From assembly GCF_009676955.1 (NCBI RefSeq), contig NZ_CP045696.1, positions 806,001 to 870,000 of the forward strand: 64,000 bases of DNA. Reading direction: 5' to 3'. Below are positions 1 through 64,000 of this stretch, piece by piece. This DNA is from Sodaliphilus pleomorphus. GTDB taxonomy: Bacteria > Bacteroidota > Bacteroidia > Bacteroidales > Muribaculaceae. The position numbers and the translations under genes were made by a program. Each line of letters opens with the position of its first letter. Positions within the stretch are counted from its first letter, which is position 1. The notes beneath the pieces were generated by a model. That model was not told the DNA's origin, did not search any database, and was given only the letters and a program-made list of their open reading frames with translations.

Positions 1-1529
1 TCGGGATACTCAACACACTCGATGCTCTTGATGGAGTCTTGCGAGAGCACTGCGGCCACGCCGCCTATGGTGCCCAGGTAGAAACCGCCATGCTTCTTGC
101 AGGCATCGGTCACCACCTGCGTGCGGTTGCCCTTGGCAATCATCACCAGCGAGCCGCCGTGGTCCTGGAACTCGTCGACATAGGGGTCCATGCGGTTGGC
201 CGTGGTGGGACCCATGCTGCCGCAGGGGTAGCCTTGGGGCGTCTTGGCCGGGCCGGCATAGAGGATGGGGTGATCCTTGAAATACTGAGGCAGGTCCTCG
301 CCCTTGTCGAGGCGGGCCTTGAGCTTGGCGTGGGCGATGTCGCGAGCCACGATGATGGTGCCGTTGAGGCTCACACGGGTGCTCACGGGGTACTTGGTGA
401 GCTCCTTGCGCACGGCGTCGATACCCTTGTCGAGGTCGATCACAATGCCGCCCTTGCCCTCACCAGGCTGGCGATACTGCTCGGGGATGAGCTCGCCTGG
501 ATTGTCGTCCATCTTCTCGAGCCAGATGCCGTCGCGGTTGATCACTGCCTTGATGTTGCGGTCGGCCGAGCAGCTCACGCCCATGCCAATGGGGCAACTG
601 GCGCCGTGGCGCGGCAGGCGTATCACACGTATGTCGTGGGCCAGGTACTTGCCGCCAAACTGGGCGCCCAGCCCAATCTTGTGGGCCTCGTCGAGCAGCT
701 TGGCCTCGAGGTCAACGTCGCGGAAGGCGCGGCCCGTCTCGTCGCCGGTGGTGGGCAGGTTGTCGTAGTATTTGATCGAGGCCAGCTTCACGGTGAGCAG
801 GTTTTTCTCGGCACTGGTACCGCCTATCACAAAGGCAATGTGATAGGGCGGGCAGGCTGCGGTGCCCAGGCTCTTCATCTTCTCGACCAGGAAGGGCAGC
901 AGGGTGCCTTCGTTCTGAATCGTGGCCTTGGTCATGGGGTAGAAATAGGTCTTGTTGGCACTGCCGCCGCCCTTGGCCACCATCACAAAGCGGTACTCGG
1001 CACCCTCGGTAGCCTCGATATCGATTTGGGCAGGAAGGTTGCAACGCGTGTTCACCTCGTCATACATGGTGAGCGGAGCATTCTGCGAGTAGCGCAGGTT
1101 GTCGTTGGTGTAGGTGTTGTACACGCCGCGCGAGAGCGCTTCCTCGTCGCTGAAGCCCGTCCACACCTGCTGACCCTTCTCACCGTGGATGATGGCCGTG
1201 CCCGTGTCCTGGCAGAAGGGAAGCACGCCCTTAACGGCAGTCTCGGCGTTGCGCAGGAACTGCAGTGCCACATACTTGTCGTTTTCGCTTGCCTCGGGGT
1301 CCTTCAGGATTTGAGCCACTTGCAGGTTGTGGGCCCGGCGCAGCATGAACTCGCAGTCGTGGAAAGCCTGCTGGCTCAGCAGCGTGAGTGCCTCGGGGGT
1401 GACTTTCAATATTTCCTTGCCTTCAAAAGTACTGGTGCTCACGCCCTCCTTGGTGAGGAGGCGATACTCAGTGTCGTCTTTTCCCAGTTGAAACATGGGA
1501 GCATACTTAAACTCAGGAGTATTTGCCAT
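1..1529 (-). CDS. Fumarate hydratase, class I (iron-sulfur), partial at window edge
   Basis: Interconverts fumarate and malate in the TCA or fumarate-respiration pathway, in the cytoplasm. Translating the minus strand from the ATG at 1529 gives 509 codons without a stop before the left edge. Class I fumarases are about 545 residues, so roughly 35 C-terminal residues lie outside. [4Fe-4S] ligand motifs are visible: PFCQDTGT with Cys about 106, AACPPYH with Cys about 226, and [12 protein letters not shown] with Cys about 312/320. The start is set by the conserved N-terminus and by a promoter whose -7 element is at 1578-1585, about 48 nt upstream. The upstream region is a tandem array of promoter-bearing repeats, so expression may depend on that array. 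Confidence 0.95.
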
Positions 1530-1577
1530 AATAAAATCTAAGTGTTATTGGTTGTGTTACGTAGAATTTTCTTTGTG

Positions 1578-1608
1578 CAAAATTACTGCAAGTCGAGCGA
1601 AATGCAAA
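1578..1608 (-). promoter_or_regulatory. Promoter of fumarase (array copy nearest the gene)
   Basis: On the minus strand TTTG (1608-1605), a 19-nt spacer and TAATTTTG (1585-1578). This matches the Bacteroidetes primary-sigma consensus at the usual spacing. It predicts a leader of about 45 nt. Confidence 0.8.
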
Positions 1609-1974
1609 ATCAAGAACTTGTTTTTGATTTTGACATTCCCGAGACGAAGCGTAATTTATTTAAAATTACTGCAAGTCGAGCGAAATGCAAAATCGAGAAC
1701 TTGTTTTTGATTTTGGCATTCCCGAGACGCAGCGTAATTTATTTAAAATTACTGCAAGTCGAGTGAAATGCAAAATCAAGAACTTGTTTTTGATTTTGGC
1801 ATTCCCGAGACGCAGCGTAATTTATTCAAAATTACTGCAAGTCGAGCGAAATGCAAAATCGGGGGAACTTGTTTTTGATTTTGGCATTCCCGAGACGCAG
1901 CGTAATTTATCCAAAATTACTGCAAGTCGAGCGAAATGCAAAATCAAGAAAGCGTGTTTTTGACCTTTGAATTG
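1578..1974 (-). repeat. Tandem array of five promoter-bearing repeats upstream of fumarase
   Basis: Five copies of a unit start at 1578, 1661, 1744, 1827 and 1912 (periods 83, 83, 83, 85 bp); the last is incomplete and diverges after about 1945. Each unit has a nearly invariant core of about 34 bp, an AT-rich inverted repeat of about 26 bp, and a third block containing GAGACGCAGCG. Read on the minus strand, each core is TTTG, 19 nt, TAATTTT(G/A), which is the Bacteroidetes -33/-7 promoter. Copies 1, 4 and 5 end in G (perfect); copies 2 and 3 end in A. The same family occurs at 19281-19534. The short plus-strand ORFs across it only reflect the repeat. Confidence 0.9.
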
Positions 1975-2209
1975 CCAACGGGCCTTTCAACTTTATGCTG
2001 CAGGAAGATAACCGATTTGTATTGAACTACCAAAAACCAATCACGGCACAACACACCGAAAAGCCGCCACACAGTCAGGGTGCAGCGGCTCATTGCCGGA
2101 AAAAAACCTAAGGCAATCGTGAAAAAAAAAAATTAAGATTAGGACAGCAACGTGCCTCTTGCCTCTCGCCGCGGCCACGTGCCTTGCCAGGAAAGTGGCA
2201 GTAATCACA

Positions 2210-2575
2210 CTATTTTTCCCGAGCACCGTTTCGCTTGATGCGCAGGGTGAGCCGCACCTGCGCCTCGGGGTGGGCATCGGCGTCGAGCTTGCTGATGCGG
2301 CACTCCATCACTTGGGTCCAGCCCATCTTGAGCAACGCGGCCACGACCTCGTTGTGGCTGCACGGCAGGTAGCCCAGCATGTAGCGGCCGTCGTCGCCGG
2401 TCACGTCGGGGTCGATGTAGAACACGGCCACGGCATTGTCGTCGTGGGTATTGGAGCTGTCCCACTCCAGGTGGAGCAGGGTGCCCACTTTGAGCTTTTC
2501 CCACACCTCATCGGCATCATAATACTTGCGCCCTGCGAGGTGGCAATCGGTGTAATACAATTTTTTTGCTATCAT
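2210..2575 (-). CDS. HIRAN domain protein
   Basis: A 121-residue protein that is almost wholly a HIRAN domain. HIRAN modules bind single-stranded or 3' DNA ends in eukaryotic HLTF/Rad5 and are common as small stand-alone proteins in bacteria. Visible family marks are LAGRKYYDADEVW, the DDNAVAVFY strand near residue 46, GYLPCSHNEVVAALL near residue 69 and a basic C-terminus. It lies 82 bp downstream of the WYL regulator on the same strand but has its own -7 element (2606-2613), with a 16-bp inverted repeat (2621-2636) just upstream of it. The specific role is unknown; a DNA-damage or defence-related job is inference. Confidence 0.8.
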   Translation of the reverse strand: MIAKKLYYTDCHLAGRKYYDADEVWEKLKVGTLLHLEWDSSNTHDDNAVAVFYIDPDVTGDDGRYMLGYLPCSHNEVVAALLKMGWTQVMECRISKLDADAHPEAQVRLTLRIKRNGAREK

Positions 2576-2605
2576 CGTAGTAGTGTATTGTATCGTTTAC
2601 TGCTA

Positions 2606-2636
2606 CAAAGATAGAAGCTGCATGTTTCAAAACATG
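2606..2636 (-). promoter_or_regulatory. HIRAN gene promoter with palindromic operator candidate
   Basis: TATCTTTG on the minus strand (2613-2606) is a -7 element about 30 nt before the HIRAN start. A perfect inverted repeat CATGTTT-CA-AAACATG (2621-2636) lies in the -33 region, where no TTTG is found at the right spacing. This suggests a regulated promoter. Confidence 0.5.
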
Positions 2637-2657
2637 GTACAAGATTAAGAAAAAAAA

Positions 2658-3572
2658 CTATTTTTTTTGCTCGTAGCGCTCTATAGCCTCCCTGTGGGCC
2701 GCAACCACCTTGTCGATCACCCACTGTGGCGAGAGCACCTCGAGCCAGGAGCCTCGCGACACGACCTTGGCAATGAAGTCGGCCGTGGGTCGAAGCTGCA
2801 ATTTATAGTCGGCCCAACCGTCGCCATGGGCCACGAGCCGCTGCGAGTCGTGCAGGGGCAGGTCGCGCAGGTAGTAGGCCTCAAGACCGTGGGCGCGCAA
2901 GGTGACGGTAGTGATCTCAACCTCGTCGTCGACAAAAACGCCGTAATAGGCCGAGAAAAACTCTTCGGCGTCAAAGTCGGGGTCGAGCTTAAAGCGCACG
3001 TCGCTCACGAGCATGTCCTCGATGCGGTCGAGCGAGAGCATGGCATAGTAGCCATTTTTCTTGTAACGGGCCAGGATGTACCATCGCTGGCGGAAGTACT
3101 TGAGGCAGTAGGGCTCAACAACAAACTGGCGCGACTGCTTTGAGCCATACTTGCGGTAGTCGATCATCAGGCAGCAGCCTGCGCGCATGGCATGAATGGC
3201 AACGGCGAGCTTCTTGCCCTGCACCGGGATAGACTCGAGCAGGATGCGGCCGCGCAGCGACATGCCAGCGGCGATGACGTTGCTCACGGTGAGTGTCGAG
3301 AGCATCCAGTTCTGCACCGTGTGCTGGCCCAGCACCTCCTCGTTGGCAATGTAGTAGCGGTAGCCGTCGCGACGGTCGCAGTCGATGATGATGCCAAACA
3401 TGTCTTCGATAGCATCCTTGTGGCGGTTGAAGGTAGAGCGGGCAAAGGGGATGCCCTCGCTCATCTCGGTCTCGAGCCAGAGGGTGTTGATTTCCTGCAA
3501 GGAGATTTTGCGGTAGTGCTTGATGATGTTCACAAGCCAGATGTATTCTTTAAACAACTCGGGTTTCTTCAT
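2658..3572 (-). CDS. WYL domain transcriptional regulator
   Basis: A 304-residue regulator. An N-terminal region (about residues 1-110) resembles a winged-helix DNA-binding segment (RSTFNRHKDAIEDMFG, then DRRDGYRYYI). It is followed by a WYL domain around residues 120-215, with YRKYGSKQSRQFVVEPYCLKYFRQRWYI split over two strands, and a C-terminal WCX-like part. WYL domains bind nucleic acid or nucleotide ligands and often control defence or DNA-repair genes. The open frame continues upstream to 3827, but that extension is encoded by the 164-bp repeat and the end of the IS element; the ATG at 3572 is the natural start. It was probably divergent to the gene at 6100 before the IS inserted. Confidence 0.85.
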   Translation of the reverse strand: MKKPELFKEYIWLVNIIKHYRKISLQEINTLWLETEMSEGIPFARSTFNRHKDAIEDMFGIIIDCDRRDGYRYYIANEEVLGQHTVQNWMLSTLTVSNVIAAGMSLRGRILLESIPVQGKKLAVAIHAMRAGCCLMIDYRKYGSKQSRQFVVEPYCLKYFRQRWYILARYKKNGYYAMLSLDRIEDMLVSDVRFKLDPDFDAEEFFSAYYGVFVDDEVEITTVTLRAHGLEAYYLRDLPLHDSQRLVAHGDGWADYKLQLRPTADFIAKVVSRGSWLEVLSPQWVIDKVVAAHREAIERYEQKK

Positions 3573-3577
3573 CGCTG

Positions 3578-3741
3578 GTAAAGTTTGTGTTCTCACGCGA
3601 AGGTAGTGAAAATCTTTCACATGACAGTGGTTTGCCCGCGTCAACTTGCCCACGCGTGCGCCTGAGGTCCAGGTGTGGGGCGGGCTGCAAGGAAAAAAGG
3701 GTTGCAAGATTTTGCATGAAACGCCGCAATGCGCTATCTTT
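3578..3741. repeat. 164-bp direct repeat, left copy (target duplication of the IS)
   Basis: Matches 5886-6049 over 164 bp with two substitutions (near 3624 and 3631). It abuts the left end of the IS element and contains the upstream region of the WYL gene, including the palindrome GTGAAA-ATC-TTTCAC at 3606-3620. See the finding on IS1634-type long duplications. Confidence 0.9.
3606..3620. promoter_or_regulatory. Palindrome in WYL promoter region (operator candidate)
   Basis: GTGAAA-ATC-TTTCAC, a perfect 6-3-6 inverted repeat overlapping a weak minus-strand -7 element (TACCTTCG) about 30 nt upstream of the WYL start. A second copy at 5914-5928 arose with the target duplication. A role in autoregulation by the WYL protein is inference. 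Confidence 0.4.
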
Positions 3742-5885
3742 CCTAATTTGACAGTTTGTTGTATTAACGTATTGCTACACAATACTTTATATAGCAAAGT
3801 AATGTAGCTAATTTTTCGGTGTCGCAAAGATTAACCTTTGTTAACCTTTCGGTAGAACGCGTTCATCGCTGCTTTTGTGATTATCTGTTTGTTAACTTCC
3901 ACACCGGCAAGCTCTTGCAGTTGGTCGGTGAGGCTGGTGCGCTGGAACATGGGCACGTATCCCAGTCCCTGGATTTGTCCGAAGCGCAGGTTCTGGAGAG
4001 TGTCGATCAGCTGGTCGACGGTCAGGGGGTGCTCCTTGTAGGCCTCGGGGAACGAGTCGGCCAGCTGCTTTTGCAGGAGCTTGAGCAGCAGCAGTGCGAG
4101 GAAGCAGACGAGGAAGTGGGAGCGGATGCGGTCCTGCCTGGAGAGGTAGACGGGCCGGGCCTCGAGGTGGGTCTTGGTGGTGCGGAACAGGTGCTCTATC
4201 TCGTGATGGAAGGAGCGTGCCTTGAGCACGAGCGTGGCCTCGTCATCGAGCGAGGTGGCGTAGGCGTAGAAGCCGTCGAGCTTCTCCTCCTGTCCGAGGA
4301 TGTCGTCATTGATGACCATCTCGGTCTTGACGGCCGTCTGTCCGTCGTCGGTCTTGTGTATGGTCTCTATGTAGTTGAGCGGCGACTGCTGCGAGCGGCG
4401 CGGGTTGGCCTGCCCCCTGGCCACTATCTTCCTGGCCGCCGCGAGGCGCTCGGCGCGCTTGTGCCTGAGGAAGAGGGCGAAGTCGTGGCTGTAGGTGACG
4501 ATGACCCTCTCGGCCCTGGAGGAGCTTTGCCATTGCCTGATGCGTCGCCCCCGGGCGTCGACGGGCGTTGCGCCGGGGTTCTCCCTGCGGGCCTCGAGCC
4601 ACTGCGGGTTGAGGCATTTCACGGTTTTGTCGACAAGTATCTCCTTGTAGAATGTGGTCTGGCGCAGCAGGGAGCTGTCAGCCTGGCCGCCCTCGCGCAG
4701 CACGTCCAGGTTGTAGAGGCCGCCGTCGGAGTACTTCTCGCGCAGCAGCCTGGCCTTTTCCCCGTCGGCGCAGTAGCCCAGCCTCCAGCCCCTGGGGTCG
4801 ACGGCGGCCCGGCGGTCGGCGGCGGGCAGCGAGGGGATCGACTGGACGCAGATGTAGTCGCGGCCCTGGTCCATGTTGTAGCGCCGGTTGCCCTCCGAGG
4901 CCAGGCCGGCGTCGGTGGAGACGACGAACTCGGTCAGGCCGAACTTGCGCCTCAGCACATCCTCGAGCGGCTGGAGCGTGGCCTGCTCCGACTCGTTGCC
5001 CGGGAAGACCACGAAGGCCAGCGGGATGCCGTCCATGTCCATGAACATGCCCATCTGCACGATGGGGCTGGGCCGGTTCTCCTTCGACTTGCCGCGCTTG
5101 CGCAGCCCGGCCACGAGCTCGCCGGTCTCTATGTCCACCGTGTCCCTGTCGTTGTCCTCGATCTCGAAGTAGTAGTTGGTGCAGTCGTAGTAGATCACCC
5201 TGTCCCTGCGTTCCATGAACCTGGCCGAGCAGGCGTAGACGCCGGCCTGGATGTCGTCGATGTGGCCCGAGAGCAGGCTCAGGGCCCGGTACATGTCGGC
5301 CTCGCCGAACTTCGGAGGCCGCACCAGCCCCTGCGCCTTCCGCAGCGTCCTCTGCTTGGAGCAGGGGAAGAGCATACGGCCCGTGACCAGCGTCCTCAAT
5401 ATCCCGTCGAGGTCGAACTTCGCCTTGCTCGCCTTCTTGATCTCGGCGCACATGCGGGGCAGGCCGAGCCTGTTGTAAAGCGGCAGCAGCATCAGGTCGC
5501 CGCCCGCCCGCAGAGGCAGGTCGCCCTTGCCCACGGTCTGGCCCGGGTAGAAGTCAACCGAAATGCGCTCCCTGCCGGCCTTCTCCTCCTCGGTCATGCG
5601 GGCCGCCAGGTCCCTGACCCACTGGCGCGGGTCCTGGCAGCCGTACTTGCGCCTGATGTCCTCAAGCAGCCCCAGCCGCCTGACAGTCTTGGTGGTAGAC
5701 TTGCCGTCGATGCGCACCGACTTCTGGATGTAAGCCCACGTGCCCTTCTTCGTAGTGCCGAATGTCGCCTTCATATCTATAATCCTTTAATGTAATAACT
5801 ACTATTAGCTACAAATATACAAATAAAAAATGAACTGTGCAACAATTCATTAGAAAAAATTTTACGCTCTAACTGTCAAAGTCCC
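3742..5885 (-). mobile_element. IS1634-family insertion sequence, complete
   Basis: The element is bounded exactly by the two copies of the 164-bp repeat, giving 2144 bp. Imperfect terminal inverted repeats share TTTGACAGTT, five bases in from each end (3747-3756 and, inverted, 5871-5880). It holds one intact transposase gene covering most of its length. The duplicated flank fits the published behaviour of IS1634 from Mycoplasma mycoides, which makes long and variable-length direct repeats on insertion. Confidence 0.85.
3831..5774 (-). CDS. IS1634-family DDE transposase
   Basis: A full-length 647-residue transposase of the IS4/IS1634 superfamily (DDE_Tnp_1 fold). Candidate catalytic residues are Asp197 (YYDCTNYYFE), Asp288 (STDAGLAS) and Glu527 in the family motif IEHLFRTTKTHLEARPVY. 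No stop or frameshift is visible, so the element could be active. It starts at the ATG at 5774, about 110 bp inside the right end of the IS. It is more GC-rich than its AT-rich termini. Confidence 0.93.
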   Translation of the reverse strand: MKATFGTTKKGTWAYIQKSVRIDGKSTTKTVRRLGLLEDIRRKYGCQDPRQWVRDLAARMTEEEKAGRERISVDFYPGQTVGKGDLPLRAGGDLMLLPLYNRLGLPRMCAEIKKASKAKFDLDGILRTLVTGRMLFPCSKQRTLRKAQGLVRPPKFGEADMYRALSLLSGHIDDIQAGVYACSARFMERRDRVIYYDCTNYYFEIEDNDRDTVDIETGELVAGLRKRGKSKENRPSPIVQMGMFMDMDGIPLAFVVFPGNESEQATLQPLEDVLRRKFGLTEFVVSTDAGLASEGNRRYNMDQGRDYICVQSIPSLPAADRRAAVDPRGWRLGYCADGEKARLLREKYSDGGLYNLDVLREGGQADSSLLRQTTFYKEILVDKTVKCLNPQWLEARRENPGATPVDARGRRIRQWQSSSRAERVIVTYSHDFALFLRHKRAERLAAARKIVARGQANPRRSQQSPLNYIETIHKTDDGQTAVKTEMVINDDILGQEEKLDGFYAYATSLDDEATLVLKARSFHHEIEHLFRTTKTHLEARPVYLSRQDRIRSHFLVCFLALLLLKLLQKQLADSFPEAYKEHPLTVDQLIDTLQNLRFGQIQGLGYVPMFQRTSLTDQLQELAGVEVNKQIITKAAMNAFYRKVNKG

Positions 5886-6049
5886 GTAAAGTTTGTGTTC
5901 TCACGCGAAGGTAGTGAAAATCTTTCACATGGCAGTGGCTTGCCCGCGTCAACTTGCCCACGCGTGCGCCTGAGGTCCAGGTGTGGGGCGGGCTGCAAGG
6001 AAAAAAGGGTTGCAAGATTTTGCATGAAACGCCGCAATGCGCTATCTTT
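5886..6049. repeat. 164-bp direct repeat, right copy
   Basis: Second copy of the sequence at 3578-3741, two mismatches in 164 bp. It begins right after the right end of the IS and supplies the upstream region of the plus-strand gene at 6100, including the -33 element and seven of the eight bases of its -7 element. Confidence 0.9.
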
Positions 6050-6050
6050 G
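6019..6050 (+). promoter_or_regulatory. Promoter of the secreted-protein gene at 6100
   Basis: TTTG (6019-6022), 20 nt, TATCTTTG (6043-6050). All but the last G lies within the 164-bp repeat. In the left copy that G is replaced by C at the IS junction, so the left copy has an impaired version that would read into the IS. Confidence 0.75.
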
Positions 6051-6099
6051 CAACAATAACCAACCATTCTTTTACAAACAACTCCAAATTCCCAACAAA

Positions 6100-7785
6100 A
6101 TGAAACAAAAATTACTTCTCTCCTGCGTTCTCCTGCTCTCGGCAGGCACGATCGGCGCCCAGAAGCAATATGATGACGGGCAGGCCGAAGCCGCCCTTGC
6201 CACTCAGGCTCCGGCAGCCCAGGCCCGTGCACAGCAAGAGGGCAGCAGCACCTTTCAAGTGAGCTACAAGCGGCCTCGCGGCGTGTTTTACTGCCCCTAC
6301 TACACCAAGGACGATGCCACAGGCGTGTGGGCCTATTATGCACCCTGGTTGCACTCCACGCCCTACCAGAACGTGACCTTTGTCAACACCTCGACCGGTG
6401 CCACGGCATTTGACTGGCGAGTTACCGTGCTCAAGAATCTCGACGAGGAAACCATCACTTCGAGCGACACCGACTTCACCGTGCCCTACTCGCTCAGAAT
6501 AAGCGACAGCATACCCACGCTCACGGCCACGGGCGCGCCCGACACCACAGCCACCTACTTCATGGGCGGCTACAACAAGAGCTTGCAATACGTGCCCTCG
6601 ACGATGTGGACCTATCCCAACTGGAAATATGCCACCTCCGAGACCTACAAGGTGCGGCACATGTGGGAGTCGAGCAAGTACTATGCCTCCAAGACCGACC
6701 GCACGGGCACAGCCTCGGGCAGCAGCTTCTACTACACACTCGATACGCAATATGCAGCCAGCGGCAGCAGCAAGGCCTACACCTTCGGGCGCAACACAGC
6801 AGGCTACGACTACTCGGGCGTTGCCTTTGAGAAGCCAGCACACCCCTACCTCATCAACCACGTGGGTGTGAAATACCAAAAGCTCAAGTGGACACGCAAC
6901 GCCAACGCCCTGATAAAGGCCGAAATATATGAGCTGAAAAACATTCCCGCCTATAGCGACACCCAGGCCGTGACGCCCACACTCGTGCGCCGCATCGCCA
7001 CTGGAATGGTCACCATCGACAGTATCAACACTGCTGCCTCGGGCATGCTGTCGATACTCATGAAAGACGACGACGGCAACACGCCCGAAATCAACACCGA
7101 CATACTTGTCGTTGTATCGGGATACAACAACGACGCCATCAGCGACTTCACGCTCCTGTGCAGCAGCGACAAGGTCGACGAGGGCTATGGCGAGCTGGGC
7201 TACCTGGGCATCACGCAAAGCGACGGCACCGTGAACCTTGTGGGCGTGAACAACACCGTGGGCACCAACTTCTACACCGCACCGTCGATCTTCATCGAGA
7301 CCGAGCGGCCCTGGCTCACCTTCAGGTCGGGAATCGAGCCCGAGGGCCACGACTTCCTCACCACGGGCGAAGTCTACGACTTGGAGCTATTCTCGTCGAT
7401 GCCTTCCACGTCATGGACCATCACCACCAGCGCGGCAAGCAGCAGCCCCCAAGGCAAGGCAGCTGCAGCCAAGGTCGACCTGCCCTCGTGGCTCAGCATC
7501 ACCCTGCGCGAGGAGACCGGCAGCGAGCTGGGCTACTCGACCCATGCCGTGCTCGACGCCCAGGCCCTGCCTGCAGGCGAGCCCATGCGCGAGGCCACCT
7601 TGCGATTTGCCTTCCCAGGCGCCTATCTCGACTATCACATCACACAAGGCATGAGCACGGCCGTGACCACCATAAGCCGCGACAGCGAGCACGACGGCGC
7701 AGTCTACAACATGCTGGGCCAGAAAGTGAGCCCCAATGCCAAGGGCTTGCTCATCAAGAACGGTAAAAAGACCTATGTGAAATAG
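6100..7785 (+). CDS. Secreted protein with C-terminal tail, function unknown
   Basis: 561 residues starting at the ATG at 6100, chosen because a classical signal peptide (MKQKLLLSCVLLLSAGTIGA) follows and a promoter lies 50 nt upstream; the longer frame from 6037 overlaps the promoter. The body is rich in Thr, Ser and Tyr with no domain I recognise. The C-terminus (VYNMLGQKV ... NGKKTYVK) matches the short tail seen on other secreted proteins in this window (50253, 56154). In Bacteroidetes such tails resemble reduced type IX secretion-type sorting domains. It was probably the divergent partner of the WYL regulator before the IS inserted. An 11-bp stem terminator candidate follows. Confidence 0.75.
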   Translation: MKQKLLLSCVLLLSAGTIGAQKQYDDGQAEAALATQAPAAQARAQQEGSSTFQVSYKRPRGVFYCPYYTKDDATGVWAYYAPWLHSTPYQNVTFVNTSTGATAFDWRVTVLKNLDEETITSSDTDFTVPYSLRISDSIPTLTATGAPDTTATYFMGGYNKSLQYVPSTMWTYPNWKYATSETYKVRHMWESSKYYASKTDRTGTASGSSFYYTLDTQYAASGSSKAYTFGRNTAGYDYSGVAFEKPAHPYLINHVGVKYQKLKWTRNANALIKAEIYELKNIPAYSDTQAVTPTLVRRIATGMVTIDSINTAASGMLSILMKDDDGNTPEINTDILVVVSGYNNDAISDFTLLCSSDKVDEGYGELGYLGITQSDGTVNLVGVNNTVGTNFYTAPSIFIETERPWLTFRSGIEPEGHDFLTTGEVYDLELFSSMPSTSWTITTSAASSSPQGKAAAAKVDLPSWLSITLREETGSELGYSTHAVLDAQALPAGEPMREATLRFAFPGAYLDYHITQGMSTAVTTISRDSEHDGAVYNMLGQKVSPNAKGLLIKNGKKTYVK

Positions 7786-7830
7786 CGCGCCACAGCGGCA
7801 GCCGCCCTCGCAGGCAGCCAAAGCTACAAG

Positions 7831-7885
7831 AAGGCCGGCCGCGACAGCGGGTACAACACTACGCCCCCGCCTGCCGGCCGGCCTT
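7831..7885 (+). terminator. Stem-loop terminator candidate
   Basis: Perfect 11-bp stem AAGGCCGGCCG / CGGCCGGCCTT (7831-7841 and 7875-7885) with a loop of about 33 nt and a short T run. It separates the secreted-protein gene from the flavin reductase gene. Confidence 0.5.
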
Positions 7886-7945
7886 TGCATGCCTCAACAG
7901 GGAAAAACACACGCTCGCTTGCCGCCATTATTCGGCAATAATTGC

Positions 7946-7953
7946 TACCTTTG
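7946..7953 (+). promoter_or_regulatory. -7 element of flavin reductase gene
   Basis: TACCTTTG. No clear TTTG lies 19-21 nt upstream. It rules out the ATG-like start at 7942 and supports a start at 7999 (or 7972). Confidence 0.55.
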
Positions 7954-7998
7954 TCCAACCAAGGCAGCTACATGCCATCTTTTGGATACAACACGACT

Positions 7999-8565
7999 AT
8001 GAAACAAAACTGGAGACCGGGCACCATGATCTATCCGCTGCCAGCCCTGCTGGTCACGTGCGGTGCCGTGCCCGAGGAATACAACGTGCTCACTGCAGCC
8101 TGGACGGGGACGATATGCTCCGACCCGGCCATGTGCTACGTGTCGGTGCGCCCCGAGCGCTACAGCCACGACATCATCGAGCGCAACATGGCCTTCACCC
8201 TCAATCTCACCACCCAGGCGCTGGCGCGGGCCACCGACTGGTGCGGGGTGCGCAGCGGGCGCGACTACAACAAGTTTGAGGAAATGGGCCTCACCCCTGT
8301 CAAGGGAGTGAAGGTGGCAGCCCCCTACATCGAGGAGTCGCCCATGAGCATCGAGTGCAGTGTGCGCGACATTGTGCGCCTGGGCAGCCACGACATGTTT
8401 ATAGCCGATGTGATGGGCGTGCTGGCCGACGAGCGCTACATCGACCCGGCCACGGGCAAGTTTGACCTCGAGCAGGCCGGGCTCATCGCCTATGTGCACG
8501 GGCAGTACTACACGCTGGGCAAGGCCCTGGGCCACTTTGGCTGGAGCGTGAAGAAGAAGAAGTGA
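7999..8565 (+). CDS. Flavin reductase family protein (FMN-binding split barrel)
   Basis: 188 residues from the ATG at 7999. It belongs to the flavin reductase-like domain family that binds FMN and passes electrons from NAD(P)H, in the cytoplasm. Family features seen are the N-terminal PLPALLVTCG strand, NVLTAAWTGTICSDPAMCYVSV (in two parts), the HDIIERN segment and the C-terminal GLIAYVHGQYYTLGKALGHFGWS. The substrate cannot be read from sequence. A start at 7972 would add nine residues; 7999 aligns better with the family start. It stands alone between a terminator-like hairpin and glyA. Confidence 0.85.
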   Translation: MKQNWRPGTMIYPLPALLVTCGAVPEEYNVLTAAWTGTICSDPAMCYVSVRPERYSHDIIERNMAFTLNLTTQALARATDWCGVRSGRDYNKFEEMGLTPVKGVKVAAPYIEESPMSIECSVRDIVRLGSHDMFIADVMGVLADERYIDPATGKFDLEQAGLIAYVHGQYYTLGKALGHFGWSVKKKK

Positions 8566-8621
8566 GCGCCGAGAAGAAAAATAAAACGCGGCAAACACAA
8601 GGCTTTGTCAAAAATTTTGAC

Positions 8622-8770
8622 TAAGTTTGCACACGTCAAGGCGACTGCTTGGGCCGTCTCAGGCACAAGGGCCTGACGACAGTACACCCCGGGGGGCGCT
8701 GCACAGCATCTTTTATTTCAAGAAGACACCCTTATCTAAATAAAACAACCTTTTTAACAACATTTCAGCT
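8622..8770 (+). promoter_or_regulatory. glyA -7 element and structured leader
   Basis: TAAGTTTG (8622-8629) would start a leader of about 137 nt. The leader can form a hairpin GTCTCAGGC / GCCTGACGAC with one bulged base (about 8660-8684) and a small CCCC/GGGG hairpin just after it. I do not recognise a known riboswitch class. Regulation by glycine or folate status is speculation. Confidence 0.4.
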
Positions 8771-10051
8771 ATGTTTAAAGATACTGAGATTTTCAACATC
8801 ATCGAGAAAGAACACAATCGCCAGCTGCACGGCATGGAGCTGATTGCAAGTGAAAACTTTGTGAGCGACGAGGTGATGCGCGCCATGGGCAGTTGCCTCA
8901 CCAACAAGTATGCCGAGGGTTATCCTGGCCACCGCTACTATGGCGGCTGCCAGTGTGTGGACGAGAGCGAGAACATCGCCCGCGACCGCGTGAAGAAGCT
9001 CTTCGACGCCGAGTATGCCAACGTGCAGCCTCACAGCGGCGCACAGGCCAACATGGCCGTGTTTATGGCCTGCTTGAAGCCTGGCGACAAGTTCATGGGT
9101 CTGAACCTTGCCATGGGAGGCCATCTCTCGCACGGAAGCCCAGTCAACTTCTCGGGCATCATGTTTAACGACTGCGAGTATGACGTCGACAAGGAGACCG
9201 GGCTGGTCGACTACGACATGATGGAAGAAGTGGCTCTGCGCGAGAAGCCCAAGTTGATCATAGGCGGCGCCAGCGCCTACAGCCGCGAGTGGGACTATGA
9301 GCGCATGCGCAAGATTGCCGACGAGGTGGGCGCCATCTTCATGGTCGACATGGCACACCCGGCTGGCCTCATTGCAGCCGGCCTGCTCAAGAACCCATTG
9401 AAATATGCCCACATTGTGACCTCGACCACCCACAAGACCCTGCGCGGCCCGCGCGGCGGCATCATCTTGATGGGCAAGGACTTCGACAACCCGTGGGGCA
9501 AGACCACCAAGAAGGGCGTGATACGCAAGATGTCGTCGCTCCTCGACTCGGCAGTGTTCCCCGGCGTGCAAGGCGGCCCGCTCGAGCATGTGATCGCAGC
9601 CAAGGCAGTGGCCTTCGGCGAGGCGCTGCAGCCCGAATTCAAGCAATATGCCCTGCAGGTGAAGAAGAATGCCGCCGTCATGGCACAGGCATTTGTCGAC
9701 AAGGGTTACAAGATATGCACCGGCGGCACCGAGAACCACTGCATGCTCATCGACCTGCGCACCAAGTTTCCCGAGCTCACCGGCAAGGTGGCCGAGAACG
9801 CGCTCGTGGCTGCCGACATCACGGTGAACAAGAACATGGTGCCCTATGACGACCGCAGCGCCTTCCAGACCAGCGGTCTGCGTGTGGGCACGCCTGCCAT
9901 CACCACCCGCGGCGCCAAAGAGGAGCTGATGCCCGTGATTGTAGATCTCATCGACACTGTGCTGCACGATCCCGAAAACGAGACAGTGATCAAGACCGTG
10001 CGCGAGAAGGTGAACAGCATCATGAAGGACTACCCCATCTTTGCATGGTAA
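8771..10051 (+). CDS. glyA: Serine hydroxymethyltransferase
   Basis: 426 residues, usual length. Converts serine and tetrahydrofolate to glycine and 5,10-methylene-THF with pyridoxal phosphate, in the cytoplasm. The PLP lysine is Lys222 in [14 protein letters not shown]. Other family motifs are ELIASENF near residue 23, [15 protein letters not shown] near 45, [15 protein letters not shown] near 84 and [10 protein letters not shown] near 191. It is preceded by a structured leader and followed by a strong bidirectional terminator, so it is monocistronic. Confidence 0.98.
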
Positions 10052-10108
10052 TCCACATCCACCGCCGCTGCTGCTACAGCAACGCGTTTTTAAGTTTATA
10101 AAACATAG

Positions 10109-10150
10109 GCCCGAGAGTCCTGCAATGTGCAGCTCTCGGGCTTATTTGTT
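10109..10150. terminator. Bidirectional intrinsic terminator between glyA and yaaA
   Basis: Perfect 9-bp stem GCCCGAGAG / CTCTCGGGC (10109-10117 and 10133-10141), followed on the plus strand by TTATTTGTTTCTT. It sits between two convergent genes and can serve both. Confidence 0.75.
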
Positions 10151-10171
10151 TCTTATCTGTGCACCGGCGGC

Positions 10172-10936
10172 TCAGGCATCCTCTCTCACAAAATAGGGAT
10201 GCGTCTCGCCGCCCAGGCCGGGATCGAAGACAAAGCCCTCGTGCTCAAAGGCACACAACGCGGCAGGCAACGCGGGCCGCTGCTCGAGAATGAACCGCGT
10301 CATGGCTCCGCGGCACGACTTGGCCCACACGGCCTGCACCTTGAGATTGCCCAGCTTGCTCACACAGAACATGGGCTGTATCACCTTCACCTCGCGCTTC
10401 ACCCGGTTCCAGTCGAACAGGTGCTCATACTCGGCCGTGGAGAGGTGCACAAGGATGCCGTCGTCGGCCTTCACGCTGTCGATGAGCACACCGGTGAGCC
10501 GGTCGCGCCAGAACTGGCTCACTGGCTTGTCGCCAGTGGCCTCAAGCCTCACGCAGTGCTCCATGCGATAGGGCACGATCGCGTCCATGGGACGCAGCAA
10601 CCCGTAAAGAAAACAGGTGATCCACAAGTGCTCCTGCCCGTAGACCAGTGCCTCGTGGCCGAGCGAGGCAGCCCGCAGGTGCTTGTAGGCCTGTCCGTTG
10701 TAGGCCATGACGGCCGGCACAGGGCGGGCAAAGTCAAAGTTGGCGTAGCGCAACTTGTTTTCGGCCGCAATCCTTGGGCTGCAATCCAGCTGGCGAGCCA
10801 GCTCCTCCACATCGAGCTGGGCCATTTCACGGGCCAGCACACTGGCCACGGCCTGGAAGCGAGGCTGCGACCAGGCCTTGGCCGTCACCTTCTCGGCGGG
10901 AAACATAATCTTGGCATTGGCCAGAAGTATCTGCAT
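10172..10936 (-). CDS. yaaA: YaaA family peroxide stress protein
   Basis: 254 residues of the YaaA (DUF328/UPF0246) family. In E. coli YaaA lowers free intracellular iron during peroxide stress, and the fold binds DNA. Family marks are the start MQILLANAKIM, a conserved middle (VMAYNGQAYKHLRA, near 85-98; YGLLRPMDAIVPYRMEH) and FWRDRLTGVL near 150. The frame opens upstream to 10999, but the ATG at 10936 matches the family start. Last gene of a minus-strand operon: apbE, C69 peptidase, small membrane protein, yaaA. Confidence 0.9.
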   Translation of the reverse strand: MQILLANAKIMFPAEKVTAKAWSQPRFQAVASVLAREMAQLDVEELARQLDCSPRIAAENKLRYANFDFARPVPAVMAYNGQAYKHLRAASLGHEALVYGQEHLWITCFLYGLLRPMDAIVPYRMEHCVRLEATGDKPVSQFWRDRLTGVLIDSVKADDGILVHLSTAEYEHLFDWNRVKREVKVIQPMFCVSKLGNLKVQAVWAKSCRGAMTRFILEQRPALPAALCAFEHEGFVFDPGLGGETHPYFVREDA

Positions 10937-10956
10937 CTTGATGTAGCGTTTCTGTT

Positions 10957-11172
10957 TTAATTGTATGTTGTTACTTTTAGTCTTACAGCTGCGCCCCATG
11001 CTTCACCGATAAAGCTGTGGGGCGTGATCACATAGCCCACTCCGTAGATGAGCCACGAGTCGCAGCCAGCCACCACCATCAAGGCAACGGCAAAGACCGA
11101 TATTGAGAGCAATGCACGCCAACGCGTGCTTGTGCCTGAGCAGTTATGATTGTGTGCTACTGTCTTATCCAT
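10957..11172 (-). CDS. Small membrane protein, uncharacterised
   Basis: 71 residues with one or two hydrophobic segments (ALLSISVFAVALMVVAGC, then WLIYGVGYVI) and a short polar N-terminus. I do not recognise a family. It lies 20 bp upstream of yaaA and 54 bp downstream of the C69 peptidase gene, on the same strand, and its frame and base composition match its neighbours. This makes it a plausible real gene rather than a shadow. Confidence 0.5.
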   Translation of the reverse strand: MDKTVAHNHNCSGTSTRWRALLSISVFAVALMVVAGCDSWLIYGVGYVITPHSFIGEAWGAAVRLKVTTYN

Positions 11173-11226
11173 TTCAAAAAAAACAACAAAAAAAAATCTT
11201 TTCGCTGCGAGGTGGCCGGGGCGGCA

Positions 11227-12867
11227 TCAGGGCTTGGCGGGCACGAGATAGCGGTCGCCGGTCGACTCCACCAGCTCTTTTTTCACAGCCTCGGGATAGC
11301 CCGGACGGGTGAACTTGGGGCGGAAGCCACTCTCGTTCATCTCGTAGTGGCCACCATGCTCCTCGCGCACGATGCCATCGTTGTACTTCACAATGAGCTT
11401 GAAAGCCAGGTCGCGCCAAGCCTGGAGCATGTGGGCACCCTGGTCGCAGCTGTAGCGCGTGAGCAGCTCTACAGCTTGGGCCGGGCTGCCGGCTTCCAGA
11501 GCCTGCTTCTCGACAACAGGCTGTGCGGCAAAGAAGCCGCTCTCGAGCGAGTCGCGCACGGCCTTGAGCTCGGGAAAGAGCATGCTGTAGCGCGGATACA
11601 CCATGTTGGCCACCCAGTTGCACACCCAGTAGGCATTGTCGATCGAGAAGTTGACGGCACTCACGCCATTCTTCTCCTTGAAACACTCGGGCACATCGGT
11701 GTTGCAGCAGTACACGGGGGTGTAGGCTGCCATGTTGCCGTCGTCGTTGGCAAACCAGATGACGCCGCCCACCTCGTCGGGCAGGAAAGAACGCGACTGG
11801 GTGATCCAGCTGAAGGCCGTCTGCTGTGTAGAGATGGGGCGCTCGTTGAAGTATTCCTTGCCTTGGTACTTAAAACTCAAGGGGGTGGGCCTGTAGGGCG
11901 TCTCATAGATGCCCTGCCCCAAGTCGCGGTTCATGTCGAGCGGTGTGCCGTCGTAGTGGTCGCGCAACACGGCCTCAACATCGGCCACGCTGAGCTTGCG
12001 GTTGGGCACAATCCACAAGGGCATGCGCTCGGCCTTGAGGTCGGTGCCCGAGGCATAGGGCAGGTAGCGCTCCATGCCCGAGGCATACTTGTTGAAGAAA
12101 GCCCACACGCGGGCCTCGCAATAGCGAGTGTTGTCGAAGCTGGCCGGGCAATAGGCATCGCAGAAGCTGAAGTCGGCATCCTTGCCGCTGTACCAGCCCA
12201 TTTTGCGGGCAAAGGAGATTACATTTTTGGAGTACATCCAGTTGCGCTTGTCCTTCATGTCGATTTTCTCGATGCGGCTCTTGTTGGCATGGGCGCTGAT
12301 GGCATTGTCGGGAATGCGCACTGCGGCCCACACTGTCTTCTTGCTGCCACGGCCGCAGCCCAGCATCTCGAGAATCCAGGCCTCGTTGGGGTCGCACACG
12401 GTGAACGACTCGCCCTCGCTGTTGTAGCCATAGGTGTCGACAAGGGTGGTCATCACCTTGATGGCCTCGCGGGCGGTCTTGCTGCGCTGCAGGGCGATGT
12501 CCATGAGACTGCCGTAGTCGAGAATGCCCGTAGAGTCGACACACTGCTCGCGGCCGCCAAAGGTGGTCTCGCTTATCGACACCTGCCACTGGTTGATGTT
12601 GCCTATCACGTTGTAGGTTTCCTCGGCCTCGGGGATCTCGCCCCAGTAGGTGCGCATGTCGCGGTCATAGACCTTGCGCATCTCGCCCTTGGTGTGGCGC
12701 CCGGCCTTGAAGTGATAGAGCGGGTGAAAGGCGCCGAAAGAGTCGCAGTTGTAGGTGCACATCACGCTGCCGTCGGTGCTGGCGCCCTTGGCCACGATGA
12801 TGCTTGTGCAGGCCAGTGCCTGCATCACGGCCGCCATGGCAGCCATGGTGAGAAAGAATTTTTTCAT
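11227..12867 (-). CDS. C69 family dipeptidase, secreted
   Basis: 546 residues. Peptidase family C69 (dipeptidase A type) uses an N-terminal nucleophile Cys exposed after removal of the leader. Here the signal peptide MKKFFLTMAAMAAVMQALA is followed by CTSIIVAKGAS, so the catalytic Cys is residue 20. Further family segments are DGSVMCTYNCDSFG, the E-x-WILEMLG region and AFSWITQSR. It probably acts in the periplasm on dipeptides. It lies 20 bp downstream of apbE, in the same operon. Confidence 0.92.
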   Translation of the reverse strand: MKKFFLTMAAMAAVMQALACTSIIVAKGASTDGSVMCTYNCDSFGAFHPLYHFKAGRHTKGEMRKVYDRDMRTYWGEIPEAEETYNVIGNINQWQVSISETTFGGREQCVDSTGILDYGSLMDIALQRSKTAREAIKVMTTLVDTYGYNSEGESFTVCDPNEAWILEMLGCGRGSKKTVWAAVRIPDNAISAHANKSRIEKIDMKDKRNWMYSKNVISFARKMGWYSGKDADFSFCDAYCPASFDNTRYCEARVWAFFNKYASGMERYLPYASGTDLKAERMPLWIVPNRKLSVADVEAVLRDHYDGTPLDMNRDLGQGIYETPYRPTPLSFKYQGKEYFNERPISTQQTAFSWITQSRSFLPDEVGGVIWFANDDGNMAAYTPVYCCNTDVPECFKEKNGVSAVNFSIDNAYWVCNWVANMVYPRYSMLFPELKAVRDSLESGFFAAQPVVEKQALEAGSPAQAVELLTRYSCDQGAHMLQAWRDLAFKLIVKYNDGIVREEHGGHYEMNESGFRPKFTRPGYPEAVKKELVESTGDRYLVPAKP

Positions 12868-12887
12868 ACGTGAGGATATTTATCGTT

Positions 12888-13919
12888 TCATTGTTGACTG
12901 GTTACCAAGCTGGCAAAGCGCTTGTTGCTCCACACCACATAGTTGCCCTGGGCATCGGCACTGATGGTCATCACGCCCAGGTGGCGATTGCCCTCCATGA
13001 GCTGGCGAGTTCGGGCAGTGCCCATCACCATGCAGGCTGTGGCCCAGGCATCGGCCGTCATGCAGTCGGGGGCCACGATGGTGACGCTGAGCAGGTCGCT
13101 CTCGCTGCTGTAGCCTGTGATGGGATTCACGATGTGCGACACCTTCTTGCCGGCCACTTCCTTGTACTTGCGGTAGTTGCCGCTTGTGGCCACACCGCCG
13201 CCGTCGAGAGCAATGACCAGTGCCGGCTGGTGCTCGACACGTGCATTGTCCTCGATGGGCATGTCGATCGACACGTGCCACTTCTCGCCCTGGGCATTGT
13301 GCCCCTTGCAGGCGATCTCGCCGCCTATCTCGACCATGTAGCTGGCAGCGCCGCCACGCTCAAGGGCACGCCCCACCTCGTCGCAGGCCAGGCCCTTGGC
13401 GATAGAGCTGAAGTCAAACTGGATGCGAGGGTCGCTCTTGACCAGCCTGCCAGCCTCGATGCGCGTCTTGCCTATGCCCACGATGTGGAGCAGGCTGTCG
13501 ATCATCTTCTTGTCGGGGAGCTGCCCCCTCTTGTAGCCGAAGCCCCAGGCATTGACCAGGGGCATCACCGTGGGGTCGTAGGCGCCACCGGTGGCCTTGT
13601 TCACCGCCAGTGCAGTGCGGTACATGCGCATCAGGCAGCTGTCGAGCCGGTCGGTCTTGTTCTGGTTGATGCGCGACACCAGCGAGCGGGGATTGAACAC
13701 CGAGGCGCTGTTGTCGATGAGGTCAAACACGCGCTGTATCGAGTCGCTCATGTTGTGCGAGGCCTCGTAGGTCACATGGTAGTCGGTAGTCCACACCACG
13801 CCCTGGTCGCTCATGTAGTGCTTCACTTGCGGGCGATAGAAAACTAACACGGCAACTCCCACCACCACAGCTGCTATCACAGCCCAGTAGCGGCGCGAAG
13901 AGATGATCTTGTCGTTCAT
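12888..13919 (-). CDS. apbE: FAD:protein FMN transferase
   Basis: 343 residues. ApbE attaches FMN to threonine of periplasmic and membrane proteins such as the RnfG/NqrC subunits. An N-terminal membrane anchor (residues 10-28) is followed by the ApbE domain: TGGAYDPTVMPLVNAWGFG near 105, DFSSIAKGLACDEVG near 170, EIGGEIACKG near 198 and the Mg-binding TADAWATACMVMG near 288. First gene of the operon with the C69 peptidase. TAACTTTG at 13978-13971 is a likely -7 element, about 52 nt upstream. Confidence 0.95.
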   Translation of the reverse strand: MNDKIISSRRYWAVIAAVVVGVAVLVFYRPQVKHYMSDQGVVWTTDYHVTYEASHNMSDSIQRVFDLIDNSASVFNPRSLVSRINQNKTDRLDSCLMRMYRTALAVNKATGGAYDPTVMPLVNAWGFGYKRGQLPDKKMIDSLLHIVGIGKTRIEAGRLVKSDPRIQFDFSSIAKGLACDEVGRALERGGAASYMVEIGGEIACKGHNAQGEKWHVSIDMPIEDNARVEHQPALVIALDGGGVATSGNYRKYKEVAGKKVSHIVNPITGYSSESDLLSVTIVAPDCMTADAWATACMVMGTARTRQLMEGNRHLGVMTISADAQGNYVVWSNKRFASLVTSQQ

Positions 13920-14042
13920 GTCGATTTTAAATAGAGATAAAACAAAATAGAGAGTGACTATTTCACGTCACAAAGTTAACGTTTTTTATGGCTTATGAAG
14001 TCATTTTATTCAATTTATAAGCACTTATTTCGAGTTTTTTCT

Positions 14043-14050
14043 TACTTTTG
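14043..14050 (+). promoter_or_regulatory. -7 element of the barrel gene at 14073
   Basis: TACTTTTG, 22 nt before the ATG. The upstream region is AT-rich without an exact TTTG at the expected distance. Confidence 0.55.
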
Positions 14051-14072
14051 TGGCATTTAAAGGAACAAAACT

Positions 14073-14690
14073 ATGATTAAAAAGACATTAAGCTACATGG
14101 TAGTGCTGGCCGTCGCTCTACTGGCCACAGCCACGCCCGCTGCGGGCCAGTTGCGCTTTGGCGTGAAAGCCGGCATGGGCATCAACGACATGAAATTTAA
14201 CAAGGATGTGCTCGACAACAAGAACTATCTGGGCTGGACTGCCGGCGTGACCGCCGAGCTGCAGGTGCCTGTGATAGGCCTTGCCTTTGACGGCGCTGTG
14301 CAATACACGCACCGCACCAGCGAGCTCTACACCGACGACCCCAACGGCACCAGCTACAAGCGCAACTACATCGAGGTGCCCATTCATGCCAAGTACAAGC
14401 TGGGCTTGCCAGTGCTCGAGAAGGTGGCAGTGCCTTTCCTGTTTGTGGGCCCCAACTTTGCCTTCCTCACCAATTCCAACGACAAGGGCAACTCGTTTAA
14501 AGACAAAGACATGGCGCTCTCGCTCGACCTGGGTGCCGGTGTGGAGCTGGTGCACAAGCTGCAAGTATCGGTCACCTACAGCGCCGGCATGACCAAGGCC
14601 TTTGAATATGTGGGCGTCGACCGCGACAAGTATCCCAAGGTGACAGGCAAGGACAAGTGCTGGACCATTGCAGCTGCCTATTTCTTTTAG
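14073..14690 (+). CDS. Outer-membrane beta-barrel protein (PorT-like)
   Basis: 205 residues. A signal peptide (about residues 1-25, ending TPAAGQ) precedes LRFGVKAGMGINDMKF, the typical first strands of the Bacteroidetes PorT/outer-membrane beta-barrel family. The rest alternates amphipathic strands (FLFVGPNFAFL near 126) and ends with an aromatic (AAYFF), the usual C-terminal barrel signature. Ligand and role are unknown. The next gene (14809) is a diverged paralogue, with about 118 bp and its own promoter between them. Confidence 0.85.
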   Translation: MIKKTLSYMVVLAVALLATATPAAGQLRFGVKAGMGINDMKFNKDVLDNKNYLGWTAGVTAELQVPVIGLAFDGAVQYTHRTSELYTDDPNGTSYKRNYIEVPIHAKYKLGLPVLEKVAVPFLFVGPNFAFLTNSNDKGNSFKDKDMALSLDLGAGVELVHKLQVSVTYSAGMTKAFEYVGVDRDKYPKVTGKDKCWTIAAAYFF

Positions 14691-14756
14691 TTTCACCAGT
14701 GCTCACGCGCGCCACGCACAAGGGAGCGTTACTGGAAGTTAAAGACAAAGTCAATG

Positions 14757-14788
14757 CTTGCGCGTATTGATATTTTGTTTTAGCTTTG
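14757..14788 (+). promoter_or_regulatory. Promoter of the second barrel gene
   Basis: CTTG (14757-14760), 20 nt, TAGCTTTG (14781-14788), 20 nt before the ATG at 14809. Confidence 0.65.
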
Positions 14789-14808
14789 CAACAAAATCAC
14801 AGAAAAAA

Positions 14809-15441
14809 ATGACTAAAACAGGCATCGCACTCCTTCTTTCCACAATCCTGGCATTGGGCTCAAGCCTGGCCGCCAGCGCCGAGACGCGCTGGGGTCCCAC
14901 CATAGGCATCAACTACAATGAGATCCACTTCAAGCAAGGCGACATCTTCAAGAGCGACCGCATGATAGGCGGCCAGGCCGGCTTGACGGGCGAGCTCATG
15001 GTGCCCGGCATAGGCTTCGGCGTCGATGGCTCGGTGCTCTACTCGCTGCGCCAGGGCAAGCTGCACCTGGGCGACAAAAAGGTGTGGGCAAGCCAGGGTG
15101 CCGGCACCGAGACGTGCTCGCTGCACTACATCGACGTGCCGCTTAACCTCAAGTTTAAGTATCACAACTTGAATGGCGTGGAAAACACCATCATGCCCAT
15201 GGTGTTTGTGGGACCCACGATTTCCTTCTTGGCAGGGCACAACAAGTGTGCCGACCAGCTGAGCTACCAGAAGGTGAGCGCAAGCCTGCACTTCGGGCTG
15301 GGTTGCGAGCTCTTCAACAAGGTGCAGGTCAAGGCCGGCTACCAGTTCAGCATAGGCAGCTCACTCAAGACCAAGCTGCTCGACGAGAACGATGCCAAGA
15401 ATCGCTCGTGGTTTTGCAATGTCACCTACTTTTTGAAGTAA
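14809..15441 (+). CDS. Outer-membrane beta-barrel protein, paralogue of the previous gene
   Basis: 210 residues from the ATG at 14809, preferred over the upstream frame start because it gives a clean signal peptide (cleavage near ASAE) and lies 20 nt after a promoter. The barrel pattern follows the neighbour: TRWGPTIGINYNEIHF, GELMVPGIGFGVDGSVLYSL, MVFVGPTISFLAG, and a C-terminal strand FCNVTYFLK. Two adjacent paralogues suggest a tandem duplication that has since diverged widely. Function unknown. Confidence 0.85.
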   Translation: MTKTGIALLLSTILALGSSLAASAETRWGPTIGINYNEIHFKQGDIFKSDRMIGGQAGLTGELMVPGIGFGVDGSVLYSLRQGKLHLGDKKVWASQGAGTETCSLHYIDVPLNLKFKYHNLNGVENTIMPMVFVGPTISFLAGHNKCADQLSYQKVSASLHFGLGCELFNKVQVKAGYQFSIGSSLKTKLLDENDAKNRSWFCNVTYFLK

Positions 15442-15631
15442 GGCTGTGCACTTTTGCACAAAAACAGAAAATAAAATTGCTTGCAAATTATAAAAAAAAG
15501 ACTAAATTTGCAGCAATAACACTCTAACTGAAGTTGATTCAATGTGTGGGGTCGTGCGTCGCGATGACGTGTAGCCCCATTTTTTTGTACCCCATGCTTC
15601 GCTGTAGTGATTATCAAAAAGAAAAAAAACC

Positions 15632-15639
15632 TAACTTTG
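15632..15639 (+). promoter_or_regulatory. -7 element eight bases from the acetyltransferase start
   Basis: TAACTTTG ends 8 nt before the ATG at 15648, which predicts a leader of only a few bases. No exact TTTG is present 19-21 nt upstream. Confidence 0.5.
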
Positions 15640-15647
15640 CCTATAAT

Positions 15648-16223
15648 ATGAAGACACAACTTGAAATTGAAATCGAGAAAATGATGTCGGGGCAGCTCTA
15701 CGACGCCAACTACAACGACCAGCTGCTGCCCTTGCTCGAGGCCACGAGCGAGAAGTGCTGGGAATACAACCACCTGCTGCGTCCCAGCCAGGTTGCCGAG
15801 CGCGAGGCGTTGCTGCGCGGCTTGCTGGGCAAGACGGGCAAGCGCTTCAAAATCAACCAGCCGTTTTACTGCGACTACGGGTTCAACATCGAGATAGGCG
15901 AGGATTTCTTTGCCAACTTCAATCTTGTGATTCTCGACGAGGCCAAGGTGAAAATAGGCGACCACGTGTATATTGCGCCCAACTGCGGCCTCTACACAGC
16001 AGGGCACCCGCTCGACGTGGATCGGCGCAATGCCGGAATGGAATACTCACTGCCCATCACCGTGGGCAACAACGTGTGGATGGGAGCCGGCGTGCACGTG
16101 ATGCCGGGTGTGACGATAGGCGACAACACAGTGATAGGAGCAGGCAGTATCGTGGTGCACGACATCCCGGCTGGCGTGCTTGCCGTGGGCAATCCCTGCC
16201 GGCCAATGCGCAAGATTCATTAA
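15648..16223 (+). CDS. Sugar O-acetyltransferase (maltose/galactoside acetyltransferase type)
   Basis: 191 residues. Uses acetyl-CoA to acetylate free sugars or nucleoside-type acceptors. The N-terminal Mac domain (EKMMSGQLYDAN, residues 10-21) precedes a left-handed beta-helix of hexapeptide repeats, with NFNLVILDEAKVKIGDHVYIAP split over two coils, the catalytic His in YTAGHPLD near 123, and ITVGNNVWMGAGVHVMPGV in the last coils. The start at 15648 fits the family; upstream frame is not homologous. The -7 element is unusually close. Confidence 0.9.
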   Translation: MKTQLEIEIEKMMSGQLYDANYNDQLLPLLEATSEKCWEYNHLLRPSQVAEREALLRGLLGKTGKRFKINQPFYCDYGFNIEIGEDFFANFNLVILDEAKVKIGDHVYIAPNCGLYTAGHPLDVDRRNAGMEYSLPITVGNNVWMGAGVHVMPGVTIGDNTVIGAGSIVVHDIPAGVLAVGNPCRPMRKIH

Positions 16224-16253
16224 GGAGACATTCAAAAAAGGGGGAGGCCATCG

Positions 16254-17036
16254 TCAGTGCTGCGGCTCATAGTCGCAATGCTCCTGGTTGAAGACAACAT
16301 GCGGGCTTGAGAACACACGGTCCATGGCGCTGCTGTGCACCATCGCGCGTGTGGGCCCTGCCAGCACCTGGCGGTCGCGGGTGATGAGCCACAGCTGGTC
16401 GGTGAGCAACAGGCTGCGCGAGATGTCGTGGGTAGAGAGCACAACGGCCTTGTGCTGCTCGTGGGCCAGCGAGGCGAGCAACTGCATCGTCTCGATGCGG
16501 CTGGCGGCATCGAGAAAGGCTGTGGGCTCGTCGAGCACGATGATGGGCGTGTGCTGTGCCAGCGCCCGGGCTATCATGGCCTTCTGTCGCTCGCCGTCGC
16601 TCAACTGGGCCACATAGCTCTGCGCCTTGGCCGTGATGCCAACACTCGCTATGGCCTGTGCCACAATCGCGCGGTCGTCGTCGTCGAGGCGGCCCAAGAA
16701 GCCCGTGTGAGGCTGGCGGCCCAAGGCCACCAGCTCGGTCACCGTCAAGGCTCCAGCCTGAATGCGGTCGGTAGTCACCAGGCCTATGAGACGGCTGCGC
16801 TCACGCAGCGAGATGCCGCCCAGGTTACGCCCGTCCACCTCAATCCACCCCTCAAGCGGCCGCGAGGCACAGGTGAGCGCACGCAGCAGTGTCGACTTGC
16901 CGGCGCCGTTCTGGCCCAACAAGGCCACCAGCTGTCCGCGCTCGATGCTCAAGTTGAGCCCCGAGAGCAGCGTGGTGGTGTGCTTGCCATGCACATAGCC
17001 CACTGCAAGATTGTGGGTAGCATACAATGCTGTCAT
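16254..17036 (-). CDS. ABC transporter ATP-binding protein (FecE/BtuD type)
   Basis: 260 residues from the ATG at 17036 (a start at 17060 would add eight). Drives an importer of metal chelates such as siderophores, haem or cobalamin. Visible motifs are Walker A GQNGAGKST near 41-49, signature QLSDGERQK near 138, Walker B IIVLDEPTA near 157 and the switch His in STHD near 193. Third gene of a minus-strand operon, 75 bp after the permease gene. Substrate is not determined by the sequence. Confidence 0.9.
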   Translation of the reverse strand: MTALYATHNLAVGYVHGKHTTTLLSGLNLSIERGQLVALLGQNGAGKSTLLRALTCASRPLEGWIEVDGRNLGGISLRERSRLIGLVTTDRIQAGALTVTELVALGRQPHTGFLGRLDDDDRAIVAQAIASVGITAKAQSYVAQLSDGERQKAMIARALAQHTPIIVLDEPTAFLDAASRIETMQLLASLAHEQHKAVVLSTHDISRSLLLTDQLWLITRDRQVLAGPTRAMVHSSAMDRVFSSPHVVFNQEHCDYEPQH

Positions 17037-17111
17037 ATTTCTATTTTTTTCTTCTCTCAATTGCTTTAATGACTATGGTTGCCCACCCAGGAGGCCTCCT
17101 GCCCCATCCGT

Positions 17112-18155
17112 TCAGTTGAAATATTGTATCTTGCGGCGATTGAGCAGGATGTAGATGATGACCGGCACGCCTATGATGGGCGTGATGGCATTGAGCGGTA
17201 TCACATGCCCGAAGCCAGTGCTGAGCAAGGCACACAGCAAGGCCGTGTCGGCCCCGGCCAGGATAGTCACGGGCAGGAGCCTGCTGTGATTGCTGGTCGA
17301 GAGCATGAGACGTGCCAGGTGCGGCACCACCAGCCCCAGGAACCCGATGGGACCGCAAAATGCAGTGACCACGGCCGTGAGCACACCCGTGATGAGCAGC
17401 AGCTCGATGCGCACGCGGTGTGTGTTCACGCCCAAGTTTTGGGCATAACGCGCCCCCAGCAGCATGGCGTTGAGCGGCTTCACCATGAGCATCGAGGCGG
17501 CCAGGCCCGCAAGCACTACCGAGGCATATACAGGCAGCTGGGAGAGCGCGACGCCCGAGAAGTTGCCAAAGCCCCAGGTCACATAGCTGTGCACGCCTTG
17601 CTCGCTGGCCAGCGAGTTGAGCAGCGAGATCACACTCGAGGCCAGGTAGCTCACCAGAATGCCAATGATGAGCAGCATCGTGTCGCTGTGCACCACAGCC
17701 GAGAAGGCAACCAGCAAGGCCAGCACTGCACCAGCCCCGAGAAGGGCGCCCACAAGCGTTGCCACATAGCCTGCGGCCGTCTCCCCCAGCAGGCCGCCCA
17801 TGGTGCCGCCCATGGCAAGCATCACGATGGCCACGCCCAGCCCGGCACCCGTAGAGACGCCCAGAATCGACGGTCCGGCCAGGGGGTTGTTGAAGGTAGT
17901 CTGCAACAGCAGCCCCGATACCGAGAGCGCCGCTCCCGCCAGCGCCGCCGTGGCAATGGTGGGCACACGCGACTGCACGACAATCACATCCCAGGCCTCG
18001 TTGCCGCTGCCATGCCCCGAGAGAATCGAGAGCACAGCGCCGGCATCGATGTCGACACTGCCCACCAGCAGGCAGGCAGCTGCCAGAGCCAGCAGCAATA
18101 GCGCAAGGCCGCACACGGCCAGGGTGTATCGATGGGAAGAATGTAGTTTGTGCAT
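17112..18155 (-). CDS. FecCD/BtuC family ABC permease
   Basis: 347 residues with about ten hydrophobic segments. It forms the membrane channel of the same importer. Family segments are NPLAGPSILGVSTGAGLG near 131, GFGNFSGVALSQLPVYA near 193, GARYAQNLGVN near 232 and GPIGFLGLVVPHLARL near 267, the last being the coupling region. Its ATG overlaps the stop of the binding-protein gene (ATGA at 18155), so the two are translationally coupled. Confidence 0.93.
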   Translation of the reverse strand: MHKLHSSHRYTLAVCGLALLLLALAAACLLVGSVDIDAGAVLSILSGHGSGNEAWDVIVVQSRVPTIATAALAGAALSVSGLLLQTTFNNPLAGPSILGVSTGAGLGVAIVMLAMGGTMGGLLGETAAGYVATLVGALLGAGAVLALLVAFSAVVHSDTMLLIIGILVSYLASSVISLLNSLASEQGVHSYVTWGFGNFSGVALSQLPVYASVVLAGLAASMLMVKPLNAMLLGARYAQNLGVNTHRVRIELLLITGVLTAVVTAFCGPIGFLGLVVPHLARLMLSTSNHSRLLPVTILAGADTALLCALLSTGFGHVIPLNAITPIIGVPVIIYILLNRRKIQYFN

Positions 18156-19270
18156 CAGCGGTCGAGATGATGGTAATACTCATGCCTGTAGCCCGGGAAG
18201 AGCTCGGGGTGCAACACAGCGGCCAGCTCGTGGAGCAACACGTCGGGATGGAACGGAATGCGCACAAAGAAGTGGCTCTCGCCCGTGTCGCACACCCACA
18301 CTCGACGTGTCTTGAAAGCCTTGAAATTCTTGTTCAGGTCATATTGCGCCTGCAACTGGGCCAGCGTGTTGATGCCCGTCCACTTGATAAACCAGAAGTC
18401 GGCATTCTGAGCCTTGGCAAGCACCTGGTCGAAATCGAGCGAGAGCGACCCGGTGCTCTTGTCGTCGCTCCAGGGATAGGAGCCGCCCGCATCCTTGATG
18501 ACACGGGCCATGTAGCTGTTGCCGCCTGGCACACTCCACACGCCGCTTATCACCATCTCGGTAATCACACTGGGGTGAGAAGTGGCTTTTTGGGTGCGCG
18601 CCACAATGGCATCGTAGCGCCCCCTCACCGCTCGGTAGAGGCTGTCGCCGCGCTCCTCGCTGCCCAGCAAGGCACCGTAGAAGCGTGCCCACTCGGCACG
18701 GCCCAGGGGAGAATACTCAAGATAGTCGGCACACTCAATCAAGGGAATGCCCAGTTTCTCGACCTGGCCATAGGTGGCGTCCTGATAGGGCGACAGCAGT
18801 ATAGCGTCGGGCTTCATGGCAATCACGCGCTCGATGCTGGGAGCACTGCTGCTGCCGCAGTCGGCAATCGCGCCGTGCTTCACACGGGCCAGCACCTCGG
18901 GGTCGGTGAAGTAATTGGCATCGCACACCCCCTTCACAGCCTCAAAGCCGCCCAGCTCGCGCATTACGCTCGTGTGTACCTCGCTATAGACGAGGGCTCG
19001 CCTCACAGGGGTGCGCACCACGGTGCCTGCAGGCAGGTCGCGGGGCACTACCGAGTCGCGAGGCACAAGCAGATAGGTGTGCAGCAACTTGCCGTTGTGC
19101 CACGGGTCCTTGATTTCAACCTTGAGATAGCCTCTCTTTTGCGTCATGACCAGCAGGCTGGCCTGGCGGTCGTTGTTGCGGGCCGCGTTGCTGCCGCGAT
19201 TGCACGACACAAGCATCATTGCCAGCAGCAAGGCGACAGCCACATGCTGTAAAATTGCAGAGTGTTTCAT
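18155..19270 (-). CDS. ABC transporter substrate-binding lipoprotein (FecB/BtuF type)
   Basis: 371 residues. The signal peptide with lipobox MMLVSC (Cys23) shows a lipoprotein. A TroA-type two-lobed fold follows: RRALVYSEVHTSVMRELGG near 89, GSSSAPSIERVIAMKPDAILLS split near 137-160, a long linker helix and WSDDKSTGSLSLDFDQVLAKA near 275. It probably delivers an iron or cobalamin chelate to the permease. No cobalamin riboswitch is present upstream; instead the ATG lies 10 nt from the -7 element of the nearest promoter repeat (19281-19311). Confidence 0.9.
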   Translation of the reverse strand: MKHSAILQHVAVALLLAMMLVSCNRGSNAARNNDRQASLLVMTQKRGYLKVEIKDPWHNGKLLHTYLLVPRDSVVPRDLPAGTVVRTPVRRALVYSEVHTSVMRELGGFEAVKGVCDANYFTDPEVLARVKHGAIADCGSSSAPSIERVIAMKPDAILLSPYQDATYGQVEKLGIPLIECADYLEYSPLGRAEWARFYGALLGSEERGDSLYRAVRGRYDAIVARTQKATSHPSVITEMVISGVWSVPGGNSYMARVIKDAGGSYPWSDDKSTGSLSLDFDQVLAKAQNADFWFIKWTGINTLAQLQAQYDLNKNFKAFKTRRVWVCDTGESHFFVRIPFHPDVLLHELAAVLHPELFPGYRHEYYHHLDR

Positions 19271-19280
19271 ATTCTACTTG

Positions 19281-19311
19281 CAAAATTACTGCAAGTCGAG
19301 CAAAATGCAAA
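19281..19311 (-). promoter_or_regulatory. Promoter of the ABC importer operon (array copy nearest the gene)
   Basis: Minus strand TTTG (19311-19308), 19 nt, TAATTTTG (19288-19281), ending 10 nt from the start codon. Identical layout to the fumarase promoter. It predicts a nearly leaderless mRNA unless an upstream copy is used. Confidence 0.75.
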
Positions 19312-19534
19312 ATCGAGGAAGCTCGCCTTTTGATCTTTACATTGCCAAGACGCCGCGTGATTTATCCAAAATTACTGCAAGTCGAGCGCAATGCAAAATC
19401 GGGGAAGCTCGCCTTTTGATCTTTACATTGCCGAGACGCCGCGTGATTTATCCAAAATTACTGCAAGTCGAGCGCAATGCAAAATCAAAAGCTCGCCTTT
19501 TGATCTTTACATTGCCAAGACGCCGCGTGATTGA
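19281..19534 (-). repeat. Tandem array of three promoter-bearing repeats upstream of the ABC importer
   Basis: Units start at 19281, 19367 and 19453 (period 86 bp). Each holds the core seen at 1578-1974 (one or two base changes), an imperfect inverted repeat around AAGCTCGCCTTTTGATC and a third block with AGACGCCGCGTGATT. All three carry TTTG-19-TAATTTTG on the minus strand, aimed at the importer genes. The arms and the third block differ from the fumarase array, so this is a diverged member of the same family rather than a recent copy. Confidence 0.9.
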
Positions 19535-19556
19535 TTTAATAAGGAAACAGAAACGG

Positions 19557-20036
19557 CTAAATGCGCTTGAGCATCGCCTCAGTGGGATTTTTGGCTACAA
19601 TGCGGCCCTGAGGGTCGATGAGAAAAGAGCTGTAGCCTGTCTCTTGGTGCCAAGCTGCAAGCAATGCCCGGCCCTGGATGGTGTTGCCATAGAATTGTGT
19701 ATCGCCATCGAGGCTGTCGAGTTTCACAAGCTCGCGGTACACGCCCTCGCTGCTGTCGTAGTTGACCGCAATGTGGGCCAGGCGTGCGTTGCCGGCTGCC
19801 ACACGGTCGTGCACGATATTGGCCATGCGCGACTCGGGGTCGACCGAAGACCAAAACGTAACCACAACATACCGGCCTCGGCAGTTTTGCAACTGGGCAG
19901 TGACCTCCCCGTTGCTCACAGCAAAGTTGGGCGCTTGCAGCCCTATACGGGCCTCGGTCTCGACACCGCTGCTTGACGAACCAAAGAAAACCAACAACAA
20001 TAATAAACTCACCACAATAATGGGTGACTTCTTCAT
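19557..20036 (-). CDS. Thioredoxin-fold protein lacking the CxxC motif
   Basis: 159 residues (163 from an upstream codon at 20048). An N-terminal membrane anchor or signal segment (IIVVSLLLLLVFFG) is followed by an AhpC/TlpA-like domain: GLQAPNFAVSNGEV near 36, GRYVVVTFWSSVDPES near 58, SSFLIDPQGRIVAKNP near the end. The active-site position that is WCxxC in TlpA reads WSSVDPES, and the mature protein has only one Cys, elsewhere. It therefore cannot be a thiol-disulfide oxidoreductase of the usual kind. The family is recurrent in Bacteroidales; the role is unknown. A leader of about 200 nt precedes it. Confidence 0.8.
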   Translation of the reverse strand: MKKSPIIVVSLLLLLVFFGSSSSGVETEARIGLQAPNFAVSNGEVTAQLQNCRGRYVVVTFWSSVDPESRMANIVHDRVAAGNARLAHIAVNYDSSEGVYRELVKLDSLDGDTQFYGNTIQGRALLAAWHQETGYSSFLIDPQGRIVAKNPTEAMLKRI

Positions 20037-20244
20037 ACTTTTTCTCATTTTCTATAAACTTTCACGATCGCCTTGCTTCCCTGCCCCAAGCAGGACGGGC
20101 GACCTCACTTCTCACAACAGGTGCCCCAGGCTTCAACGCCCATGTGGCACATCGATGGGGAAGGTGCATGGTGTGACAAGTGACAATAAAAAAAAAACTG
20201 GATTGCTTTTGAATAAAGCACCTTCCATCGTGCTTTTACGGGTG

Positions 20245-20275
20245 CAAAGATAGCAAAAGAACCAAAACCGGCAAA
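20245..20275 (-). promoter_or_regulatory. Promoter of the thioredoxin-like gene
   Basis: Minus strand TTTG (20275-20272), 19 nt, TATCTTTG (20252-20245). A perfect consensus match. It implies an untranslated leader of about 200 nt down to 20036. Confidence 0.75.
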
Positions 20276-20575
20276 ATACAACTACCTTAAAAATTTATAA
20301 ATTACTGAAATATAGAGCTTTGAAAATATCACAAATTTAGGTATAATTTAAAATCATATTCATTTTAACTTAAAATGTTAAACAACGCACAGCCACAGCG
20401 CTCACAGCTGGTTGAGCCCAGTCACGGCAGTACTCATTTTTAACACAACAGGGCATTGCCGCCAAGTGTTAAAACCAGCAAAGATGACTCACGACAAAAA
20501 AGTGTCAATTTATGCCTCACAGGTCAAATATTATGCCTAATTTTGTAACAAAAGATCACTTAAAAGGGAAAAATA
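20276..20575. other. AT-rich intergenic region before serB
   Basis: No gene seen. The first half (20276-20380) is very AT-rich; the second half contains several GTGTTAAAA / TTTTAACAC-like segments and ends with the serB -7 element TAATTTTG (20538-20545), 30 nt before the serB ATG. Confidence 0.5.
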
Positions 20576-21826
20576 ATGACTGAACGCACCGACCAAGAAA
20601 TCATTCTCATCAACATCTCGGGCCACGACAAGCCAGGCGTGACCTCGGCCCTGACCAAGATACTGGGAAACTTCGGGTCGACCATACTCGACATCGGACA
20701 GGCCGACATACACCACACCCTCTCGCTGGGCATCATGTTTCTCACCACAAGCAAGCTGAGCGGCGAGATCATGAAGGAGCTCTTCTTCAAGTCGAGCGAG
20801 ATGGGCGTAGAGATACACTACACCCCCATCACCATCGACGAGTACAACGGCTGGGTGGCTCTGCAGGGCAAAAACCGCTACATCATCACCATGCTGGGCA
20901 GGGTCATCACTGCCGAGCAAATCTCGGCCATAAGCGGCATTGTGGCCAGGCAAGGGCTCAATATCGACTCGATAAGGCGGCTCACTGGGCGGCCCTCGCT
21001 CGACGATGCGGCCGAAGACGCCAAGCGCTACGGCGTGCCGCGGCGCTCGTGCATCGAGTTTTCGGTGCGCGGCACACCGGCCCACAAAGAGGCCATGCAG
21101 GCCGAGTTCATGCGGCTGAGCAACGAGCTAGGCTTCGACATCTCGCTGCAGGAAGACAACATGTACCGCCGTTGCCGGCGCCTCATATGCTTCGACATGG
21201 ACTCGACCCTGATACAGACCGAGTGCATCGACGAGCTGGCCCGCCGCGCCGGCGTGGGCGACAAGGTGAGCGCCATCACGGCCAGCGCCATGCGTGGAGA
21301 AATCGACTTCAAGGAGAGTTTCACCCGGCGAGTGTCCCTGCTCAAGGGGCTCGACGCCAGCGTGATGAAAGACATTGCCGAGCACTTGCCCATCACCGAG
21401 GGCGTAGACCGGCTCATGAGCGCGCTCAAGCGCACTGGCTACAAGATTGCCATCTTGTCGGGCGGATTCACCTACTTCGGCAACTACATGAAAGCGAAAT
21501 ACGGCATCGACTACGTGTATGCCAACGAGCTCGAGATTGGGCCCGACGGCCGGCTCACCGGCCGATATGTGGGCGACATTGTCGACGGCAGCCGCAAGGC
21601 CGAGCTACTGCGCTTCCTGGCACAGGCCGAGCACGTGAACATTGCCCAGACCATCGCCGTGGGCGACGGGGCCAACGATCTGCCCATGCTCAAGACAGCA
21701 GGCCTGGGCATCGCCTTTCACGCCAAGCCCAAGGTGAAGGCCAACGCCCAGCAGAGCATCTCGACCATAGGCATCGACGGCGTGCTCTACTTCCTGGGCT
21801 TCAAGGATTCCTACATGAAAGAATAG
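20576..21826 (+). CDS. serB: Phosphoserine phosphatase with two N-terminal ACT domains
   Basis: 416 residues. Last step of serine synthesis: phosphoserine to serine. Two ACT-type regulatory domains (about 8-85 and 100-185) precede a HAD domain that opens with CFDMDSTLIQTECIDELA near residue 208 (nucleophile and acid/base Asp in DMDST) and continues with ILSGGFTYFG near 298 and GDGANDLPMLKTAGLG near 363. The long ACT-containing form is typical of Bacteroidetes and mycobacteria. It works upstream of GlyA in one-carbon metabolism, though the genes are not adjacent. Confidence 0.96.
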   Translation: MTERTDQEIILINISGHDKPGVTSALTKILGNFGSTILDIGQADIHHTLSLGIMFLTTSKLSGEIMKELFFKSSEMGVEIHYTPITIDEYNGWVALQGKNRYIITMLGRVITAEQISAISGIVARQGLNIDSIRRLTGRPSLDDAAEDAKRYGVPRRSCIEFSVRGTPAHKEAMQAEFMRLSNELGFDISLQEDNMYRRCRRLICFDMDSTLIQTECIDELARRAGVGDKVSAITASAMRGEIDFKESFTRRVSLLKGLDASVMKDIAEHLPITEGVDRLMSALKRTGYKIAILSGGFTYFGNYMKAKYGIDYVYANELEIGPDGRLTGRYVGDIVDGSRKAELLRFLAQAEHVNIAQTIAVGDGANDLPMLKTAGLGIAFHAKPKVKANAQQSISTIGIDGVLYFLGFKDSYMKE

Positions 21827-21855
21827 GCTCAAGGCAAGCGCCCAGGCCCTCACCG

Positions 21856-23010
21856 TCAGTCGTCGATCGAGGGCAATTGCTTGGTAGCCTTGGCCCCCAT
21901 GTCGCTGATTTTCTGGATACGGCCCATGAGATTGCCTCGGCCCTCACTCAGCTTCTTCGAGGCGTCGTCATAGGCCTTCTGTGCACTCTGCAAGGCCTTG
22001 TCGATATTTTTCAGGTCTTTTACAAAGTCGGAGAACTTGTCGATCATCTTGCCCGCCTCCTCGGCAATGTCAAGCGCGTTCTTGGTTTGGCGGTCACGGC
22101 TCCACAGCTGGTCGATGAGCCGCACCACCGAGATGAGGTGGGTGGGGCTCACAATCACCACCTGCCGCTGGAAGGCATAGGCCCACAGGTCGCTGTCGGC
22201 ACTCATGGCCAGCAAGTAGGCTGGCTCGTTAGGGATGAACATCATCACAAAGTCGGCCGAGTTCTTCACCCAGCGCTGGTAGGACTTGCCGTCAAGTTCG
22301 TCGACATGCTTGCGCACCGAGGCGAGGTGGCGCTTCAGGGCGGCCTGCCGCAGGTTCTCGTCGCCAGCGTTCACATAGTCGGTGTAGGCCGTGAGCGAGA
22401 CCTTGGAATCGATGACCAGGCGCTTCTTGTCGGGCAAGTTGAAAATCACATCGGGCCGCAAGCGGCCTCCCTGGTCGTTTTTCAGAATCTCGCCATTGTC
22501 GTCGCGGGTGACCTGCACCTCATAGTTCAGCCCTTCCTCCAGGCCCGAGAGGTCGAGTATCTGCTTAAGCACCAGCTCGCCCCAGTCGCCTTGCACCTTG
22601 CTGTCGCCGCGCAGGGCCTGGGTGAGCTCTCGAGCCTCCTTGCCGACGCTGCGGTTCACGTCGCTCAAGTCCTTGATTTGCTGCTGCAAGGCGGCGGTGT
22701 CGCGGCCCTGCTGCGACTTGTAGGCCTCGATGGTGGCCCTGAGGGCGTCGAGGTTGTTTTTAAAGGGATTCAAGATGTCGTTGAGGCGCTGCTCGTTGGC
22801 ATCTTTCATGGCATGGCCCTGCTGGGCGAGAAGCTGCGAGGCCGCGTCTTTGAACACGAGTAGCGACTGGTCGTGCAGGCGAGCCTGCTCCTGCCCAAGA
22901 ATGCGCACCTGCTCGCCAAGGCGGGCGTTGGTCTCCCGAGCCTGGAGCAGCATGTAGCCCAGCGCGATAGCCAGGGCGAGAGAAACGATAGTGATGATAG
23001 TTGCTGTCAT
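21856..23010 (-). CDS. rmuC: DNA recombination protein RmuC
   Basis: 384 residues. An N-terminal membrane segment (TIITIVSLALAIALGYMLL) is followed by a coiled-coil region (about 25-130) and the RmuC nuclease-like domain: GDWGELVLKQILDLSGLEEG near 160, LPDKKRLVIDSKVSLTAY near 212, FMMFIPNEPAYLLA near 270. RmuC limits inversions at short repeats in E. coli. TAATTTTG at 23058-23051 is a likely -7 element. Convergent with serB. Confidence 0.93.
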   Translation of the reverse strand: MTATIITIVSLALAIALGYMLLQARETNARLGEQVRILGQEQARLHDQSLLVFKDAASQLLAQQGHAMKDANEQRLNDILNPFKNNLDALRATIEAYKSQQGRDTAALQQQIKDLSDVNRSVGKEARELTQALRGDSKVQGDWGELVLKQILDLSGLEEGLNYEVQVTRDDNGEILKNDQGGRLRPDVIFNLPDKKRLVIDSKVSLTAYTDYVNAGDENLRQAALKRHLASVRKHVDELDGKSYQRWVKNSADFVMMFIPNEPAYLLAMSADSDLWAYAFQRQVVIVSPTHLISVVRLIDQLWSRDRQTKNALDIAEEAGKMIDKFSDFVKDLKNIDKALQSAQKAYDDASKKLSEGRGNLMGRIQKISDMGAKATKQLPSIDD

Positions 23011-23156
23011 AGCCGAAAAAAAAAATGTGTGTGTGTAATAAATGGTGAGTCAAAATTAACAATTTTTGGGCACAACACAGAAAAACAAGGGGCAAAAATT
23101 GCAAATCATGATAAAATACCCTATTTTTATAGCAAGAAAAAAACAGCTGTAAAATC

Positions 23157-23603
23157 ATGGCCAAACTCAACATAAGCGACGAGTGGTGGACGGCCCCTGC
23201 CGAGGCCGACAACGGCAACCTGATCATGGTGACGGGCCGCAAGGGGCTGCAGAATGTGATCGACACGGGAAAGTATGTGTACCGCATTGAGATGACATGG
23301 CCCTATGTGCCCGATGCCACCGGCATGCCCGGTATCGACGACTCCAAGACGATGGAGGCCGTGCAAGATGCCATCGACGACACCTTCGGGCACGACCCCG
23401 TGGCAGTGGTCACGGGCATCTACACGGGCGACGGCAAGCGCGACTGGGTGTTTTACTGCCGCAGCCTCAACATCTTCCAGCGCAAGCTCAACGAGGCCTT
23501 GTCGGGCTTCGAGGCGCTGCCACTGGAGTTTCATGCCTATGACGACCCCGGGTGGGAGGAGTACCGCGAGATGTGCCAGGCCGAGGTCGACAGCAGCGAC
23601 TGA
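23157..23603 (+). CDS. DUF695 domain protein
   Basis: 148 residues. It matches the DUF695 family in length and pattern: EEWW-like DEWWTAPAEADNG start, YRIEMTWPY near 42, VAVVTGIYTGDGKRDWVFYCR in the middle (two strands), and a C-terminal FHAYDDPGWEEY. Family function is unknown. It is divergent from rmuC and 118 bp upstream of the small membrane protein gene. Confidence 0.85.
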   Translation: MAKLNISDEWWTAPAEADNGNLIMVTGRKGLQNVIDTGKYVYRIEMTWPYVPDATGMPGIDDSKTMEAVQDAIDDTFGHDPVAVVTGIYTGDGKRDWVFYCRSLNIFQRKLNEALSGFEALPLEFHAYDDPGWEEYREMCQAEVDSSD

Positions 23604-23721
23604 GCCTCTTGCAGCCACTGTGCGCCTTGGGCAGAGCGCAAGAGGGCCCACCGCCCCACACCCCGCGACAACGACAACGAGACAATGCTTGGAAACTAAA
23701 TAAAAACAAAAACGATTGCCT

Positions 23722-23994
23722 ATGAAACAAATTTACTTGTGGATACTGATTTCTCTGGGAATAGGAGCCATGGCAGGCTTGATCACAGCCATCTTCAGCC
23801 ATCACAAGCACAAGAAGGTGACACACAATGCCGACGGCTCTACCCACGAGACGACCGAAGACGAGGACGACCTTGACGAAATCGAGGGTTCGCGCAGTGC
23901 CAACATCATCTTTGTAATTCTGGTATTTGCCGTGCTTGCATTTATCGTGATCTGGCTCCTGAATGCCGTGAGCGGCCGCGAGATAGAGTTGTAG
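23722..23994 (+). CDS. Small membrane protein, two transmembrane segments
   Basis: 90 residues. TM1 at about 3-23 (IYLWILISLGIGAMAGLI), a charged loop with His/Lys then an acidic run (TTEDEDDLDEIEG), and TM2 at about 60-82 (ANIIFVILVFAVLAFIVIWL). I do not recognise the family. A strong terminator follows directly. Confidence 0.65.
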   Translation: MKQIYLWILISLGIGAMAGLITAIFSHHKHKKVTHNADGSTHETTEDEDDLDEIEGSRSANIIFVILVFAVLAFIVIWLLNAVSGREIEL

Positions 23995-24027
23995 CAACTT
24001 GTCGCAAAGCCCTGAGAGAGAAAAAAA

Positions 24028-24075
24028 CTGAGACCGAGACGCTACTCTATTGCAGACGCGCTCGGTCTCAGTGTG
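24028..24075. terminator. Bidirectional intrinsic terminator
   Basis: Perfect 11-bp stem CTGAGACCGAG / CTCGGTCTCAG (24028-24038 and 24061-24071) with a 22-nt loop, between the plus-strand small membrane protein gene and the minus-strand fabG. Confidence 0.75.
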
Positions 24076-24134
24076 TTGTTTCGCACAAGCGGCACAGCTG
24101 CCTCCTCCTAATGGGGGGGCAACCACAGCGAGGG

Positions 24135-24881
24135 CTACATGTTCATGCCGCCATCGACTTGTATCACCTGTCCGGCCACATAGCTCGACATGTCGCTGGC
24201 CAGGAAAGTAGCCACGTTGGCAATGTCGTCGACGGTGCCGGCACGGCGCAGCGGAATGCGCTCTACCCACTCCTTGCGTATGTTCTCGGGCAGGGCCTCG
24301 GTCATGGCCGTGTCGATAAAGCCTGGGGCAATGGCGTTGGCACGAATGCCACGACGACCCATCTCCTGGCTGATGCTCTTGGCCAGCGAGATGAGGCCGG
24401 CCTTGGAGGCGGCATAGTTGCACTGGCCAGCATTGCCGTGCACGCCCACCACCGACGACATGTTGATGATGCTGCCGCCACGCTGGCGACTCATGATGGG
24501 AGTGACAGCATGGATGAAGTTGAATGCACTCTTGAGGTTGACTGCAATCACGGCGTCCCACATGGCCTCGGTCATCTTGAGCATGAGGGCATCTTTGGTG
24601 ATGCCGGCGTTGTTGACCAGGATGTCGATGTGGCCGAAATCGGCCTTCACCTGGTTCACGACCTGCTCGGTCTCGTCAAACTTTGCTGCATTGCTGGCAT
24701 AGCCTTTCACCTTTACACCAAGAGCAGCAATTTCCTGCTCGGTAGCCTTGCCGTTCTCGTCGATCACGAGGTCGGTGAAGGCGACGTCGGCGCCCTCGCT
24801 GGCAAACTTCAGTGCGATAGCCTTGCCAATGCCGCGTGCAGCACCGGTGATCAAGGCAACTTTTCCTTCAAGTAATTTCAT
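24135..24881 (-). CDS. fabG: 3-oxoacyl-ACP reductase
   Basis: 248 residues, a classical short-chain dehydrogenase/reductase. It reduces 3-oxoacyl-ACP with NADPH in fatty-acid elongation. The cofactor motif is TGAARGIG at 12-19; NNAG at 90-93; catalytic residues are Asn115, Ser143, Tyr156 and Lys160 (NYAASK). It lies 47 bp downstream of a TetR regulator on the same strand, so the regulator may adjust fatty-acid synthesis. Another SDR substrate is possible, but length and motifs fit FabG well. Confidence 0.93.
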   Translation of the reverse strand: MKLLEGKVALITGAARGIGKAIALKFASEGADVAFTDLVIDENGKATEQEIAALGVKVKGYASNAAKFDETEQVVNQVKADFGHIDILVNNAGITKDALMLKMTEAMWDAVIAVNLKSAFNFIHAVTPIMSRQRGGSIINMSSVVGVHGNAGQCNYAASKAGLISLAKSISQEMGRRGIRANAIAPGFIDTAMTEALPENIRKEWVERIPLRRAGTVDDIANVATFLASDMSSYVAGQVIQVDGGMNM

Positions 24882-24928
24882 CTTGTGATTAAAAAAAATT
24901 TAGTTCGTTGATTATATATATATTGTTG

Positions 24929-25549
24929 TCAAATTCTATTGTCGTTGTTCAGGGGCGTGCCCTCGTGGTGGTCTTTGATGCCGTTCATGATGAAGTCTTG
25001 CAGATAGGTGCGCAGCTTGAGCCTGCTCACGCCTATGTCCTCAAAGCTGTTTCTTATATAGTGCACGTCGAGGCCCTGCATAGCCATCAAGAGTATCTCG
25101 GCAGCCTTGTCGATGTGCTTGATGCGGAAGATGCCGGCGTCGACGCCCTCCTTGAGTATCTGTTTGAGGATGATGATCTCCTTGGGAGCATTCACACGGC
25201 GTATGCGGTCGACACGGCGCACATCGAGAAAGAAGCTGGCCTTGAGCGAGCCGTTGCGGCTCACCACCTCTTTCACGGCCTCAAAGCGCATGAAGACGAA
25301 ATTCATGAGTTTCTCCTCGGGGGGCAGTGGCATGTCGGGCAGCTCGGCCAGGCGGTCGACGATGATAGCGGCCTCGCGGTTGACCACTGCATTGAATATC
25401 TCGGTCTTGCTCTTGAAATAAGTGTAGATAGTGCGCCGGCCCTTGTCGCTTGCCGACGCGATATCGTTCATCGTTGTATTCTCAACTCCCTTATGTGCAA
25501 AAAGCTGACGTGCGACGTCAATCAATTTCTCTCGAGTGCGTGATACCAT
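24929..25549 (-). CDS. TetR family transcriptional regulator
   Basis: 206 residues. The N-terminal helix-turn-helix runs over residues 6-50: REKLIDVARQLFAHKGVENT, then MNDIASASDKGRRTIYTYF. The C-terminal ligand domain is not informative. It sits just upstream of fabG in the same direction and has a palindrome (25573-25583) 24 bp before its start. Confidence 0.93.
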   Translation of the reverse strand: MVSRTREKLIDVARQLFAHKGVENTTMNDIASASDKGRRTIYTYFKSKTEIFNAVVNREAAIIVDRLAELPDMPLPPEEKLMNFVFMRFEAVKEVVSRNGSLKASFFLDVRRVDRIRRVNAPKEIIILKQILKEGVDAGIFRIKHIDKAAEILLMAMQGLDVHYIRNSFEDIGVSRLKLRTYLQDFIMNGIKDHHEGTPLNNDNRI

Positions 25550-25572
25550 CTTTTTTCAGTGCCAAAAAAAAT

Positions 25573-25583
25573 GCACATTGTGC
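25573..25583. promoter_or_regulatory. Palindrome upstream of the TetR gene (operator candidate)
   Basis: GCACA-T-TGTGC, 11 bp, 24 bp before the regulator start. The position suits autoregulation by a TetR dimer. Binding is inference. Confidence 0.35.
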
Positions 25584-25721
25584 GTTTAATTGTGCTAAAT
25601 TACTCATTTTACAGGTAACTGCCAAATTTACAGTGCGAAATTACCTTTTTGCGCAATTTATAACAAAACTTCACACCGGCCACAGCACCGGCCACAGGGA
25701 GAGAAAGGGAGAGAGGAGATG

Positions 25722-25769
25722 ACACACACACGGCCGAGCAGCAACAGTAGAGCCCGGCCGTGTGTGTGT
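25722..25769 (-). terminator. Long stem-loop terminator after the M23 peptidase gene
   Basis: Perfect 15-bp stem ACACACACACGGCCG / CGGCCGTGTGTGTGT (25722-25736 and 25755-25769) with an 18-nt loop. It lies 52 bp downstream of the minus-strand M23 gene and lacks a T-tract. Confidence 0.6.
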
Positions 25770-25821
25770 AACGGGAGAATATCTTCAATGCTCTCAATCG
25801 AGAGCTAAATGGCGCATTTAT

Positions 25822-26595
25822 TTACCGGCTGGCGCGCGAGCTGTTGCTGCGGGCGTCCATGTAGGTATCCTTGGTGAAAGTGTAGTTGTCGGTCACCGTC
25901 ACGTGGTTGACAAAGTCGAAGATGGCCTCGGGATTGATGGCATAGCCCATGTAACGGGTCTCGAAGTGCAGGTGAGGACCCGTGCTGCGGCCCGTGTTTC
26001 CGCTCAAGGCGATGGGCTGGCCCACCTTGACATACTGGTTGGGCTTGACCAGGAAGCGCGACAGGTGGCCGTACACGGTCTCGAGCCCGTTCTCGTGGCG
26101 CACGATCACATAGAAGCCGTAGCCGCCACGCTCATACTTGGTGAGGCGCACGCGGCCGCTGAAGGCGGCGCGCACGGTGTCGCCTATGGCTGCGCGCAGG
26201 TCAACGCCCTTGTGCGAGCGGCCGAAGCGCGGGCGGTAGCCGTAGTGCGAGGTCACATAGTGGCCCTTGACCGGCAAGCTGTAGTGGCGCACGTCGATGC
26301 GCTTGCTGTAGGGCACGTGCATGTCTTTGTAGGGGTTCACCAGGCCGCTTTCCCAGCCTTCGGTGTAAATATCGGGTTCGGGCTCATCTTCTCCGTAGAG
26401 GTCTTGAGCATATTTTTGTGCCTCCTCGAGGCGTATCTGGTCCTTGATGCGCGATTGCTTGGCAAGCATGTCGCTGTGAGCTTTGCGGTAGCTCGATACC
26501 GATTGTAAATTCTGGGCCGTAGCCGTAGTAGAAAATGTTGCAGTAGCCATGACAAGGGCTGCGCCGAAAACCTTTGCAAACTTATTTAAACTCAT
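25822..26595 (-). CDS. M23 family metallopeptidase (peptidoglycan endopeptidase)
   Basis: 257 residues from the ATG at 26595. A signal peptide ends near TTATAQ. The M23/LytM domain is C-terminal: GRSHKGVDLRAAIG carries the zinc His and Asp, and HLHFETRY the catalytic and third-ligand His. It should cleave peptide cross-links in the periplasm. The complete HxxxD and HxH motifs argue for an active enzyme rather than an EnvC-like activator. A -7 element TACTTTTG at 26788-26781 predicts a leader of about 180 nt. Confidence 0.9.
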   Translation of the reverse strand: MSLNKFAKVFGAALVMATATFSTTATAQNLQSVSSYRKAHSDMLAKQSRIKDQIRLEEAQKYAQDLYGEDEPEPDIYTEGWESGLVNPYKDMHVPYSKRIDVRHYSLPVKGHYVTSHYGYRPRFGRSHKGVDLRAAIGDTVRAAFSGRVRLTKYERGGYGFYVIVRHENGLETVYGHLSRFLVKPNQYVKVGQPIALSGNTGRSTGPHLHFETRYMGYAINPEAIFDFVNHVTVTDNYTFTKDTYMDARSNSSRASR

Positions 26596-26604
26596 TAAAA
26601 ACAC

Positions 26605-26984
26605 AATTTATAGCTCCTCAATGTGCATCACGACGAGAGAGGAACTTCAATTTCACGTATAGGAGCTCATGCAATCACTTTTCCCCCAAAGATGAGAAAA
26701 ATGCCGAAAATAGTAGTCAAAAGTAACCAAATGCTCCGAAATTCTTCTAGTTTACCAACTATTTTCAAATTTCTAACGTCCAAAAGTAGAAAAATATTTT
26801 TTTCAACGCAAGAAAGCGCCCGCTAAAATATGTAAACTTTTGTACTCTTATCTTAATATAAATATTACAACGTGCTACTTTTCAGGATGTTACACACTAT
26901 ATCTATTGTTCCACAACAAATTCCAAACAATCTTAAAAACCTTAAAATCAGCACAAAAAGCCGAAAGTGTGCAATTTTTTCAAC
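26605..26984. other. AT-rich intergenic region between the M23 gene and recG
   Basis: Contains the promoter and long leader of the M23 gene (-7 at 26781-26788). The remaining 190 bp up to the recG stop is AT-rich, with no gene or clear terminator T-tract seen. Confidence 0.5.
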
Positions 26985-29084
26985 TCAGCTGATGAGGCTC
27001 CAGTCGGCCTGCTGGCCACGCAAAAAGTGCATGTGCTCATCGAGCCGGCGCCCCTCTTGGCCCTGCAGTGCGGGGTCGGCATCGAGCACGGCCATGGCAT
27101 CGTTGCGTGCCATCTCCACGATAGGGCCGTCGGTGGCAAGGTTGGTGAGCTTGAGGTTGAAAGCGACACCACTCTGCTGCGTGCCTTCCATGTCGCCGGG
27201 GCCGCGCAGCTTCATGTCTTCCTCGGCTATCTTGAAGCCGTCGTTGCTTTGCACCATCACCTCGAGGCGCTTGCGCGTGTCGCCGGCAATCTGGTGCTTG
27301 GTCATCAATATGCAATAGCTCTGATCGGCCCCTCGCCCCACCCTGCCGCGCAACTGGTGCAGCTGCGAGAGGCCAAAACGCTCGGCATTCTCAATGATCA
27401 TCACGCTGGCGTTGGGCACATTCACGCCCACCTCGATGACGGTGGTGGCCACGAGAATCTGGGCCTGACCGCTCACGAAGAGCTCCATTTGGTGCTGTTT
27501 TTCCTTGGGCTTCATCTTGCCGTGCACATACACCACTCTGTAGTGCGGAAACTCCTGGCTCACCGCCTCGTAGCCATTGATCAAGTCGTGCAGGTCGGTC
27601 TTCTCGGTCGACTCGATGAGCGGATACACGATGTAGGCCTGACGTCCCTGGCGCAGCTCGGTGCCCAAGAAGTGGTACACCTGCTGGCGGTCGCTCTCGT
27701 AGCGCATGCGCGTGGTCACGGGTTTGCGGCCAGGAGGCAGCTCGTCGATGACCGAGACATCGAGGTCGCCATACACGGTCATGCTCAGCGTGCGCGGTAT
27801 GGGGGTGGCGGTCATCACCAGCACATGAGGCGGGGTGGAGTTTTTCTTCCACAAGCGGGAGCGCTGCACCACACCGAAGCGGTGTTGCTCGTCGATGACG
27901 GCCAGGCCCAGGTTGCGAAATTGCACCGTGTCTTCGATGAGGGCATGGGTGCCTATCAGAATCTGCAGGGAGCCGTCGAGCAAAGCGGCATGCAGGCGGT
28001 CGCGTTCTTTCTTGCCCGTGCTGCCGGTGAGCAGGCCCACGTGCACGCCTATCACGCTGGCCATCTCGCTTATCGACTCGTAGTGCTGAGTGGCCAGTAT
28101 CTCGGTGGGGGCCATGATGCAGGCCTGGAAGCCGTTGTCGAGGGCGATGAGCATGGTCATGAAAGCCACGATGGTCTTGCCGCTGCCCACATCGCCCTGC
28201 AGCAGGCGGTTCATTTGGCGGCCCGAGCCCAAATCGGCCCTTATCTCCTTGATGACGCGTTTCTGGGCCCCGGTGAGCGGGAAGCGCAGTCCGCGCTCGT
28301 AGAAGCCGTTGAAGCAGTCGCCTATGTGTGAAAACACAAAGCCGGGCAACTTGGCATTGCGCCCCTTGACGTTCTTGATGATGTTGAGCTCGAGGAAAAA
28401 CAGCTCTTCATACTTGAAGCGCAGCTGGGCACGCTGCATGAGCTCGACGCTGGCGGGCAGATGGATGTTGCGCAGGGCCTCGCCCAGCGAGAGCAAGCCG
28501 CGGCGGGCCCGCAGCCTGGGGGGCAGGGGGTCGGGCAGGCTGCCCACGTCGACGGCCTGCAGCATGGCGGCCACCAACTTCTGCAAGGTGCGTGAGGTGA
28601 AGTAGTGGTTGCGCAGCTTCTCGGTGAGGTTGTACACGCCCACGAGCCCCCGGGGCGCAGTCTCGGGCTTGTACACATCCACCTCGGGATGGATGATGCT
28701 GTAGGTGTTTTTGAACAGCTTGGGCTGGCCGAAGACGATGTACTCGACGCCGGTCTTGTAGGTTTCAAGCAGGCTCTTTACACGGTTGAACCACACCATC
28801 TCGATAGTGCCGGTGCCATCGGTGAACAGTGCCTGCAGGCGGCGCTTGCGGCCCTCGCCATGGGTGGTGAACGAGATGAAGCGCCCCTTGAACTGCATGC
28901 TGGGCAGTGAGTCGCCCTGCAGGCTGGAAATGGTGTAGACCTGGCTGCGGTCGATGTAGCGGAAAGGGAAATCGTAGAGCAAGTCGTAGTAGCTGCTTAT
29001 GCCGAGCTCGGTGGCAAGCAAGGCTGCACGCTTCGGGCCCACGCCTTTCAGGTACTTGATGTCGAGACGAGAGAGGTCAGTCAT
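26985..29084 (-). CDS. recG: ATP-dependent DNA helicase RecG
   Basis: 699 residues. Remodels stalled forks and Holliday junctions. An N-terminal wedge/OB region (about 1-250, with YLKGVGPKRAALL near 10) precedes the helicase core: Walker A LLQGDVGSGKTIVA near 290, the DEQH box VIDEQHRFGVVQR near 395, ATPIPRTL near 423, and the motif VI region QLRGRVGRG near 595. The ATG at 29084 overlaps the ispD stop by 8 bp, so recG follows ispD in one transcript. Confidence 0.97.
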   Translation of the reverse strand: MTDLSRLDIKYLKGVGPKRAALLATELGISSYYDLLYDFPFRYIDRSQVYTISSLQGDSLPSMQFKGRFISFTTHGEGRKRRLQALFTDGTGTIEMVWFNRVKSLLETYKTGVEYIVFGQPKLFKNTYSIIHPEVDVYKPETAPRGLVGVYNLTEKLRNHYFTSRTLQKLVAAMLQAVDVGSLPDPLPPRLRARRGLLSLGEALRNIHLPASVELMQRAQLRFKYEELFFLELNIIKNVKGRNAKLPGFVFSHIGDCFNGFYERGLRFPLTGAQKRVIKEIRADLGSGRQMNRLLQGDVGSGKTIVAFMTMLIALDNGFQACIMAPTEILATQHYESISEMASVIGVHVGLLTGSTGKKERDRLHAALLDGSLQILIGTHALIEDTVQFRNLGLAVIDEQHRFGVVQRSRLWKKNSTPPHVLVMTATPIPRTLSMTVYGDLDVSVIDELPPGRKPVTTRMRYESDRQQVYHFLGTELRQGRQAYIVYPLIESTEKTDLHDLINGYEAVSQEFPHYRVVYVHGKMKPKEKQHQMELFVSGQAQILVATTVIEVGVNVPNASVMIIENAERFGLSQLHQLRGRVGRGADQSYCILMTKHQIAGDTRKRLEVMVQSNDGFKIAEEDMKLRGPGDMEGTQQSGVAFNLKLTNLATDGPIVEMARNDAMAVLDADPALQGQEGRRLDEHMHFLRGQQADWSLIS

Positions 29085-29754
29085 GCGGGTGAAGCAGGTG
29101 TTGGGCGACAACGATGTCGACCGGGTGAGTGATTTTGATGTTGGTTATTTCGCCTTCAACAAGGGTGACCTGGCCACCAGCCCGCTCCCACACCGAAGCA
29201 TCGTCGGTGAAAAACGGGTCGCAAGGCACATCGTAGTCGCGCTTGAGCTGCAGGGCGTCGAAGGCCTGGGGCGTCTGCACTGCACGCAGGCTGGCTCGCG
29301 GCAAGGCCTGCGACGAGCCGCGGCCGTCGAGTTGCCGCACCGAGTCGGTGACGGGCGTGACGGGCACTGCCGCCCCGCTGCTGGCTGCAGCCTGATAAAT
29401 CTTGCCGATGAGCTCAACGCTCACCAGCGGGCGCACGCCGTCGTGCACGGCTACCAGGTCGCCTGGCTCAGGGTGCATCACGGCAAGGGCGTTTTTCACG
29501 CTCTGGAAGCGGCTGTCGCCTCCCTGCACCACAGCGTGGGGTGTATCGAAGTTGTGCTGCCTGCACAACTCGTGCCAGTAGCGCTGCTGCGAGGCTGGCA
29601 GCACGAGCAGTATCTCGACGTTGCCTGCCTGGTGAAACTGGTCGATGGTGCGCATGAGCACGGGGCGGCCCTCAAGGGGCACAAACTGCTTGGGCACCGG
29701 CGCGCCAAATCGCGTGCCGCTGCCGCCTGCCACAATTATCGCATATCGTTTCAT
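29077..29754 (-). CDS. ispD: 2-C-methyl-D-erythritol 4-phosphate cytidylyltransferase
   Basis: 225 residues. MEP pathway of isoprenoid synthesis: joins CTP and MEP. The CTP-binding loop IIVAGGSGTRFG is at residues 6-17, followed by PKQFVPLEGRPVLMRTID, HDGVRPLVS near 106 and TDDASVWERAG near 182. The start is the ATG at 29754, which aligns with the family. A -7 element TACATTTG (29770-29763) ends only 8 nt upstream, so the mRNA may be leaderless. Confidence 0.95.
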   Translation of the reverse strand: MKRYAIIVAGGSGTRFGAPVPKQFVPLEGRPVLMRTIDQFHQAGNVEILLVLPASQQRYWHELCRQHNFDTPHAVVQGGDSRFQSVKNALAVMHPEPGDLVAVHDGVRPLVSVELIGKIYQAAASSGAAVPVTPVTDSVRQLDGRGSSQALPRASLRAVQTPQAFDALQLKRDYDVPCDPFFTDDASVWERAGGQVTLVEGEITNIKITHPVDIVVAQHLLHPHD

Positions 29755-29762
29755 CACAAGCA

Positions 29763-29770
29763 CAAATGTA
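29763..29770 (-). promoter_or_regulatory. -7 element eight bases from the ispD start
   Basis: TACATTTG on the minus strand with 8 nt to the ATG. No exact TTTG at 19-21 nt further up, so moderate support only. Confidence 0.45.
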
Positions 29771-29820
29771 AGGAAAATTTTTCACATATCACGCAGCCCC
29801 CCCCTACCGGTACAACAACA

Positions 29821-29852
29821 GGCGTCCCGAGCCCGAAGGCTGGCGAGACGCC
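29821..29852 (-). terminator. Stem-loop after the HIT gene
   Basis: GGCGTC / GACGCC (29821-29826 and 29847-29852), extended by partial pairing inside, 48 bp past the HIT stop on the minus strand. No T-tract. Confidence 0.4.
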
Positions 29853-29899
29853 CGTTGCTATACCTGCCGAGAGGCACAAGAGGGCCCCTGTGGCAAGAG

Positions 29900-30298
29900 T
29901 CACAGTTTCTGGAACTCGGCGTAGACGCGGTCGGCAATTTCCTGCATCTGCTGTGCCGGCAGTTGCTTCTTGTTGTGGAAGTCCATGTCGCTCTCTGCAT
30001 TGAGCGGCACCAGGTGGATGTGGCAATGGGGCACTTCCAGGCCGAGCACAGCCACGCCTATGCGCTTGCAGGGCACTGCGGCCTTGAGCGCCTGGGCCAC
30101 CTTCTTGGCAAACTGCCACAGGCCCACATACTCGTCGTTGTCGAGGTCAAACAGGTAGTTCACCTCGTGCTTGGGTATCACAAGCGTGTGGCCAGCATTC
30201 ACGGGGTTGATGTCGAGAAAGGCATAGTAGTGCTCACTCTCGGCACACTTGTAGCTGGGCATCTCACCTGCCACGATTTTGCTGAATATCGATGCCAT
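29900..30298 (-). CDS. HIT family nucleotide-binding protein
   Basis: 132 residues. Histidine-triad hydrolase or transferase acting on nucleoside phosphates. The triad HCHIHLVP is near residue 91, with the N-terminal IFSKIVAGEMPSYK and INPVNAGHTLVIPK near 30. It is 54 bp downstream of greA on the same strand, an arrangement common in Bacteroidales. Confidence 0.95.
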   Translation of the reverse strand: MASIFSKIVAGEMPSYKCAESEHYYAFLDINPVNAGHTLVIPKHEVNYLFDLDNDEYVGLWQFAKKVAQALKAAVPCKRIGVAVLGLEVPHCHIHLVPLNAESDMDFHNKKQLPAQQMQEIADRVYAEFQKL

Positions 30299-30352
30299 AT
30301 ATCTAAATACAATAATTTAAAAAGTAATGCAATCTTTGTTGAATGCCGGCCG

Positions 30353-30823
30353 TTACAGGCCGATATCGATGATTTCAAACTTCATTGTGCCGGCAGGCAC
30401 CTTCACATCGACCACGTCGCCCTTCTTGTGGCCGAGCAGGCCTTTGGCGATGGGGGTGGTGATCGAGATCTTGCCAGCCTTGAGGTCGGCCTCGGTCTCG
30501 CTCACGATTGTGTAGGTCATCTTGGCGTTGTTCTTGATATTCTTGATGGTCACCTTGTTCATGAGTTGCACCTCATCGGTCTGCAGCTTGCTCTGGTCGA
30601 TGATGCGAGCCGTTGCAACCAGATTCTTGAGTTCAGAAATCTTAGCCTCCAGCATTCCTTGACGCTCCTTGGCGGCGTCATATTCTGCGTTCTCCGAGAG
30701 GTCGCCTTTCTCGCGTGCCTCCTGGATAGCCTTGACAACATCGGGGCGCTCCACGTTTTCCAGACGGTTGAGCTCGGCCATTTTCTTGTCGTAGCCTTCT
30801 TGAGTCATGTAGCTAATAGCCAT
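30353..30823 (-). CDS. greA: Transcription elongation factor GreA
   Basis: 156 residues. Rescues backtracked RNA polymerase by stimulating transcript cleavage. The N-terminal coiled coil (about 10-75) carries the acidic tip (LSENAEYDAAKE near 40). The C-terminal FKBP-like domain includes SITTPIAKGLLGHKKGDVV split near 117-136. It has a consensus promoter about 90 nt upstream and leads the greA-HIT unit. Confidence 0.96.
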   Translation of the reverse strand: MAISYMTQEGYDKKMAELNRLENVERPDVVKAIQEAREKGDLSENAEYDAAKERQGMLEAKISELKNLVATARIIDQSKLQTDEVQLMNKVTIKNIKNNAKMTYTIVSETEADLKAGKISITTPIAKGLLGHKKGDVVDVKVPAGTMKFEIIDIGL

Positions 30824-30914
30824 GGTAAAAACTGTTTAGTCATTAGTAAAAACAAGAAGAATCTCATTAAAGTCTGAGACTCCTCGTGCCATTAATTCGT
30901 TATTTTCAACAATG

Positions 30915-30945
30915 CAAAGGTAGCAACTCTTTTCCGTCTTTCAAA
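30915..30945 (-). promoter_or_regulatory. greA promoter
   Basis: Minus strand TTTG (30945-30942), 19 nt, TACCTTTG (30922-30915). Exact consensus and spacing. Confidence 0.8.
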
Positions 30946-31224
30946 TTTATGATTGGGCAAAACACCGACTTTTCAATATAATTAACTTATCGGTTACAAT
31001 TACAGTAGTGCATCGGGTCATTTGGTGAAAACATGTAACTCACACGCACCATGGCGGCCCAGCAGAAATAACGAAAAAAAGCGCCGTTAACACTATTTAA
31101 CACACGCCGAAAGGCAGCAACAGAAGTCGACAAAATACACTAATTATCAATACATTAAATACACATCGCCCCTCTGTTTCGCAAAGCAAAGTTGTCAAAA
31201 CATGTTTTATAACATAAATATAGA
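30946..31224. other. Intergenic region without a recognised gene
   Basis: About 280 bp between the greA promoter and a possible small-RNA promoter. AT-rich, with no ORF of note and no tRNA-like or CRISPR-like pattern. I see nothing definite in it. Confidence 0.4.
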
Positions 31225-31350
31225 TTTGCATATTGCAAAATAAACACTTTACTTTGCCTGCGAAACCGAGAAACAATCTTTTTACCTTAATTAATTTGTA
31301 CCTATTGACCTAAAAAGCAATTCTTGACCGAGAATTGCTTTTTATTTTTT
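31225..31350 (+). ncRNA. Candidate small RNA with strong intrinsic terminator
   Basis: TTTG (31225-31228), 20 nt, TTACTTTG (31249-31256; one mismatch to TAnnTTTG) would start an RNA near 31261. It would end at a perfect 13-bp hairpin AAAAAGCAATTCT / AGAATTGCTTTTT (31312-31324 and 31331-31343) followed by ATTTTTT. The product is about 85 nt. There is no plus-strand gene upstream that needs this terminator; the T-tract is on the plus strand, though the hairpin could also end the minus-strand phosphatase transcript. Confidence 0.4.
31312..31350. terminator. Intrinsic terminator, T-tract on the plus strand
   Basis: 13-bp perfect stem with a 6-nt loop (TGACCG) and a run of Ts after it on the plus strand. 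The nearest coding end is the minus-strand HAD gene (31396), 46 bp away. Confidence 0.85.
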
Positions 31351-31395
31351 CCCATTGCTGCCAGTGTGTTTCAGCCATGCCGGTGCCGGCAAGGC

Positions 31396-32067
31396 TCAAC
31401 CGAGCGGGAGCCCCGTTTCGACCAGGCTGAGAATTTGGTCAGGGCTGTTGACTATAGTGCCTGCATGGTACTCGATGAGCTCCTTCTCGGGGCGGAAGCC
31501 CCAAGTCACGCCAGCCGAGTCGACACAAGCGCGGCGGGCCGTCTCCATGTCGACACCCGAATCGCCCACATAGAGCACATCGGCCTTGGCCACCTTGGTC
31601 TTGGCCAGGATGCCAAACACGATGGAGGGGTCGGGTTTGGTCTTGACGCCCTCCTTCTGACCCTCGACAGCTGCAAAGTCAACATTGCCATAGTAGTGGG
31701 CCACGATGCGCTCGGCAGCAGCCTGGTACTTGTTGCTGGCCACCGCCACCTTCACGCCCTTGGCGCGCAGGCCCAGCAGCATGTCTTCGATGCCGGGATA
31801 GGGCTTGGTGCAATCGGTGAGATGCTCGTTGTAGTATTCCTTGAAGTCCTTGAGCAGGCGTTCCACAGTTTCGATGTCGCGCCGGTCCTCGGGCAGCACG
31901 CGCTCGATGAGGCGTCGCACGCCATTGCCCACAAAGAAAGGATAGGAGGCCATGCTGTGGGTGGCATAGCCATTCTTGTGCAAAGCATAATTGGCCGCGT
32001 TGCCCAAGTCCTCGATGGTGTTGAGCAGCGTGCCGTCTAAATCAAAAATCACTAATTTCTTTTTCAT
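31396..32067 (-). CDS. HAD hydrolase, phosphoglycolate phosphatase type
   Basis: 223 residues from the ATG at 32067. The HAD motif I FDLDGTLLNT is at residues 7-16; motif II VAVASNK near 107; the Lys and Asp motifs KTKPDPSIV near 145 and VLYVGDSGVDMETARRA near 165. The helical cap matches the Gph/PGP subfamily, but HAD substrates are not reliably read from sequence. It lies 106 bp after the TamL-like gene on the same strand. Confidence 0.88.
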   Translation of the reverse strand: MKKKLVIFDLDGTLLNTIEDLGNAANYALHKNGYATHSMASYPFFVGNGVRRLIERVLPEDRRDIETVERLLKDFKEYYNEHLTDCTKPYPGIEDMLLGLRAKGVKVAVASNKYQAAAERIVAHYYGNVDFAAVEGQKEGVKTKPDPSIVFGILAKTKVAKADVLYVGDSGVDMETARRACVDSAGVTWGFRPEKELIEYHAGTIVNSPDQILSLVETGLPLG

Positions 32068-32173
32068 CGTCAAAAAAACGTGTGAATATATTTTAAATGT
32101 CTCGTGTATTGTTTTTTGCAACAGTGTGGCCGTAACACACACACCCCCTGCCACCGGCCTTATGAGCCACGGC

Positions 32174-34522
32174 TCAGAAGGGGTAGCCCACCGAGAAGTG
32201 GAACTCGGCATCGCGGTTGAAGCTGGGGTGCACAAGTGGCCAGTGCCGCTCGCCCGAGGCGGGGTTGTGGGCCTTCATGCCCATGTCGAGCCGCACCAGG
32301 AAGTAGTTGAAGTTGAGCCTTATGCCCACGCCGTAGGCCAAGGCGATCTGCTCCAGAAACTTATTGAACCTGAACACGCCTCCCTGCTGGTCGGGATACT
32401 TCTTGATGGTCCATATATTGCCGGCGTCGACAAAGACTGCGCCCTCGATGAGCCAGAACAGCTTGCTGCGCAGCTCCACATTGGCCACCAGGTGGATATC
32501 GCCGCACTGGTAGATGAAGCCGTTCACCGAGTTGCTCGAGGTGAAGCTGCCGGGTCCCAGAGTGCGCACGCCCCAGCCGCGCACATCGTTGGCACCGCCG
32601 GCATAGAAGCGTTTCTCAAACGGGGCTATGGTAGAGTTGCCGTAGGGCACAAGCAGGCCGCCGCCCACATGCCAGGCCAGCTGGTTGCGCGAGTTCAGGT
32701 TGTGGGTGAATGCATAGTCGGCCTGTGCTTTCACATATTGTGCATAGCGGGTGCCCAGCACCTTGTAGGCCTCGTCCTGGTCGTGTCTTTGGCCCGAGAT
32801 TTTGGAGATGGCATAGAGCAGGTTGCCAGCCACCTCGGCCGAGGCGCGCACCGTGTAGATATTTTGCTGCTGGCTCGAGGCCAGGGGGGTGAGCTCGCGC
32901 TTGTTGGTGTGATAGAAGCTGTAGCCCATGCGCATGATCAAGTGGTCCTCGTAGGAGTATCGCAACAAGGGGTTGGAGATGCTGTCAAGAAATCCGCCCT
33001 TGCTCTTGGGCAGATACACATAGCTCAGGTCGACAATGTTGAAGGTGTGGCGCGTGAGGTTCTGCTTCTCACTCCATATATATTTCCAGCCGGCGCCGGC
33101 AATCACGCGCGTGTACTCGGGACGTGCCTGGTAGTCGAAGTTGGTGGAGAAGTCGGTGCTGGCCTGCACGCGCTGCTTAAAGCTCTTCTTGAGAAACGGG
33201 GCCACAAACTTGGGGAAGGTGATGCCCAGCTCGGCCAGATACTCAGAGTAGTTGTCGTTGATGAGGCCGTTGATGTTGCCCGATATGCTCTCGTAGCTGG
33301 CCTTGAACTTGGCATTGAGCACCTCGGAGCCGTTGAAGATGTTGCGGTGCTGATAGTCGGCGCCCACGCCGAAGCCCAGGTCGCCCTCCGAGTTGGTGCC
33401 CTCGAGCGAGAATGACACCGACTGCTTCTTGTCGCGGGTGAGCAGCACATAGGTATCGACCCACATCTTGCCGTCGACCTCGCCCACGAGCTGCGTGGTG
33501 ATGTTGACAAATTTCAGGATGCCCAGGCGTCCCAGCGCCCGATAGGTCTTGTTGACGTCGGCAGCATTGTAGAGCCGGCCGGGCACGATGTAGCAGCACT
33601 CGTCGAGCAGGTGTCGACGCAGGTAGTTGTCGGTGGGGTCGGTGATGTAGGTGCAGCCGCGATACTCAGTCGTGTCGCCGTAGAAGTTGTTGTCTTGCAT
33701 GGTGACTGGATCGTAGTGGGTGACAAAGGTGACACTGCGCACATAGAACTGCTTGTGGCTGTTGTAGCCAGGCACGCGGGCGAGCTGCCGCGGAGGCAGC
33801 ACGTTGAGCGTGAGGTCGACGGCGCGGCTGCCGGCGGCCGTGTCGGCATAGAAGCCTATGTACTCCTTGCTGAAGGCATAGTACCCCTGGTCGCGCAAGC
33901 GCTCGGTGATGAGTTGCCGCTCGCTGTCGAGCTTGTTGTGGTCGAAGACCGAGTTTTGCCTTATGGGGAAAAGTGTGGAGTCGGCCACAATGAGGCTGCG
34001 CAGGGTGTCGTTGGGAATGTTGTAGGCAATCGAGCGCACATAGTAGGGGGCGTTGAGGCGTATGTTGTAGGTCACTCTCACCTTTTTCTTTTTGGCATTG
34101 CGCTCGACCTGGCTGGTGACGCTGTTGTTCATGTAGCCCTTGTTGACCAGAGCCATCTGCAGCTGGCTCACACTGGCCGCCGTGAGCGTGGAGTCGTAGA
34201 TTACTGGAGGGGTGCCCACGCGCTGCACCCAGCGGTTGAACCACTTGGTCGAGTCCTTGCCGCTCAGGTTGTACATGGCCAGCTGCAGCTTGAGGCCGCC
34301 CAGCACCTTGTGGTTTTCGGTTTGGCGCAAGTAGTTGACGAGCTCGTAGGTGCTCACCTCCGAGTTCTTGTTTTCCTTGTCGACGATGCGCAGCGTCACG
34401 TTGTCGAGCAAGTACTGCCCTTGGGGCACATGCTTGGTCGAGGAGCACGACAAGCCCCCGAGCAGCAGCACGATGAGCGCTGCCGCCAGCAGTGACATGC
34501 GTTTAAACTTGGACACATTCAT
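32174..34522 (-). CDS. tamL: TamL-like outer-membrane assembly lipoprotein (BamA/TamA superfamily)
   Basis: 782 residues from the ATG at 34522. The signal peptide with lipobox LGGLSC (Cys26) marks a lipoprotein, the distinguishing trait of the Bacteroidetes TamA homologue TamL. POTRA-like repeats (about 35-400, e.g. YNIRLNAPYYVRSIAYNIP in two halves) lead to a 16-strand-type barrel ending in FHFSVGYPF, with a terminal Phe. GGANDVRGWGVRTLGPG near 645 is the conserved lid/strand motif (RGW). It should help insert outer-membrane or surface proteins. Consensus promoter at 34558-34590. Confidence 0.88.
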   Translation of the reverse strand: MNVSKFKRMSLLAAALIVLLLGGLSCSSTKHVPQGQYLLDNVTLRIVDKENKNSEVSTYELVNYLRQTENHKVLGGLKLQLAMYNLSGKDSTKWFNRWVQRVGTPPVIYDSTLTAASVSQLQMALVNKGYMNNSVTSQVERNAKKKKVRVTYNIRLNAPYYVRSIAYNIPNDTLRSLIVADSTLFPIRQNSVFDHNKLDSERQLITERLRDQGYYAFSKEYIGFYADTAAGSRAVDLTLNVLPPRQLARVPGYNSHKQFYVRSVTFVTHYDPVTMQDNNFYGDTTEYRGCTYITDPTDNYLRRHLLDECCYIVPGRLYNAADVNKTYRALGRLGILKFVNITTQLVGEVDGKMWVDTYVLLTRDKKQSVSFSLEGTNSEGDLGFGVGADYQHRNIFNGSEVLNAKFKASYESISGNINGLINDNYSEYLAELGITFPKFVAPFLKKSFKQRVQASTDFSTNFDYQARPEYTRVIAGAGWKYIWSEKQNLTRHTFNIVDLSYVYLPKSKGGFLDSISNPLLRYSYEDHLIMRMGYSFYHTNKRELTPLASSQQQNIYTVRASAEVAGNLLYAISKISGQRHDQDEAYKVLGTRYAQYVKAQADYAFTHNLNSRNQLAWHVGGGLLVPYGNSTIAPFEKRFYAGGANDVRGWGVRTLGPGSFTSSNSVNGFIYQCGDIHLVANVELRSKLFWLIEGAVFVDAGNIWTIKKYPDQQGGVFRFNKFLEQIALAYGVGIRLNFNYFLVRLDMGMKAHNPASGERHWPLVHPSFNRDAEFHFSVGYPF

Positions 34523-34557
34523 CTTGTCGCGACTTCCTTTTTTTTTCAATTGCGGTG

Positions 34558-34590
34558 CAAATTTACGCCATTTTTTGGGCACATGGCAAA
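34558..34590 (-). promoter_or_regulatory. Promoter of the TamL-like gene
   Basis: Minus strand TTTG (34590-34587), 21 nt, TAAATTTG (34565-34558), leaving a leader of about 30 nt. Confidence 0.7.
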
Positions 34591-34735
34591 AATAATACAT
34601 TCATTTTACATGTATTTCAAAATTAATGTTTACTTTAGCAATTGAACTAAAATGAGAGAAGCAACAAGCCTCGGCCCAGCGGCCCTGGCACCAACACATA
34701 ATATAATAACTCAAAAAAAAGATCTTTACACGCCC

Positions 34736-35314
34736 ATGAAACAGTCTTATTTGTTTTTGGCCGACGGTTTCGAGGAAATCGAGGCACTCACCACAGTCGA
34801 CGTCATGCGACGCGCAGGAATGCCCGTCGTCACTGTATCAATCACCAGCAGCGCCATGGTGACAGGTGCTCACCAGGTGGCCGTGAAGGCCGATGCCCTC
34901 ATTGCCGATGTTGACCTGGGGCACGCTGAGTGGCTCATTTGCCCCGGCGGCATGCCGGGAGCCAGCAACCTGGCTGCCTGCGAGCCCCTCAACCAGGCAC
35001 TGAAAGCACAGGCACAGGCTGGCGGCAAGGTGGCCGCCATATGCGCCTCGCCAGCAGTGGTGCTGGGCCCGCTGGGGCTGCTCGAGGGCCGCGAGGCAGT
35101 GTGCTATCCTGGCATGGAGGCCGGCATGAAGGGCGCCCGGGTGGAGTATTCCAAACCCGTGGCCATCGACGGCAACATCATCACCGGCAACGGCCCGTCG
35201 GCAGCCAACCCGTTTGCCCTGGCCATCGTGGCTCACTCGGTGGGCGAGGATGTGGCACGACGCGTGGCCGAGGGCATGCTTCTCTACGAGGGCCACTACG
35301 AGTTCTACTTTTAG
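34736..35314 (+). CDS. DJ-1/PfpI family protein (YajL/ThiJ type)
   Basis: 192 residues from the ATG at 34736. The nucleophile elbow Cys is Cys103 in AICASPAVVLG, with the partner Glu in FEEIEA near residue 15 and CPGGMPGASNL near 69. Family members are described as glyoxalases, deglycases or redox-sensing chaperones; which applies here is open. A hairpin follows at 35345. Confidence 0.9.
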   Translation: MKQSYLFLADGFEEIEALTTVDVMRRAGMPVVTVSITSSAMVTGAHQVAVKADALIADVDLGHAEWLICPGGMPGASNLAACEPLNQALKAQAQAGGKVAAICASPAVVLGPLGLLEGREAVCYPGMEAGMKGARVEYSKPVAIDGNIITGNGPSAANPFALAIVAHSVGEDVARRVAEGMLLYEGHYEFYF

Positions 35315-35344
35315 CTCGCAGCCCGCGCAACACAGCATCACATG

Positions 35345-35385
35345 CCACGAGGAGCCTGCAGCGACTGGCAAGCGGCTCCTCGTGG
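35345..35385 (+). terminator. Stem-loop terminator candidate after the DJ-1 gene
   Basis: Perfect 12-bp stem CCACGAGGAGCC / GGCTCCTCGTGG (35345-35356 and 35374-35385), 17-nt loop, no T-tract. Confidence 0.5.
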
Positions 35386-35499
35386 TGGCTGCTGCCCTAC
35401 TGCCGGAGGCTCGGGCAGAAAAAAGAATCACGGTGCGTGACGTGTGCTTGCACAAGGGTCACCCTGCGGCACCGAGTGCTGCAACAGGCCGTGCCGCCG

Positions 35500-35531
35500 T
35501 TTGCGAGATTGTGGGGAAATTAGTAATTTCG
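35500..35531 (+). promoter_or_regulatory. Promoter of the dut operon
   Basis: TTTG (35500-35503), 20 nt, TAATTTCG (35524-35531; one mismatch), 44 nt before dut. Confidence 0.55.
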
Positions 35532-35575
35532 CAAGCCAAAGGCGGCACACTGCCGTTCAATCATAAAGAGAAACA

Positions 35576-36019
35576 ATGACAAAGATACAAGTAAAAATCG
35601 TAAACAAGAGTCCCAACGCCCTGCCCGCCTACAGCACCGAGCAGAGCGCTGGCATGGACCTGCGCGCCTGGCTCACAGCTCCTGTCACGCTGCAGCCCCT
35701 CGAGCGCAAGCTCATCCCCACCGGTATTTCAATTGCCTTGCCCCAGGGCTACGAGTGCCAGCTGCGCCCCCGCAGCGGCATGGCCTTGAAGCGCGGCCTC
35801 ACCCTGCTCAACACCCCCGGCACCATCGATGCCGACTATCGCGGCGAGATAGGCGTGATTGTGGTGAACCTGAGCAACGAGCCACAGACGATCGAAAACG
35901 GCGAGCGCCTGTGCCAGATGGTGGTGGCACGTCACGAGGCCGTCGACTGGGAGGCCGTCGACACCCTCGACAGCACCCAGCGCGGCGCCGGCGGCTTTGG
36001 GCACACGGGCACCAAGTAG
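35576..36019 (+). CDS. dut: dUTP diphosphatase
   Basis: 147 residues, the usual trimeric dUTPase. Hydrolyses dUTP to dUMP, protecting DNA from uracil and feeding thymidylate synthesis. All five motifs are visible: AGMDLRAW (I, near 24), [12 protein letters not shown] (II, near 63), [12 protein letters not shown] (III, near 81), GERLCQMVV (IV, near 108) and [10 protein letters not shown] (V, C-terminal). First gene of a five-gene plus-strand run to 41155. Confidence 0.97.
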
Positions 36020-36086
36020 CGCCTGCACGCGCATCACGCACACACACTCTCTCAACCTCCACACACTCACATTTTTCTACAACACA

Positions 36087-37835
36087 ATGCACTCATCACG
36101 TAATATACTACTATGCCTGCTCGCAGCACTGGTCGTGCTGCCGCTCCTGGCGGCCACGCGGGCCAAGAGCACGCCCAGCGAGAGCGACCGCCGCAAGGCC
36201 CAGTACATTTTTCTTGAGGCCGAGCGCCAGAAGCAAGACGACAATGTCGAGGCCTTCTTCGACCTCACGCGATATGCCCACGCTGTCGACCCCACCAACA
36301 CGGCCATATCCTACTACTACGGCTACTGCCTGCTCTCGATGCACGACGTGACCAAAGACGAGTTCCAGCAGGGCGTGAGCCTGATGCGCCAGCACGTCGA
36401 CGCACACCCGGGCGACTACTACGAGTCGATGCTCTACAGCGATGCCAACTTGGCCATCGACCAAGTGCAGGAAGCCCTGCGCGTGATCAAGCAGCTGGCA
36501 GCCCAGAATCCCGGGAAGCCCGAAATCCTGATACGCGAGGCCGACTGCTACAACCGCCTGAAGGACTACCGCAACGCCATCGCCGTCTACGACAGTCTGG
36601 AGTCGACACAAGGACGCTCGGTGCAGCTCGCCGTGCGCAAGGTGCACGCCTACCAGGCCCTGGGCGACACGGCAGGGGCCCTGGGCGAGATGCACTCGCT
36701 ACTGGCAACGGCCCCGCGCAATGCCGAGTACAATATCGCCATGGCATCGATGCTGCAACAGTTTGGGCAAAACGACAGCGCGCTCTACTATCTCGACTGC
36801 GCGCAGAAGTATGAGCCCGACAACGGGCAAACCTACCTGGCCAAGGCACAATACTACAACTTGACCGGCGACTCGGTGAACTACGACAAGCAGATATACC
36901 TGGCCCTGACCAGCAAGGAACTCGACGTCGACAGCAAGGAGGGCGTGCTGGCCGACTATGCCCGCCACCTGCTCATGTCGCGCGACTCGAGCCAGCGCGT
37001 AGCCACGCTGTTCAACGTGCTGCTCGAGCAGCACCCCCACGAGCCCACCATACGCAGTCTTTACAGCGAATATCTCGTTGCCAAGCAAGACTACAAGGGC
37101 GCGGCCGAGCAACTGGGCTACGAGCTCGACATGGACCCCACCGACGCCAAGGCCTGGCACAAGCTCATGCTCATCAACATGATGGACGAGAACTACCCCG
37201 CCGCCATCAAGGCTGCCAAGCGCGCCCTCGAGCTCAACCCCGACAGTATCGAGCTCTACCGCTACATTGCCCCGGCCTACTTCGAGATGAAGCAATATGA
37301 CAAAGCACTGGACACCTACGACGCGGCACTGGAGAAATGCGACAGCAACGACTTTGAGCTGCGCTCCGACTTGACGGGTGGCAAGGGCGACGTGTACTTT
37401 GCTATGGGCGACACGCTCATGGCCTTTGACACCTACGAGAAATCGCTCGCCATCAACCCCGACAACACAGGCATACTCAACAACTACGCCTATTTCCTGG
37501 CCGAGTGCGACAGCGACTTGAGCAAGGCCGAGAGCATGAGCGGCCGCGCAGTGAATGCCAGTCCCAACAATTCCACCTTTCTCGACACCTATGCCTGGGT
37601 GTTTTTCAAAGAGAAAAACTACGACATGGCACTCTTCTACATAAAATCGGCCATCGACAACGACGACAGCGACAACGCCGACCTCTACCAGCACTACGGG
37701 GCCATACTCTATGCCACCGGCAAGGTCGACGAGGCCGTGGCCCAGTGGAAGAAAGCCCTGGAAATGAATCCCGACGAGAAACTCAAGGAGCTGCTCAACC
37801 GCGAGATAAACGACAAGACCTATTACGAGAAATAG
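36087..37835 (+). CDS. Tetratricopeptide-repeat protein, exported
   Basis: 582 residues from the ATG at 36087. A signal peptide or membrane anchor (NILLCLLAALVVLPLLAA) is followed by many TPR units through the whole length, e.g. NPDSIELYRYIAPAYFEMKQ near 388 and AVNASPNNSTFLDTYAWVFF near 486. TPR arrays mediate protein contacts. In Bacteroidales it commonly sits between dut and a DUF4292 lipoprotein, as here, which suggests a shared envelope function that is not established. Confidence 0.88.
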   Translation: MHSSRNILLCLLAALVVLPLLAATRAKSTPSESDRRKAQYIFLEAERQKQDDNVEAFFDLTRYAHAVDPTNTAISYYYGYCLLSMHDVTKDEFQQGVSLMRQHVDAHPGDYYESMLYSDANLAIDQVQEALRVIKQLAAQNPGKPEILIREADCYNRLKDYRNAIAVYDSLESTQGRSVQLAVRKVHAYQALGDTAGALGEMHSLLATAPRNAEYNIAMASMLQQFGQNDSALYYLDCAQKYEPDNGQTYLAKAQYYNLTGDSVNYDKQIYLALTSKELDVDSKEGVLADYARHLLMSRDSSQRVATLFNVLLEQHPHEPTIRSLYSEYLVAKQDYKGAAEQLGYELDMDPTDAKAWHKLMLINMMDENYPAAIKAAKRALELNPDSIELYRYIAPAYFEMKQYDKALDTYDAALEKCDSNDFELRSDLTGGKGDVYFAMGDTLMAFDTYEKSLAINPDNTGILNNYAYFLAECDSDLSKAESMSGRAVNASPNNSTFLDTYAWVFFKEKNYDMALFYIKSAIDNDDSDNADLYQHYGAILYATGKVDEAVAQWKKALEMNPDEKLKELLNREINDKTYYEK

Positions 37836-37887
37836 CACATCACCCAACTGTAGAACATCACACACACATAGAGACAACAAGATAAAG

Positions 37888-38748
37888 ATGAAAAAAGCAA
37901 TCACACATATCACACTGGCACTGAGCCTGCTGCTCGGCCTGAGCGCATGCGGGTCGTCGAAAAGCGCCGTTGCAGGCCGCCCGGCACCCACAGGCCAGCC
38001 CGCCACAACCGTTACAGGCACGTCAACCCTCAAAGAGACCCGCTTGAGCACCATCGCCGCCTCATTTGGCAACTGGAACACGATGAAGGCCGGCGGCTCG
38101 GTGAGCCTGAGCGGCGGCCAGTCGCTGTCGTCGTCGATGCAAGTGCGCATGATAAGGGGCAAGAGCATCTACATCTCGGTGCGGCCCCTGGGCATGATCG
38201 AGGTAGCCAAGATGATCATCACCGGCGACACACTCATCGTGGTCGACAAGTTGCACAAGCGCTACCTGTGCGAGAATGTGAAACTGCTCACCGCCGGCGT
38301 CCCAGCCACAGTGAGCACCCTGCAAGACATCTTCCTGGGGCGCGCCTTTGTGCTTGGCAAGGGCACACTCAACAGCGGCCTGGCCAGCGAGGTGACGCTC
38401 ACCCACGTCGACGGCAGCTACATGGTGCAGCCCAAAGAGCAATACCAGGGCTTCACCTACGACTTCAAGTTTGACCAAGACAACAAGATCGTATCGCTCG
38501 AGGTGACCCCCGCCACCGCCGCTGCCAGCACCTATGCCGTCGACTACAGTGACGTGCGTGCCACGGCAGCCGGACGCATCGCCGGCCGCATCGACGTGGC
38601 CACACGAGTGAACAAAACCGATTTCAAGCTCAAGCTCGAGTATGGCGGTATCACTTGGAACGAGGCCGTAAAAATCGACACCCAGCTACCCGAAAACTAC
38701 AAGCGAATCGCAGGCGCAAGCCTGCTCAACATGTTAGGCCAACAATGA
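37888..38748 (+). CDS. DUF4292 lipoprotein (LolA-like fold)
   Basis: 286 residues. Lipobox LGLSAC (Cys21). The DUF4292 body shows a run of antiparallel strands (SVSLSGGQSLSSSMQVRMI, IYISVRPLGMIEVAKMIIT, DTLIVVDKLHKRYL), a pattern shared with LolA/LppX-type lipid-binding half-barrels. A role in lipid or lipoprotein handling is inference from the fold. Its stop overlaps the next start (ATGA at 38745). Confidence 0.85.
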   Translation: MKKAITHITLALSLLLGLSACGSSKSAVAGRPAPTGQPATTVTGTSTLKETRLSTIAASFGNWNTMKAGGSVSLSGGQSLSSSMQVRMIRGKSIYISVRPLGMIEVAKMIITGDTLIVVDKLHKRYLCENVKLLTAGVPATVSTLQDIFLGRAFVLGKGTLNSGLASEVTLTHVDGSYMVQPKEQYQGFTYDFKFDQDNKIVSLEVTPATAAASTYAVDYSDVRATAAGRIAGRIDVATRVNKTDFKLKLEYGGITWNEAVKIDTQLPENYKRIAGASLLNMLGQQ

Positions 38749-39707
38749 TCGAAATTTTGCAATACACCCCCGAGTACCACTTGCAGTGGGACGAGTTTGT
38801 TAACGCCTCGCGCAACGGCACCTTTCTGTTCTACCGCAAGTATATGGAGTACCACAGCGACCGTTTCACCGACTGCTCGCTCATTGCGCAACGCGACGGC
38901 AAGCTCCTGGCCATGCTGCCAGCCAACCGCGACGGCCAGGTGCTCTACTCCCACCAGGGACTCACCTTCGGCAGCTGGATTGTGCCGCTCAAGCACTTCG
39001 ACGTGACTGTGATGCTCGAGATATGGGATGCAGCCGCCGCGTGGCTCAAGAAGCACGGCATAGCCACAGTCATCTACAAGGCAGTGCCCCACATCTATCA
39101 CCGCTATCCTTGCGAGGAAGACCTCTACGCCCTGTTTCGCCACAACGCCACGCTCGTCGAGAGCAACATCTCCACCACCATTCTGCTCGAGGACCCCCTG
39201 GGCTTTGACCGCGGCAACAAGAGCGGCACGAACGCAGCCCGCAAGGCCGGGGTCGTCGTCGAGGAGAGCGAGGACTGGGCCGGCTACTGGCAGGTGCTCG
39301 ACCAGGTGCTCATGGAGCGTCACGACACCCACCCGGTGCACTCGCTCGCCGAGATAGAACTGCTGCACGACCGCTTTCCGCAAAACATCAGGCTCTATAC
39401 CGCCACCCTGCCCCCGGCCTGCGACGACGGCAAGGCCGAGATTGTGGCCGGCGTGGTCATGTACTTCACACGCGCAGTGGCCCACAGCCAGTATATCGCC
39501 TCATCGCCCCGCGGGCGCGAGCTGAAGGCGCTGCCGCTGCTCTTCGACACCCTCATCAAGAGCGCACAGGAGGCAGGCTACAAGTACTTCGACTTCGGCA
39601 TTTCCAACGAGAATCACGGCCGCTACCTTAACAGCGGCCTGGTGCAGCAGAAGTCGCGCATGGGTGGCCGGGGCATCGTGTACAACACCTACAAGATCGC
39701 ACTCTGA
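38745..39707 (+). CDS. FemAB/GNAT-like acyltransferase
   Basis: 320 residues from the ATG at 38745, overlapping the previous stop by 4 bp. The sequence has the GNAT/FemAB-like layout: an N-terminal substrate half (WDEFVNASRNGTFLFYRKYM) and a C-terminal acyl-donor half with LPLLFDTLIKSAQEAGYKYFDFGIS split near 265-290, then GRYLNSGLVQQKSRMGG. Relatives transfer aminoacyl or acyl groups to peptidoglycan or exopolysaccharide sugars. The flippase gene next door supports a glycan-related role. Confidence 0.75.
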   Translation: MIEILQYTPEYHLQWDEFVNASRNGTFLFYRKYMEYHSDRFTDCSLIAQRDGKLLAMLPANRDGQVLYSHQGLTFGSWIVPLKHFDVTVMLEIWDAAAAWLKKHGIATVIYKAVPHIYHRYPCEEDLYALFRHNATLVESNISTTILLEDPLGFDRGNKSGTNAARKAGVVVEESEDWAGYWQVLDQVLMERHDTHPVHSLAEIELLHDRFPQNIRLYTATLPPACDDGKAEIVAGVVMYFTRAVAHSQYIASSPRGRELKALPLLFDTLIKSAQEAGYKYFDFGISNENHGRYLNSGLVQQKSRMGGRGIVYNTYKIAL

Positions 39708-39721
39708 CCGCAACAACCGTG

Positions 39722-41155
39722 ATGGCAGGCAAGAGCAACATATCGCGCGTGGCCATGAAAGCCATGGGCATCTTCGGCGGGGTGCAAATGGCGAGCATCG
39801 TGTGCTCGATTGTGCGCACCAAGCTCGTGGCCCTGTGGATAGGTCCTGTGGGCGTGGGACTCTTCGGCCTTTTCAACCAGGCACTCGACACCATCAACAC
39901 AGCTGCCAACCTGGGCACGCGCCAGAGCAGCGTGCGCGACATCTCGCAGGCTGTGGAGCGAGGCGACACCCGGCTCATTGCCAAGATAGTGGCTGTGGTG
40001 CGCCGCTGGTCGCTGTGGCTGGGTCTTGGCGGCGCCACGCTCACCATGGCCCTGGCGCCGGTGCTGAGCCGTTGCACCTTCGGCGACGAGCGGCACGTGT
40101 GGGGCTTTGTGGCCCTGGCTGCCGCGGTGCTGCTCATGACGGTGGCCAATGGCGAGTATGCCGTGTTTCAAGGTCTGGCCAGGCTCAAGCGGCTGGCCAG
40201 TGCCACCCTGTGGGGCACAGTCGCCGGACTTGTCATCTCGATACCGCTATTCTACTACTTGCGCGAGAAGAGCATCGTGCCCAGCATCGTGGCCTATGCC
40301 GCCGGCTGCGCCTTCTTTGCCCTGGTCATGCGCGACAGGCGGCATCCCGCACCCAGCATCACCCCCCGCGAGACTGTGGCACTGGGCAAGGGCTTTGTGA
40401 AGCTGGGCATTTTCATGACCCTGGGCAACTTTGTGACCATGCTTGCAGCCTATGTGTTCAATGCCTGGCTCAACACCCACGCCGGCACTCACGAGGTGGG
40501 CTTGTACCAGGCAGGCTACACGCTGGTGTACAAGTACACCGGTCTGGTGCTCACGGCCCTGGGCATGGAGTACTACCCTCGCCTGGCGCGCGTGGCATCG
40601 AGCAAAATGCGCTTGCGCGCCTTTGTGTCGCAAGAAATCAACATTGCCATGATTGTGATGGCGCCCATTGCCACCCTGTTCATCCTGCTGCGCGGGCCTG
40701 TCGTGTGGTTGCTCTATGCACCCGAGTTCAGTCCCATCGTCACCTTTGCCTCGTGGATAATGATAGGCACCATCTTCAGGGCAGTGTCGTGGAGCATAGC
40801 CTTTGTGACCCTGGCCAAGGGTGCCGGCAAGGTGTATCTCGCGACCGAGAGCATCGATGCCGTGACCGGGCTGGTGCTCAACATCGTGTTCTACCGCCAG
40901 TGGGGGCTCACGGGGCTGGGACTGTCGTTTGTAGTGTGGTACGTTCTCTACACGATTCTCGTGTGGGTGGTGTACAGGCGCGTGTTTCACCTCACCCTCA
41001 CGGGCAAGTGCCTCTACAATGTAGTCTGGGCCTTGGTCGCCTCGCTCGCCGTGCTCCTGGCCATGGAGCACGGCCTTGTGGCTGTGGCGGCTGGTCTCAC
41101 GGCGGCAACCGTAACTGCGGGTGTGTTCATGGCCAAGAAGGCGCTGCGGCTGTAG
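39722..41155 (+). CDS. Polysaccharide flippase (Wzx/O-antigen translocase type)
   Basis: 477 residues with 12-14 transmembrane segments of the MATE/MVF superfamily. It resembles the Wzx-type proteins that flip undecaprenyl-linked glycans across the inner membrane: opening MKAMGIFGGVQMASIVCSIV, VGLFGLFNQALDTINTAANLG near 48, GLYQAGYTLVYKYTGLVLTALG near 263. The ATG at 39722 is used; a GTG one codon earlier is possible. It ends the dut operon and is convergent with 41174. Confidence 0.85.
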   Translation: MAGKSNISRVAMKAMGIFGGVQMASIVCSIVRTKLVALWIGPVGVGLFGLFNQALDTINTAANLGTRQSSVRDISQAVERGDTRLIAKIVAVVRRWSLWLGLGGATLTMALAPVLSRCTFGDERHVWGFVALAAAVLLMTVANGEYAVFQGLARLKRLASATLWGTVAGLVISIPLFYYLREKSIVPSIVAYAAGCAFFALVMRDRRHPAPSITPRETVALGKGFVKLGIFMTLGNFVTMLAAYVFNAWLNTHAGTHEVGLYQAGYTLVYKYTGLVLTALGMEYYPRLARVASSKMRLRAFVSQEINIAMIVMAPIATLFILLRGPVVWLLYAPEFSPIVTFASWIMIGTIFRAVSWSIAFVTLAKGAGKVYLATESIDAVTGLVLNIVFYRQWGLTGLGLSFVVWYVLYTILVWVVYRRVFHLTLTGKCLYNVVWALVASLAVLLAMEHGLVAVAAGLTAATVTAGVFMAKKALRL

Positions 41156-41173
41156 CCTGCCCACGCGCCCGGC

Positions 41174-41701
41174 TCAATTCAGTTTTGTCATGTGATAACC
41201 CAAGTGGTGCAACTCCAGGGCCATGCCCATGAGATAGAGTTGGTGCAGACAGGCCACATAGGCCCTGAAGGCCTCGGGCGTGCCGGGCTCGATGTGCTGG
41301 TGACGCAGGGCGGCATAGGTGCGCTCGGCCGTGTCGGCCACCAGGCGCTCGATGGCGTCGTAGTCGTTGCCCTTGAGCAAGAGCACATCCTGGCGCACAT
41401 ACTCGTCGAGGTTGTCGTAGCCACGCTTGTCGCGCATGTAGGTGTACAGGTCGGCAATGTGGGCATAGATGCCCCAGTCGTCGTCCCAATAGCGAGCTAC
41501 AGCCATGCCTATATACATCATCCAGCCCAGCGAGGCAGTGGGATACTGGGCAAACTCGCGTATGCCGTCGGGGGCATAGGACTGCGCTATGGCCTCCCAT
41601 CGCTGCTCCACGTCGGGGCACTCGGGAAATTGCTTGTCGACAAGCCCCTGGGCCAGGAAGTGCTGGTGCAGGTCGTCGTGCAGTTGCTGCTCAAAAGTCA
41701 T
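41174..41701 (-). CDS. Conserved hypothetical protein
   Basis: 175 residues, predicted soluble and mostly helical, rich in Tyr, Asp, Glu and Leu, with no signal peptide. Notable segments are WMMYIGMAVARYWDDDWG near 60 and HQLYLMGMALELHHLGYHM near the end. I do not recognise a family. It is the last gene after trpS and a secreted protein, with a 25-bp gap, and probably co-transcribed. Confidence 0.75.
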   Translation of the reverse strand: MTFEQQLHDDLHQHFLAQGLVDKQFPECPDVEQRWEAIAQSYAPDGIREFAQYPTASLGWMMYIGMAVARYWDDDWGIYAHIADLYTYMRDKRGYDNLDEYVRQDVLLLKGNDYDAIERLVADTAERTYAALRHQHIEPGTPEAFRAYVACLHQLYLMGMALELHHLGYHMTKLN

Positions 41702-41726
41702 GGGCCGTTATTTTTTCTATGTTTTT

Positions 41727-42653
41727 CTATTTCCAAGAGTGATACACACACTCGCTGGTGGTGATGGCCTGGGTGGTCGATTCGGTCTCGGCAATTGTAA
41801 TGCTATCGACAATCTTCCGGATCCAACCGTTGACATAGCAGTCATAGACGGTGGCGTCTGTCTTCTTGCGGCCCTGCCCCAACTGAGCCTTGAGCTGCTC
41901 CTTGATCATGGGCAGCATCGAGGCGGGCATCGAGGCGAGCAGCTGCTTCAACATGGGGGTCTGCATGGCCTCGTCCAGGAGATCGTCGGCGCTCTGCACG
42001 GCGGTTAATGCCCGCTCCACATGTGCCCCCTCGAGCTGGGTGGCCGGCTTGTAGACGGTGTACTCGCCGCCGGCAATGTTCTTGCCATAGAGGTACAGGG
42101 GCGATGTGGCAATCAACTGCAGCAACCGTTCCTTGGACACACGGGCTTGCAAGGTGCTGTCGAAAGCTTGTTTCGGCATCACCATCTCCAGGTCGAAGCT
42201 CTGCGACTTGGCGTAGGCGGCAATCCAGTTGTACAGCGAGTCGCACATGCGGCGGGAGGCCTCCTGCAACGGCTGCCAGTTGAGCACATCCACGGGCTTG
42301 CCGCTCGAGTCGGTGGCATAGAGCACGCGCAGGTTGAGCAGGGCGGCGTTGCCGCTCATCAAGGCCAGGAGCGTGTCGGCCACCGCATTGTGTCCCTCGG
42401 TCACCCGCGAGCTGCTCGCGAGAGTGTTCACAGCCACAACATAGCCTGTGGCCGTGCGTTGCAGCACGGTCACGGCCTCATCGGCCTGTGCCTCGATGCG
42501 AGTCGATTCACCGTCACGTGTGATGACCGTCGACATCGTCTTGTGATACACCAGCGAGTCGCCCACTTGCCAGCGGGGCACGATGGTCGCCTGCTGCGCC
42601 CACAGCGCGAGGGCAGCGAGGCCCGAAATCAAAAATAAAGCTACACGTTTCAT
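41727..42653 (-). CDS. Secreted protein of unknown function
   Basis: 308 residues. Clear signal peptide (MKRVALFLISGLAALALWA). The mature part has strands with alternating polarity (DSLVYHKTMSTVITRD near 33) and a helical middle rich in Leu, Ala, Met and Gln. No family recognised. It lies 41 bp after trpS on the same strand. Confidence 0.75.
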   Translation of the reverse strand: MKRVALFLISGLAALALWAQQATIVPRWQVGDSLVYHKTMSTVITRDGESTRIEAQADEAVTVLQRTATGYVVAVNTLASSSRVTEGHNAVADTLLALMSGNAALLNLRVLYATDSSGKPVDVLNWQPLQEASRRMCDSLYNWIAAYAKSQSFDLEMVMPKQAFDSTLQARVSKERLLQLIATSPLYLYGKNIAGGEYTVYKPATQLEGAHVERALTAVQSADDLLDEAMQTPMLKQLLASMPASMLPMIKEQLKAQLGQGRKKTDATVYDCYVNGWIRKIVDSITIAETESTTQAITTSECVYHSWK

Positions 42654-42694
42654 GACAACCTGTTAAGCGTAATTGAAAAAGTAGGCTCGGCGCG

Positions 42695-43789
42695 TCACTG
42701 CTGCTTGCTGGCAAAGCGCTCGGCCTGCTCGGCAATGAGAGCGGCATCGTTGAAGTAGTCGATGCGCATGGCGTGGCGCACCTCGTCGATGGTGCGGGCA
42801 GCTACCTCGCGGGCACTCTCGGTGCCCTTCTTCAAGATGTTGTAAACCTCGGGGATGTCTTTTTCAAACTCGCGACGACGCTCGCGCATGGGCTCCAGGG
42901 TGCGGTTGAGCACCCGGTTGAGGAACTTCTTGCACTTCATGTCGCCCAAGCCACCCTTGCAATAGTGCTCCTTGAGCTCGTCGAGGCCGCTGTACTCGGG
43001 CCAGCACTCAGCAAAGTCCTCGGGCGTGCTGAAGGCGTCGAGATAGGTAAACACCATGTTGCCCTCGACGTGGCCGGGGTCGTTGAGGTTGACGTGGGTG
43101 GGGTCGGTGTACATCGAGCGCACCTTCTGCCACACCTCGTCGGCAGTGTCGCTCAGGTAGATGCAGTTGCCCAGGCTCTTGCTCATCTTGGCCTTGCCGT
43201 CGATGCCCGGCAGGCGGCGGCATGCCCCCTCGGGAGGCAGCATGATGCTGGGCTCTACAAGCACGGGGCCATAGGTGTTGTTGAAGCGGTTCACCAGCTC
43301 GCGAGTGACCTCGAGCATGGGCTCCTGGTCCTCGCCGGCAGGCACGATGTTGGCCTTGAAGAGCGTAATGTCGGCCGCCTGGCTCACCGGGTAGCAGAAA
43401 AAGCCCAGCGGGATGTTGGCCTCGAAGTTGCGCATCTTGATTTCGGTCTTCACCGTGGGGTTGCGTTGCACGCGCGACACGGTGATGAGGTTCATCAAGT
43501 AGGTAGTGAGCTCGCTCAGCTCAGGAATCTGGCTTTGTATAAATAGCGTGCACTTCTCGGGGTCGAGGCCGGCGGCAAGATAGTCGAGCGCCACCTCGAT
43601 GATGTTTTGACGTATTTTTTCCGGGTTGTCGGCATTGTCGGTCAAGGCCTGCACATCGGCCATAAACACAAACATGCGGTCGTAGTCACCCTCGTTTTGC
43701 AGCTCCACGCGGCGGCGCAGCGAGCCCACATAGTGGCCCACATGCAGTCGGCCCGTGGGACGGTCGCCCGTCAATATTACTTTTCCCAT
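42695..43789 (-). CDS. trpS: Tryptophanyl-tRNA synthetase
   Basis: 364 residues, class I aminoacyl-tRNA synthetase. The HIGH-type motif is [11 protein letters not shown] at residues 13-23 and the KMSKS loop [11 protein letters not shown] is near 202. Charges tRNA-Trp. TACCTTTG (43833-43826) is a likely -7 element, 36 nt upstream. Two uncharacterised genes follow in the same direction. Confidence 0.97.
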
Positions 43790-43938
43790 TTTTATAAGTA
43801 TTCAGTCGTTAGTTATTCTTCATGCAAAGGTAGCGCAAAAACGCGGCACGCAAAAATATTTGCGCCATTTTTATGTTCTCGGGCTCACTTCAAGCCCGCG
43901 CCTGCCAGAAATTGAGCGAGCTGCCCCCCAAGGGCGAT

Positions 43939-43969
43939 TTTGGAAATCACGGCAAAATATATATCTTTG
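43939..43969 (+). promoter_or_regulatory. Promoter ending eight bases from the DUF59 gene start
   Basis: TTTG (43939-43942), 19 nt, TATCTTTG (43962-43969): exact consensus. Only 8 nt separate it from the ATG at 43978, so the mRNA should be leaderless or nearly so. Confidence 0.75.
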
Positions 43970-43977
43970 CAAGTACT

Positions 43978-44298
43978 ATGACAGAAGAAGAGAAACTCCA
44001 CATCGAAGAGGAAACAGTGAAGATGCTCAAGACGGTGTTTGACCCCGAGATTCCGGTCGACATCTACAGCTTGGGGCTGGTCTACAAAATCGACGTCGAC
44101 AACGAGGGCAACGTGCAAATCGACATGACACTCACGGCGCCCACCTGCCCCATGGGCGACTTCCTCTTTGAGGACATACGCCAGAAGGTGGAAAGCATCG
44201 AGGGCGTGAAGAGCGTGAACGTGCAACTCGTGTTTGAGCCCGAATGGGACCAAAGCATGATGAGCGACGAGGCCAAGATGGAACTGGGCATGCTGTGA
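43978..44298 (+). CDS. Metal-sulfur cluster biosynthesis factor, DUF59/MIP18 family
   Basis: 106 residues. DUF59 proteins (SufT, PaaD-like, eukaryotic MIP18) assist iron-sulfur cluster delivery. The family opening KTVFDPEIPVDIYSLGLVY is at about 18-36, with the conserved Cys in LTAPTCPMGD near 57. It starts right after a consensus promoter and is 23 bp upstream of lpxH. Confidence 0.9.
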   Translation: MTEEEKLHIEEETVKMLKTVFDPEIPVDIYSLGLVYKIDVDNEGNVQIDMTLTAPTCPMGDFLFEDIRQKVESIEGVKSVNVQLVFEPEWDQSMMSDEAKMELGML

Positions 44299-44321
44299 GG
44301 CTCCCTCGGCTGTAGCGTGAG

Positions 44322-45080
44322 ATGGACAGCAAGAAAGTGACATATTTCCTGAGCGACCTGCACCTGGGCGCCACCTACCTCGAGGACCCTCGGGGCAACG
44401 AGGCGCGTGTGGCACGGTTTCTCGACAGCATTCACGACACGGCCCAGGCCGTGTACTTGCTGGGCGATATACTCGACTACTGGTATGAGTACAAGACGGT
44501 GGTGCCGCGCGGCTACATCAGGTTTCTGGGCGCCCTGGCCCGTCTGGCCGATGCCGGCGTGCCCGTGTACTGGATGACGGGCAACCACGACGTGTGGCTC
44601 TTCGACTACCTGCGCGACGAGATAGGGCTCACGGTGCTGCACAAGCACGTGACCACCAGCATCATGGGGCACGAGTTTCTGCTCTCGCACGGCGACGACG
44701 TGGGCTACCAGCGGCCCATGTACCGCTTCATGCGCATGTGCTTCAACAGCCGCGTGTGCCAGGTGCTCTATGCCGCCATACACCCGCGCTGGACCTATGC
44801 CATAGCCCACGGCTGGAGCACGCAGAACCGCACCCACCGCCGGCAAAAGGAAATGGTGGCCCGCATAGCACGCGGCGTGAAAAACCTCATCGACTTCTCG
44901 AGCGAGCACTCGCAGCAACACCCCGAGGTGAAGCACTATGTGTACGGGCACCTGCACACGGCGCGGCACGAGTACCTGGCCACGGGGGCCGATGTCACCT
45001 TTCTGGGCGACTGGATAAGGCAATACACCTATGCCACCTTCGACGGCACACAGATGCAGCTGCACAAGTATGAGGGCTAA
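44322..45080 (+). CDS. lpxH: UDP-2,3-diacylglucosamine diphosphatase
   Basis: 252 residues of the calcineurin-like metallophosphoesterases. It makes lipid X for lipid A synthesis at the inner membrane. Metal motifs are SDLHLGA at 11-17, GDILDYW near 48, GNHDVW near 87, the His in LSHGDDVGY near 122 and YGHLHTARH near 208. LpxH rather than LpxG is favoured by length and motif order. Confidence 0.9.
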   Translation: MDSKKVTYFLSDLHLGATYLEDPRGNEARVARFLDSIHDTAQAVYLLGDILDYWYEYKTVVPRGYIRFLGALARLADAGVPVYWMTGNHDVWLFDYLRDEIGLTVLHKHVTTSIMGHEFLLSHGDDVGYQRPMYRFMRMCFNSRVCQVLYAAIHPRWTYAIAHGWSTQNRTHRRQKEMVARIARGVKNLIDFSSEHSQQHPEVKHYVYGHLHTARHEYLATGADVTFLGDWIRQYTYATFDGTQMQLHKYEG

Positions 45081-45187
45081 AAGGCGGGGCTCTGCATGCA
45101 CACTGCCGCCTCACTGCCTGCAAGCCGTGCAGCCTGCCACACTACAAAGAAAACAAAACGAGAACCTAATATATATAATATACAATC

Positions 45188-46522
45188 ATGACGAGAATGA
45201 ACTGGGATGCCCTCATATGTGATGTGCGGCTGGGGCTCGAGCACTACCACGACGACAACAAGGGCGGCGTGCGCAGCGACTTTGAGCGCGACTTCGACCG
45301 CCTGGTGTTCTCATCGCCCTTCAGGCGCCTGCAAAACAAGACCCAGGTGTTTCCGCTACCGGGCAGCATCTTTGTACACAACCGCCTCACCCACTCGCTC
45401 GAGGTGTCGTGTGTGGGCAAGTCGCTCGCCGGCGAGGTAGCCAAGCGCCTGATGCTGAAGTATGCCGGCGAGCCCTGGGCCACACGCCTGCCCGCCATGA
45501 GCGAGATTGTGGCAGCCGCCTGCCTGGCCCACGACCTGGGCAACCCGCCCTTCGGGCACTCGGGCGAGAAAACGATAGGGGCCTACTTCAGCGAGGGCGG
45601 CGGGCAGGTGCTCAAGCCTCACCTCAACGAGCGCCAGTGGGACGACTTGATACACTTTGAGGGCAATGCCAACAGCTTCCGCACCCTTGTGCACCAGTTC
45701 AAGGGACGCCGGCCGGGCGGCTTTGCCATGACCTATTCCACCCTGGCCACCATTGTCAAGTACCCCTACTCCTCGTCGCAAGCCGGCGAAAATGGAAAAT
45801 TTGGCTACTTCACCACCGAGCAGGCCCTCTTTGAGCGCATAGCCGAGCGCGTGGGGCTCATTGCCCTGGGCAAGGGGCGCTACTGCCGCCACCCGCTGGT
45901 GTACCTGCTCGAGGCGGCCGACGACATATGCTACCAAGTGATGGACATCGAAGACGGGCACAAGCTCAAAATCATAGGCACTCAGGAGACCCTCGACCTG
46001 CTGCTGGGCTACTTCGGCAGCGAGCGGCAGGCCCACATGCGAGATGTGATGAGCCACGTGGCCGACCCCAACGAGAAGGTGGCCTACATGCGCTCGTGCG
46101 TGGTGGGGCTGCTGGTGCAGGAGTGCGCACGCACCTTTATCGAGCACGAAGACGAAATCATGCAGGGCCGATTCACGGGCAGCCTCATCGACCACATAGG
46201 CGCGGTGCCGGCGGCGGGCTACAAGCGTTGCAGCGAGATGGCCTATGCGCGGCTCTACCGTGCCGGCTATGTCGTCGACGTGGACCTGGCCGGCAACCGC
46301 ATCATCACCTTGCTGCTCGACAAGCTCATCGATGCCGTGATGCACCCCGAGCGCAACTACTCGCAACTGCTGCTCAACAAGTTTCCGCAACAATACGACG
46401 TGCACGCCCCCTCGCTCTTTGAGAAAGTGCAGGCCGTGCTCGACCACATCAGCGCCATGACCGACGTGTATGCCCTCAACCTCTACCGCCAGCTCAACGG
46501 CATCGCCCTGCCCACAGTGTAG
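45188..46522 (+). CDS. dgt: Deoxyguanosinetriphosphate triphosphohydrolase (dGTPase)
   Basis: 444 residues, HD-domain dNTP triphosphohydrolase. Releases tripolyphosphate from dGTP. The metal ligands include His in RLTHSLEVS near 69 and the HD pair in CLAHDLGNPPFGHSGE near 116. The N-terminal FRRLQNKTQVF near 45 is typical of Dgt. In some bacteria such enzymes also act in phage restriction; nothing here points to that. Confidence 0.93.
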   Translation: MTRMNWDALICDVRLGLEHYHDDNKGGVRSDFERDFDRLVFSSPFRRLQNKTQVFPLPGSIFVHNRLTHSLEVSCVGKSLAGEVAKRLMLKYAGEPWATRLPAMSEIVAAACLAHDLGNPPFGHSGEKTIGAYFSEGGGQVLKPHLNERQWDDLIHFEGNANSFRTLVHQFKGRRPGGFAMTYSTLATIVKYPYSSSQAGENGKFGYFTTEQALFERIAERVGLIALGKGRYCRHPLVYLLEAADDICYQVMDIEDGHKLKIIGTQETLDLLLGYFGSERQAHMRDVMSHVADPNEKVAYMRSCVVGLLVQECARTFIEHEDEIMQGRFTGSLIDHIGAVPAAGYKRCSEMAYARLYRAGYVVDVDLAGNRIITLLLDKLIDAVMHPERNYSQLLLNKFPQQYDVHAPSLFEKVQAVLDHISAMTDVYALNLYRQLNGIALPTV

Positions 46523-46594
46523 CGGCATGTCAAACCGAGACAATGTTAAAAAAATCACAACAAAATCACATCTTTCTTTCACACACAACACAAA

Positions 46595-47830
46595 ATGGAA
46601 CAGATCATCACACATTTCACCGACAACGACGCCTACACCTATAGCTGCCTCTACTACATCTTGGAGACCTATCCGCGCGGCGAGGTAGAATACACCTTCT
46701 TCGACCGCAACCACACCTGTTACCCCAAGGGCTTCGACAAGCTCCTGCAAGAGCAGGTCGACTACATGCCTGGCGTGGTGATAACCGACGAGGAAATCGA
46801 CTTCATGGCCCGCAAAATGTACTACCTGCCGCTGTGGTTCTTTGTGTTTCTCAAGGGCTACCGCTTCAATCCTGCCGAGGTGGCCATAAGCCAGGACGAG
46901 CAGGGGCACCTGGGCATCACCATCAAGGGCAAGTGGTACTCGACTATCATGTGGGAGATGGTGTTGCTCTCGTGCATAAGCCAGCTCATGCACACACTCA
47001 ACGGCGACATCGACCGCTACGACGCAGCCCTCGAGGAGCAGCGCAGCCGCGAGAAAGCCCGCAAGGCCCTCAAGGCCGGGCTGGTAATAAGCGACTTCGG
47101 GCAGCGCCGGCGCTTCTCGATGCAGCACCACGACATGGTGGTGCGCACCTTCAAGGAGGTGCAAGACGAGGGCGGATATACCGACGCCGAGGGCCAGTTC
47201 AAGAAGTGGCCTGGCAAGTTTGTGGGCACGAGCAACGTGTATCTGGCCATGAAATACGACCTCACGCCCATAGGCACGATGAGCCACCAGCTGGTAGAGT
47301 TTGAGGAAAACGTGAGCGGCGTGTACGAGTGCAACTTCAACGTGATGAAGAAGTTCAGCGACGTCTACGACGGCGACAACGGCATCTACCTCTACGACTG
47401 CTTTGGCGACAAGGTGTTTTTCAGCAACCTGTCGAAGCGCATGGCCATGATGTACAAGGGCCTGCGTGTCGACAGCGGCAACGAGGAGGAGCAGCTTGAG
47501 AAAATCATTGCCAAATACAAGAGCCTGGGCATTGACCCGGCCACCAAGCAAATCGTGTACAGCAACGGCCTGAACCTGGACCGTGCCATCGAGATACACA
47601 ACTACACGGCTGGTCGCATGCAAGACAGCTATGGCATAGGCACCTACCTCACCTGCGACGTGACGGGCTGCTCGCCGTCGAACATCGTAATCAAGCTCAC
47701 ACGCATGCGCATCACCGAGCTGCGTGCATGGCACGACTGCGTGAAGCTCTCGTGCGACAAGGGCAAGACGCTGGGCAACCCCGACAAGTGCAAGTACCTG
47801 CTTAAGCTCTTGGGTGAGGAAGAAATTTAG
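46595..47830 (+). CDS. pncB: Nicotinate phosphoribosyltransferase
   Basis: 411 residues. Makes nicotinate mononucleotide from nicotinate and PRPP with ATP in NAD salvage. Family motifs are FTDNDAYTYSCLYYIL at the start, FGQRRRFSMQHHD near 169, the region with the phosphorylatable His in GTMSHQLVEFEE near 228, and CDVTGCSPSNIVIKL near 356. It lies 72 bp after dgt on the same strand. Confidence 0.95.
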   Translation: MEQIITHFTDNDAYTYSCLYYILETYPRGEVEYTFFDRNHTCYPKGFDKLLQEQVDYMPGVVITDEEIDFMARKMYYLPLWFFVFLKGYRFNPAEVAISQDEQGHLGITIKGKWYSTIMWEMVLLSCISQLMHTLNGDIDRYDAALEEQRSREKARKALKAGLVISDFGQRRRFSMQHHDMVVRTFKEVQDEGGYTDAEGQFKKWPGKFVGTSNVYLAMKYDLTPIGTMSHQLVEFEENVSGVYECNFNVMKKFSDVYDGDNGIYLYDCFGDKVFFSNLSKRMAMMYKGLRVDSGNEEEQLEKIIAKYKSLGIDPATKQIVYSNGLNLDRAIEIHNYTAGRMQDSYGIGTYLTCDVTGCSPSNIVIKLTRMRITELRAWHDCVKLSCDKGKTLGNPDKCKYLLKLLGEEEI

Positions 47831-48305
47831 CCGTCAGCGCGGTGCGTGTCTATGACGGCACGACGAGAGGTGCAATTTTAGCCGCCCGATCAACTTCTCC
47901 TCGGTTGCCGGTAGTCTACAACACATCGCTGTGGCTGTTGTAATCGTTGTTATGCCCTGTGGGCAGAACGATGCGACAGCCGCAGAGCGCGTGTCCATAC
48001 TCCTCGACCGCGACTTGCCAACACTTCGCGCCCTTGCGCAAAGCTATCTCAACCGGGGAATGCCCTTACAGCTCCTCCTATTGCCTCACGGTATTGCTCA
48101 GCAAGGCCGAGGCAGACCTCCATGACTACCAGCCAGCCAGCGATTCTACAGCGACAACTTTCGGGCTCCAACTCATGCGGTGCTGGGAAAAAGGCATCGC
48201 CACAATAGGTAGTTTTTTTACATAAAACCACCATTTTTAGTGATACATTGTAAATGTTTTCCCTGTTTTGCTATTCATTGTATTGTTTTTCTGCAATATT
48301 CTTAA
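47831..48305. other. Intergenic region of about 475 bp, no gene recognised
   Basis: Two short overlapping frames on the plus strand (47931-48125 and 47947-48225) resemble nothing I know and have no start context. The first half has coding-like GC; the end (48200-48305) is AT-rich promoter DNA. A decayed gene is possible but cannot be shown. Confidence 0.4.
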
Positions 48306-48313
48306 TACATTTG
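48306..48313 (+). promoter_or_regulatory. -7 element of the M6 protease gene
   Basis: TACATTTG, 32 nt before the start at 48346. Confidence 0.5.
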
Positions 48314-48345
48314 CATAAAAGACAAACACCCCTAATCCAAAAAAT

Positions 48346-50202
48346 ATGATGCACTTAGTTTCCTCAAGGACATTGCTCTCAGGTTTCATGCTGTTGTTCA
48401 CGCTCACGGCTCTCGCCATTCCGGCCCAAAAACGCTGGCTCACGGTGAGGCAGCCCGACGGCACCCGGCTCATGGTGAGCATGACGGGCGACGAGTGGCT
48501 GCACTACCCCGCCACGGCCGACGGCGTGCCAGTGGTGCGGCAGCCCGACGGCAGCTATTGCTATGCAAGTGTGCGGGGAGACCAGCTCGTGTCGACGGGC
48601 ATCGTGGCACACGAAGCCTCGCAGCGCGCAGCAAGCGAGCTCGAGCACATTGCATCGGGTGCCAGCACGATGCAGCTCAGGCAGCACCGGGCACAGCGGG
48701 GCAGGGCCTCCAGCCCTGCCTTGGCAAAAAAGAGCATGGCAGCTCGCCGGGCAACTTACCGCGGCACGCATCACGTGCCTGTGGTGCTGGCCTATTTTCC
48801 CGACCGCGCATTTGCCACCGACACGGCAAGCACGCGCTCGTTCTACAACAGCATGCTCAACCAGCCTGGCTTCAGCCAGTGTGGCGCCCCCGGCAGTGCC
48901 AGCGACTATTTCAACGACATGAGCCGCGGGCAGTTCAAGCTGGTATTTGACGTGATAGGCCCGGTGAAGGTGAGCAAAGCGAGCACCTACTATGGCGGGC
49001 CAAGCGTGTACTTTGGCGGCACCGACCACGTGGGAGAGTTTATTGCCGAGGCCGTGACCAAGGCCGACAGCCTGTACAAGCCCGACTGGAGCCGCTACGA
49101 CTGGGACGGCGACGGCGAGCTGGAGCAGGTGTTTGTGCTCTATGCCGGCTACGGGCAAGCCACGGGAGGCGACACGGGATTGCTGTGGCCCTGCAAGTGG
49201 ACTCTCGACGAGGCCAAGGTCAACGATGACGGCCCTGGCGGATTCAGCCTGGGTGGCACCTACATCAACACCTTTGCCTGCGGCAACGAGCTGTATGGCA
49301 ACTCGGGCAAGACCTACATGGGCATGGGCGTGTTCTGCCACGAGTTTTCGCATTGCTTGGGGCTGCCCGACATGTACGATACCGCCTACGGCGCCACCCC
49401 CACCATGGGCAACTGGGACTTGATGGCACACGGGTCCTACAACGGGCCGCAGGGCATAGGGTGGTGTCCGGCAGGCTGGACCAGCTATGAGCGCGCCCAG
49501 GCCGGGTGGCTCGACGTGAAGGAGCTACAGCCAGGCGACAGTGTGCGAGGCATGACAAGCCTCGACGAGGGCGGCGAGGCCTATGCCATCTACAACGACG
49601 ACCAGCGCAACGAGTACTACCTGCTTGAAAACCACAAGCATGTGGGTTGGGATGCCTACACCCCCGAGCAGGGATTGCTCATTGTGCATGTCGACTACGA
49701 CTCCACCCTCTTTGCCAACAACATCGTGAACACCACCGGCACGTTTACGACAGCCGAGGGCTACGACGGCAATTTCACCAACGACCACGCACGCATGGTG
49801 CCCTTCTCCAAACTGCGCTCGCTCGAGAACGAGACCTACTACTACACCTTCCCCATGGAGGGCAAGCGCTTCAGGCTTGACTCGCTCACCGACCTGAGCC
49901 GCCCTGCAGCCACGGTATACAACGCCCACCCCGACGGCACACTGCTCATGCACAAGCCCGTGATGAACATCGCCAAAGACGACGAGGGCAACATCGACTT
50001 CGACTTCATGCCCGCCGGCGGCAACCCTGCCGGCATAGTCCAGCCCCGAGCCAGCGCGCCCGAGCCAGCGCGCGTGACAGTGTACACGGTCGAGGGCCGC
50101 CAAGTGGGCACTTACGACTCAATCGAGGGCTTGAGGGCGCTGCCTCGCGGCCTCTACATCGTAGAGCAAGGCAACGCGGCGGTCAAGAAGATAGTGAGAT
50201 AA
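48346..50202 (+). CDS. M6 family metalloprotease, secreted
   Basis: 618 residues. A signal peptide (about 1-27) precedes a propeptide and an M6 (immune inhibitor A type) domain. The zinc site HEFSHCLGLPD has His332, Glu333, His336 and Asp342. It should degrade proteins outside the cell or on its surface. The C-terminus (VYTVEGRQVGTYDS ... LPRGLYIVEQ) has a tail like other secreted proteins here. The next gene starts 50 bp downstream, so they may form an operon. Confidence 0.92.
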   Translation: MMHLVSSRTLLSGFMLLFTLTALAIPAQKRWLTVRQPDGTRLMVSMTGDEWLHYPATADGVPVVRQPDGSYCYASVRGDQLVSTGIVAHEASQRAASELEHIASGASTMQLRQHRAQRGRASSPALAKKSMAARRATYRGTHHVPVVLAYFPDRAFATDTASTRSFYNSMLNQPGFSQCGAPGSASDYFNDMSRGQFKLVFDVIGPVKVSKASTYYGGPSVYFGGTDHVGEFIAEAVTKADSLYKPDWSRYDWDGDGELEQVFVLYAGYGQATGGDTGLLWPCKWTLDEAKVNDDGPGGFSLGGTYINTFACGNELYGNSGKTYMGMGVFCHEFSHCLGLPDMYDTAYGATPTMGNWDLMAHGSYNGPQGIGWCPAGWTSYERAQAGWLDVKELQPGDSVRGMTSLDEGGEAYAIYNDDQRNEYYLLENHKHVGWDAYTPEQGLLIVHVDYDSTLFANNIVNTTGTFTTAEGYDGNFTNDHARMVPFSKLRSLENETYYYTFPMEGKRFRLDSLTDLSRPAATVYNAHPDGTLLMHKPVMNIAKDDEGNIDFDFMPAGGNPAGIVQPRASAPEPARVTVYTVEGRQVGTYDSIEGLRALPRGLYIVEQGNAAVKKIVR

Positions 50203-50252
50203 AACGGGAAAAGACAGTAACAGTTTTCTAATCAAATAAAACAACACAGCTT

Positions 50253-51977
50253 ATGAAAAGAATTTACCTTCTATCGTTGTTTATGCCCCTGGCTCTGTTT
50301 ACAGCTGCCCAGGCCACATTGAGCAAACCTGTGGCACTGCCTGCCACCAACATCACCAACACCGGCTTCAACGCCAACTGGAAGACGGTGGATGGAAGCG
50401 AGGCCTACTGCGTGTATGCCTACGACTTGAAGCAAGCCGCGGCCAAAGGAGCCACAACCATCGTCGACGAGGACTTTGCCGGCGTCACGCAAGGCTCGGT
50501 GATAAGCCCTGTGGTGAGTGAGGACGCCTATGTCGACCTCTCCGACTACGGCTATGCCACCACCTATGGCTGGGGAGCCTACGGCTACCCGTCGTTTATA
50601 ACCGGCATGGTGGGTGGAGTCATCTACTCGCCCTATCTCGATCTGCGCGGCGACAAGGGCCGCTACCAGATTGTGGTGACCAGCTACTGCACCGACGGCG
50701 ACAGCCTCTACATCACCACCCACGGGAGCAAGGGCGAGATGCTGCACAAGGTGGCCACTCACGTTGCCAACGGCGGAACGGGCCTGAGCACCGACACGCT
50801 GACGCTTGACGACGGCAGCAAGGACCTCTTCTTCACCGTGGTCAACAACACTGCCAAGTCGGGCACCCCCGACTACATCGACAGGGTGCAGGTGCTGCAG
50901 AACTTGGAGAGCGGCACCACATACTACAACATGGTAGCTGCCGACGAGGCTGTGATGGCCAAGGACGAGTCGACAGGCGCCGAGGTCACCACCAAGCGCT
51001 TCGGCGCGCCCACGCGCTACACCAGCAGCAAGGTACTGTACTACGACCTGCATGCCACAAAAAACGACTACACAAAGCCTTCGGGCCACATGCCCTACAC
51101 GGCAATCTACAGCCCCTATTCCGACATGGTGAAAGTGGACTTGATCAACAAGTCGTCGGAAGTGCTCGCATCACCCACGACCGACTCGCTCGAGGTGGGC
51201 CAGTATGCCGCCACACTGGCAGGCACAGCATCTTCCAAGGTCTATGACGGCAGCTATTTCTCGGTAGCACCCACCACCTTCTACCTCAAGCACACCGGCT
51301 CGCAAATCATCTACACTGCCGCCGACCTGGCCAAGGCTGCCGGAAAGGAAATCACCACCATCAAGTTCATCTTCAACAACCAGTCGCTCTACACGGCCTA
51401 TCCACGCAAGGTGAACGTGAAGATGAAAGAAATAGGCGAAAGCACCTTCACCTACGACTCCGACAAGAAGGATTACTGCTTCTTCAACGACGACGACGCC
51501 CAAGCAGTGCTCAGCAACTACGCCTACAGCGAGGACTTCTCGGGCTACTACGGCACCGACGGCGAGCTGGTGCTGCACCTGTCGAAGCCCTACGCCTACT
51601 CGGGCACCAAGAACCTGCTCGTGAGCATCACCTTCGACGGCGACGAGGCTTGTGAGTCGGCCTTCGACCTGGGCTTCTACTATGTGCCCAAGACCACGGG
51701 CAAGGCCATGACCTTTACCAACGACAACGTGACCTTTGCCGACTATCAACAGACCGACGACTGGCCCCTGGCCGGGCTCAACACTGGCACGCGCCTTGAG
51801 CAGCCCATCACGCAATTTGTGTTCCGCTCGCCCGCCACGCCCACAGGCATCGTCACGGTCGATCAACAGCCCTCGGGCACTGCCCACACACCTGCCTATA
51901 ACCTGGCCGGCCAACGCGTGAACGACAGCTACAAGGGCATCGTGATCAAGAACCACAAGAAGGTTGTCGTGAAATAA
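50253..51977 (+). CDS. Surface or secreted protein with C-terminal tail
   Basis: 574 residues. Signal peptide MKRIYLLSLFMPLALFTAAQ. An N-terminal fibronectin-III-like stretch (LPATNITNTGFNANWKTVDG near 30) is followed by beta-rich segments that I cannot assign to a family. The C-terminal tail (YNLAGQRVNDSYKGIVIKN ... KKVVVK) is clear. Probably co-transcribed with the M6 protease; a substrate-binding or adhesive role is inference. Confidence 0.75.
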   Translation: MKRIYLLSLFMPLALFTAAQATLSKPVALPATNITNTGFNANWKTVDGSEAYCVYAYDLKQAAAKGATTIVDEDFAGVTQGSVISPVVSEDAYVDLSDYGYATTYGWGAYGYPSFITGMVGGVIYSPYLDLRGDKGRYQIVVTSYCTDGDSLYITTHGSKGEMLHKVATHVANGGTGLSTDTLTLDDGSKDLFFTVVNNTAKSGTPDYIDRVQVLQNLESGTTYYNMVAADEAVMAKDESTGAEVTTKRFGAPTRYTSSKVLYYDLHATKNDYTKPSGHMPYTAIYSPYSDMVKVDLINKSSEVLASPTTDSLEVGQYAATLAGTASSKVYDGSYFSVAPTTFYLKHTGSQIIYTAADLAKAAGKEITTIKFIFNNQSLYTAYPRKVNVKMKEIGESTFTYDSDKKDYCFFNDDDAQAVLSNYAYSEDFSGYYGTDGELVLHLSKPYAYSGTKNLLVSITFDGDEACESAFDLGFYYVPKTTGKAMTFTNDNVTFADYQQTDDWPLAGLNTGTRLEQPITQFVFRSPATPTGIVTVDQQPSGTAHTPAYNLAGQRVNDSYKGIVIKNHKKVVVK

Positions 51978-52296
51978 GCGCCAACTCGGGCTCATCCCCA
52001 CACTTTCTCCATACGGGCCGTCGCCAGCAGTCGTGTGCTTTGCTGGCGGCGGTTCTCGTTGCTGCCGGCAAAGTATCGCAAGCCCACTCGGGAACACGAT
52101 TGGGAAGGAAGAGAAACCTTTATTATGAAATGTAAACAAAATTTTTCCAAAAATCAAGGTCAAGGTAAGCAAATAATGCTTACATTTGTAGGTGCACTTG
52201 GTGGCGGCTTACGACGACGTGCCAAGTTGCAAGTGAAGCAAATAATTGACCATTCTATAACGTACAACTAATTAATAACTATCAACATTTATCCAC
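51978..52296. other. Intergenic region before the leucine-rich surface protein
   Basis: Contains a hairpin CGCCAGCA / TGCTGGCG (52022-52029, 52041-52048), likely ending the upstream transcript, then AT-rich DNA with a -7 element TACATTTG at 52181-52188. This predicts a leader of about 100 nt for the gene at 52297. Confidence 0.5.
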
Positions 52297-55200
52297 ATGA
52301 AAAGAATTACTCATTCATGGTTGCGTGCTTTGGCACTCTCGATGGCGGGTTTGCTCGCCGTCCCCGTGCTTGAAGCTGCGACAGTGGTGCACGATGGCAT
52401 CAACTATACCACCAGCGGCACCAAAGCGACGGTGAAGCGCTACAACTTCGTGTCGGGGGGCGACACCGCCTACTACAAGGGCGACATCGTGATACCCGAG
52501 ACCTTCACCGAGGGAGGCAAGACCTATACCGTGGTGGCTGTGGGCGCCAATGCCTTTGTCGACTGCAAGGAGCTCACCTCGCTGAGCCTGCCCAACACGT
52601 GTGTCGACATCAGCCGCAATGCCTTCAAGGGCTGCTCGAGCTTGAAAAACGATCCTGTGCCCTCGACGGCCAAAACTATCGGCAACGCCTACCTGCAAGG
52701 TTGCTCCTCGATCACCGAGGTGACCGTGCCTGCCGGTGTGAAAGGAACATTTGTTTCACAAAACTGGGAAGGCATGACGAGCTTGAAGAAAATCACCTTT
52801 GCCGACAGCTCAACGCCATTTAAGATGAACCTGCTGGCCTTCACGACCGATGTGACCAAAGCCAGCGAGGACCCCATCGAGGAGATCTACTTCGGCCGCG
52901 ACATCGATGCCTCGCTCTATGCCAACAACCAGCAGCCGTTCCACAACATGAAGTACTTGAAGAAAGTGACCTTCGGCGGCAGCGCCACCGCCATCTCAGG
53001 CACGATGCTGCTGGGCTGCACTGCACTCGAGACCGTAGAGTTTGCCCAGGGCAACAAGATTGCCAGCATAGGGGCCAGCGCCTTCCAGGGCTGCACGAGC
53101 CTGAAGAGCATCGCCCTGCCCGAGGCCGTGAAGACTGTTGAGGCCAGCACCTTTGCCAACTGCTCAAGTCTGAACAGCGTGACACTGGGCTCGGCAGTGA
53201 CCAGCATAGGCGAGAGCGCCTTCCAGGGCACAGCCCTCACCGGCATCGCCCTGCCTGCCACCATCACCAGCATAGGGGGCAGCGCCTTCAAGAACAGCGC
53301 CCTCGCAGGCGAGTTCACCCTGCCCTCGGGCCTCACGGCACTGGGCAGCGAGGCCCTGGCCGGCACTGCACTCACCGGCGTTGTGATTCCTGCCAGCCTC
53401 GCCAGCATAGGCGATGCTGCCCTGGCCCCCATCGCCACACTGGCCAAGATTGAAGTAGACGGCGGCAACACTGCTTTCAAGCTCGAAAACGGCGTGCTGC
53501 TCAGCGCCGACGGCACCCGCCTGCTCGTGACAACTCACGAGAAAGCCGGCATGCCCGAGAGCTACAGCAACGCCACTGTGACCAGCATCGACAAGTATGG
53601 CCTGGCCTACGCTCCCTTCAAGACTGTGGCCCTGCCTGCTCTTACCAAAATAGGCGACTACGGCTTTGCCCAGAGCAAGCTCGAAAGCTTCACGCTCGAG
53701 AGCAACGTGACTGTGGGCTTGAACGTGTTCAACGGCTCGGCGCTCAAGAGCGTCGTTATAGCCGAGGGCCGCAACGAGATATCCCAAGGCCTCTTTGCCA
53801 ACTGCCAGAGCCTGACCAGCGTGAAGCTGCCCAACTCGGCAACCAACATGATGAAAAACTGCTTTGACAAGTGCACCTCTCTCAAAGAGATGGAGATACC
53901 GGCCAACGTCAACTACATGGAGCCTGGCTCGGTGCCCAGCACCATCCAGACACTGCGCGTGCTCAACGTCAACACGCCTGCCCTGGCTGCCGGCACATTT
54001 ACCGCCGACCAGAGCGGCGTGACCTGCAAGGTGGCCGAGAACTCGGTATCTGCCTACAAGAAAGCCAGCCAGTGGAGCTACCTCAACATCGTGGGCGATC
54101 CCAGCATCAGCGGTGTAGCTTCCAACCTGGGCTGCCCCACAGGTCTCTACTTTGCCACGGCCGACGGCAAGCTCATGTATAAAGACGAGAGCGGCAACGT
54201 CGTCGACACCAAGTTTGCCACCGGCGCCCATGCCTTCACGCTGCAAAGCTACAAGAACCGCATCTATGTGGCCGATGCCGGCGAGAAGTTCACCTACCAG
54301 ACTCCCGACTCTCCTCTGGGCGACGGCCAACTCTTCTATGTAAACAAGTCGGGCGACTACTTCTATCGTGTGACCGTGCTCAACAACGTGGGCTACAAGC
54401 CCTCCGAAGACCCCTTCAGCATGAGCATCGACTCGGCTTCCAACACCATCTACATTTCCGACCGCAACGTGGGTGTGCACAAGCTCAACGCCGACACCAC
54501 CGGCCTCTATGGCTCACAGCCCTTCTTGTTCCAGAACCAGTATCTGCCCTACTACAATGACCAAATCTCATGGGGTTCTATCACTGGCGCTTTCCAGAAG
54601 GACAGCAAGGGCATCTACTGGATGACCAAGAAGTTCAACGGCCTGGGCCTGTTGCGCTTCACCGATGCCGACATCTATCCCGACGGCGGTGCAGGCAAGA
54701 CCCAGCACTTCAAGTGCGTGTTTAAGGACGCACTCATCAAGACAGCCTATCTCGACGAGAAAAACGGCTACTACTACATGTTTGTGCAGAAAGATCCCTA
54801 CGGAGCTGTTCCAGGCGTGTACCGCATTGCACTGAGCAAGCTCGAGAAGGCCGACGGCAGCGATGCCGATGGCGTTGAGGACCTGAAGATTGCCGACTGC
54901 CAGCTCATCGACAACTCGCCCGTTAAGGTCGACGGCACCCCCGACAGCGGCGAGAACTCCAACATTGCCCAAATCAACGGCGACGGCACCAACGTGTTCT
55001 GGGGCTATGTGGCTCCTGCCACCGACGCCGAGGCCATTGCCGGCAGCGTGAAGCTCGATGCTACCAACCCGCTGCACAAGAGCGGCATCAAGACCATAAA
55101 GAGTGCCGATGCCACCCCTGTAGTGACCTTTGCAGTCGAGGGCGTTGAGGCCTACGGCGTGTGCGGAGCCACCTATGTGGCACCTCCTGTGGTACTGCCT

Positions 55201-55929
55201 GAGGCAATTGCCCTCAACCACAACACCTACACCCTGGACAAGGGCGGCGACCAACTGCAACTCACAGCCACCGTTACTCCCGCCAATGCTGCCGACAAGA
55301 GCGTGACCTGGAGCTCGAGCGACGAGACCGTGGCCACGGTCGACGCCAACGGCCTGGTGACCACCAAGGCTCAAGAGAAGAACACGGTGACCATCTATGC
55401 CGTGAGCAACGCAGTGCCCACCCTCAAGGACAGCTGCGTGATCACCATCACCAACCCCACCGCAGCAGTATTCCCCGAGTCGATATCGCTCAACATCACC
55501 GAGTACACTGCCGAGCGCAACGGCGGCACACTGCAACTCGTGGCCACTGTCCTGCCCGAGAACACGACCAACAAGCACGTGACTTGGAGCTCGAGCAATG
55601 ACTATGCCACCGTCGATGCCAATGGCTTGGTGACCATCAAGTCGCTCATCGCCGGCGTGAAGGGTCTCAACGCCGAGGGTACAGCCCCATCGGTGACCAT
55701 CACTGCTACCAGCGTTGCCAACCCGGCACTCAGCGCAACCTGCGTAATCACCTACTCGCAGGAGACTGGCGTCGACAACGTGACAGCCAGCAAGACGGTG
55801 AAGAGCGTGCGCTACTACAATGCCGCAGGCATGGAGAGCGACAAGGCATTTGACGGCATCAACATGGTTGTGACCTACTACACCGACGGCACCAAGAGCG
55901 TGTCGAAGGGTGTGTACACGACCAAATAA
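52297..55929 (+). CDS. BspA-like leucine-rich repeat surface protein with Ig-like domains
   Basis: 1210 residues. Signal peptide ends near VLEAAT. A BspA/LRR_5 region (about 60-590) has repeats such as IGASAFQGCTSLKSIALPE and ITSIGGSAFKNSALAG. A middle part (about 600-960) has propeller-like strands (NRIYVADAGEKF, NTIYISDRNVGV). Two bacterial Ig-like (Big_2) domains follow at about 965-1055 and 1060-1165, each with VTWSSS and VDANGLV. BspA proteins of oral and gut Bacteroidetes bind host matrix and other bacteria. A strong terminator follows. Confidence 0.9.
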   Translation: MKRITHSWLRALALSMAGLLAVPVLEAATVVHDGINYTTSGTKATVKRYNFVSGGDTAYYKGDIVIPETFTEGGKTYTVVAVGANAFVDCKELTSLSLPNTCVDISRNAFKGCSSLKNDPVPSTAKTIGNAYLQGCSSITEVTVPAGVKGTFVSQNWEGMTSLKKITFADSSTPFKMNLLAFTTDVTKASEDPIEEIYFGRDIDASLYANNQQPFHNMKYLKKVTFGGSATAISGTMLLGCTALETVEFAQGNKIASIGASAFQGCTSLKSIALPEAVKTVEASTFANCSSLNSVTLGSAVTSIGESAFQGTALTGIALPATITSIGGSAFKNSALAGEFTLPSGLTALGSEALAGTALTGVVIPASLASIGDAALAPIATLAKIEVDGGNTAFKLENGVLLSADGTRLLVTTHEKAGMPESYSNATVTSIDKYGLAYAPFKTVALPALTKIGDYGFAQSKLESFTLESNVTVGLNVFNGSALKSVVIAEGRNEISQGLFANCQSLTSVKLPNSATNMMKNCFDKCTSLKEMEIPANVNYMEPGSVPSTIQTLRVLNVNTPALAAGTFTADQSGVTCKVAENSVSAYKKASQWSYLNIVGDPSISGVASNLGCPTGLYFATADGKLMYKDESGNVVDTKFATGAHAFTLQSYKNRIYVADAGEKFTYQTPDSPLGDGQLFYVNKSGDYFYRVTVLNNVGYKPSEDPFSMSIDSASNTIYISDRNVGVHKLNADTTGLYGSQPFLFQNQYLPYYNDQISWGSITGAFQKDSKGIYWMTKKFNGLGLLRFTDADIYPDGGAGKTQHFKCVFKDALIKTAYLDEKNGYYYMFVQKDPYGAVPGVYRIALSKLEKADGSDADGVEDLKIADCQLIDNSPVKVDGTPDSGENSNIAQINGDGTNVFWGYVAPATDAEAIAGSVKLDATNPLHKSGIKTIKSADATPVVTFAVEGVEAYGVCGATYVAPPVVLPEAIALNHNTYTLDKGGDQLQLTATVTPANAADKSVTWSSSDETVATVDANGLVTTKAQEKNTVTIYAVSNAVPTLKDSCVITITNPTAAVFPESISLNITEYTAERNGGTLQLVATVLPENTTNKHVTWSSSNDYATVDANGLVTIKSLIAGVKGLNAEGTAPSVTITATSVANPALSATCVITYSQETGVDNVTASKTVKSVRYYNAAGMESDKAFDGINMVVTYYTDGTKSVSKGVYTTK

Positions 55930-55985
55930 ACCAAGCACCTCGGGCTCAAGCGATCCTGAGATGCAATAAACACAACACTCAACAA

Positions 55986-56040
55986 GAAGGGTGGCTTCAC
56001 CTCTCGCCAAGAGAGCGCGCAAGCCACCCTTCTCATTTTG
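55986..56040 (+). terminator. Intrinsic terminator after the leucine-rich protein
   Basis: Perfect 12-bp stem GAAGGGTGGCTT / AAGCCACCCTTC (55986-55997 and 56021-56032), 23-nt loop, then TCATTTTG. Confidence 0.7.
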
Positions 56041-56071
56041 CGCTTCGACAGCGGGCAAGAGCCACAAGCAA

Positions 56072-56106
56072 GCCCTGCCCAGCATGAGTCGCATGCCTGG
56101 ACAGGG
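56072..56106 (-). terminator. Stem-loop after the secreted protein gene at 56154
   Basis: Imperfect stem CCCTGCCCAGCATG / CATGCCTGGACAGGG (about 56072-56106) on the minus-strand side, 48 bp beyond that gene's stop. No T-tract. Confidence 0.4.
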
Positions 56107-56153
56107 CCCCTAAGTGCTAATTGCAGCTTGGGCAAGAGCCCACGGCGCGGGTT

Positions 56154-56888
56154 CTACTTCTTCACCTTCACGCCGTCGATGATGTAGACGCCTGCATCGA
56201 GCGAGCTCACGGGCGCATCGATGCGCTGGCCGCCCAGCGTGTATATGGTGTGGCGGCCACTGGAGGGCGTTGCCACATTCACATCATTGACACCAGTCTC
56301 GACCACGTCGATTGTTGCCTTGTCGGCCTTGAAGTCGTCGAGCTGCACCTGATTGGCCCACACGCCCACACGGGTGTTTTGGGGCACATTGGCGACTTGA
56401 ACCTTCACAAACTTGTCGGTCGACAGTTCCTCGGCGGGAGTGCCAGTGAGTTCGGTGCCTATATCCCAGCTGTCGCCATTGGGAGTGACCACGTAAAATT
56501 TCACCGAGCCCCAAGTGAAATACTTCTTCACCATGATGCTGATGTTGCCTTCAACGGGCGGAGTGACGAGCATGTCCTCTTTGGCGATGTCGCCAAAGTC
56601 CTCGTCATACTCTACCGTGTTCCACACATAGAGGCAAGCGCTGTTGTCGACACCGTCGTTGGCCATGAAGCGGTACACCGGGTAGGTGCCGAGGCCGCCG
56701 TCGTCGAGCACGTGCCCCCAGTTGGCCGGAGCTGCGGTCTCCGACACGTAGTTGCCATTGGAGTCGAGAGTGCCATAGGCCTCGTTGAAGTCGTAGGTGT
56801 AGTTTTCAACGACCTTGGTAGCAGCATTTACACACACTTGAGTTGCAGCAATCATCGTTGCTGCCGAAAGGAATAAAAATTTTTTCAT
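56154..56888 (-). CDS. Secreted protein with choice-of-anchor-like beta domain and C-terminal tail
   Basis: 244 residues from the ATG at 56888, which gives a signal peptide (MKKFLFLSAATMIAATQVCV, cleavage near NAA). The longer upstream frame runs through the neighbouring gene in another frame and is not used. The body is beta-rich with aromatic pairs (YDFNEAYGTLDSNGNYV, YPVYRFMANDGVDNSACLYVW in two parts), like carbohydrate-binding jelly rolls, but I cannot assign a family. The tail is TIYTLGGQRID ... GVYIIDGVKVKK. Confidence 0.75.
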   Translation of the reverse strand: MKKFLFLSAATMIAATQVCVNAATKVVENYTYDFNEAYGTLDSNGNYVSETAAPANWGHVLDDGGLGTYPVYRFMANDGVDNSACLYVWNTVEYDEDFGDIAKEDMLVTPPVEGNISIMVKKYFTWGSVKFYVVTPNGDSWDIGTELTGTPAEELSTDKFVKVQVANVPQNTRVGVWANQVQLDDFKADKATIDVVETGVNDVNVATPSSGRHTIYTLGGQRIDAPVSSLDAGVYIIDGVKVKK

Positions 56889-56983
56889 AGTGTTGATAAT
56901 TTTAGGATTGCATGTGAAACACATGTTATAGATATATATAATACATAATATAAAAAAACTCTGGCTTGGAGCAGGAGGCGGCG

Positions 56984-57369
56984 TCAACGGCTCAATTTCA
57001 CCTTCTTGCCATTGTGGATGTAGATTGTGCCCCGAGCAGGTGCAGTCACCCGCCGGCCATTGAGGTCGTAGTAGGCACCATCGGCGGCAACAGCAGTCGT
57101 CTTCACCCCGCCCACGCCAGTCGAAGTGGTGGGAATGTTGACAAACTTGCGTGCCTGGGCGCTGAAACCAGCCTCGTTGCGCGTGAGCACAATTTGAGCA
57201 GGGTGAAGGCCGTGTCGGCAGCCGAGGCGTCGAGTGCGTACATGCCGCTGGGGCGGTCGGTGCTGGTGCTCCAGATGCTGCACCATATCTCTTGGGCACG
57301 CACATGGGTGCTGCCGGCAATGAGAGCAATGAATACAATGAACGGCAAACGAGTGGAGGAGTGATTCAT
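56984..57369 (-). pseudogene. Frameshifted small secreted protein gene
   Basis: The ATG at 57369 opens a signal peptide (MNHSSTRLPFIVFIALIAGS) and about 60 residues up to a point near 57190-57200, after which that frame soon loses sense. A second minus-strand frame continues to 56984 with LTRNEAGFSAQARKFVNI and a complete C-terminal tail (YYDLNGRRV ... IYIHNGKKVKLSR). The halves join only with a one-base shift near ACCCTGCTCAAATTG. The span of 386 bp is not a multiple of three. It could be a pseudogene, a sequencing error or phase variation; no homopolymer is obvious at the site. Confidence 0.7.
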
Positions 57370-57415
57370 AAGATTGGTTGGGAATAAAAGTCAGTCTAAA
57401 AAAAATTGCTTGTCG

Positions 57416-57475
57416 CAAAAAAAAGCGAAACGCTGCAATGCGACATCCCAAAAGGAGATAGATTGCAGTGTTTCG
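57416..57475 (-). terminator. Intrinsic terminator of the HU gene
   Basis: Stem CGAAACGCTGCAAT / ATTGCAGTGTTTCG with one mismatch (57426-57439 and 57462-57475). On the minus strand it is followed by CTTTTTTTT (57425-57417). It lies 79 bp past the HU stop. Confidence 0.85.
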
Positions 57476-57553
57476 TTTTATGGAGCTTAAAACTTACAGA
57501 CTCTCTTCTTGAGCGTTGCCAGGCAACGGCTGGGTGGAAAAAGGGAGCAGTCT

Positions 57554-57826
57554 TTATTTCACCTTCTCGGTGAGCTCGGCACCAGCTTTGAACTTCACTA
57601 CCTTCTTGGCAGGGATTTCGATTTTCTGCTTGGTTGCGGGGTTGATGCCCGTGCGAGCAGCCTTCTCTTGCACTGCGAAAGTGCCGAAGCCTATGAGAGC
57701 CACCTTGTCGCCCTTGGCCAGCGCTTCTTCTACTGCCTCGATGCCGGCTTTGAGAGCCTTGGTTGCATCAACTTTACTCAATCCTGCTTTTGCAACGATA
57801 GCGTTGATTAATTCTGTCTTGTTCAT
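57554..57826 (-). CDS. HU family DNA-binding protein
   Basis: 90 residues from the ATG at 57826, the standard HU length. It is a dimeric nucleoid protein that bends DNA. The family pattern is clear: MNKTELINAIVAKAGLSK at the start, GDKVALIGFGTFAV near 38 and the arm ARTGINPATKQKIEIPA near 56. A consensus promoter lies about 55 nt upstream and a strong terminator follows, so it is monocistronic. Confidence 0.97.
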   Translation of the reverse strand: MNKTELINAIVAKAGLSKVDATKALKAGIEAVEEALAKGDKVALIGFGTFAVQEKAARTGINPATKQKIEIPAKKVVKFKAGAELTEKVK

Positions 57827-57880
57827 AACAATTTGCTTTTTTTTAATGTTATTATTATAGTTTCTAGGCATTTATTTGCG

Positions 57881-57911
57881 CAAATATAGACAAAGAGAAA
57901 AATAAAACAAA
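57881..57911 (-). promoter_or_regulatory. HU gene promoter
   Basis: Minus strand TTTG (57911-57908), 19 nt, TATATTTG (57888-57881). Exact consensus. Confidence 0.8.
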
Positions 57912-57993
57912 AAATTTTGCACAAAAATTTTAAATTTTACCGAAAAATGGGCGTTTTAGGGATAATTAATAGCAAAAGAAGAGCTATTTTCAT

Positions 57994-58001
57994 TACATTT
58001 G
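57994..58001 (+). promoter_or_regulatory. -7 element of the rhomboid operon
   Basis: TACATTTG, 64 nt before the first rhomboid start; divergent from the HU promoter. Confidence 0.5.
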
Positions 58002-58065
58002 CAGATAAAAACATCGACAAAACGCTTCGACAGCAAAACAGTATAAAAAGGAGAGAGAAAGAAAC

Positions 58066-58848
58066 ATGGCATCTTATCACTACAACAGAGGGTTCATCGA
58101 CTCGATTCCGCCTGTAACCAAAAACCTGCTCATCATCAATGTGCTCGTGTGGGTGGCCACCTTCGTGCTCAAGGGCAAGGGGGTGGACCTGGACCTGTAC
58201 CTGGGGTTGCACTTCTGGAAAGGCAGCGACTTCGGACTGTGGCAGTTTGTGACCTACATGTTCATGCACGACACGAGCAGCTTGGGCTCGGGATTTACCC
58301 ACATTTTCTTCAACATGTTTTCGTTGTGGATGTTTGGCCGCATTCTCGAGCCAGTGATGGGACGCAACCGCTACCTCACCTACTATGTCGTGTGCGGCTT
58401 GGGCGCAGCACTGGTGCAGGAGCTTGTGTGGCAATTCACCTGGCCTGCCGTGGCAGCCGGCATGTTCAGCTACGGCGGCGTGGCGGGCGTCACCACAGCG
58501 CAGTTGCAGCAAGCCATAGCCACAGGCGCAATACCTGCCTCGATGCTCAACCAGTGTTTCAATGCCTTTGTCACCATCGGGGCCTCGGGCGCAGTGTTTG
58601 GCATTCTGCTGGCCTTCGGCATGCTATTTCCCAACATGCCGCTCTACATCATCCCCTTCCCGTTCCCCATCAAGGCCAAATGGATGGTGATAGGGTACGG
58701 GCTGGTGGAGCTGGCCTTCGGCGTTACGGGCGAGGTCACCAGCGTGGCCCACTTTGCCCACCTGGGCGGCATGCTGTTTGGCTTCCTGCTCTTGCTGTAC
58801 TGGAGAAAAACAAAACACATGGGGCGCGGATATGAGTATATGGACTGA
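58066..58848 (+). CDS. Rhomboid intramembrane serine protease
   Basis: 260 residues, six or more transmembrane segments. The catalytic dyad is Ser174 (IGASGAVFG) and His232 (HFAHLGGML). The loop-1 region after TM1 ends FVTYMFMHD and the HIFFNMFSLWMFG motif at 79-91 is typical. It cleaves membrane proteins within the bilayer; targets are unknown. First of three tightly linked genes; its end overlaps the second rhomboid start by 17 bp. Confidence 0.94.
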   Translation: MASYHYNRGFIDSIPPVTKNLLIINVLVWVATFVLKGKGVDLDLYLGLHFWKGSDFGLWQFVTYMFMHDTSSLGSGFTHIFFNMFSLWMFGRILEPVMGRNRYLTYYVVCGLGAALVQELVWQFTWPAVAAGMFSYGGVAGVTTAQLQQAIATGAIPASMLNQCFNAFVTIGASGAVFGILLAFGMLFPNMPLYIIPFPFPIKAKWMVIGYGLVELAFGVTGEVTSVAHFAHLGGMLFGFLLLLYWRKTKHMGRGYEYMD

Positions 58849-59722
58849 CATCTCGTCGCGCTACCGTCGCGCCACACCGCTGCTGCGGCTGGTGTATATC
58901 GACGTGGGGCTCTTCCTGGCCCTGCGCGTTGTAGCGCTTGTGGGCGTGCTCATGGGTGTGCCTGCCGAGCAGCTCATCAAGTGGGTGGAGATGCCCTCGA
59001 CCCTTGAGGGTCTGGCCCGCCAGCCATGGACGGCCGTGAGCTACATGTTTTTCCACTACGACGTGTTGCACATCTTGTTCAACATGCTGTGGCTATACTG
59101 GCTGGGACGCATCTTTCTGGAATATTTCAACTCCAAGCAGCTCGTGGGGCTCTACCTCATGGGCGGACTGGGCGGCGGCGCCCTCTACCTGGCGGCCTAT
59201 GCCACCCTGCCCTACTTTGCCCACCAGCCGGCCACGGCCTATCTCATAGGGGCATCGGCCTCGATACTTGCCATTGTGGTTGCAGTGGCAGTCTATGCCC
59301 CCGACTACCGCATAGGGCTGCTCATGCTGGGCGACATCTCGCTCAAGTGGGTGGCCATCATCACCATTGTGATCCTGATGCTGGGCACCGGCGAGGCGCA
59401 AATGGGGGCGCAGGCAGCTCACCTGGGTGGGGCCCTCGTGGGAGTGGCCTACGGCCTTGCCATGCGGCGCGGCCACGACATCACCGCGTGGCTCAATGCC
59501 TGCCTCGACTCCATGGCAGGCCTCTTCAAGCGCCGCCGGGGGCCAGGGCGGCCCACAGGCGGAAGGGCCTTTCACTACCAGGCCAACAGGGCTGCGGCAC
59601 CGTCGCCCCAAGGGCCCAGCGAGGCCGAGATCGATGCCATTCTCGACAAGCTCAAGCGCTCGGGCTACGGCGCACTGAGCGACAAGGAAAAGGAGACCCT
59701 CTTCAAGGCATCGTCCAACTAA
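58832..59722 (+). CDS. Second rhomboid protease with C-terminal soluble domain
   Basis: 296 residues from the ATG at 58832, overlapping the preceding gene. Catalytic Ser142 (LIGASASILA) and His197 (QAAHLGGALVG), with HILFNMLWLYWLG at 80-92. After the last membrane segment a basic linker leads to a C-terminal segment EAEIDAILDKLKRSGYGALS that recurs in Bacteroidetes rhomboids (DUF6576-like). Low identity to the first rhomboid means an old duplication or a distinct subfamily. Confidence 0.93.
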   Translation: MSIWTDISSRYRRATPLLRLVYIDVGLFLALRVVALVGVLMGVPAEQLIKWVEMPSTLEGLARQPWTAVSYMFFHYDVLHILFNMLWLYWLGRIFLEYFNSKQLVGLYLMGGLGGGALYLAAYATLPYFAHQPATAYLIGASASILAIVVAVAVYAPDYRIGLLMLGDISLKWVAIITIVILMLGTGEAQMGAQAAHLGGALVGVAYGLAMRRGHDITAWLNACLDSMAGLFKRRRGPGRPTGGRAFHYQANRAAAPSPQGPSEAEIDAILDKLKRSGYGALSDKEKETLFKASSN

Positions 59723-59748
59723 AAGAGCTACGACTGAAGTCAACCTGT

Positions 59749-59766
59749 CATCATCATCATCATCAT
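59749..59766 (+). repeat. CAT trinucleotide repeat, six units, before a start codon
   Basis: Six perfect CAT units end 2 bp before the ATG at 59769, within the translation-initiation region. Slippage would change spacing by multiples of three without touching the coding frame. Confidence 0.8.
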
Positions 59767-59768
59767 CT

Positions 59769-60938
59769 ATGCACATCAACCGGAAGTCATATCGCATCAA
59801 GCATCTCGCCATAGGCATAGGCATCGTCATGACCTTCATGCTTGCGGTGCTGCTGGTCTTTGCGGCCTACGGCGGTCACATCGACCCCGAGCGGGGCACA
59901 GTCTTCGCCCTGGCCACGCTTGCCTTCCCGTTTGTGTTTATCGTGTCGCTCATGGCGGCCTTGCTGTGGATTATCGTGGGCCAGTGGCGCGTGTCGCTGC
60001 TGCTGTTTCTGGCCATGGGGCTGTCGTGGCCCACGGTGCGGGTGATAAGCCCGTTCAACATAAGCACCCACAAGCCCACAGCCAAGCAAGACTCGACGAT
60101 GTTTAAGGTGCTCACATTCAACGTCATGAACTTCAACGTGATGAAGGTGGGCGACGACAGTGTGGGCAACAAACAGGGCCAGGCCACCGTGAACTACATC
60201 CTCAACCAGGATGCCGACGTGGTGCTGCTGCAAGAAGCCTCGCTCAACGCCGACTACAACGACTTGAAGCTCATGAAGCCCTACATGAAGGAGATAAAGA
60301 AGAAATATCCCTACCGTGACCACGGGTATCACGACCAGATAATATGGTCGAAGCACCCCTACACCAAGGTCGAAGACCCGGCGGTGAAAGAGGGCTTTGC
60401 CGCGCCCGACGACCCGGTGAACAGCTACCACTTCTATGCCCGGGCCTTCGATGTGCTGGTGCCTGGCCACACGGTGCGCATCTTCAACATCCACCTCAAC
60501 TCGATAGGGCTCTCGCTCGACGACCGCAAGGCCTTTGTCGAGATGACCGACTTCAAGACCGAAGGCTCTCGCGAGCGGCTCAAGCGGGTGCGCTACACGC
60601 TGATAGGCAAACTGGGGCTCGCCTTCCGCAAGCATGCCCAGCAGGCGCGCATCATACGCGAGGTGATTGACCAAAGCGACGAGAACGTGATCGTGTGCGG
60701 CGACTTCAACGACACGCCCCAGTCGTTTGCCTATCGCACCGTGCGCGGCAGCGACATGCACGATGCGTGGATGGAGTGCGGCTTCGGTCCCACCTACACC
60801 TTCCACGGCAGCCGCCTGTATTTCAAAATCGACCAGGTGCTTTACCGCGGCGACATGATTGCAACCTCGTGCCACCGCGACCGGGCCGGCTCAAGCGACC
60901 ACTACCCGCTGGTGACCACCTTTGTGTGGAAAAACTGA
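59769..60938 (+). CDS. Endonuclease/exonuclease/phosphatase family membrane protein
   Basis: 389 residues. Three transmembrane segments at the N-terminus (about 12-34, 45-67, 73-88) precede an EEP domain with the metal and catalytic motifs LTFNVMNFN near 113, LLQEAS near 154, NIHLNS near 241, GDFNDTPQS near 314 and SSDHYPLVTTF near 378. The substrate may be a lipid head group or nucleotide at the membrane. It completes the rhomboid-rhomboid-EEP unit common in Bacteroidales. Confidence 0.9.
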   Translation: MHINRKSYRIKHLAIGIGIVMTFMLAVLLVFAAYGGHIDPERGTVFALATLAFPFVFIVSLMAALLWIIVGQWRVSLLLFLAMGLSWPTVRVISPFNISTHKPTAKQDSTMFKVLTFNVMNFNVMKVGDDSVGNKQGQATVNYILNQDADVVLLQEASLNADYNDLKLMKPYMKEIKKKYPYRDHGYHDQIIWSKHPYTKVEDPAVKEGFAAPDDPVNSYHFYARAFDVLVPGHTVRIFNIHLNSIGLSLDDRKAFVEMTDFKTEGSRERLKRVRYTLIGKLGLAFRKHAQQARIIREVIDQSDENVIVCGDFNDTPQSFAYRTVRGSDMHDAWMECGFGPTYTFHGSRLYFKIDQVLYRGDMIATSCHRDRAGSSDHYPLVTTFVWKN

Positions 60939-61007
60939 GCCGCTGCAAGAATAGTCACACACACACTATATCAATAAATACAAATTAATCTTAAAGCAAC
61001 GCTGATT

Positions 61008-63131
61008 ATGAAGAAAGTATTATTATCACTCCTGGCCATAGGGTGCCTTGCAACAGGCGCCGCCGGGGCAAACAAAACCAACGTGAAACAGCATCAAAAT
61101 CCATTCTTGAAACCCTATACCACACAGTATGGGATTCCACCCTTTGAGAAAATCACCCTCGACGACTACATTCCCGCCATCAAAGCCGGCATCGAGCAGC
61201 AAAACCAAGAGATAGCCGCCATCGTGGCCAGCAAGAAGACGCCCGACTTTGAAAACACGGTGCTCGCACTCGACAACTGCGGCGAGATACTGAGCCGCGT
61301 GTCCTATGTGTTCTACGCCTTGAGCGAGAGCGACGCCACGCCCGAGATGCAGAAGCTCGCCGAGCAAGTGTCGCCCATGCTCACGGCACAGAGCGACGCC
61401 ATGTATATGAATCCCGGCCTCTTTGCCCGCGTCAAGGCTGTGCACGACAATGCCGATGCACTGAAGCTCGACAAGGCACAACGGCGCCTCACCGACAAGT
61501 ACTACAAGCGCTTTGTGCGCAACGGCGCCCTGCTCGACGCCGCCCACAAAGACACACTCAAAGCCATCAACAAGCGCCTGGCCTCGCTGCAACTCAACTT
61601 CACCCAAAACGTGATGCACGAGATTGCCAACAACCTGATTGTGGTCGACAGCAAGGAGCGTCTCTCGGGGCTGCCCCAGTCGACCATCGACGACGCCGCC
61701 AAGCTGGCCGGCGAGAAGGGCATGCCGGGCAAGTGGGTGTTTACCGCCTCGGGCGCAACCCGCCTGAGCGTGCTCACCAACGCCGACGACCGCGACCTGC
61801 GCAAGCAGATGTATGAGACCTACACCCACACGGCCAGCCGCGGCAATGCCTACGACAACAGCGCCATCATCAACGAGATCATGCAGCTGCGCCAGAAGAA
61901 AGCCAAGATGCTTGGCTTCAAGACCTTTGCCGACTATGCTGTCGACCCCTGGATGGCCAAGACCCCCGAGGCTGCCGAGAAGCTGCTCATGCAACTGTGG
62001 AAGCCCGCAGTGAAAAAGGTGGACGAGGAAGTGGCCGACATGCAGCGCTATGCCGACAGCCACGGTGGCAACTTCAAGATTGCCGCCTACGACTATTACT
62101 ACTATGCCGAGAAGGTGAAGAAAGAGAAATTCAACTTCAGCGAGGACCAGGTGCGCCCCTACTTTGTGCTCGACAGCGTGGTGAAAAACGGCATCTTCTA
62201 TGTCGCCAAGAAGCTCTACGGCCTCAACTTCAAGGTTATGCCCAAGGCGCCGAAGTACAACCCCGAGGTGACCGTGTATGACGTGACCGACAACAACGGC
62301 AAGCACGTGGCCGTGTTCATGACCGACTATTTCCCGCGTGCCACCAAGGCACAAGGCGCATGGATGAGCGAGCTCAACGCAGCCTACGACTTCGGCGGCA
62401 AGAGCGAACGCCCCATCATCTACAACGTGGCCAGCCTCACGCCTCCCACCAAAGACGCCCCCTCGCTGCTCACGCTCGACGAGGTAGAAACCGTGTTCCA
62501 CGAGTTTGGCCATGCCCTCAACGGCATGCTCACCCGCGCCCCCTACAAGGGACTTGAAGGCACCAACATCGACCGCGACATGGTGGAGCAGCCCTCGCAG
62601 ATGAACGAGAACTTCGCGCTCGTGCCCGAGGTGCTCAAGAACTATGCCAAGAATTACAAGACCGGCGAGGTGATACCGCAAAATCTCGTCGACAAGATCA
62701 TCGAGACCAGCAAGTTCAACCAGGGCTTCATGACCACCGAGCTGGTGGGCGCCGCCCTGCTCGACATCGAGTGGCACAAGCTCGACTTTGCCAAGGATAT
62801 CGACGTCAAGGCTTTTGAAAACTGGGTGTCGCGTCGCCTGGGCAAGCCCGAGGTGGTGGAATACCGCTATCGCAGCCCCTACTTCAAGCACATCTTCGAC
62901 AACGACCAGTACAGCTGCGGCTACTACACCTACCTGTGGAGCGAGGTGCTTGCAGCCGACGCTTGGAACCGCTTTGAGACCGAGGGCCCGCTCAACCCAG
63001 CCGTTGCGGCCGACTACATGCACTACATCCTGGAGCCAGGCGACACCGACGATGCCATGACGCTCTACAAGAAGTTCAGCGGCCACGAGCCCAACGCCGA
63101 CGCCCTGCTGCGCGCCCGCGGCCTCAAGTGA
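61008..63131 (+). CDS. dcp: M3 family peptidyl-dipeptidase, exported
   Basis: 707 residues. A signal peptide (about 1-21, ending AAGA) leads into the helical M3 fold; the zinc motif HEFGH starts at His498 (VFHEFGHALNGMLTR) with the third ligand Glu about 29 residues later (NIDRDMVEQPSQMNEN). Dcp removes C-terminal dipeptides. The opening NPFLKPYTTQYGIPPFEKIT matches the Dcp/OpdA subfamily. A terminator follows, so it is probably monocistronic. Confidence 0.93.
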   Translation: MKKVLLSLLAIGCLATGAAGANKTNVKQHQNPFLKPYTTQYGIPPFEKITLDDYIPAIKAGIEQQNQEIAAIVASKKTPDFENTVLALDNCGEILSRVSYVFYALSESDATPEMQKLAEQVSPMLTAQSDAMYMNPGLFARVKAVHDNADALKLDKAQRRLTDKYYKRFVRNGALLDAAHKDTLKAINKRLASLQLNFTQNVMHEIANNLIVVDSKERLSGLPQSTIDDAAKLAGEKGMPGKWVFTASGATRLSVLTNADDRDLRKQMYETYTHTASRGNAYDNSAIINEIMQLRQKKAKMLGFKTFADYAVDPWMAKTPEAAEKLLMQLWKPAVKKVDEEVADMQRYADSHGGNFKIAAYDYYYYAEKVKKEKFNFSEDQVRPYFVLDSVVKNGIFYVAKKLYGLNFKVMPKAPKYNPEVTVYDVTDNNGKHVAVFMTDYFPRATKAQGAWMSELNAAYDFGGKSERPIIYNVASLTPPTKDAPSLLTLDEVETVFHEFGHALNGMLTRAPYKGLEGTNIDRDMVEQPSQMNENFALVPEVLKNYAKNYKTGEVIPQNLVDKIIETSKFNQGFMTTELVGAALLDIEWHKLDFAKDIDVKAFENWVSRRLGKPEVVEYRYRSPYFKHIFDNDQYSCGYYTYLWSEVLAADAWNRFETEGPLNPAVAADYMHYILEPGDTDDAMTLYKKFSGHEPNADALLRARGLK

Positions 63132-63179
63132 GCACCGCACAGAGTGCCCCCCCTGCCGCATGACGACTCTCGCACCCAC

Positions 63180-63230
63180 AAGGTGCTGCAATAGGCAATT
63201 CACGTTGCACATTGCAGCACCTTTTCTTGA
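63180..63230 (+). terminator. Intrinsic terminator after the M3 peptidase
   Basis: Perfect 13-bp stem AAGGTGCTGCAAT / ATTGCAGCACCTT (63180-63192 and 63211-63223), then TTCTTGATT. Confidence 0.75.
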
Positions 63231-63278
63231 TTGCATGAGCCCGGGAGCCCTGCCCCTGCAGGGCACGGCAGCGCCGAT

Positions 63279-63309
63279 ATTGCCATGTGCGGTAATTTTT
63301 GTACCTTTG
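63279..63309 (+). promoter_or_regulatory. Promoter of the AspT/YidE-type transporter
   Basis: ATTG (63279-63282), 19 nt, TACCTTTG (63302-63309), 45 nt before the ATG at 63355. Confidence 0.65.
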
Positions 63310-63354
63310 CACAAATAAATAGCGCAATCAGTCACAATCAACACACTCATCTTT

Positions 63355-64000
63355 ATGGATTGGATAATCGAACTCATAACGGGCAACAGCGTGGCACACG
63401 CCATCTTTATCTACTCCTTTGTCATCGCCATAGGCATGGCACTGGGCAAGATAAAAATCTTCGGCATCTCGCTGGGTTCAATCTTCGTACTCTTTGTGGG
63501 TCTTGCGGTGGGCCACTTCGGCGCCGTGATCGACCCCAACATCCTCAAGTTTATACAAGAATTCGGACTCATTCTGTTTATCTTCTCGATAGGATTGCAA
63601 GTGGGCCCTTCGTTTTTCTCGTCGTTCAAGGAAGGCGGCCTGCTGCTCAATGGCTTGGCACTGGCCATCATAGGGCTCAACATCGTTGTAGCCCTGGCCA
63701 TATACTACTGCACCGGCGACGTGAAGCCCAACGAGATCGTGGGCATACTCTCGGGTAGTGTGACCAACACGCCCGGGCTGGGTGCTGCCCAGCAGTCGCT
63801 CATCGAGACCCTGGGTGGCGAGGCCGCCCGCCCGCTCAACGAGTCGATGTCGATGGGCTATGCCGCCGCCTACCCGCTGGGCGTGGTGGGCATCATCCTG
63901 TCGATGATACTGGTGAAAGTGATTTTCAAGGTCAACGTCGAGAGCGACTCCAAGGCGGTAGAGGAAGACAGGGAGCAAAGCCTGCTCAAGCCCCACGTGG
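63355..64000 (+). CDS. AspT/YidE family putative transporter, partial at window edge
   Basis: 215 codons visible; family members are about 550 residues, so more than half is outside. Several transmembrane segments: VAHAIFIYSFVIAIGMALG, LGSIFVLFVGLAVGHFG, FGLILFIFSIGLQVGPSFF and GVVGIILSMILVKVIF. The IGLQVGPSFF and GSVTNTPGLGAAQQ motifs are characteristic of the AspT-YidE permease duplication domain. TrkA-C domains are expected further on. Substrate unknown. Confidence 0.88.
   Translation, partial: MDWIIELITGNSVAHAIFIYSFVIAIGMALGKIKIFGISLGSIFVLFVGLAVGHFGAVIDPNILKFIQEFGLILFIFSIGLQVGPSFFSSFKEGGLLLNGLALAIIGLNIVVALAIYYCTGDVKPNEIVGILSGSVTNTPGLGAAQQSLIETLGGEAARPLNESMSMGYAAAYPLGVVGIILSMILVKVIFKVNVESDSKAVEEDREQSLLKPHV

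Follow-up and report, generated by a model that had tools for sequence, protein, structure and literature searches.

The genome of Sodaliphilus pleomorphus contains, within the window (the whole stretch of 64,000 nucleotides analysed here), two separate arrays of similar tandem repeats, each lying immediately upstream of a minus-strand gene and carrying promoter-like sequence that points towards it. The question raised by this locus is what these repeats are, and how they came to lie in front of unrelated genes.

Two arrays and their downstream genes

Both arrays, placed by a first-pass annotation at 1578-1974 and 19281-19534, are genuine. Tandem Repeats Finder reports array 1 in the window at 1578-1963 (period 83, 4.6 copies, 93% matches) and array 2 at 19281-19532 (period 86, 3.0 copies, 94% matches), and the fifth unit of array 1 has diverged by about 1974. 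All units are on the minus strand. Array 1 begins with a gene-proximal, palindromic unit (1578-1660) whose promoter-like arm, TTTG-19-TAATTTTG, occupies 1578-1608; it is followed by units 2 (1661-1743) and 3 (1744-1826), in both of which the -7 box is changed to TAATTTTA, by unit 4 (1827-1911), with an intact promoter pattern at 1827-1857 and a G-rich loop, and by the distal unit 5 (1912-1974), in which the promoter arm is intact (1912-1942) and the upstream arm has diverged. Array 2 comprises a gene-proximal unit (19281-19366), a second unit (19367-19452) and a distal unit (19453-19535), with promoter patterns at 19281-19311, 19367-19397 and 19453-19483. Exact matches to TTTG-19-TAnnTTTG number 10 in the window versus 0.10 expected from 100 shuffles, and six of the 10 are inside the arrays, in three of the five array 1 units and all three array 2 units. 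In array 1, units 2 and 3 therefore contradict the earlier description of a complete promoter in each unit.

The gene downstream of array 1 (3-1529, minus strand) encodes a fumarase (PF05681/PF05683) and overruns the window start, its genome coordinates being 805874-807529. Downstream of array 2, and starting 11 bp from it, is a minus-strand gene for a periplasmic binding protein (Peripla_BP_2, PF01497; 18155-19270), and the next gene in the same direction encodes a FecCD-family permease (17112-18155, minus strand). These domain matches confirm the fumarase and ABC importer genes that had been proposed to lie downstream of the arrays.

A palindromic unit with a promoter-like arm

The primary promoter of the Bacteroidetes has a TTTG -33 box at a set spacing, about 19-21 nt, from a -7 box TAnnTTTG. 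The unit, of 65-92 bp, is an imperfect palindrome, a property overlooked previously, in which the gene-side arm reads TTTG-19/20-TAnnTTTG, corresponding to this phylum pattern, and the opposite arm (GATAAnnTAGGC...) complements it imperfectly. TTTG is present at 19 or 20 nt from the -7 box in 108 of 117 proximal units, and a published consensus has -7 TANNTTTGY plus a -33 site (PMC12632263). Going by this pattern, the arm is a predicted promoter from which transcription would start just downstream of the -7 box. Since the unit is palindromic along its whole length, it has the terminal inverted repeats by which MITEs are recognised, and the feet of the aligned units read CAAAnnTA and TAnnTTATC.

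Pairing between the arms was examined in two sets of units, using alignments that lean towards a palindrome because both A2 (the best 150 of 219 matches) and A4 were made with a palindrome-structured model; 95.2% of cells are paired in the first set, with 14 of 16 pairs changed on both sides (0/500 shuffles), and 91.9% in the second, with 15 of 16 pairs so changed. The compensatory changes also cover both n positions of the TAnnTTTG box. Counts of G-U versus A-C (82:29 and 98:43) lean towards the gene-antisense strand, but much of this asymmetry sits at positions that the promoter itself holds constant, so it may say little about which strand folds. On either strand, units 1 and 2 of array 1 give more stable folds than their shuffled versions do (z -2.9 to -4.7), and the first unit of array 2 folds no better than shuffles in single-strand folding (z -0.71 and +0.32).

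Copies, orientation and insertion sites

Searching the complete genome identified 30 core sites at up to three mismatches, and none with a reversed control. There are 10 arrays with 30 units, all aimed at a gene start 5-81 bp away as set by a codon-usage gene caller; matches at 2530240 and 285751 (very short) and extra degenerate core sites were left out of this context reading. A model search finds the element in 58 of 198 genomes of the family and 16 of 30 genera, its matches being drawn from at most 23 scored candidates per genome. Across the order, at two mismatches, at least one core match is present in 30 of 295 genomes and at least one control match in 34, so single matches are uninformative and only the 16 genomes with 3 to 36 matches were used, the control reaching at most 2 per genome. 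Copy number can differ sharply within a genus, with 36 core matches in one genome (G466) and none in another (G377). The motif GCTCG-n-CTTGCAC recurs across families of Bacteroidales, one of the record sets having been chosen by that motif. As judged from these searches, hairpin repeats ending in promoter-like sequence are spread through many Bacteroidales genomes, sometimes in tandem. As a check for carriage by phages or plasmids, a 166-base query was compared with 50,697 phage records and 72,556 plasmid records and matched none of them; three exact matches are in viral contigs.

Orientation relative to the next gene is not random. It is uniform at the 10 arrays of the genome itself, and a same-sense gene is faced by 113 of 117 proximal ends in the first set, the exceptions being three antisense cases (one a palindrome shadow and one with an E value of 0.47, both counted) and one end without a called gene. 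In the second set, taken from named records, the figure is 85 of 87 after two palindrome shadows were dropped from 133 matches, with one flank appearing twice; it is 83 of 85 without the two proximal ends shared with the first set, and 196 of 202 when both sets are pooled.

Pooling 190 aligned units with the genome's own 30 gives 204 distinct units, 202 of which were kept, and among these the consensus -7 box TAnnTTTG is intact in 108 of 117 gene-proximal units versus 26 of 85 internal ones. Inner boxes have decayed in the second set as well; its proximal value, 83 of 87, is biased, since the selection pattern included an intact box. The first-pass annotation had suggested a mobile or expandable promoter repeat whose copy number could set expression. 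Mobility is supported by orientation, empty sites and differences in copy number between orthologs; the idea of an active promoter in every unit, with their number setting expression, is unsupported, because mostly the proximal unit alone retains a consensus -7 box and two of the five units of array 1 lack one.

Two clean empty sites were found. At one, G082 is empty and G098 and G044 are filled by a single unit of 80 bp, a three-genome comparison that is compatible with gain or loss; at the other, G082 is filled by a single unit of 75 bp and five genomes are empty. Both inserted units sit exactly at the -7 box, with box-like sequence of 7-8 bp at both ends, and the relatives without a unit have a plain -7 box only. 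The unit itself carries a box, which would blur a target-site duplication at either site, and where G082 is empty the end boxes (TACCTTTT versus TATCTTTG) differ at 2 of 8 positions, so this pair does not prove a classical duplication. A third candidate (p6) was dropped, as G098 has a decayed copy, and p7 and p9 were left out because the relatives were unalignable or the site operon-internal. More broadly, a box is present at the distal junction of 46 of 123 distal-most units versus 0-4 at seven control offsets, and the distal and proximal free bases agree at 6 of 11 junctions read (permutation P 0.0014). Similarity is higher between units at separate loci within a genome (0.830) than between units from different genomes of a genus (0.775; 0/1000 permutations).

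A candidate mobile palindrome and its alternatives

The unit is probably a non-autonomous mobile palindrome of ~65-92 bp that carries a predicted promoter and targets -7 boxes across the Bacteroidales, a reading supported by its patchy multi-copy distribution, orientation, empty sites, compensatory pairing, within-genome similarity, boxes at distal junctions and decayed inner boxes. At the two filled sites it occupies the -7 box of a gene, and with box-like sequence at both of its ends the gene retains a promoter box at the former place. As a -7 box once more forms the right end, the same spot would be open to further units, giving a head-to-tail array with the youngest unit presumably next to the gene; arrays may alternatively grow by slippage. 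Selection would maintain the box nearest the gene while inner boxes decay, and the palindrome may be retained because a hypothetical enzyme that processes DNA strands recognises the hairpin. Weighing against this reading are the small number of clean empty sites, two, and the weak single-strand folding of the array 2 unit. A more tentative proposal, rather doubtful as it stands, is that the promoter serves as both cargo and address, with the hypothetical enzyme inserting single-stranded hairpins at -7 boxes by pairing the GATAAnnTA arm with the target TAnnTTT; insertion guided in this way would rebuild the target, keep the gene alive and let the next unit land. The search for a moving enzyme or parent transposon covered the Y1 family, and Y1/RAYT proteins were rejected as the general mover: the only Y1 gene in this genome lies within its own, different repeat, and Y1 transposases show no association with the element, being present in 34 of the 58 genomes that have it and 82 of the 140 that do not. 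A weak core 0.6 kb from the sole Y1 gene (L067) was set aside, that gene having its own repeat array.

The lack of Y1 association is also what would be expected if no enzyme were involved, with units copied by recombination, gene conversion or template switching through the hairpin and the short -7 and -33 boxes that loci share, and arrays formed by slippage. The box-like direct repeats flanking the inserted unit, the agreement of free bases across junctions and the homogenisation of units within a genome are compatible with such copying, but it accounts poorly for a whole two-arm unit entering sites that share only ~8 bp, at many unrelated genes, or for a genus in which one genome has tens of copies and another has none, and we regard it as unlikely. 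Far less probable is a regulon in which a transcription factor or alternative sigma factor uses the spacer as its operator, with tandem units adjusting the response. The recurrence of GCTCG-n-CTTGCAC across families would fit it, and conservation of the spacer had earlier been taken to suggest recognition by a protein or RNA; however, the ten genes downstream of arrays in this genome are mutually unrelated (HisS-like, DHODB-type Fe-S, LeuA-like, thioesterase, fumarase, binding protein, radical SAM, glycosyltransferase, Dus and DUF2461), and the element is absent, as read by eye, from 26 of 30 fumarase and 29 of 30 MiaB-type ortholog loci (out of 40 and 41 matching genomes, respectively). Bases also covary with their partners, which an operator in duplex DNA would not need, and shared descent together with a structurally constrained palindrome explains the conserved spacer better.

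The folding of the first two array 1 units might instead reflect a 5′ leader RNA hairpin (an attenuator, RNase site or stabiliser) transcribed from upstream units or by read-through. This too is highly improbable, because the -7 box of the proximal unit forms its gene-side end, such that a transcript from that box includes none of the unit, the palindrome is kept at single-unit loci, and the first unit of array 2 shows no comparable folding. The window has no match to an Rfam family at its gathering score, and a permissive Rfam search of 1500-2050 returned only sub-threshold miRNA and Staphylococcus families.

The mobile palindrome has partial counterparts among known elements, compared here through the accessible portions of the cited papers. 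The Correia elements (CREE/NEMIS) of Neisseria are likewise short, non-autonomous inverted repeats that can provide the next gene with a sigma-70 promoter at one end, with insertions varying by strain (PMC2649163). They often insert at TA (sometimes CA) and complete a promoter only at some places, whereas the unit has the full promoter pattern built in, is almost uniformly oriented to the gene and, at its two mapped insertions, lies at a -7 box with ~7-8 bp shared rather than at a TA dinucleotide. REP/REPIN sequences associated with RAYT (TnpA-REP) are also small imperfect palindromes, intergenic and sometimes tandem, in species-specific families (PMC3116915, PMC3733652, PMC6006769); in contrast, the hairpin foot of the aligned units has no GTAG or CGTC tag, there is no Y1 association, and the unit has a single orientation to the gene and a built-in promoter pattern. 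This comparison covers RAYTs other than the Bacteroidetes subclass (2.6), which is flanked by atypical structures (PMC6006769). BrickBuilt of Porphyromonas gingivalis is another intergenic Bacteroidales element with internal tandem repeats; its promoter activity was measured in E. coli, and it is discussed as a putative mobile promoter (PMC4596501), but it is a MITE holding 23-nt repeats, and the accessible description mentions neither a palindromic unit of 83 bp nor targeting of -7 boxes. In IS608 (IS200/IS605), cleavage and target sites are read by base interactions between a hairpin-adjacent guide and a tetranucleotide (PMC6006769). The complementarity between the left arm of the unit and the -7 box that receives it may be likened to this by analogy only, no such enzyme being linked to the unit here. 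Our literature search, in which most subscription papers were out of reach, found no earlier description of this repeat.

Known mobile promoters are mostly by-products of insertion, and here an entire family in gut bacteria seems to be built as a promoter and placed at promoters. Promoters thus seem, from the comparisons made here, to travel as small mobile elements in the Bacteroidales, which would explain promoter swapping between unrelated genes; the arrays provide a naturally occurring experiment in promoter copy number. The family also hints at an activity, so far undiscovered, that moves DNA and recognises the -7 box. If the promoter does prove to be both cargo and address, a genomic parasite would be replacing and multiplying the promoters of core genes.

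Repeat arrays in the window and across the Bacteroidales

Two arrays of tandem repeat units are present in the window, at the positions and upstream of the genes reported in the first-pass annotation. Array 1 (1578–1974, minus strand) precedes a fumarase gene and contains four full units of 83–85 bp plus a diverged fifth; array 2 (19281–19535, minus strand) has three units of ~86 bp each and precedes an ABC importer (periplasmic binding protein and FecCD permease). The motif TTTG-19-TAnnTTTG occurs 10 times in the window (0.10 expected), and exact minus-strand copies lie in three of the five array 1 units and all three array 2 units. The proposal that each unit is a complete promoter does not hold throughout, as array 1 units 2 and 3 both terminate in TAATTTTA, and incomplete units therefore exist. 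A match to a DDE transposase domain (PF01609, E 2.5e-6) is present in a 647-aa open reading frame (3831–5774, minus strand) that lies 2.3 kb upstream of where the fumarase gene starts.

The Sodaliphilus pleomorphus genome (3.34 Mb, single contig) contains 30 matches to a 33-base core at up to three mismatches, and none to a reversed control core in the same search; its units group into 10 arrays of 1–5 units each. Within the Muribaculaceae a match at E 0.01 is present in 58 of 198 genomes (16 of 30 genera), and in 16 of 295 Bacteroidales genomes the core matches number 3 to 36, with the control core never exceeding two per genome across the 295. Genome G466 has 36, and its congeners G274 and G377 have none. 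A scan of named genomes gave at least 120 matches, and the 80 loci listed carry either Bacteroidales names (including Muribaculaceae, Bacteroidaceae, Prevotella, Alistipes, and Hoylesella buccalis ATCC 35310) or simply 'uncultured bacterium'; our model finds the unit in 77 of these.

Covariation between the arms of the unit

The unit is an imperfect palindrome whose gene-side arm is the putative promoter, with the approximate consensus, in the promoter direction, GATAAnnTAGGCkGCGNCTCGGCAATG-(A-rich, loop, T-rich)-CATTGCGCTCGN'CTTGCACTAn'n'TTTG. The arms covary. Among the best 150 of 219 family matches (149 distinct), 95.2% of cells over 16 scored pairs are standard pairs, 14 of the 16 have changes on both sides, and the covariation score is 0.483, compared to 0.180 when shuffled (0/500 shuffles) and ≤0.075 when slid; the shuffles ignore relatedness and the slide keeps it. 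Few positions vary more than the two free bases of the -7 box, which nevertheless remain paired. A second set (133 matches, 80 loci, named Bacteroidales records) is 91.9% paired, with two-sided changes in 15 of 16 pairs, both alignments having been fitted to the structure under test.

Array 1 unit 4 (1827–1911) has a G-rich loop (GGGGG or similar), as do S. pleomorphus arrays L057, L062, L063, and L064. Several arrays have it at or near their distal end, and L063 has it in its only unit, a distribution consistent with the distal unit as the oldest, although L061 differs in having the loop in its first two units. At some internal junctions (L065, L081, L082, L109) the sequence is TAnnGTTG, and a short additional spacer or hairpin separates it from the next unit, making this a second, recurring type of junction; L065 units are 92 bp.

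Of the published elements compared, Correia elements (PMC2649163) are closest to the unit in effect, REP elements (PMC3116915, PMC3733652, PMC6006769) in shape, and BrickBuilt (PMC4596501) in host group; the unit departs from both the Correia and the REP/RAYT families in features tested here. Broadly defined, the term MITE fits it, with no parent element known. Carriage of the unit is not associated with the Y1 transposase of REP elements, a candidate mover, which occurs in 34 of 58 carriers and 82 of 140 non-carriers (odds ratio 1.0). The sole Y1 gene found in S. pleomorphus (locus L067, G000:C1:2213500-2220500, at 3430–5278) lies within a dense array of different palindromic repeats, GC-rich and of the GCCCGTTTCACGGGC type, which may be the REP family belonging to this gene. 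An enzyme, hairpin recognition, and promoter activity of the unit are what we infer.

Filled and empty sites

Upstream of fumarase there are five units in S. pleomorphus, two in G146, one plus the end of another in G512, and one in G109, and by eye no unit at the other 26 of 29 listed non-S. pleomorphus ortholog loci, most of the unit-free loci having a plain -7 box similarly far from the ATG. A MiaB-type gene has a five-unit array in S. pleomorphus only, among 30 listed loci inspected by eye. In another genus, panB has arrays in G082 and G098 and none in G138, G064, G112, G125, G149, or G023 (G044 was excluded from this comparison). The first-pass annotation had proposed a mobile repeat and a copy-number comparison; closely related species do differ in the number of units at a given gene, and mobility is supported by presence or absence at orthologs together with two clean filled/empty pairs, which, judged from sequence, display units moving. 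In the first, G082 is empty and reads AACTTTTTTATATCTTTGCCATTAGG, whereas G098 and G044 read AACTTTTTTCATACCTTTT, unit, TATCTTTGCCCATTAGG, the two boxes being 80 bp apart. The second pair has G082 as the filled site (75 bp), and all five other genomes searched (G098, G044, G112, G138, G064) are empty, which argues for insertion rather than loss; the native box has a TTTA end, as does the gene-adjoining box after insertion.

Units are placed at the -7 box, which is both the right end of the unit and its landing site. Of 123 distal-most units, 46 have box-like sequence immediately in front of them, compared to 0–4 at seven control offsets; 34 of the 46 resemble remnants of another unit and 12 do not. 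In 6 of 11 distinct non-remnant cases (permutation P 0.0014), some of which may be decayed units, the distal box has the same free bases as the proximal one, and this would fit insertion steered by box matching. Units are more similar across arrays within a genome (0.830) than between same-genus genomes (0.775; 0/1000 permutations, 94 arrays), as would be expected under bursts of copying. Flanks of some elements (L290/L304, L329/L334) are 99–100% identical between species, with neighboring or other compared loci at ~79–84%, suggesting that whole regions were transferred recently.

Orientation and retention of the -7 box

The core search in S. pleomorphus and its relatives, with orientation tabulated as the first-pass annotation had advised, reveals a non-random and nearly uniform orientation towards the gene. 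All 10 S. pleomorphus arrays have the promoter end towards a gene start, at a distance of 5 to 81 bp, in five co-directional, five divergent, and no convergent gene pairs, and three weak copies that occur singly (1752420, 2216883, and 319358) are gene-facing as well. The next gene is in sense at 113 of 117 gene-proximal ends in the first set (three antisense, one uncalled; median distance 39 bp) and at 85 of 87 in the second, or 196 of 202 combined after allowing for two ends common to both. The TAnnTTTG -7 box is intact in 108 of 117 proximal units, whereas among internal units it is intact in 26 of 85 (Fisher P 7e-21, the units being partly non-independent) and, in the second set, in 8 of 44. 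Selection therefore seems limited to the gene-nearest -7 box, which is kept, with the others released.
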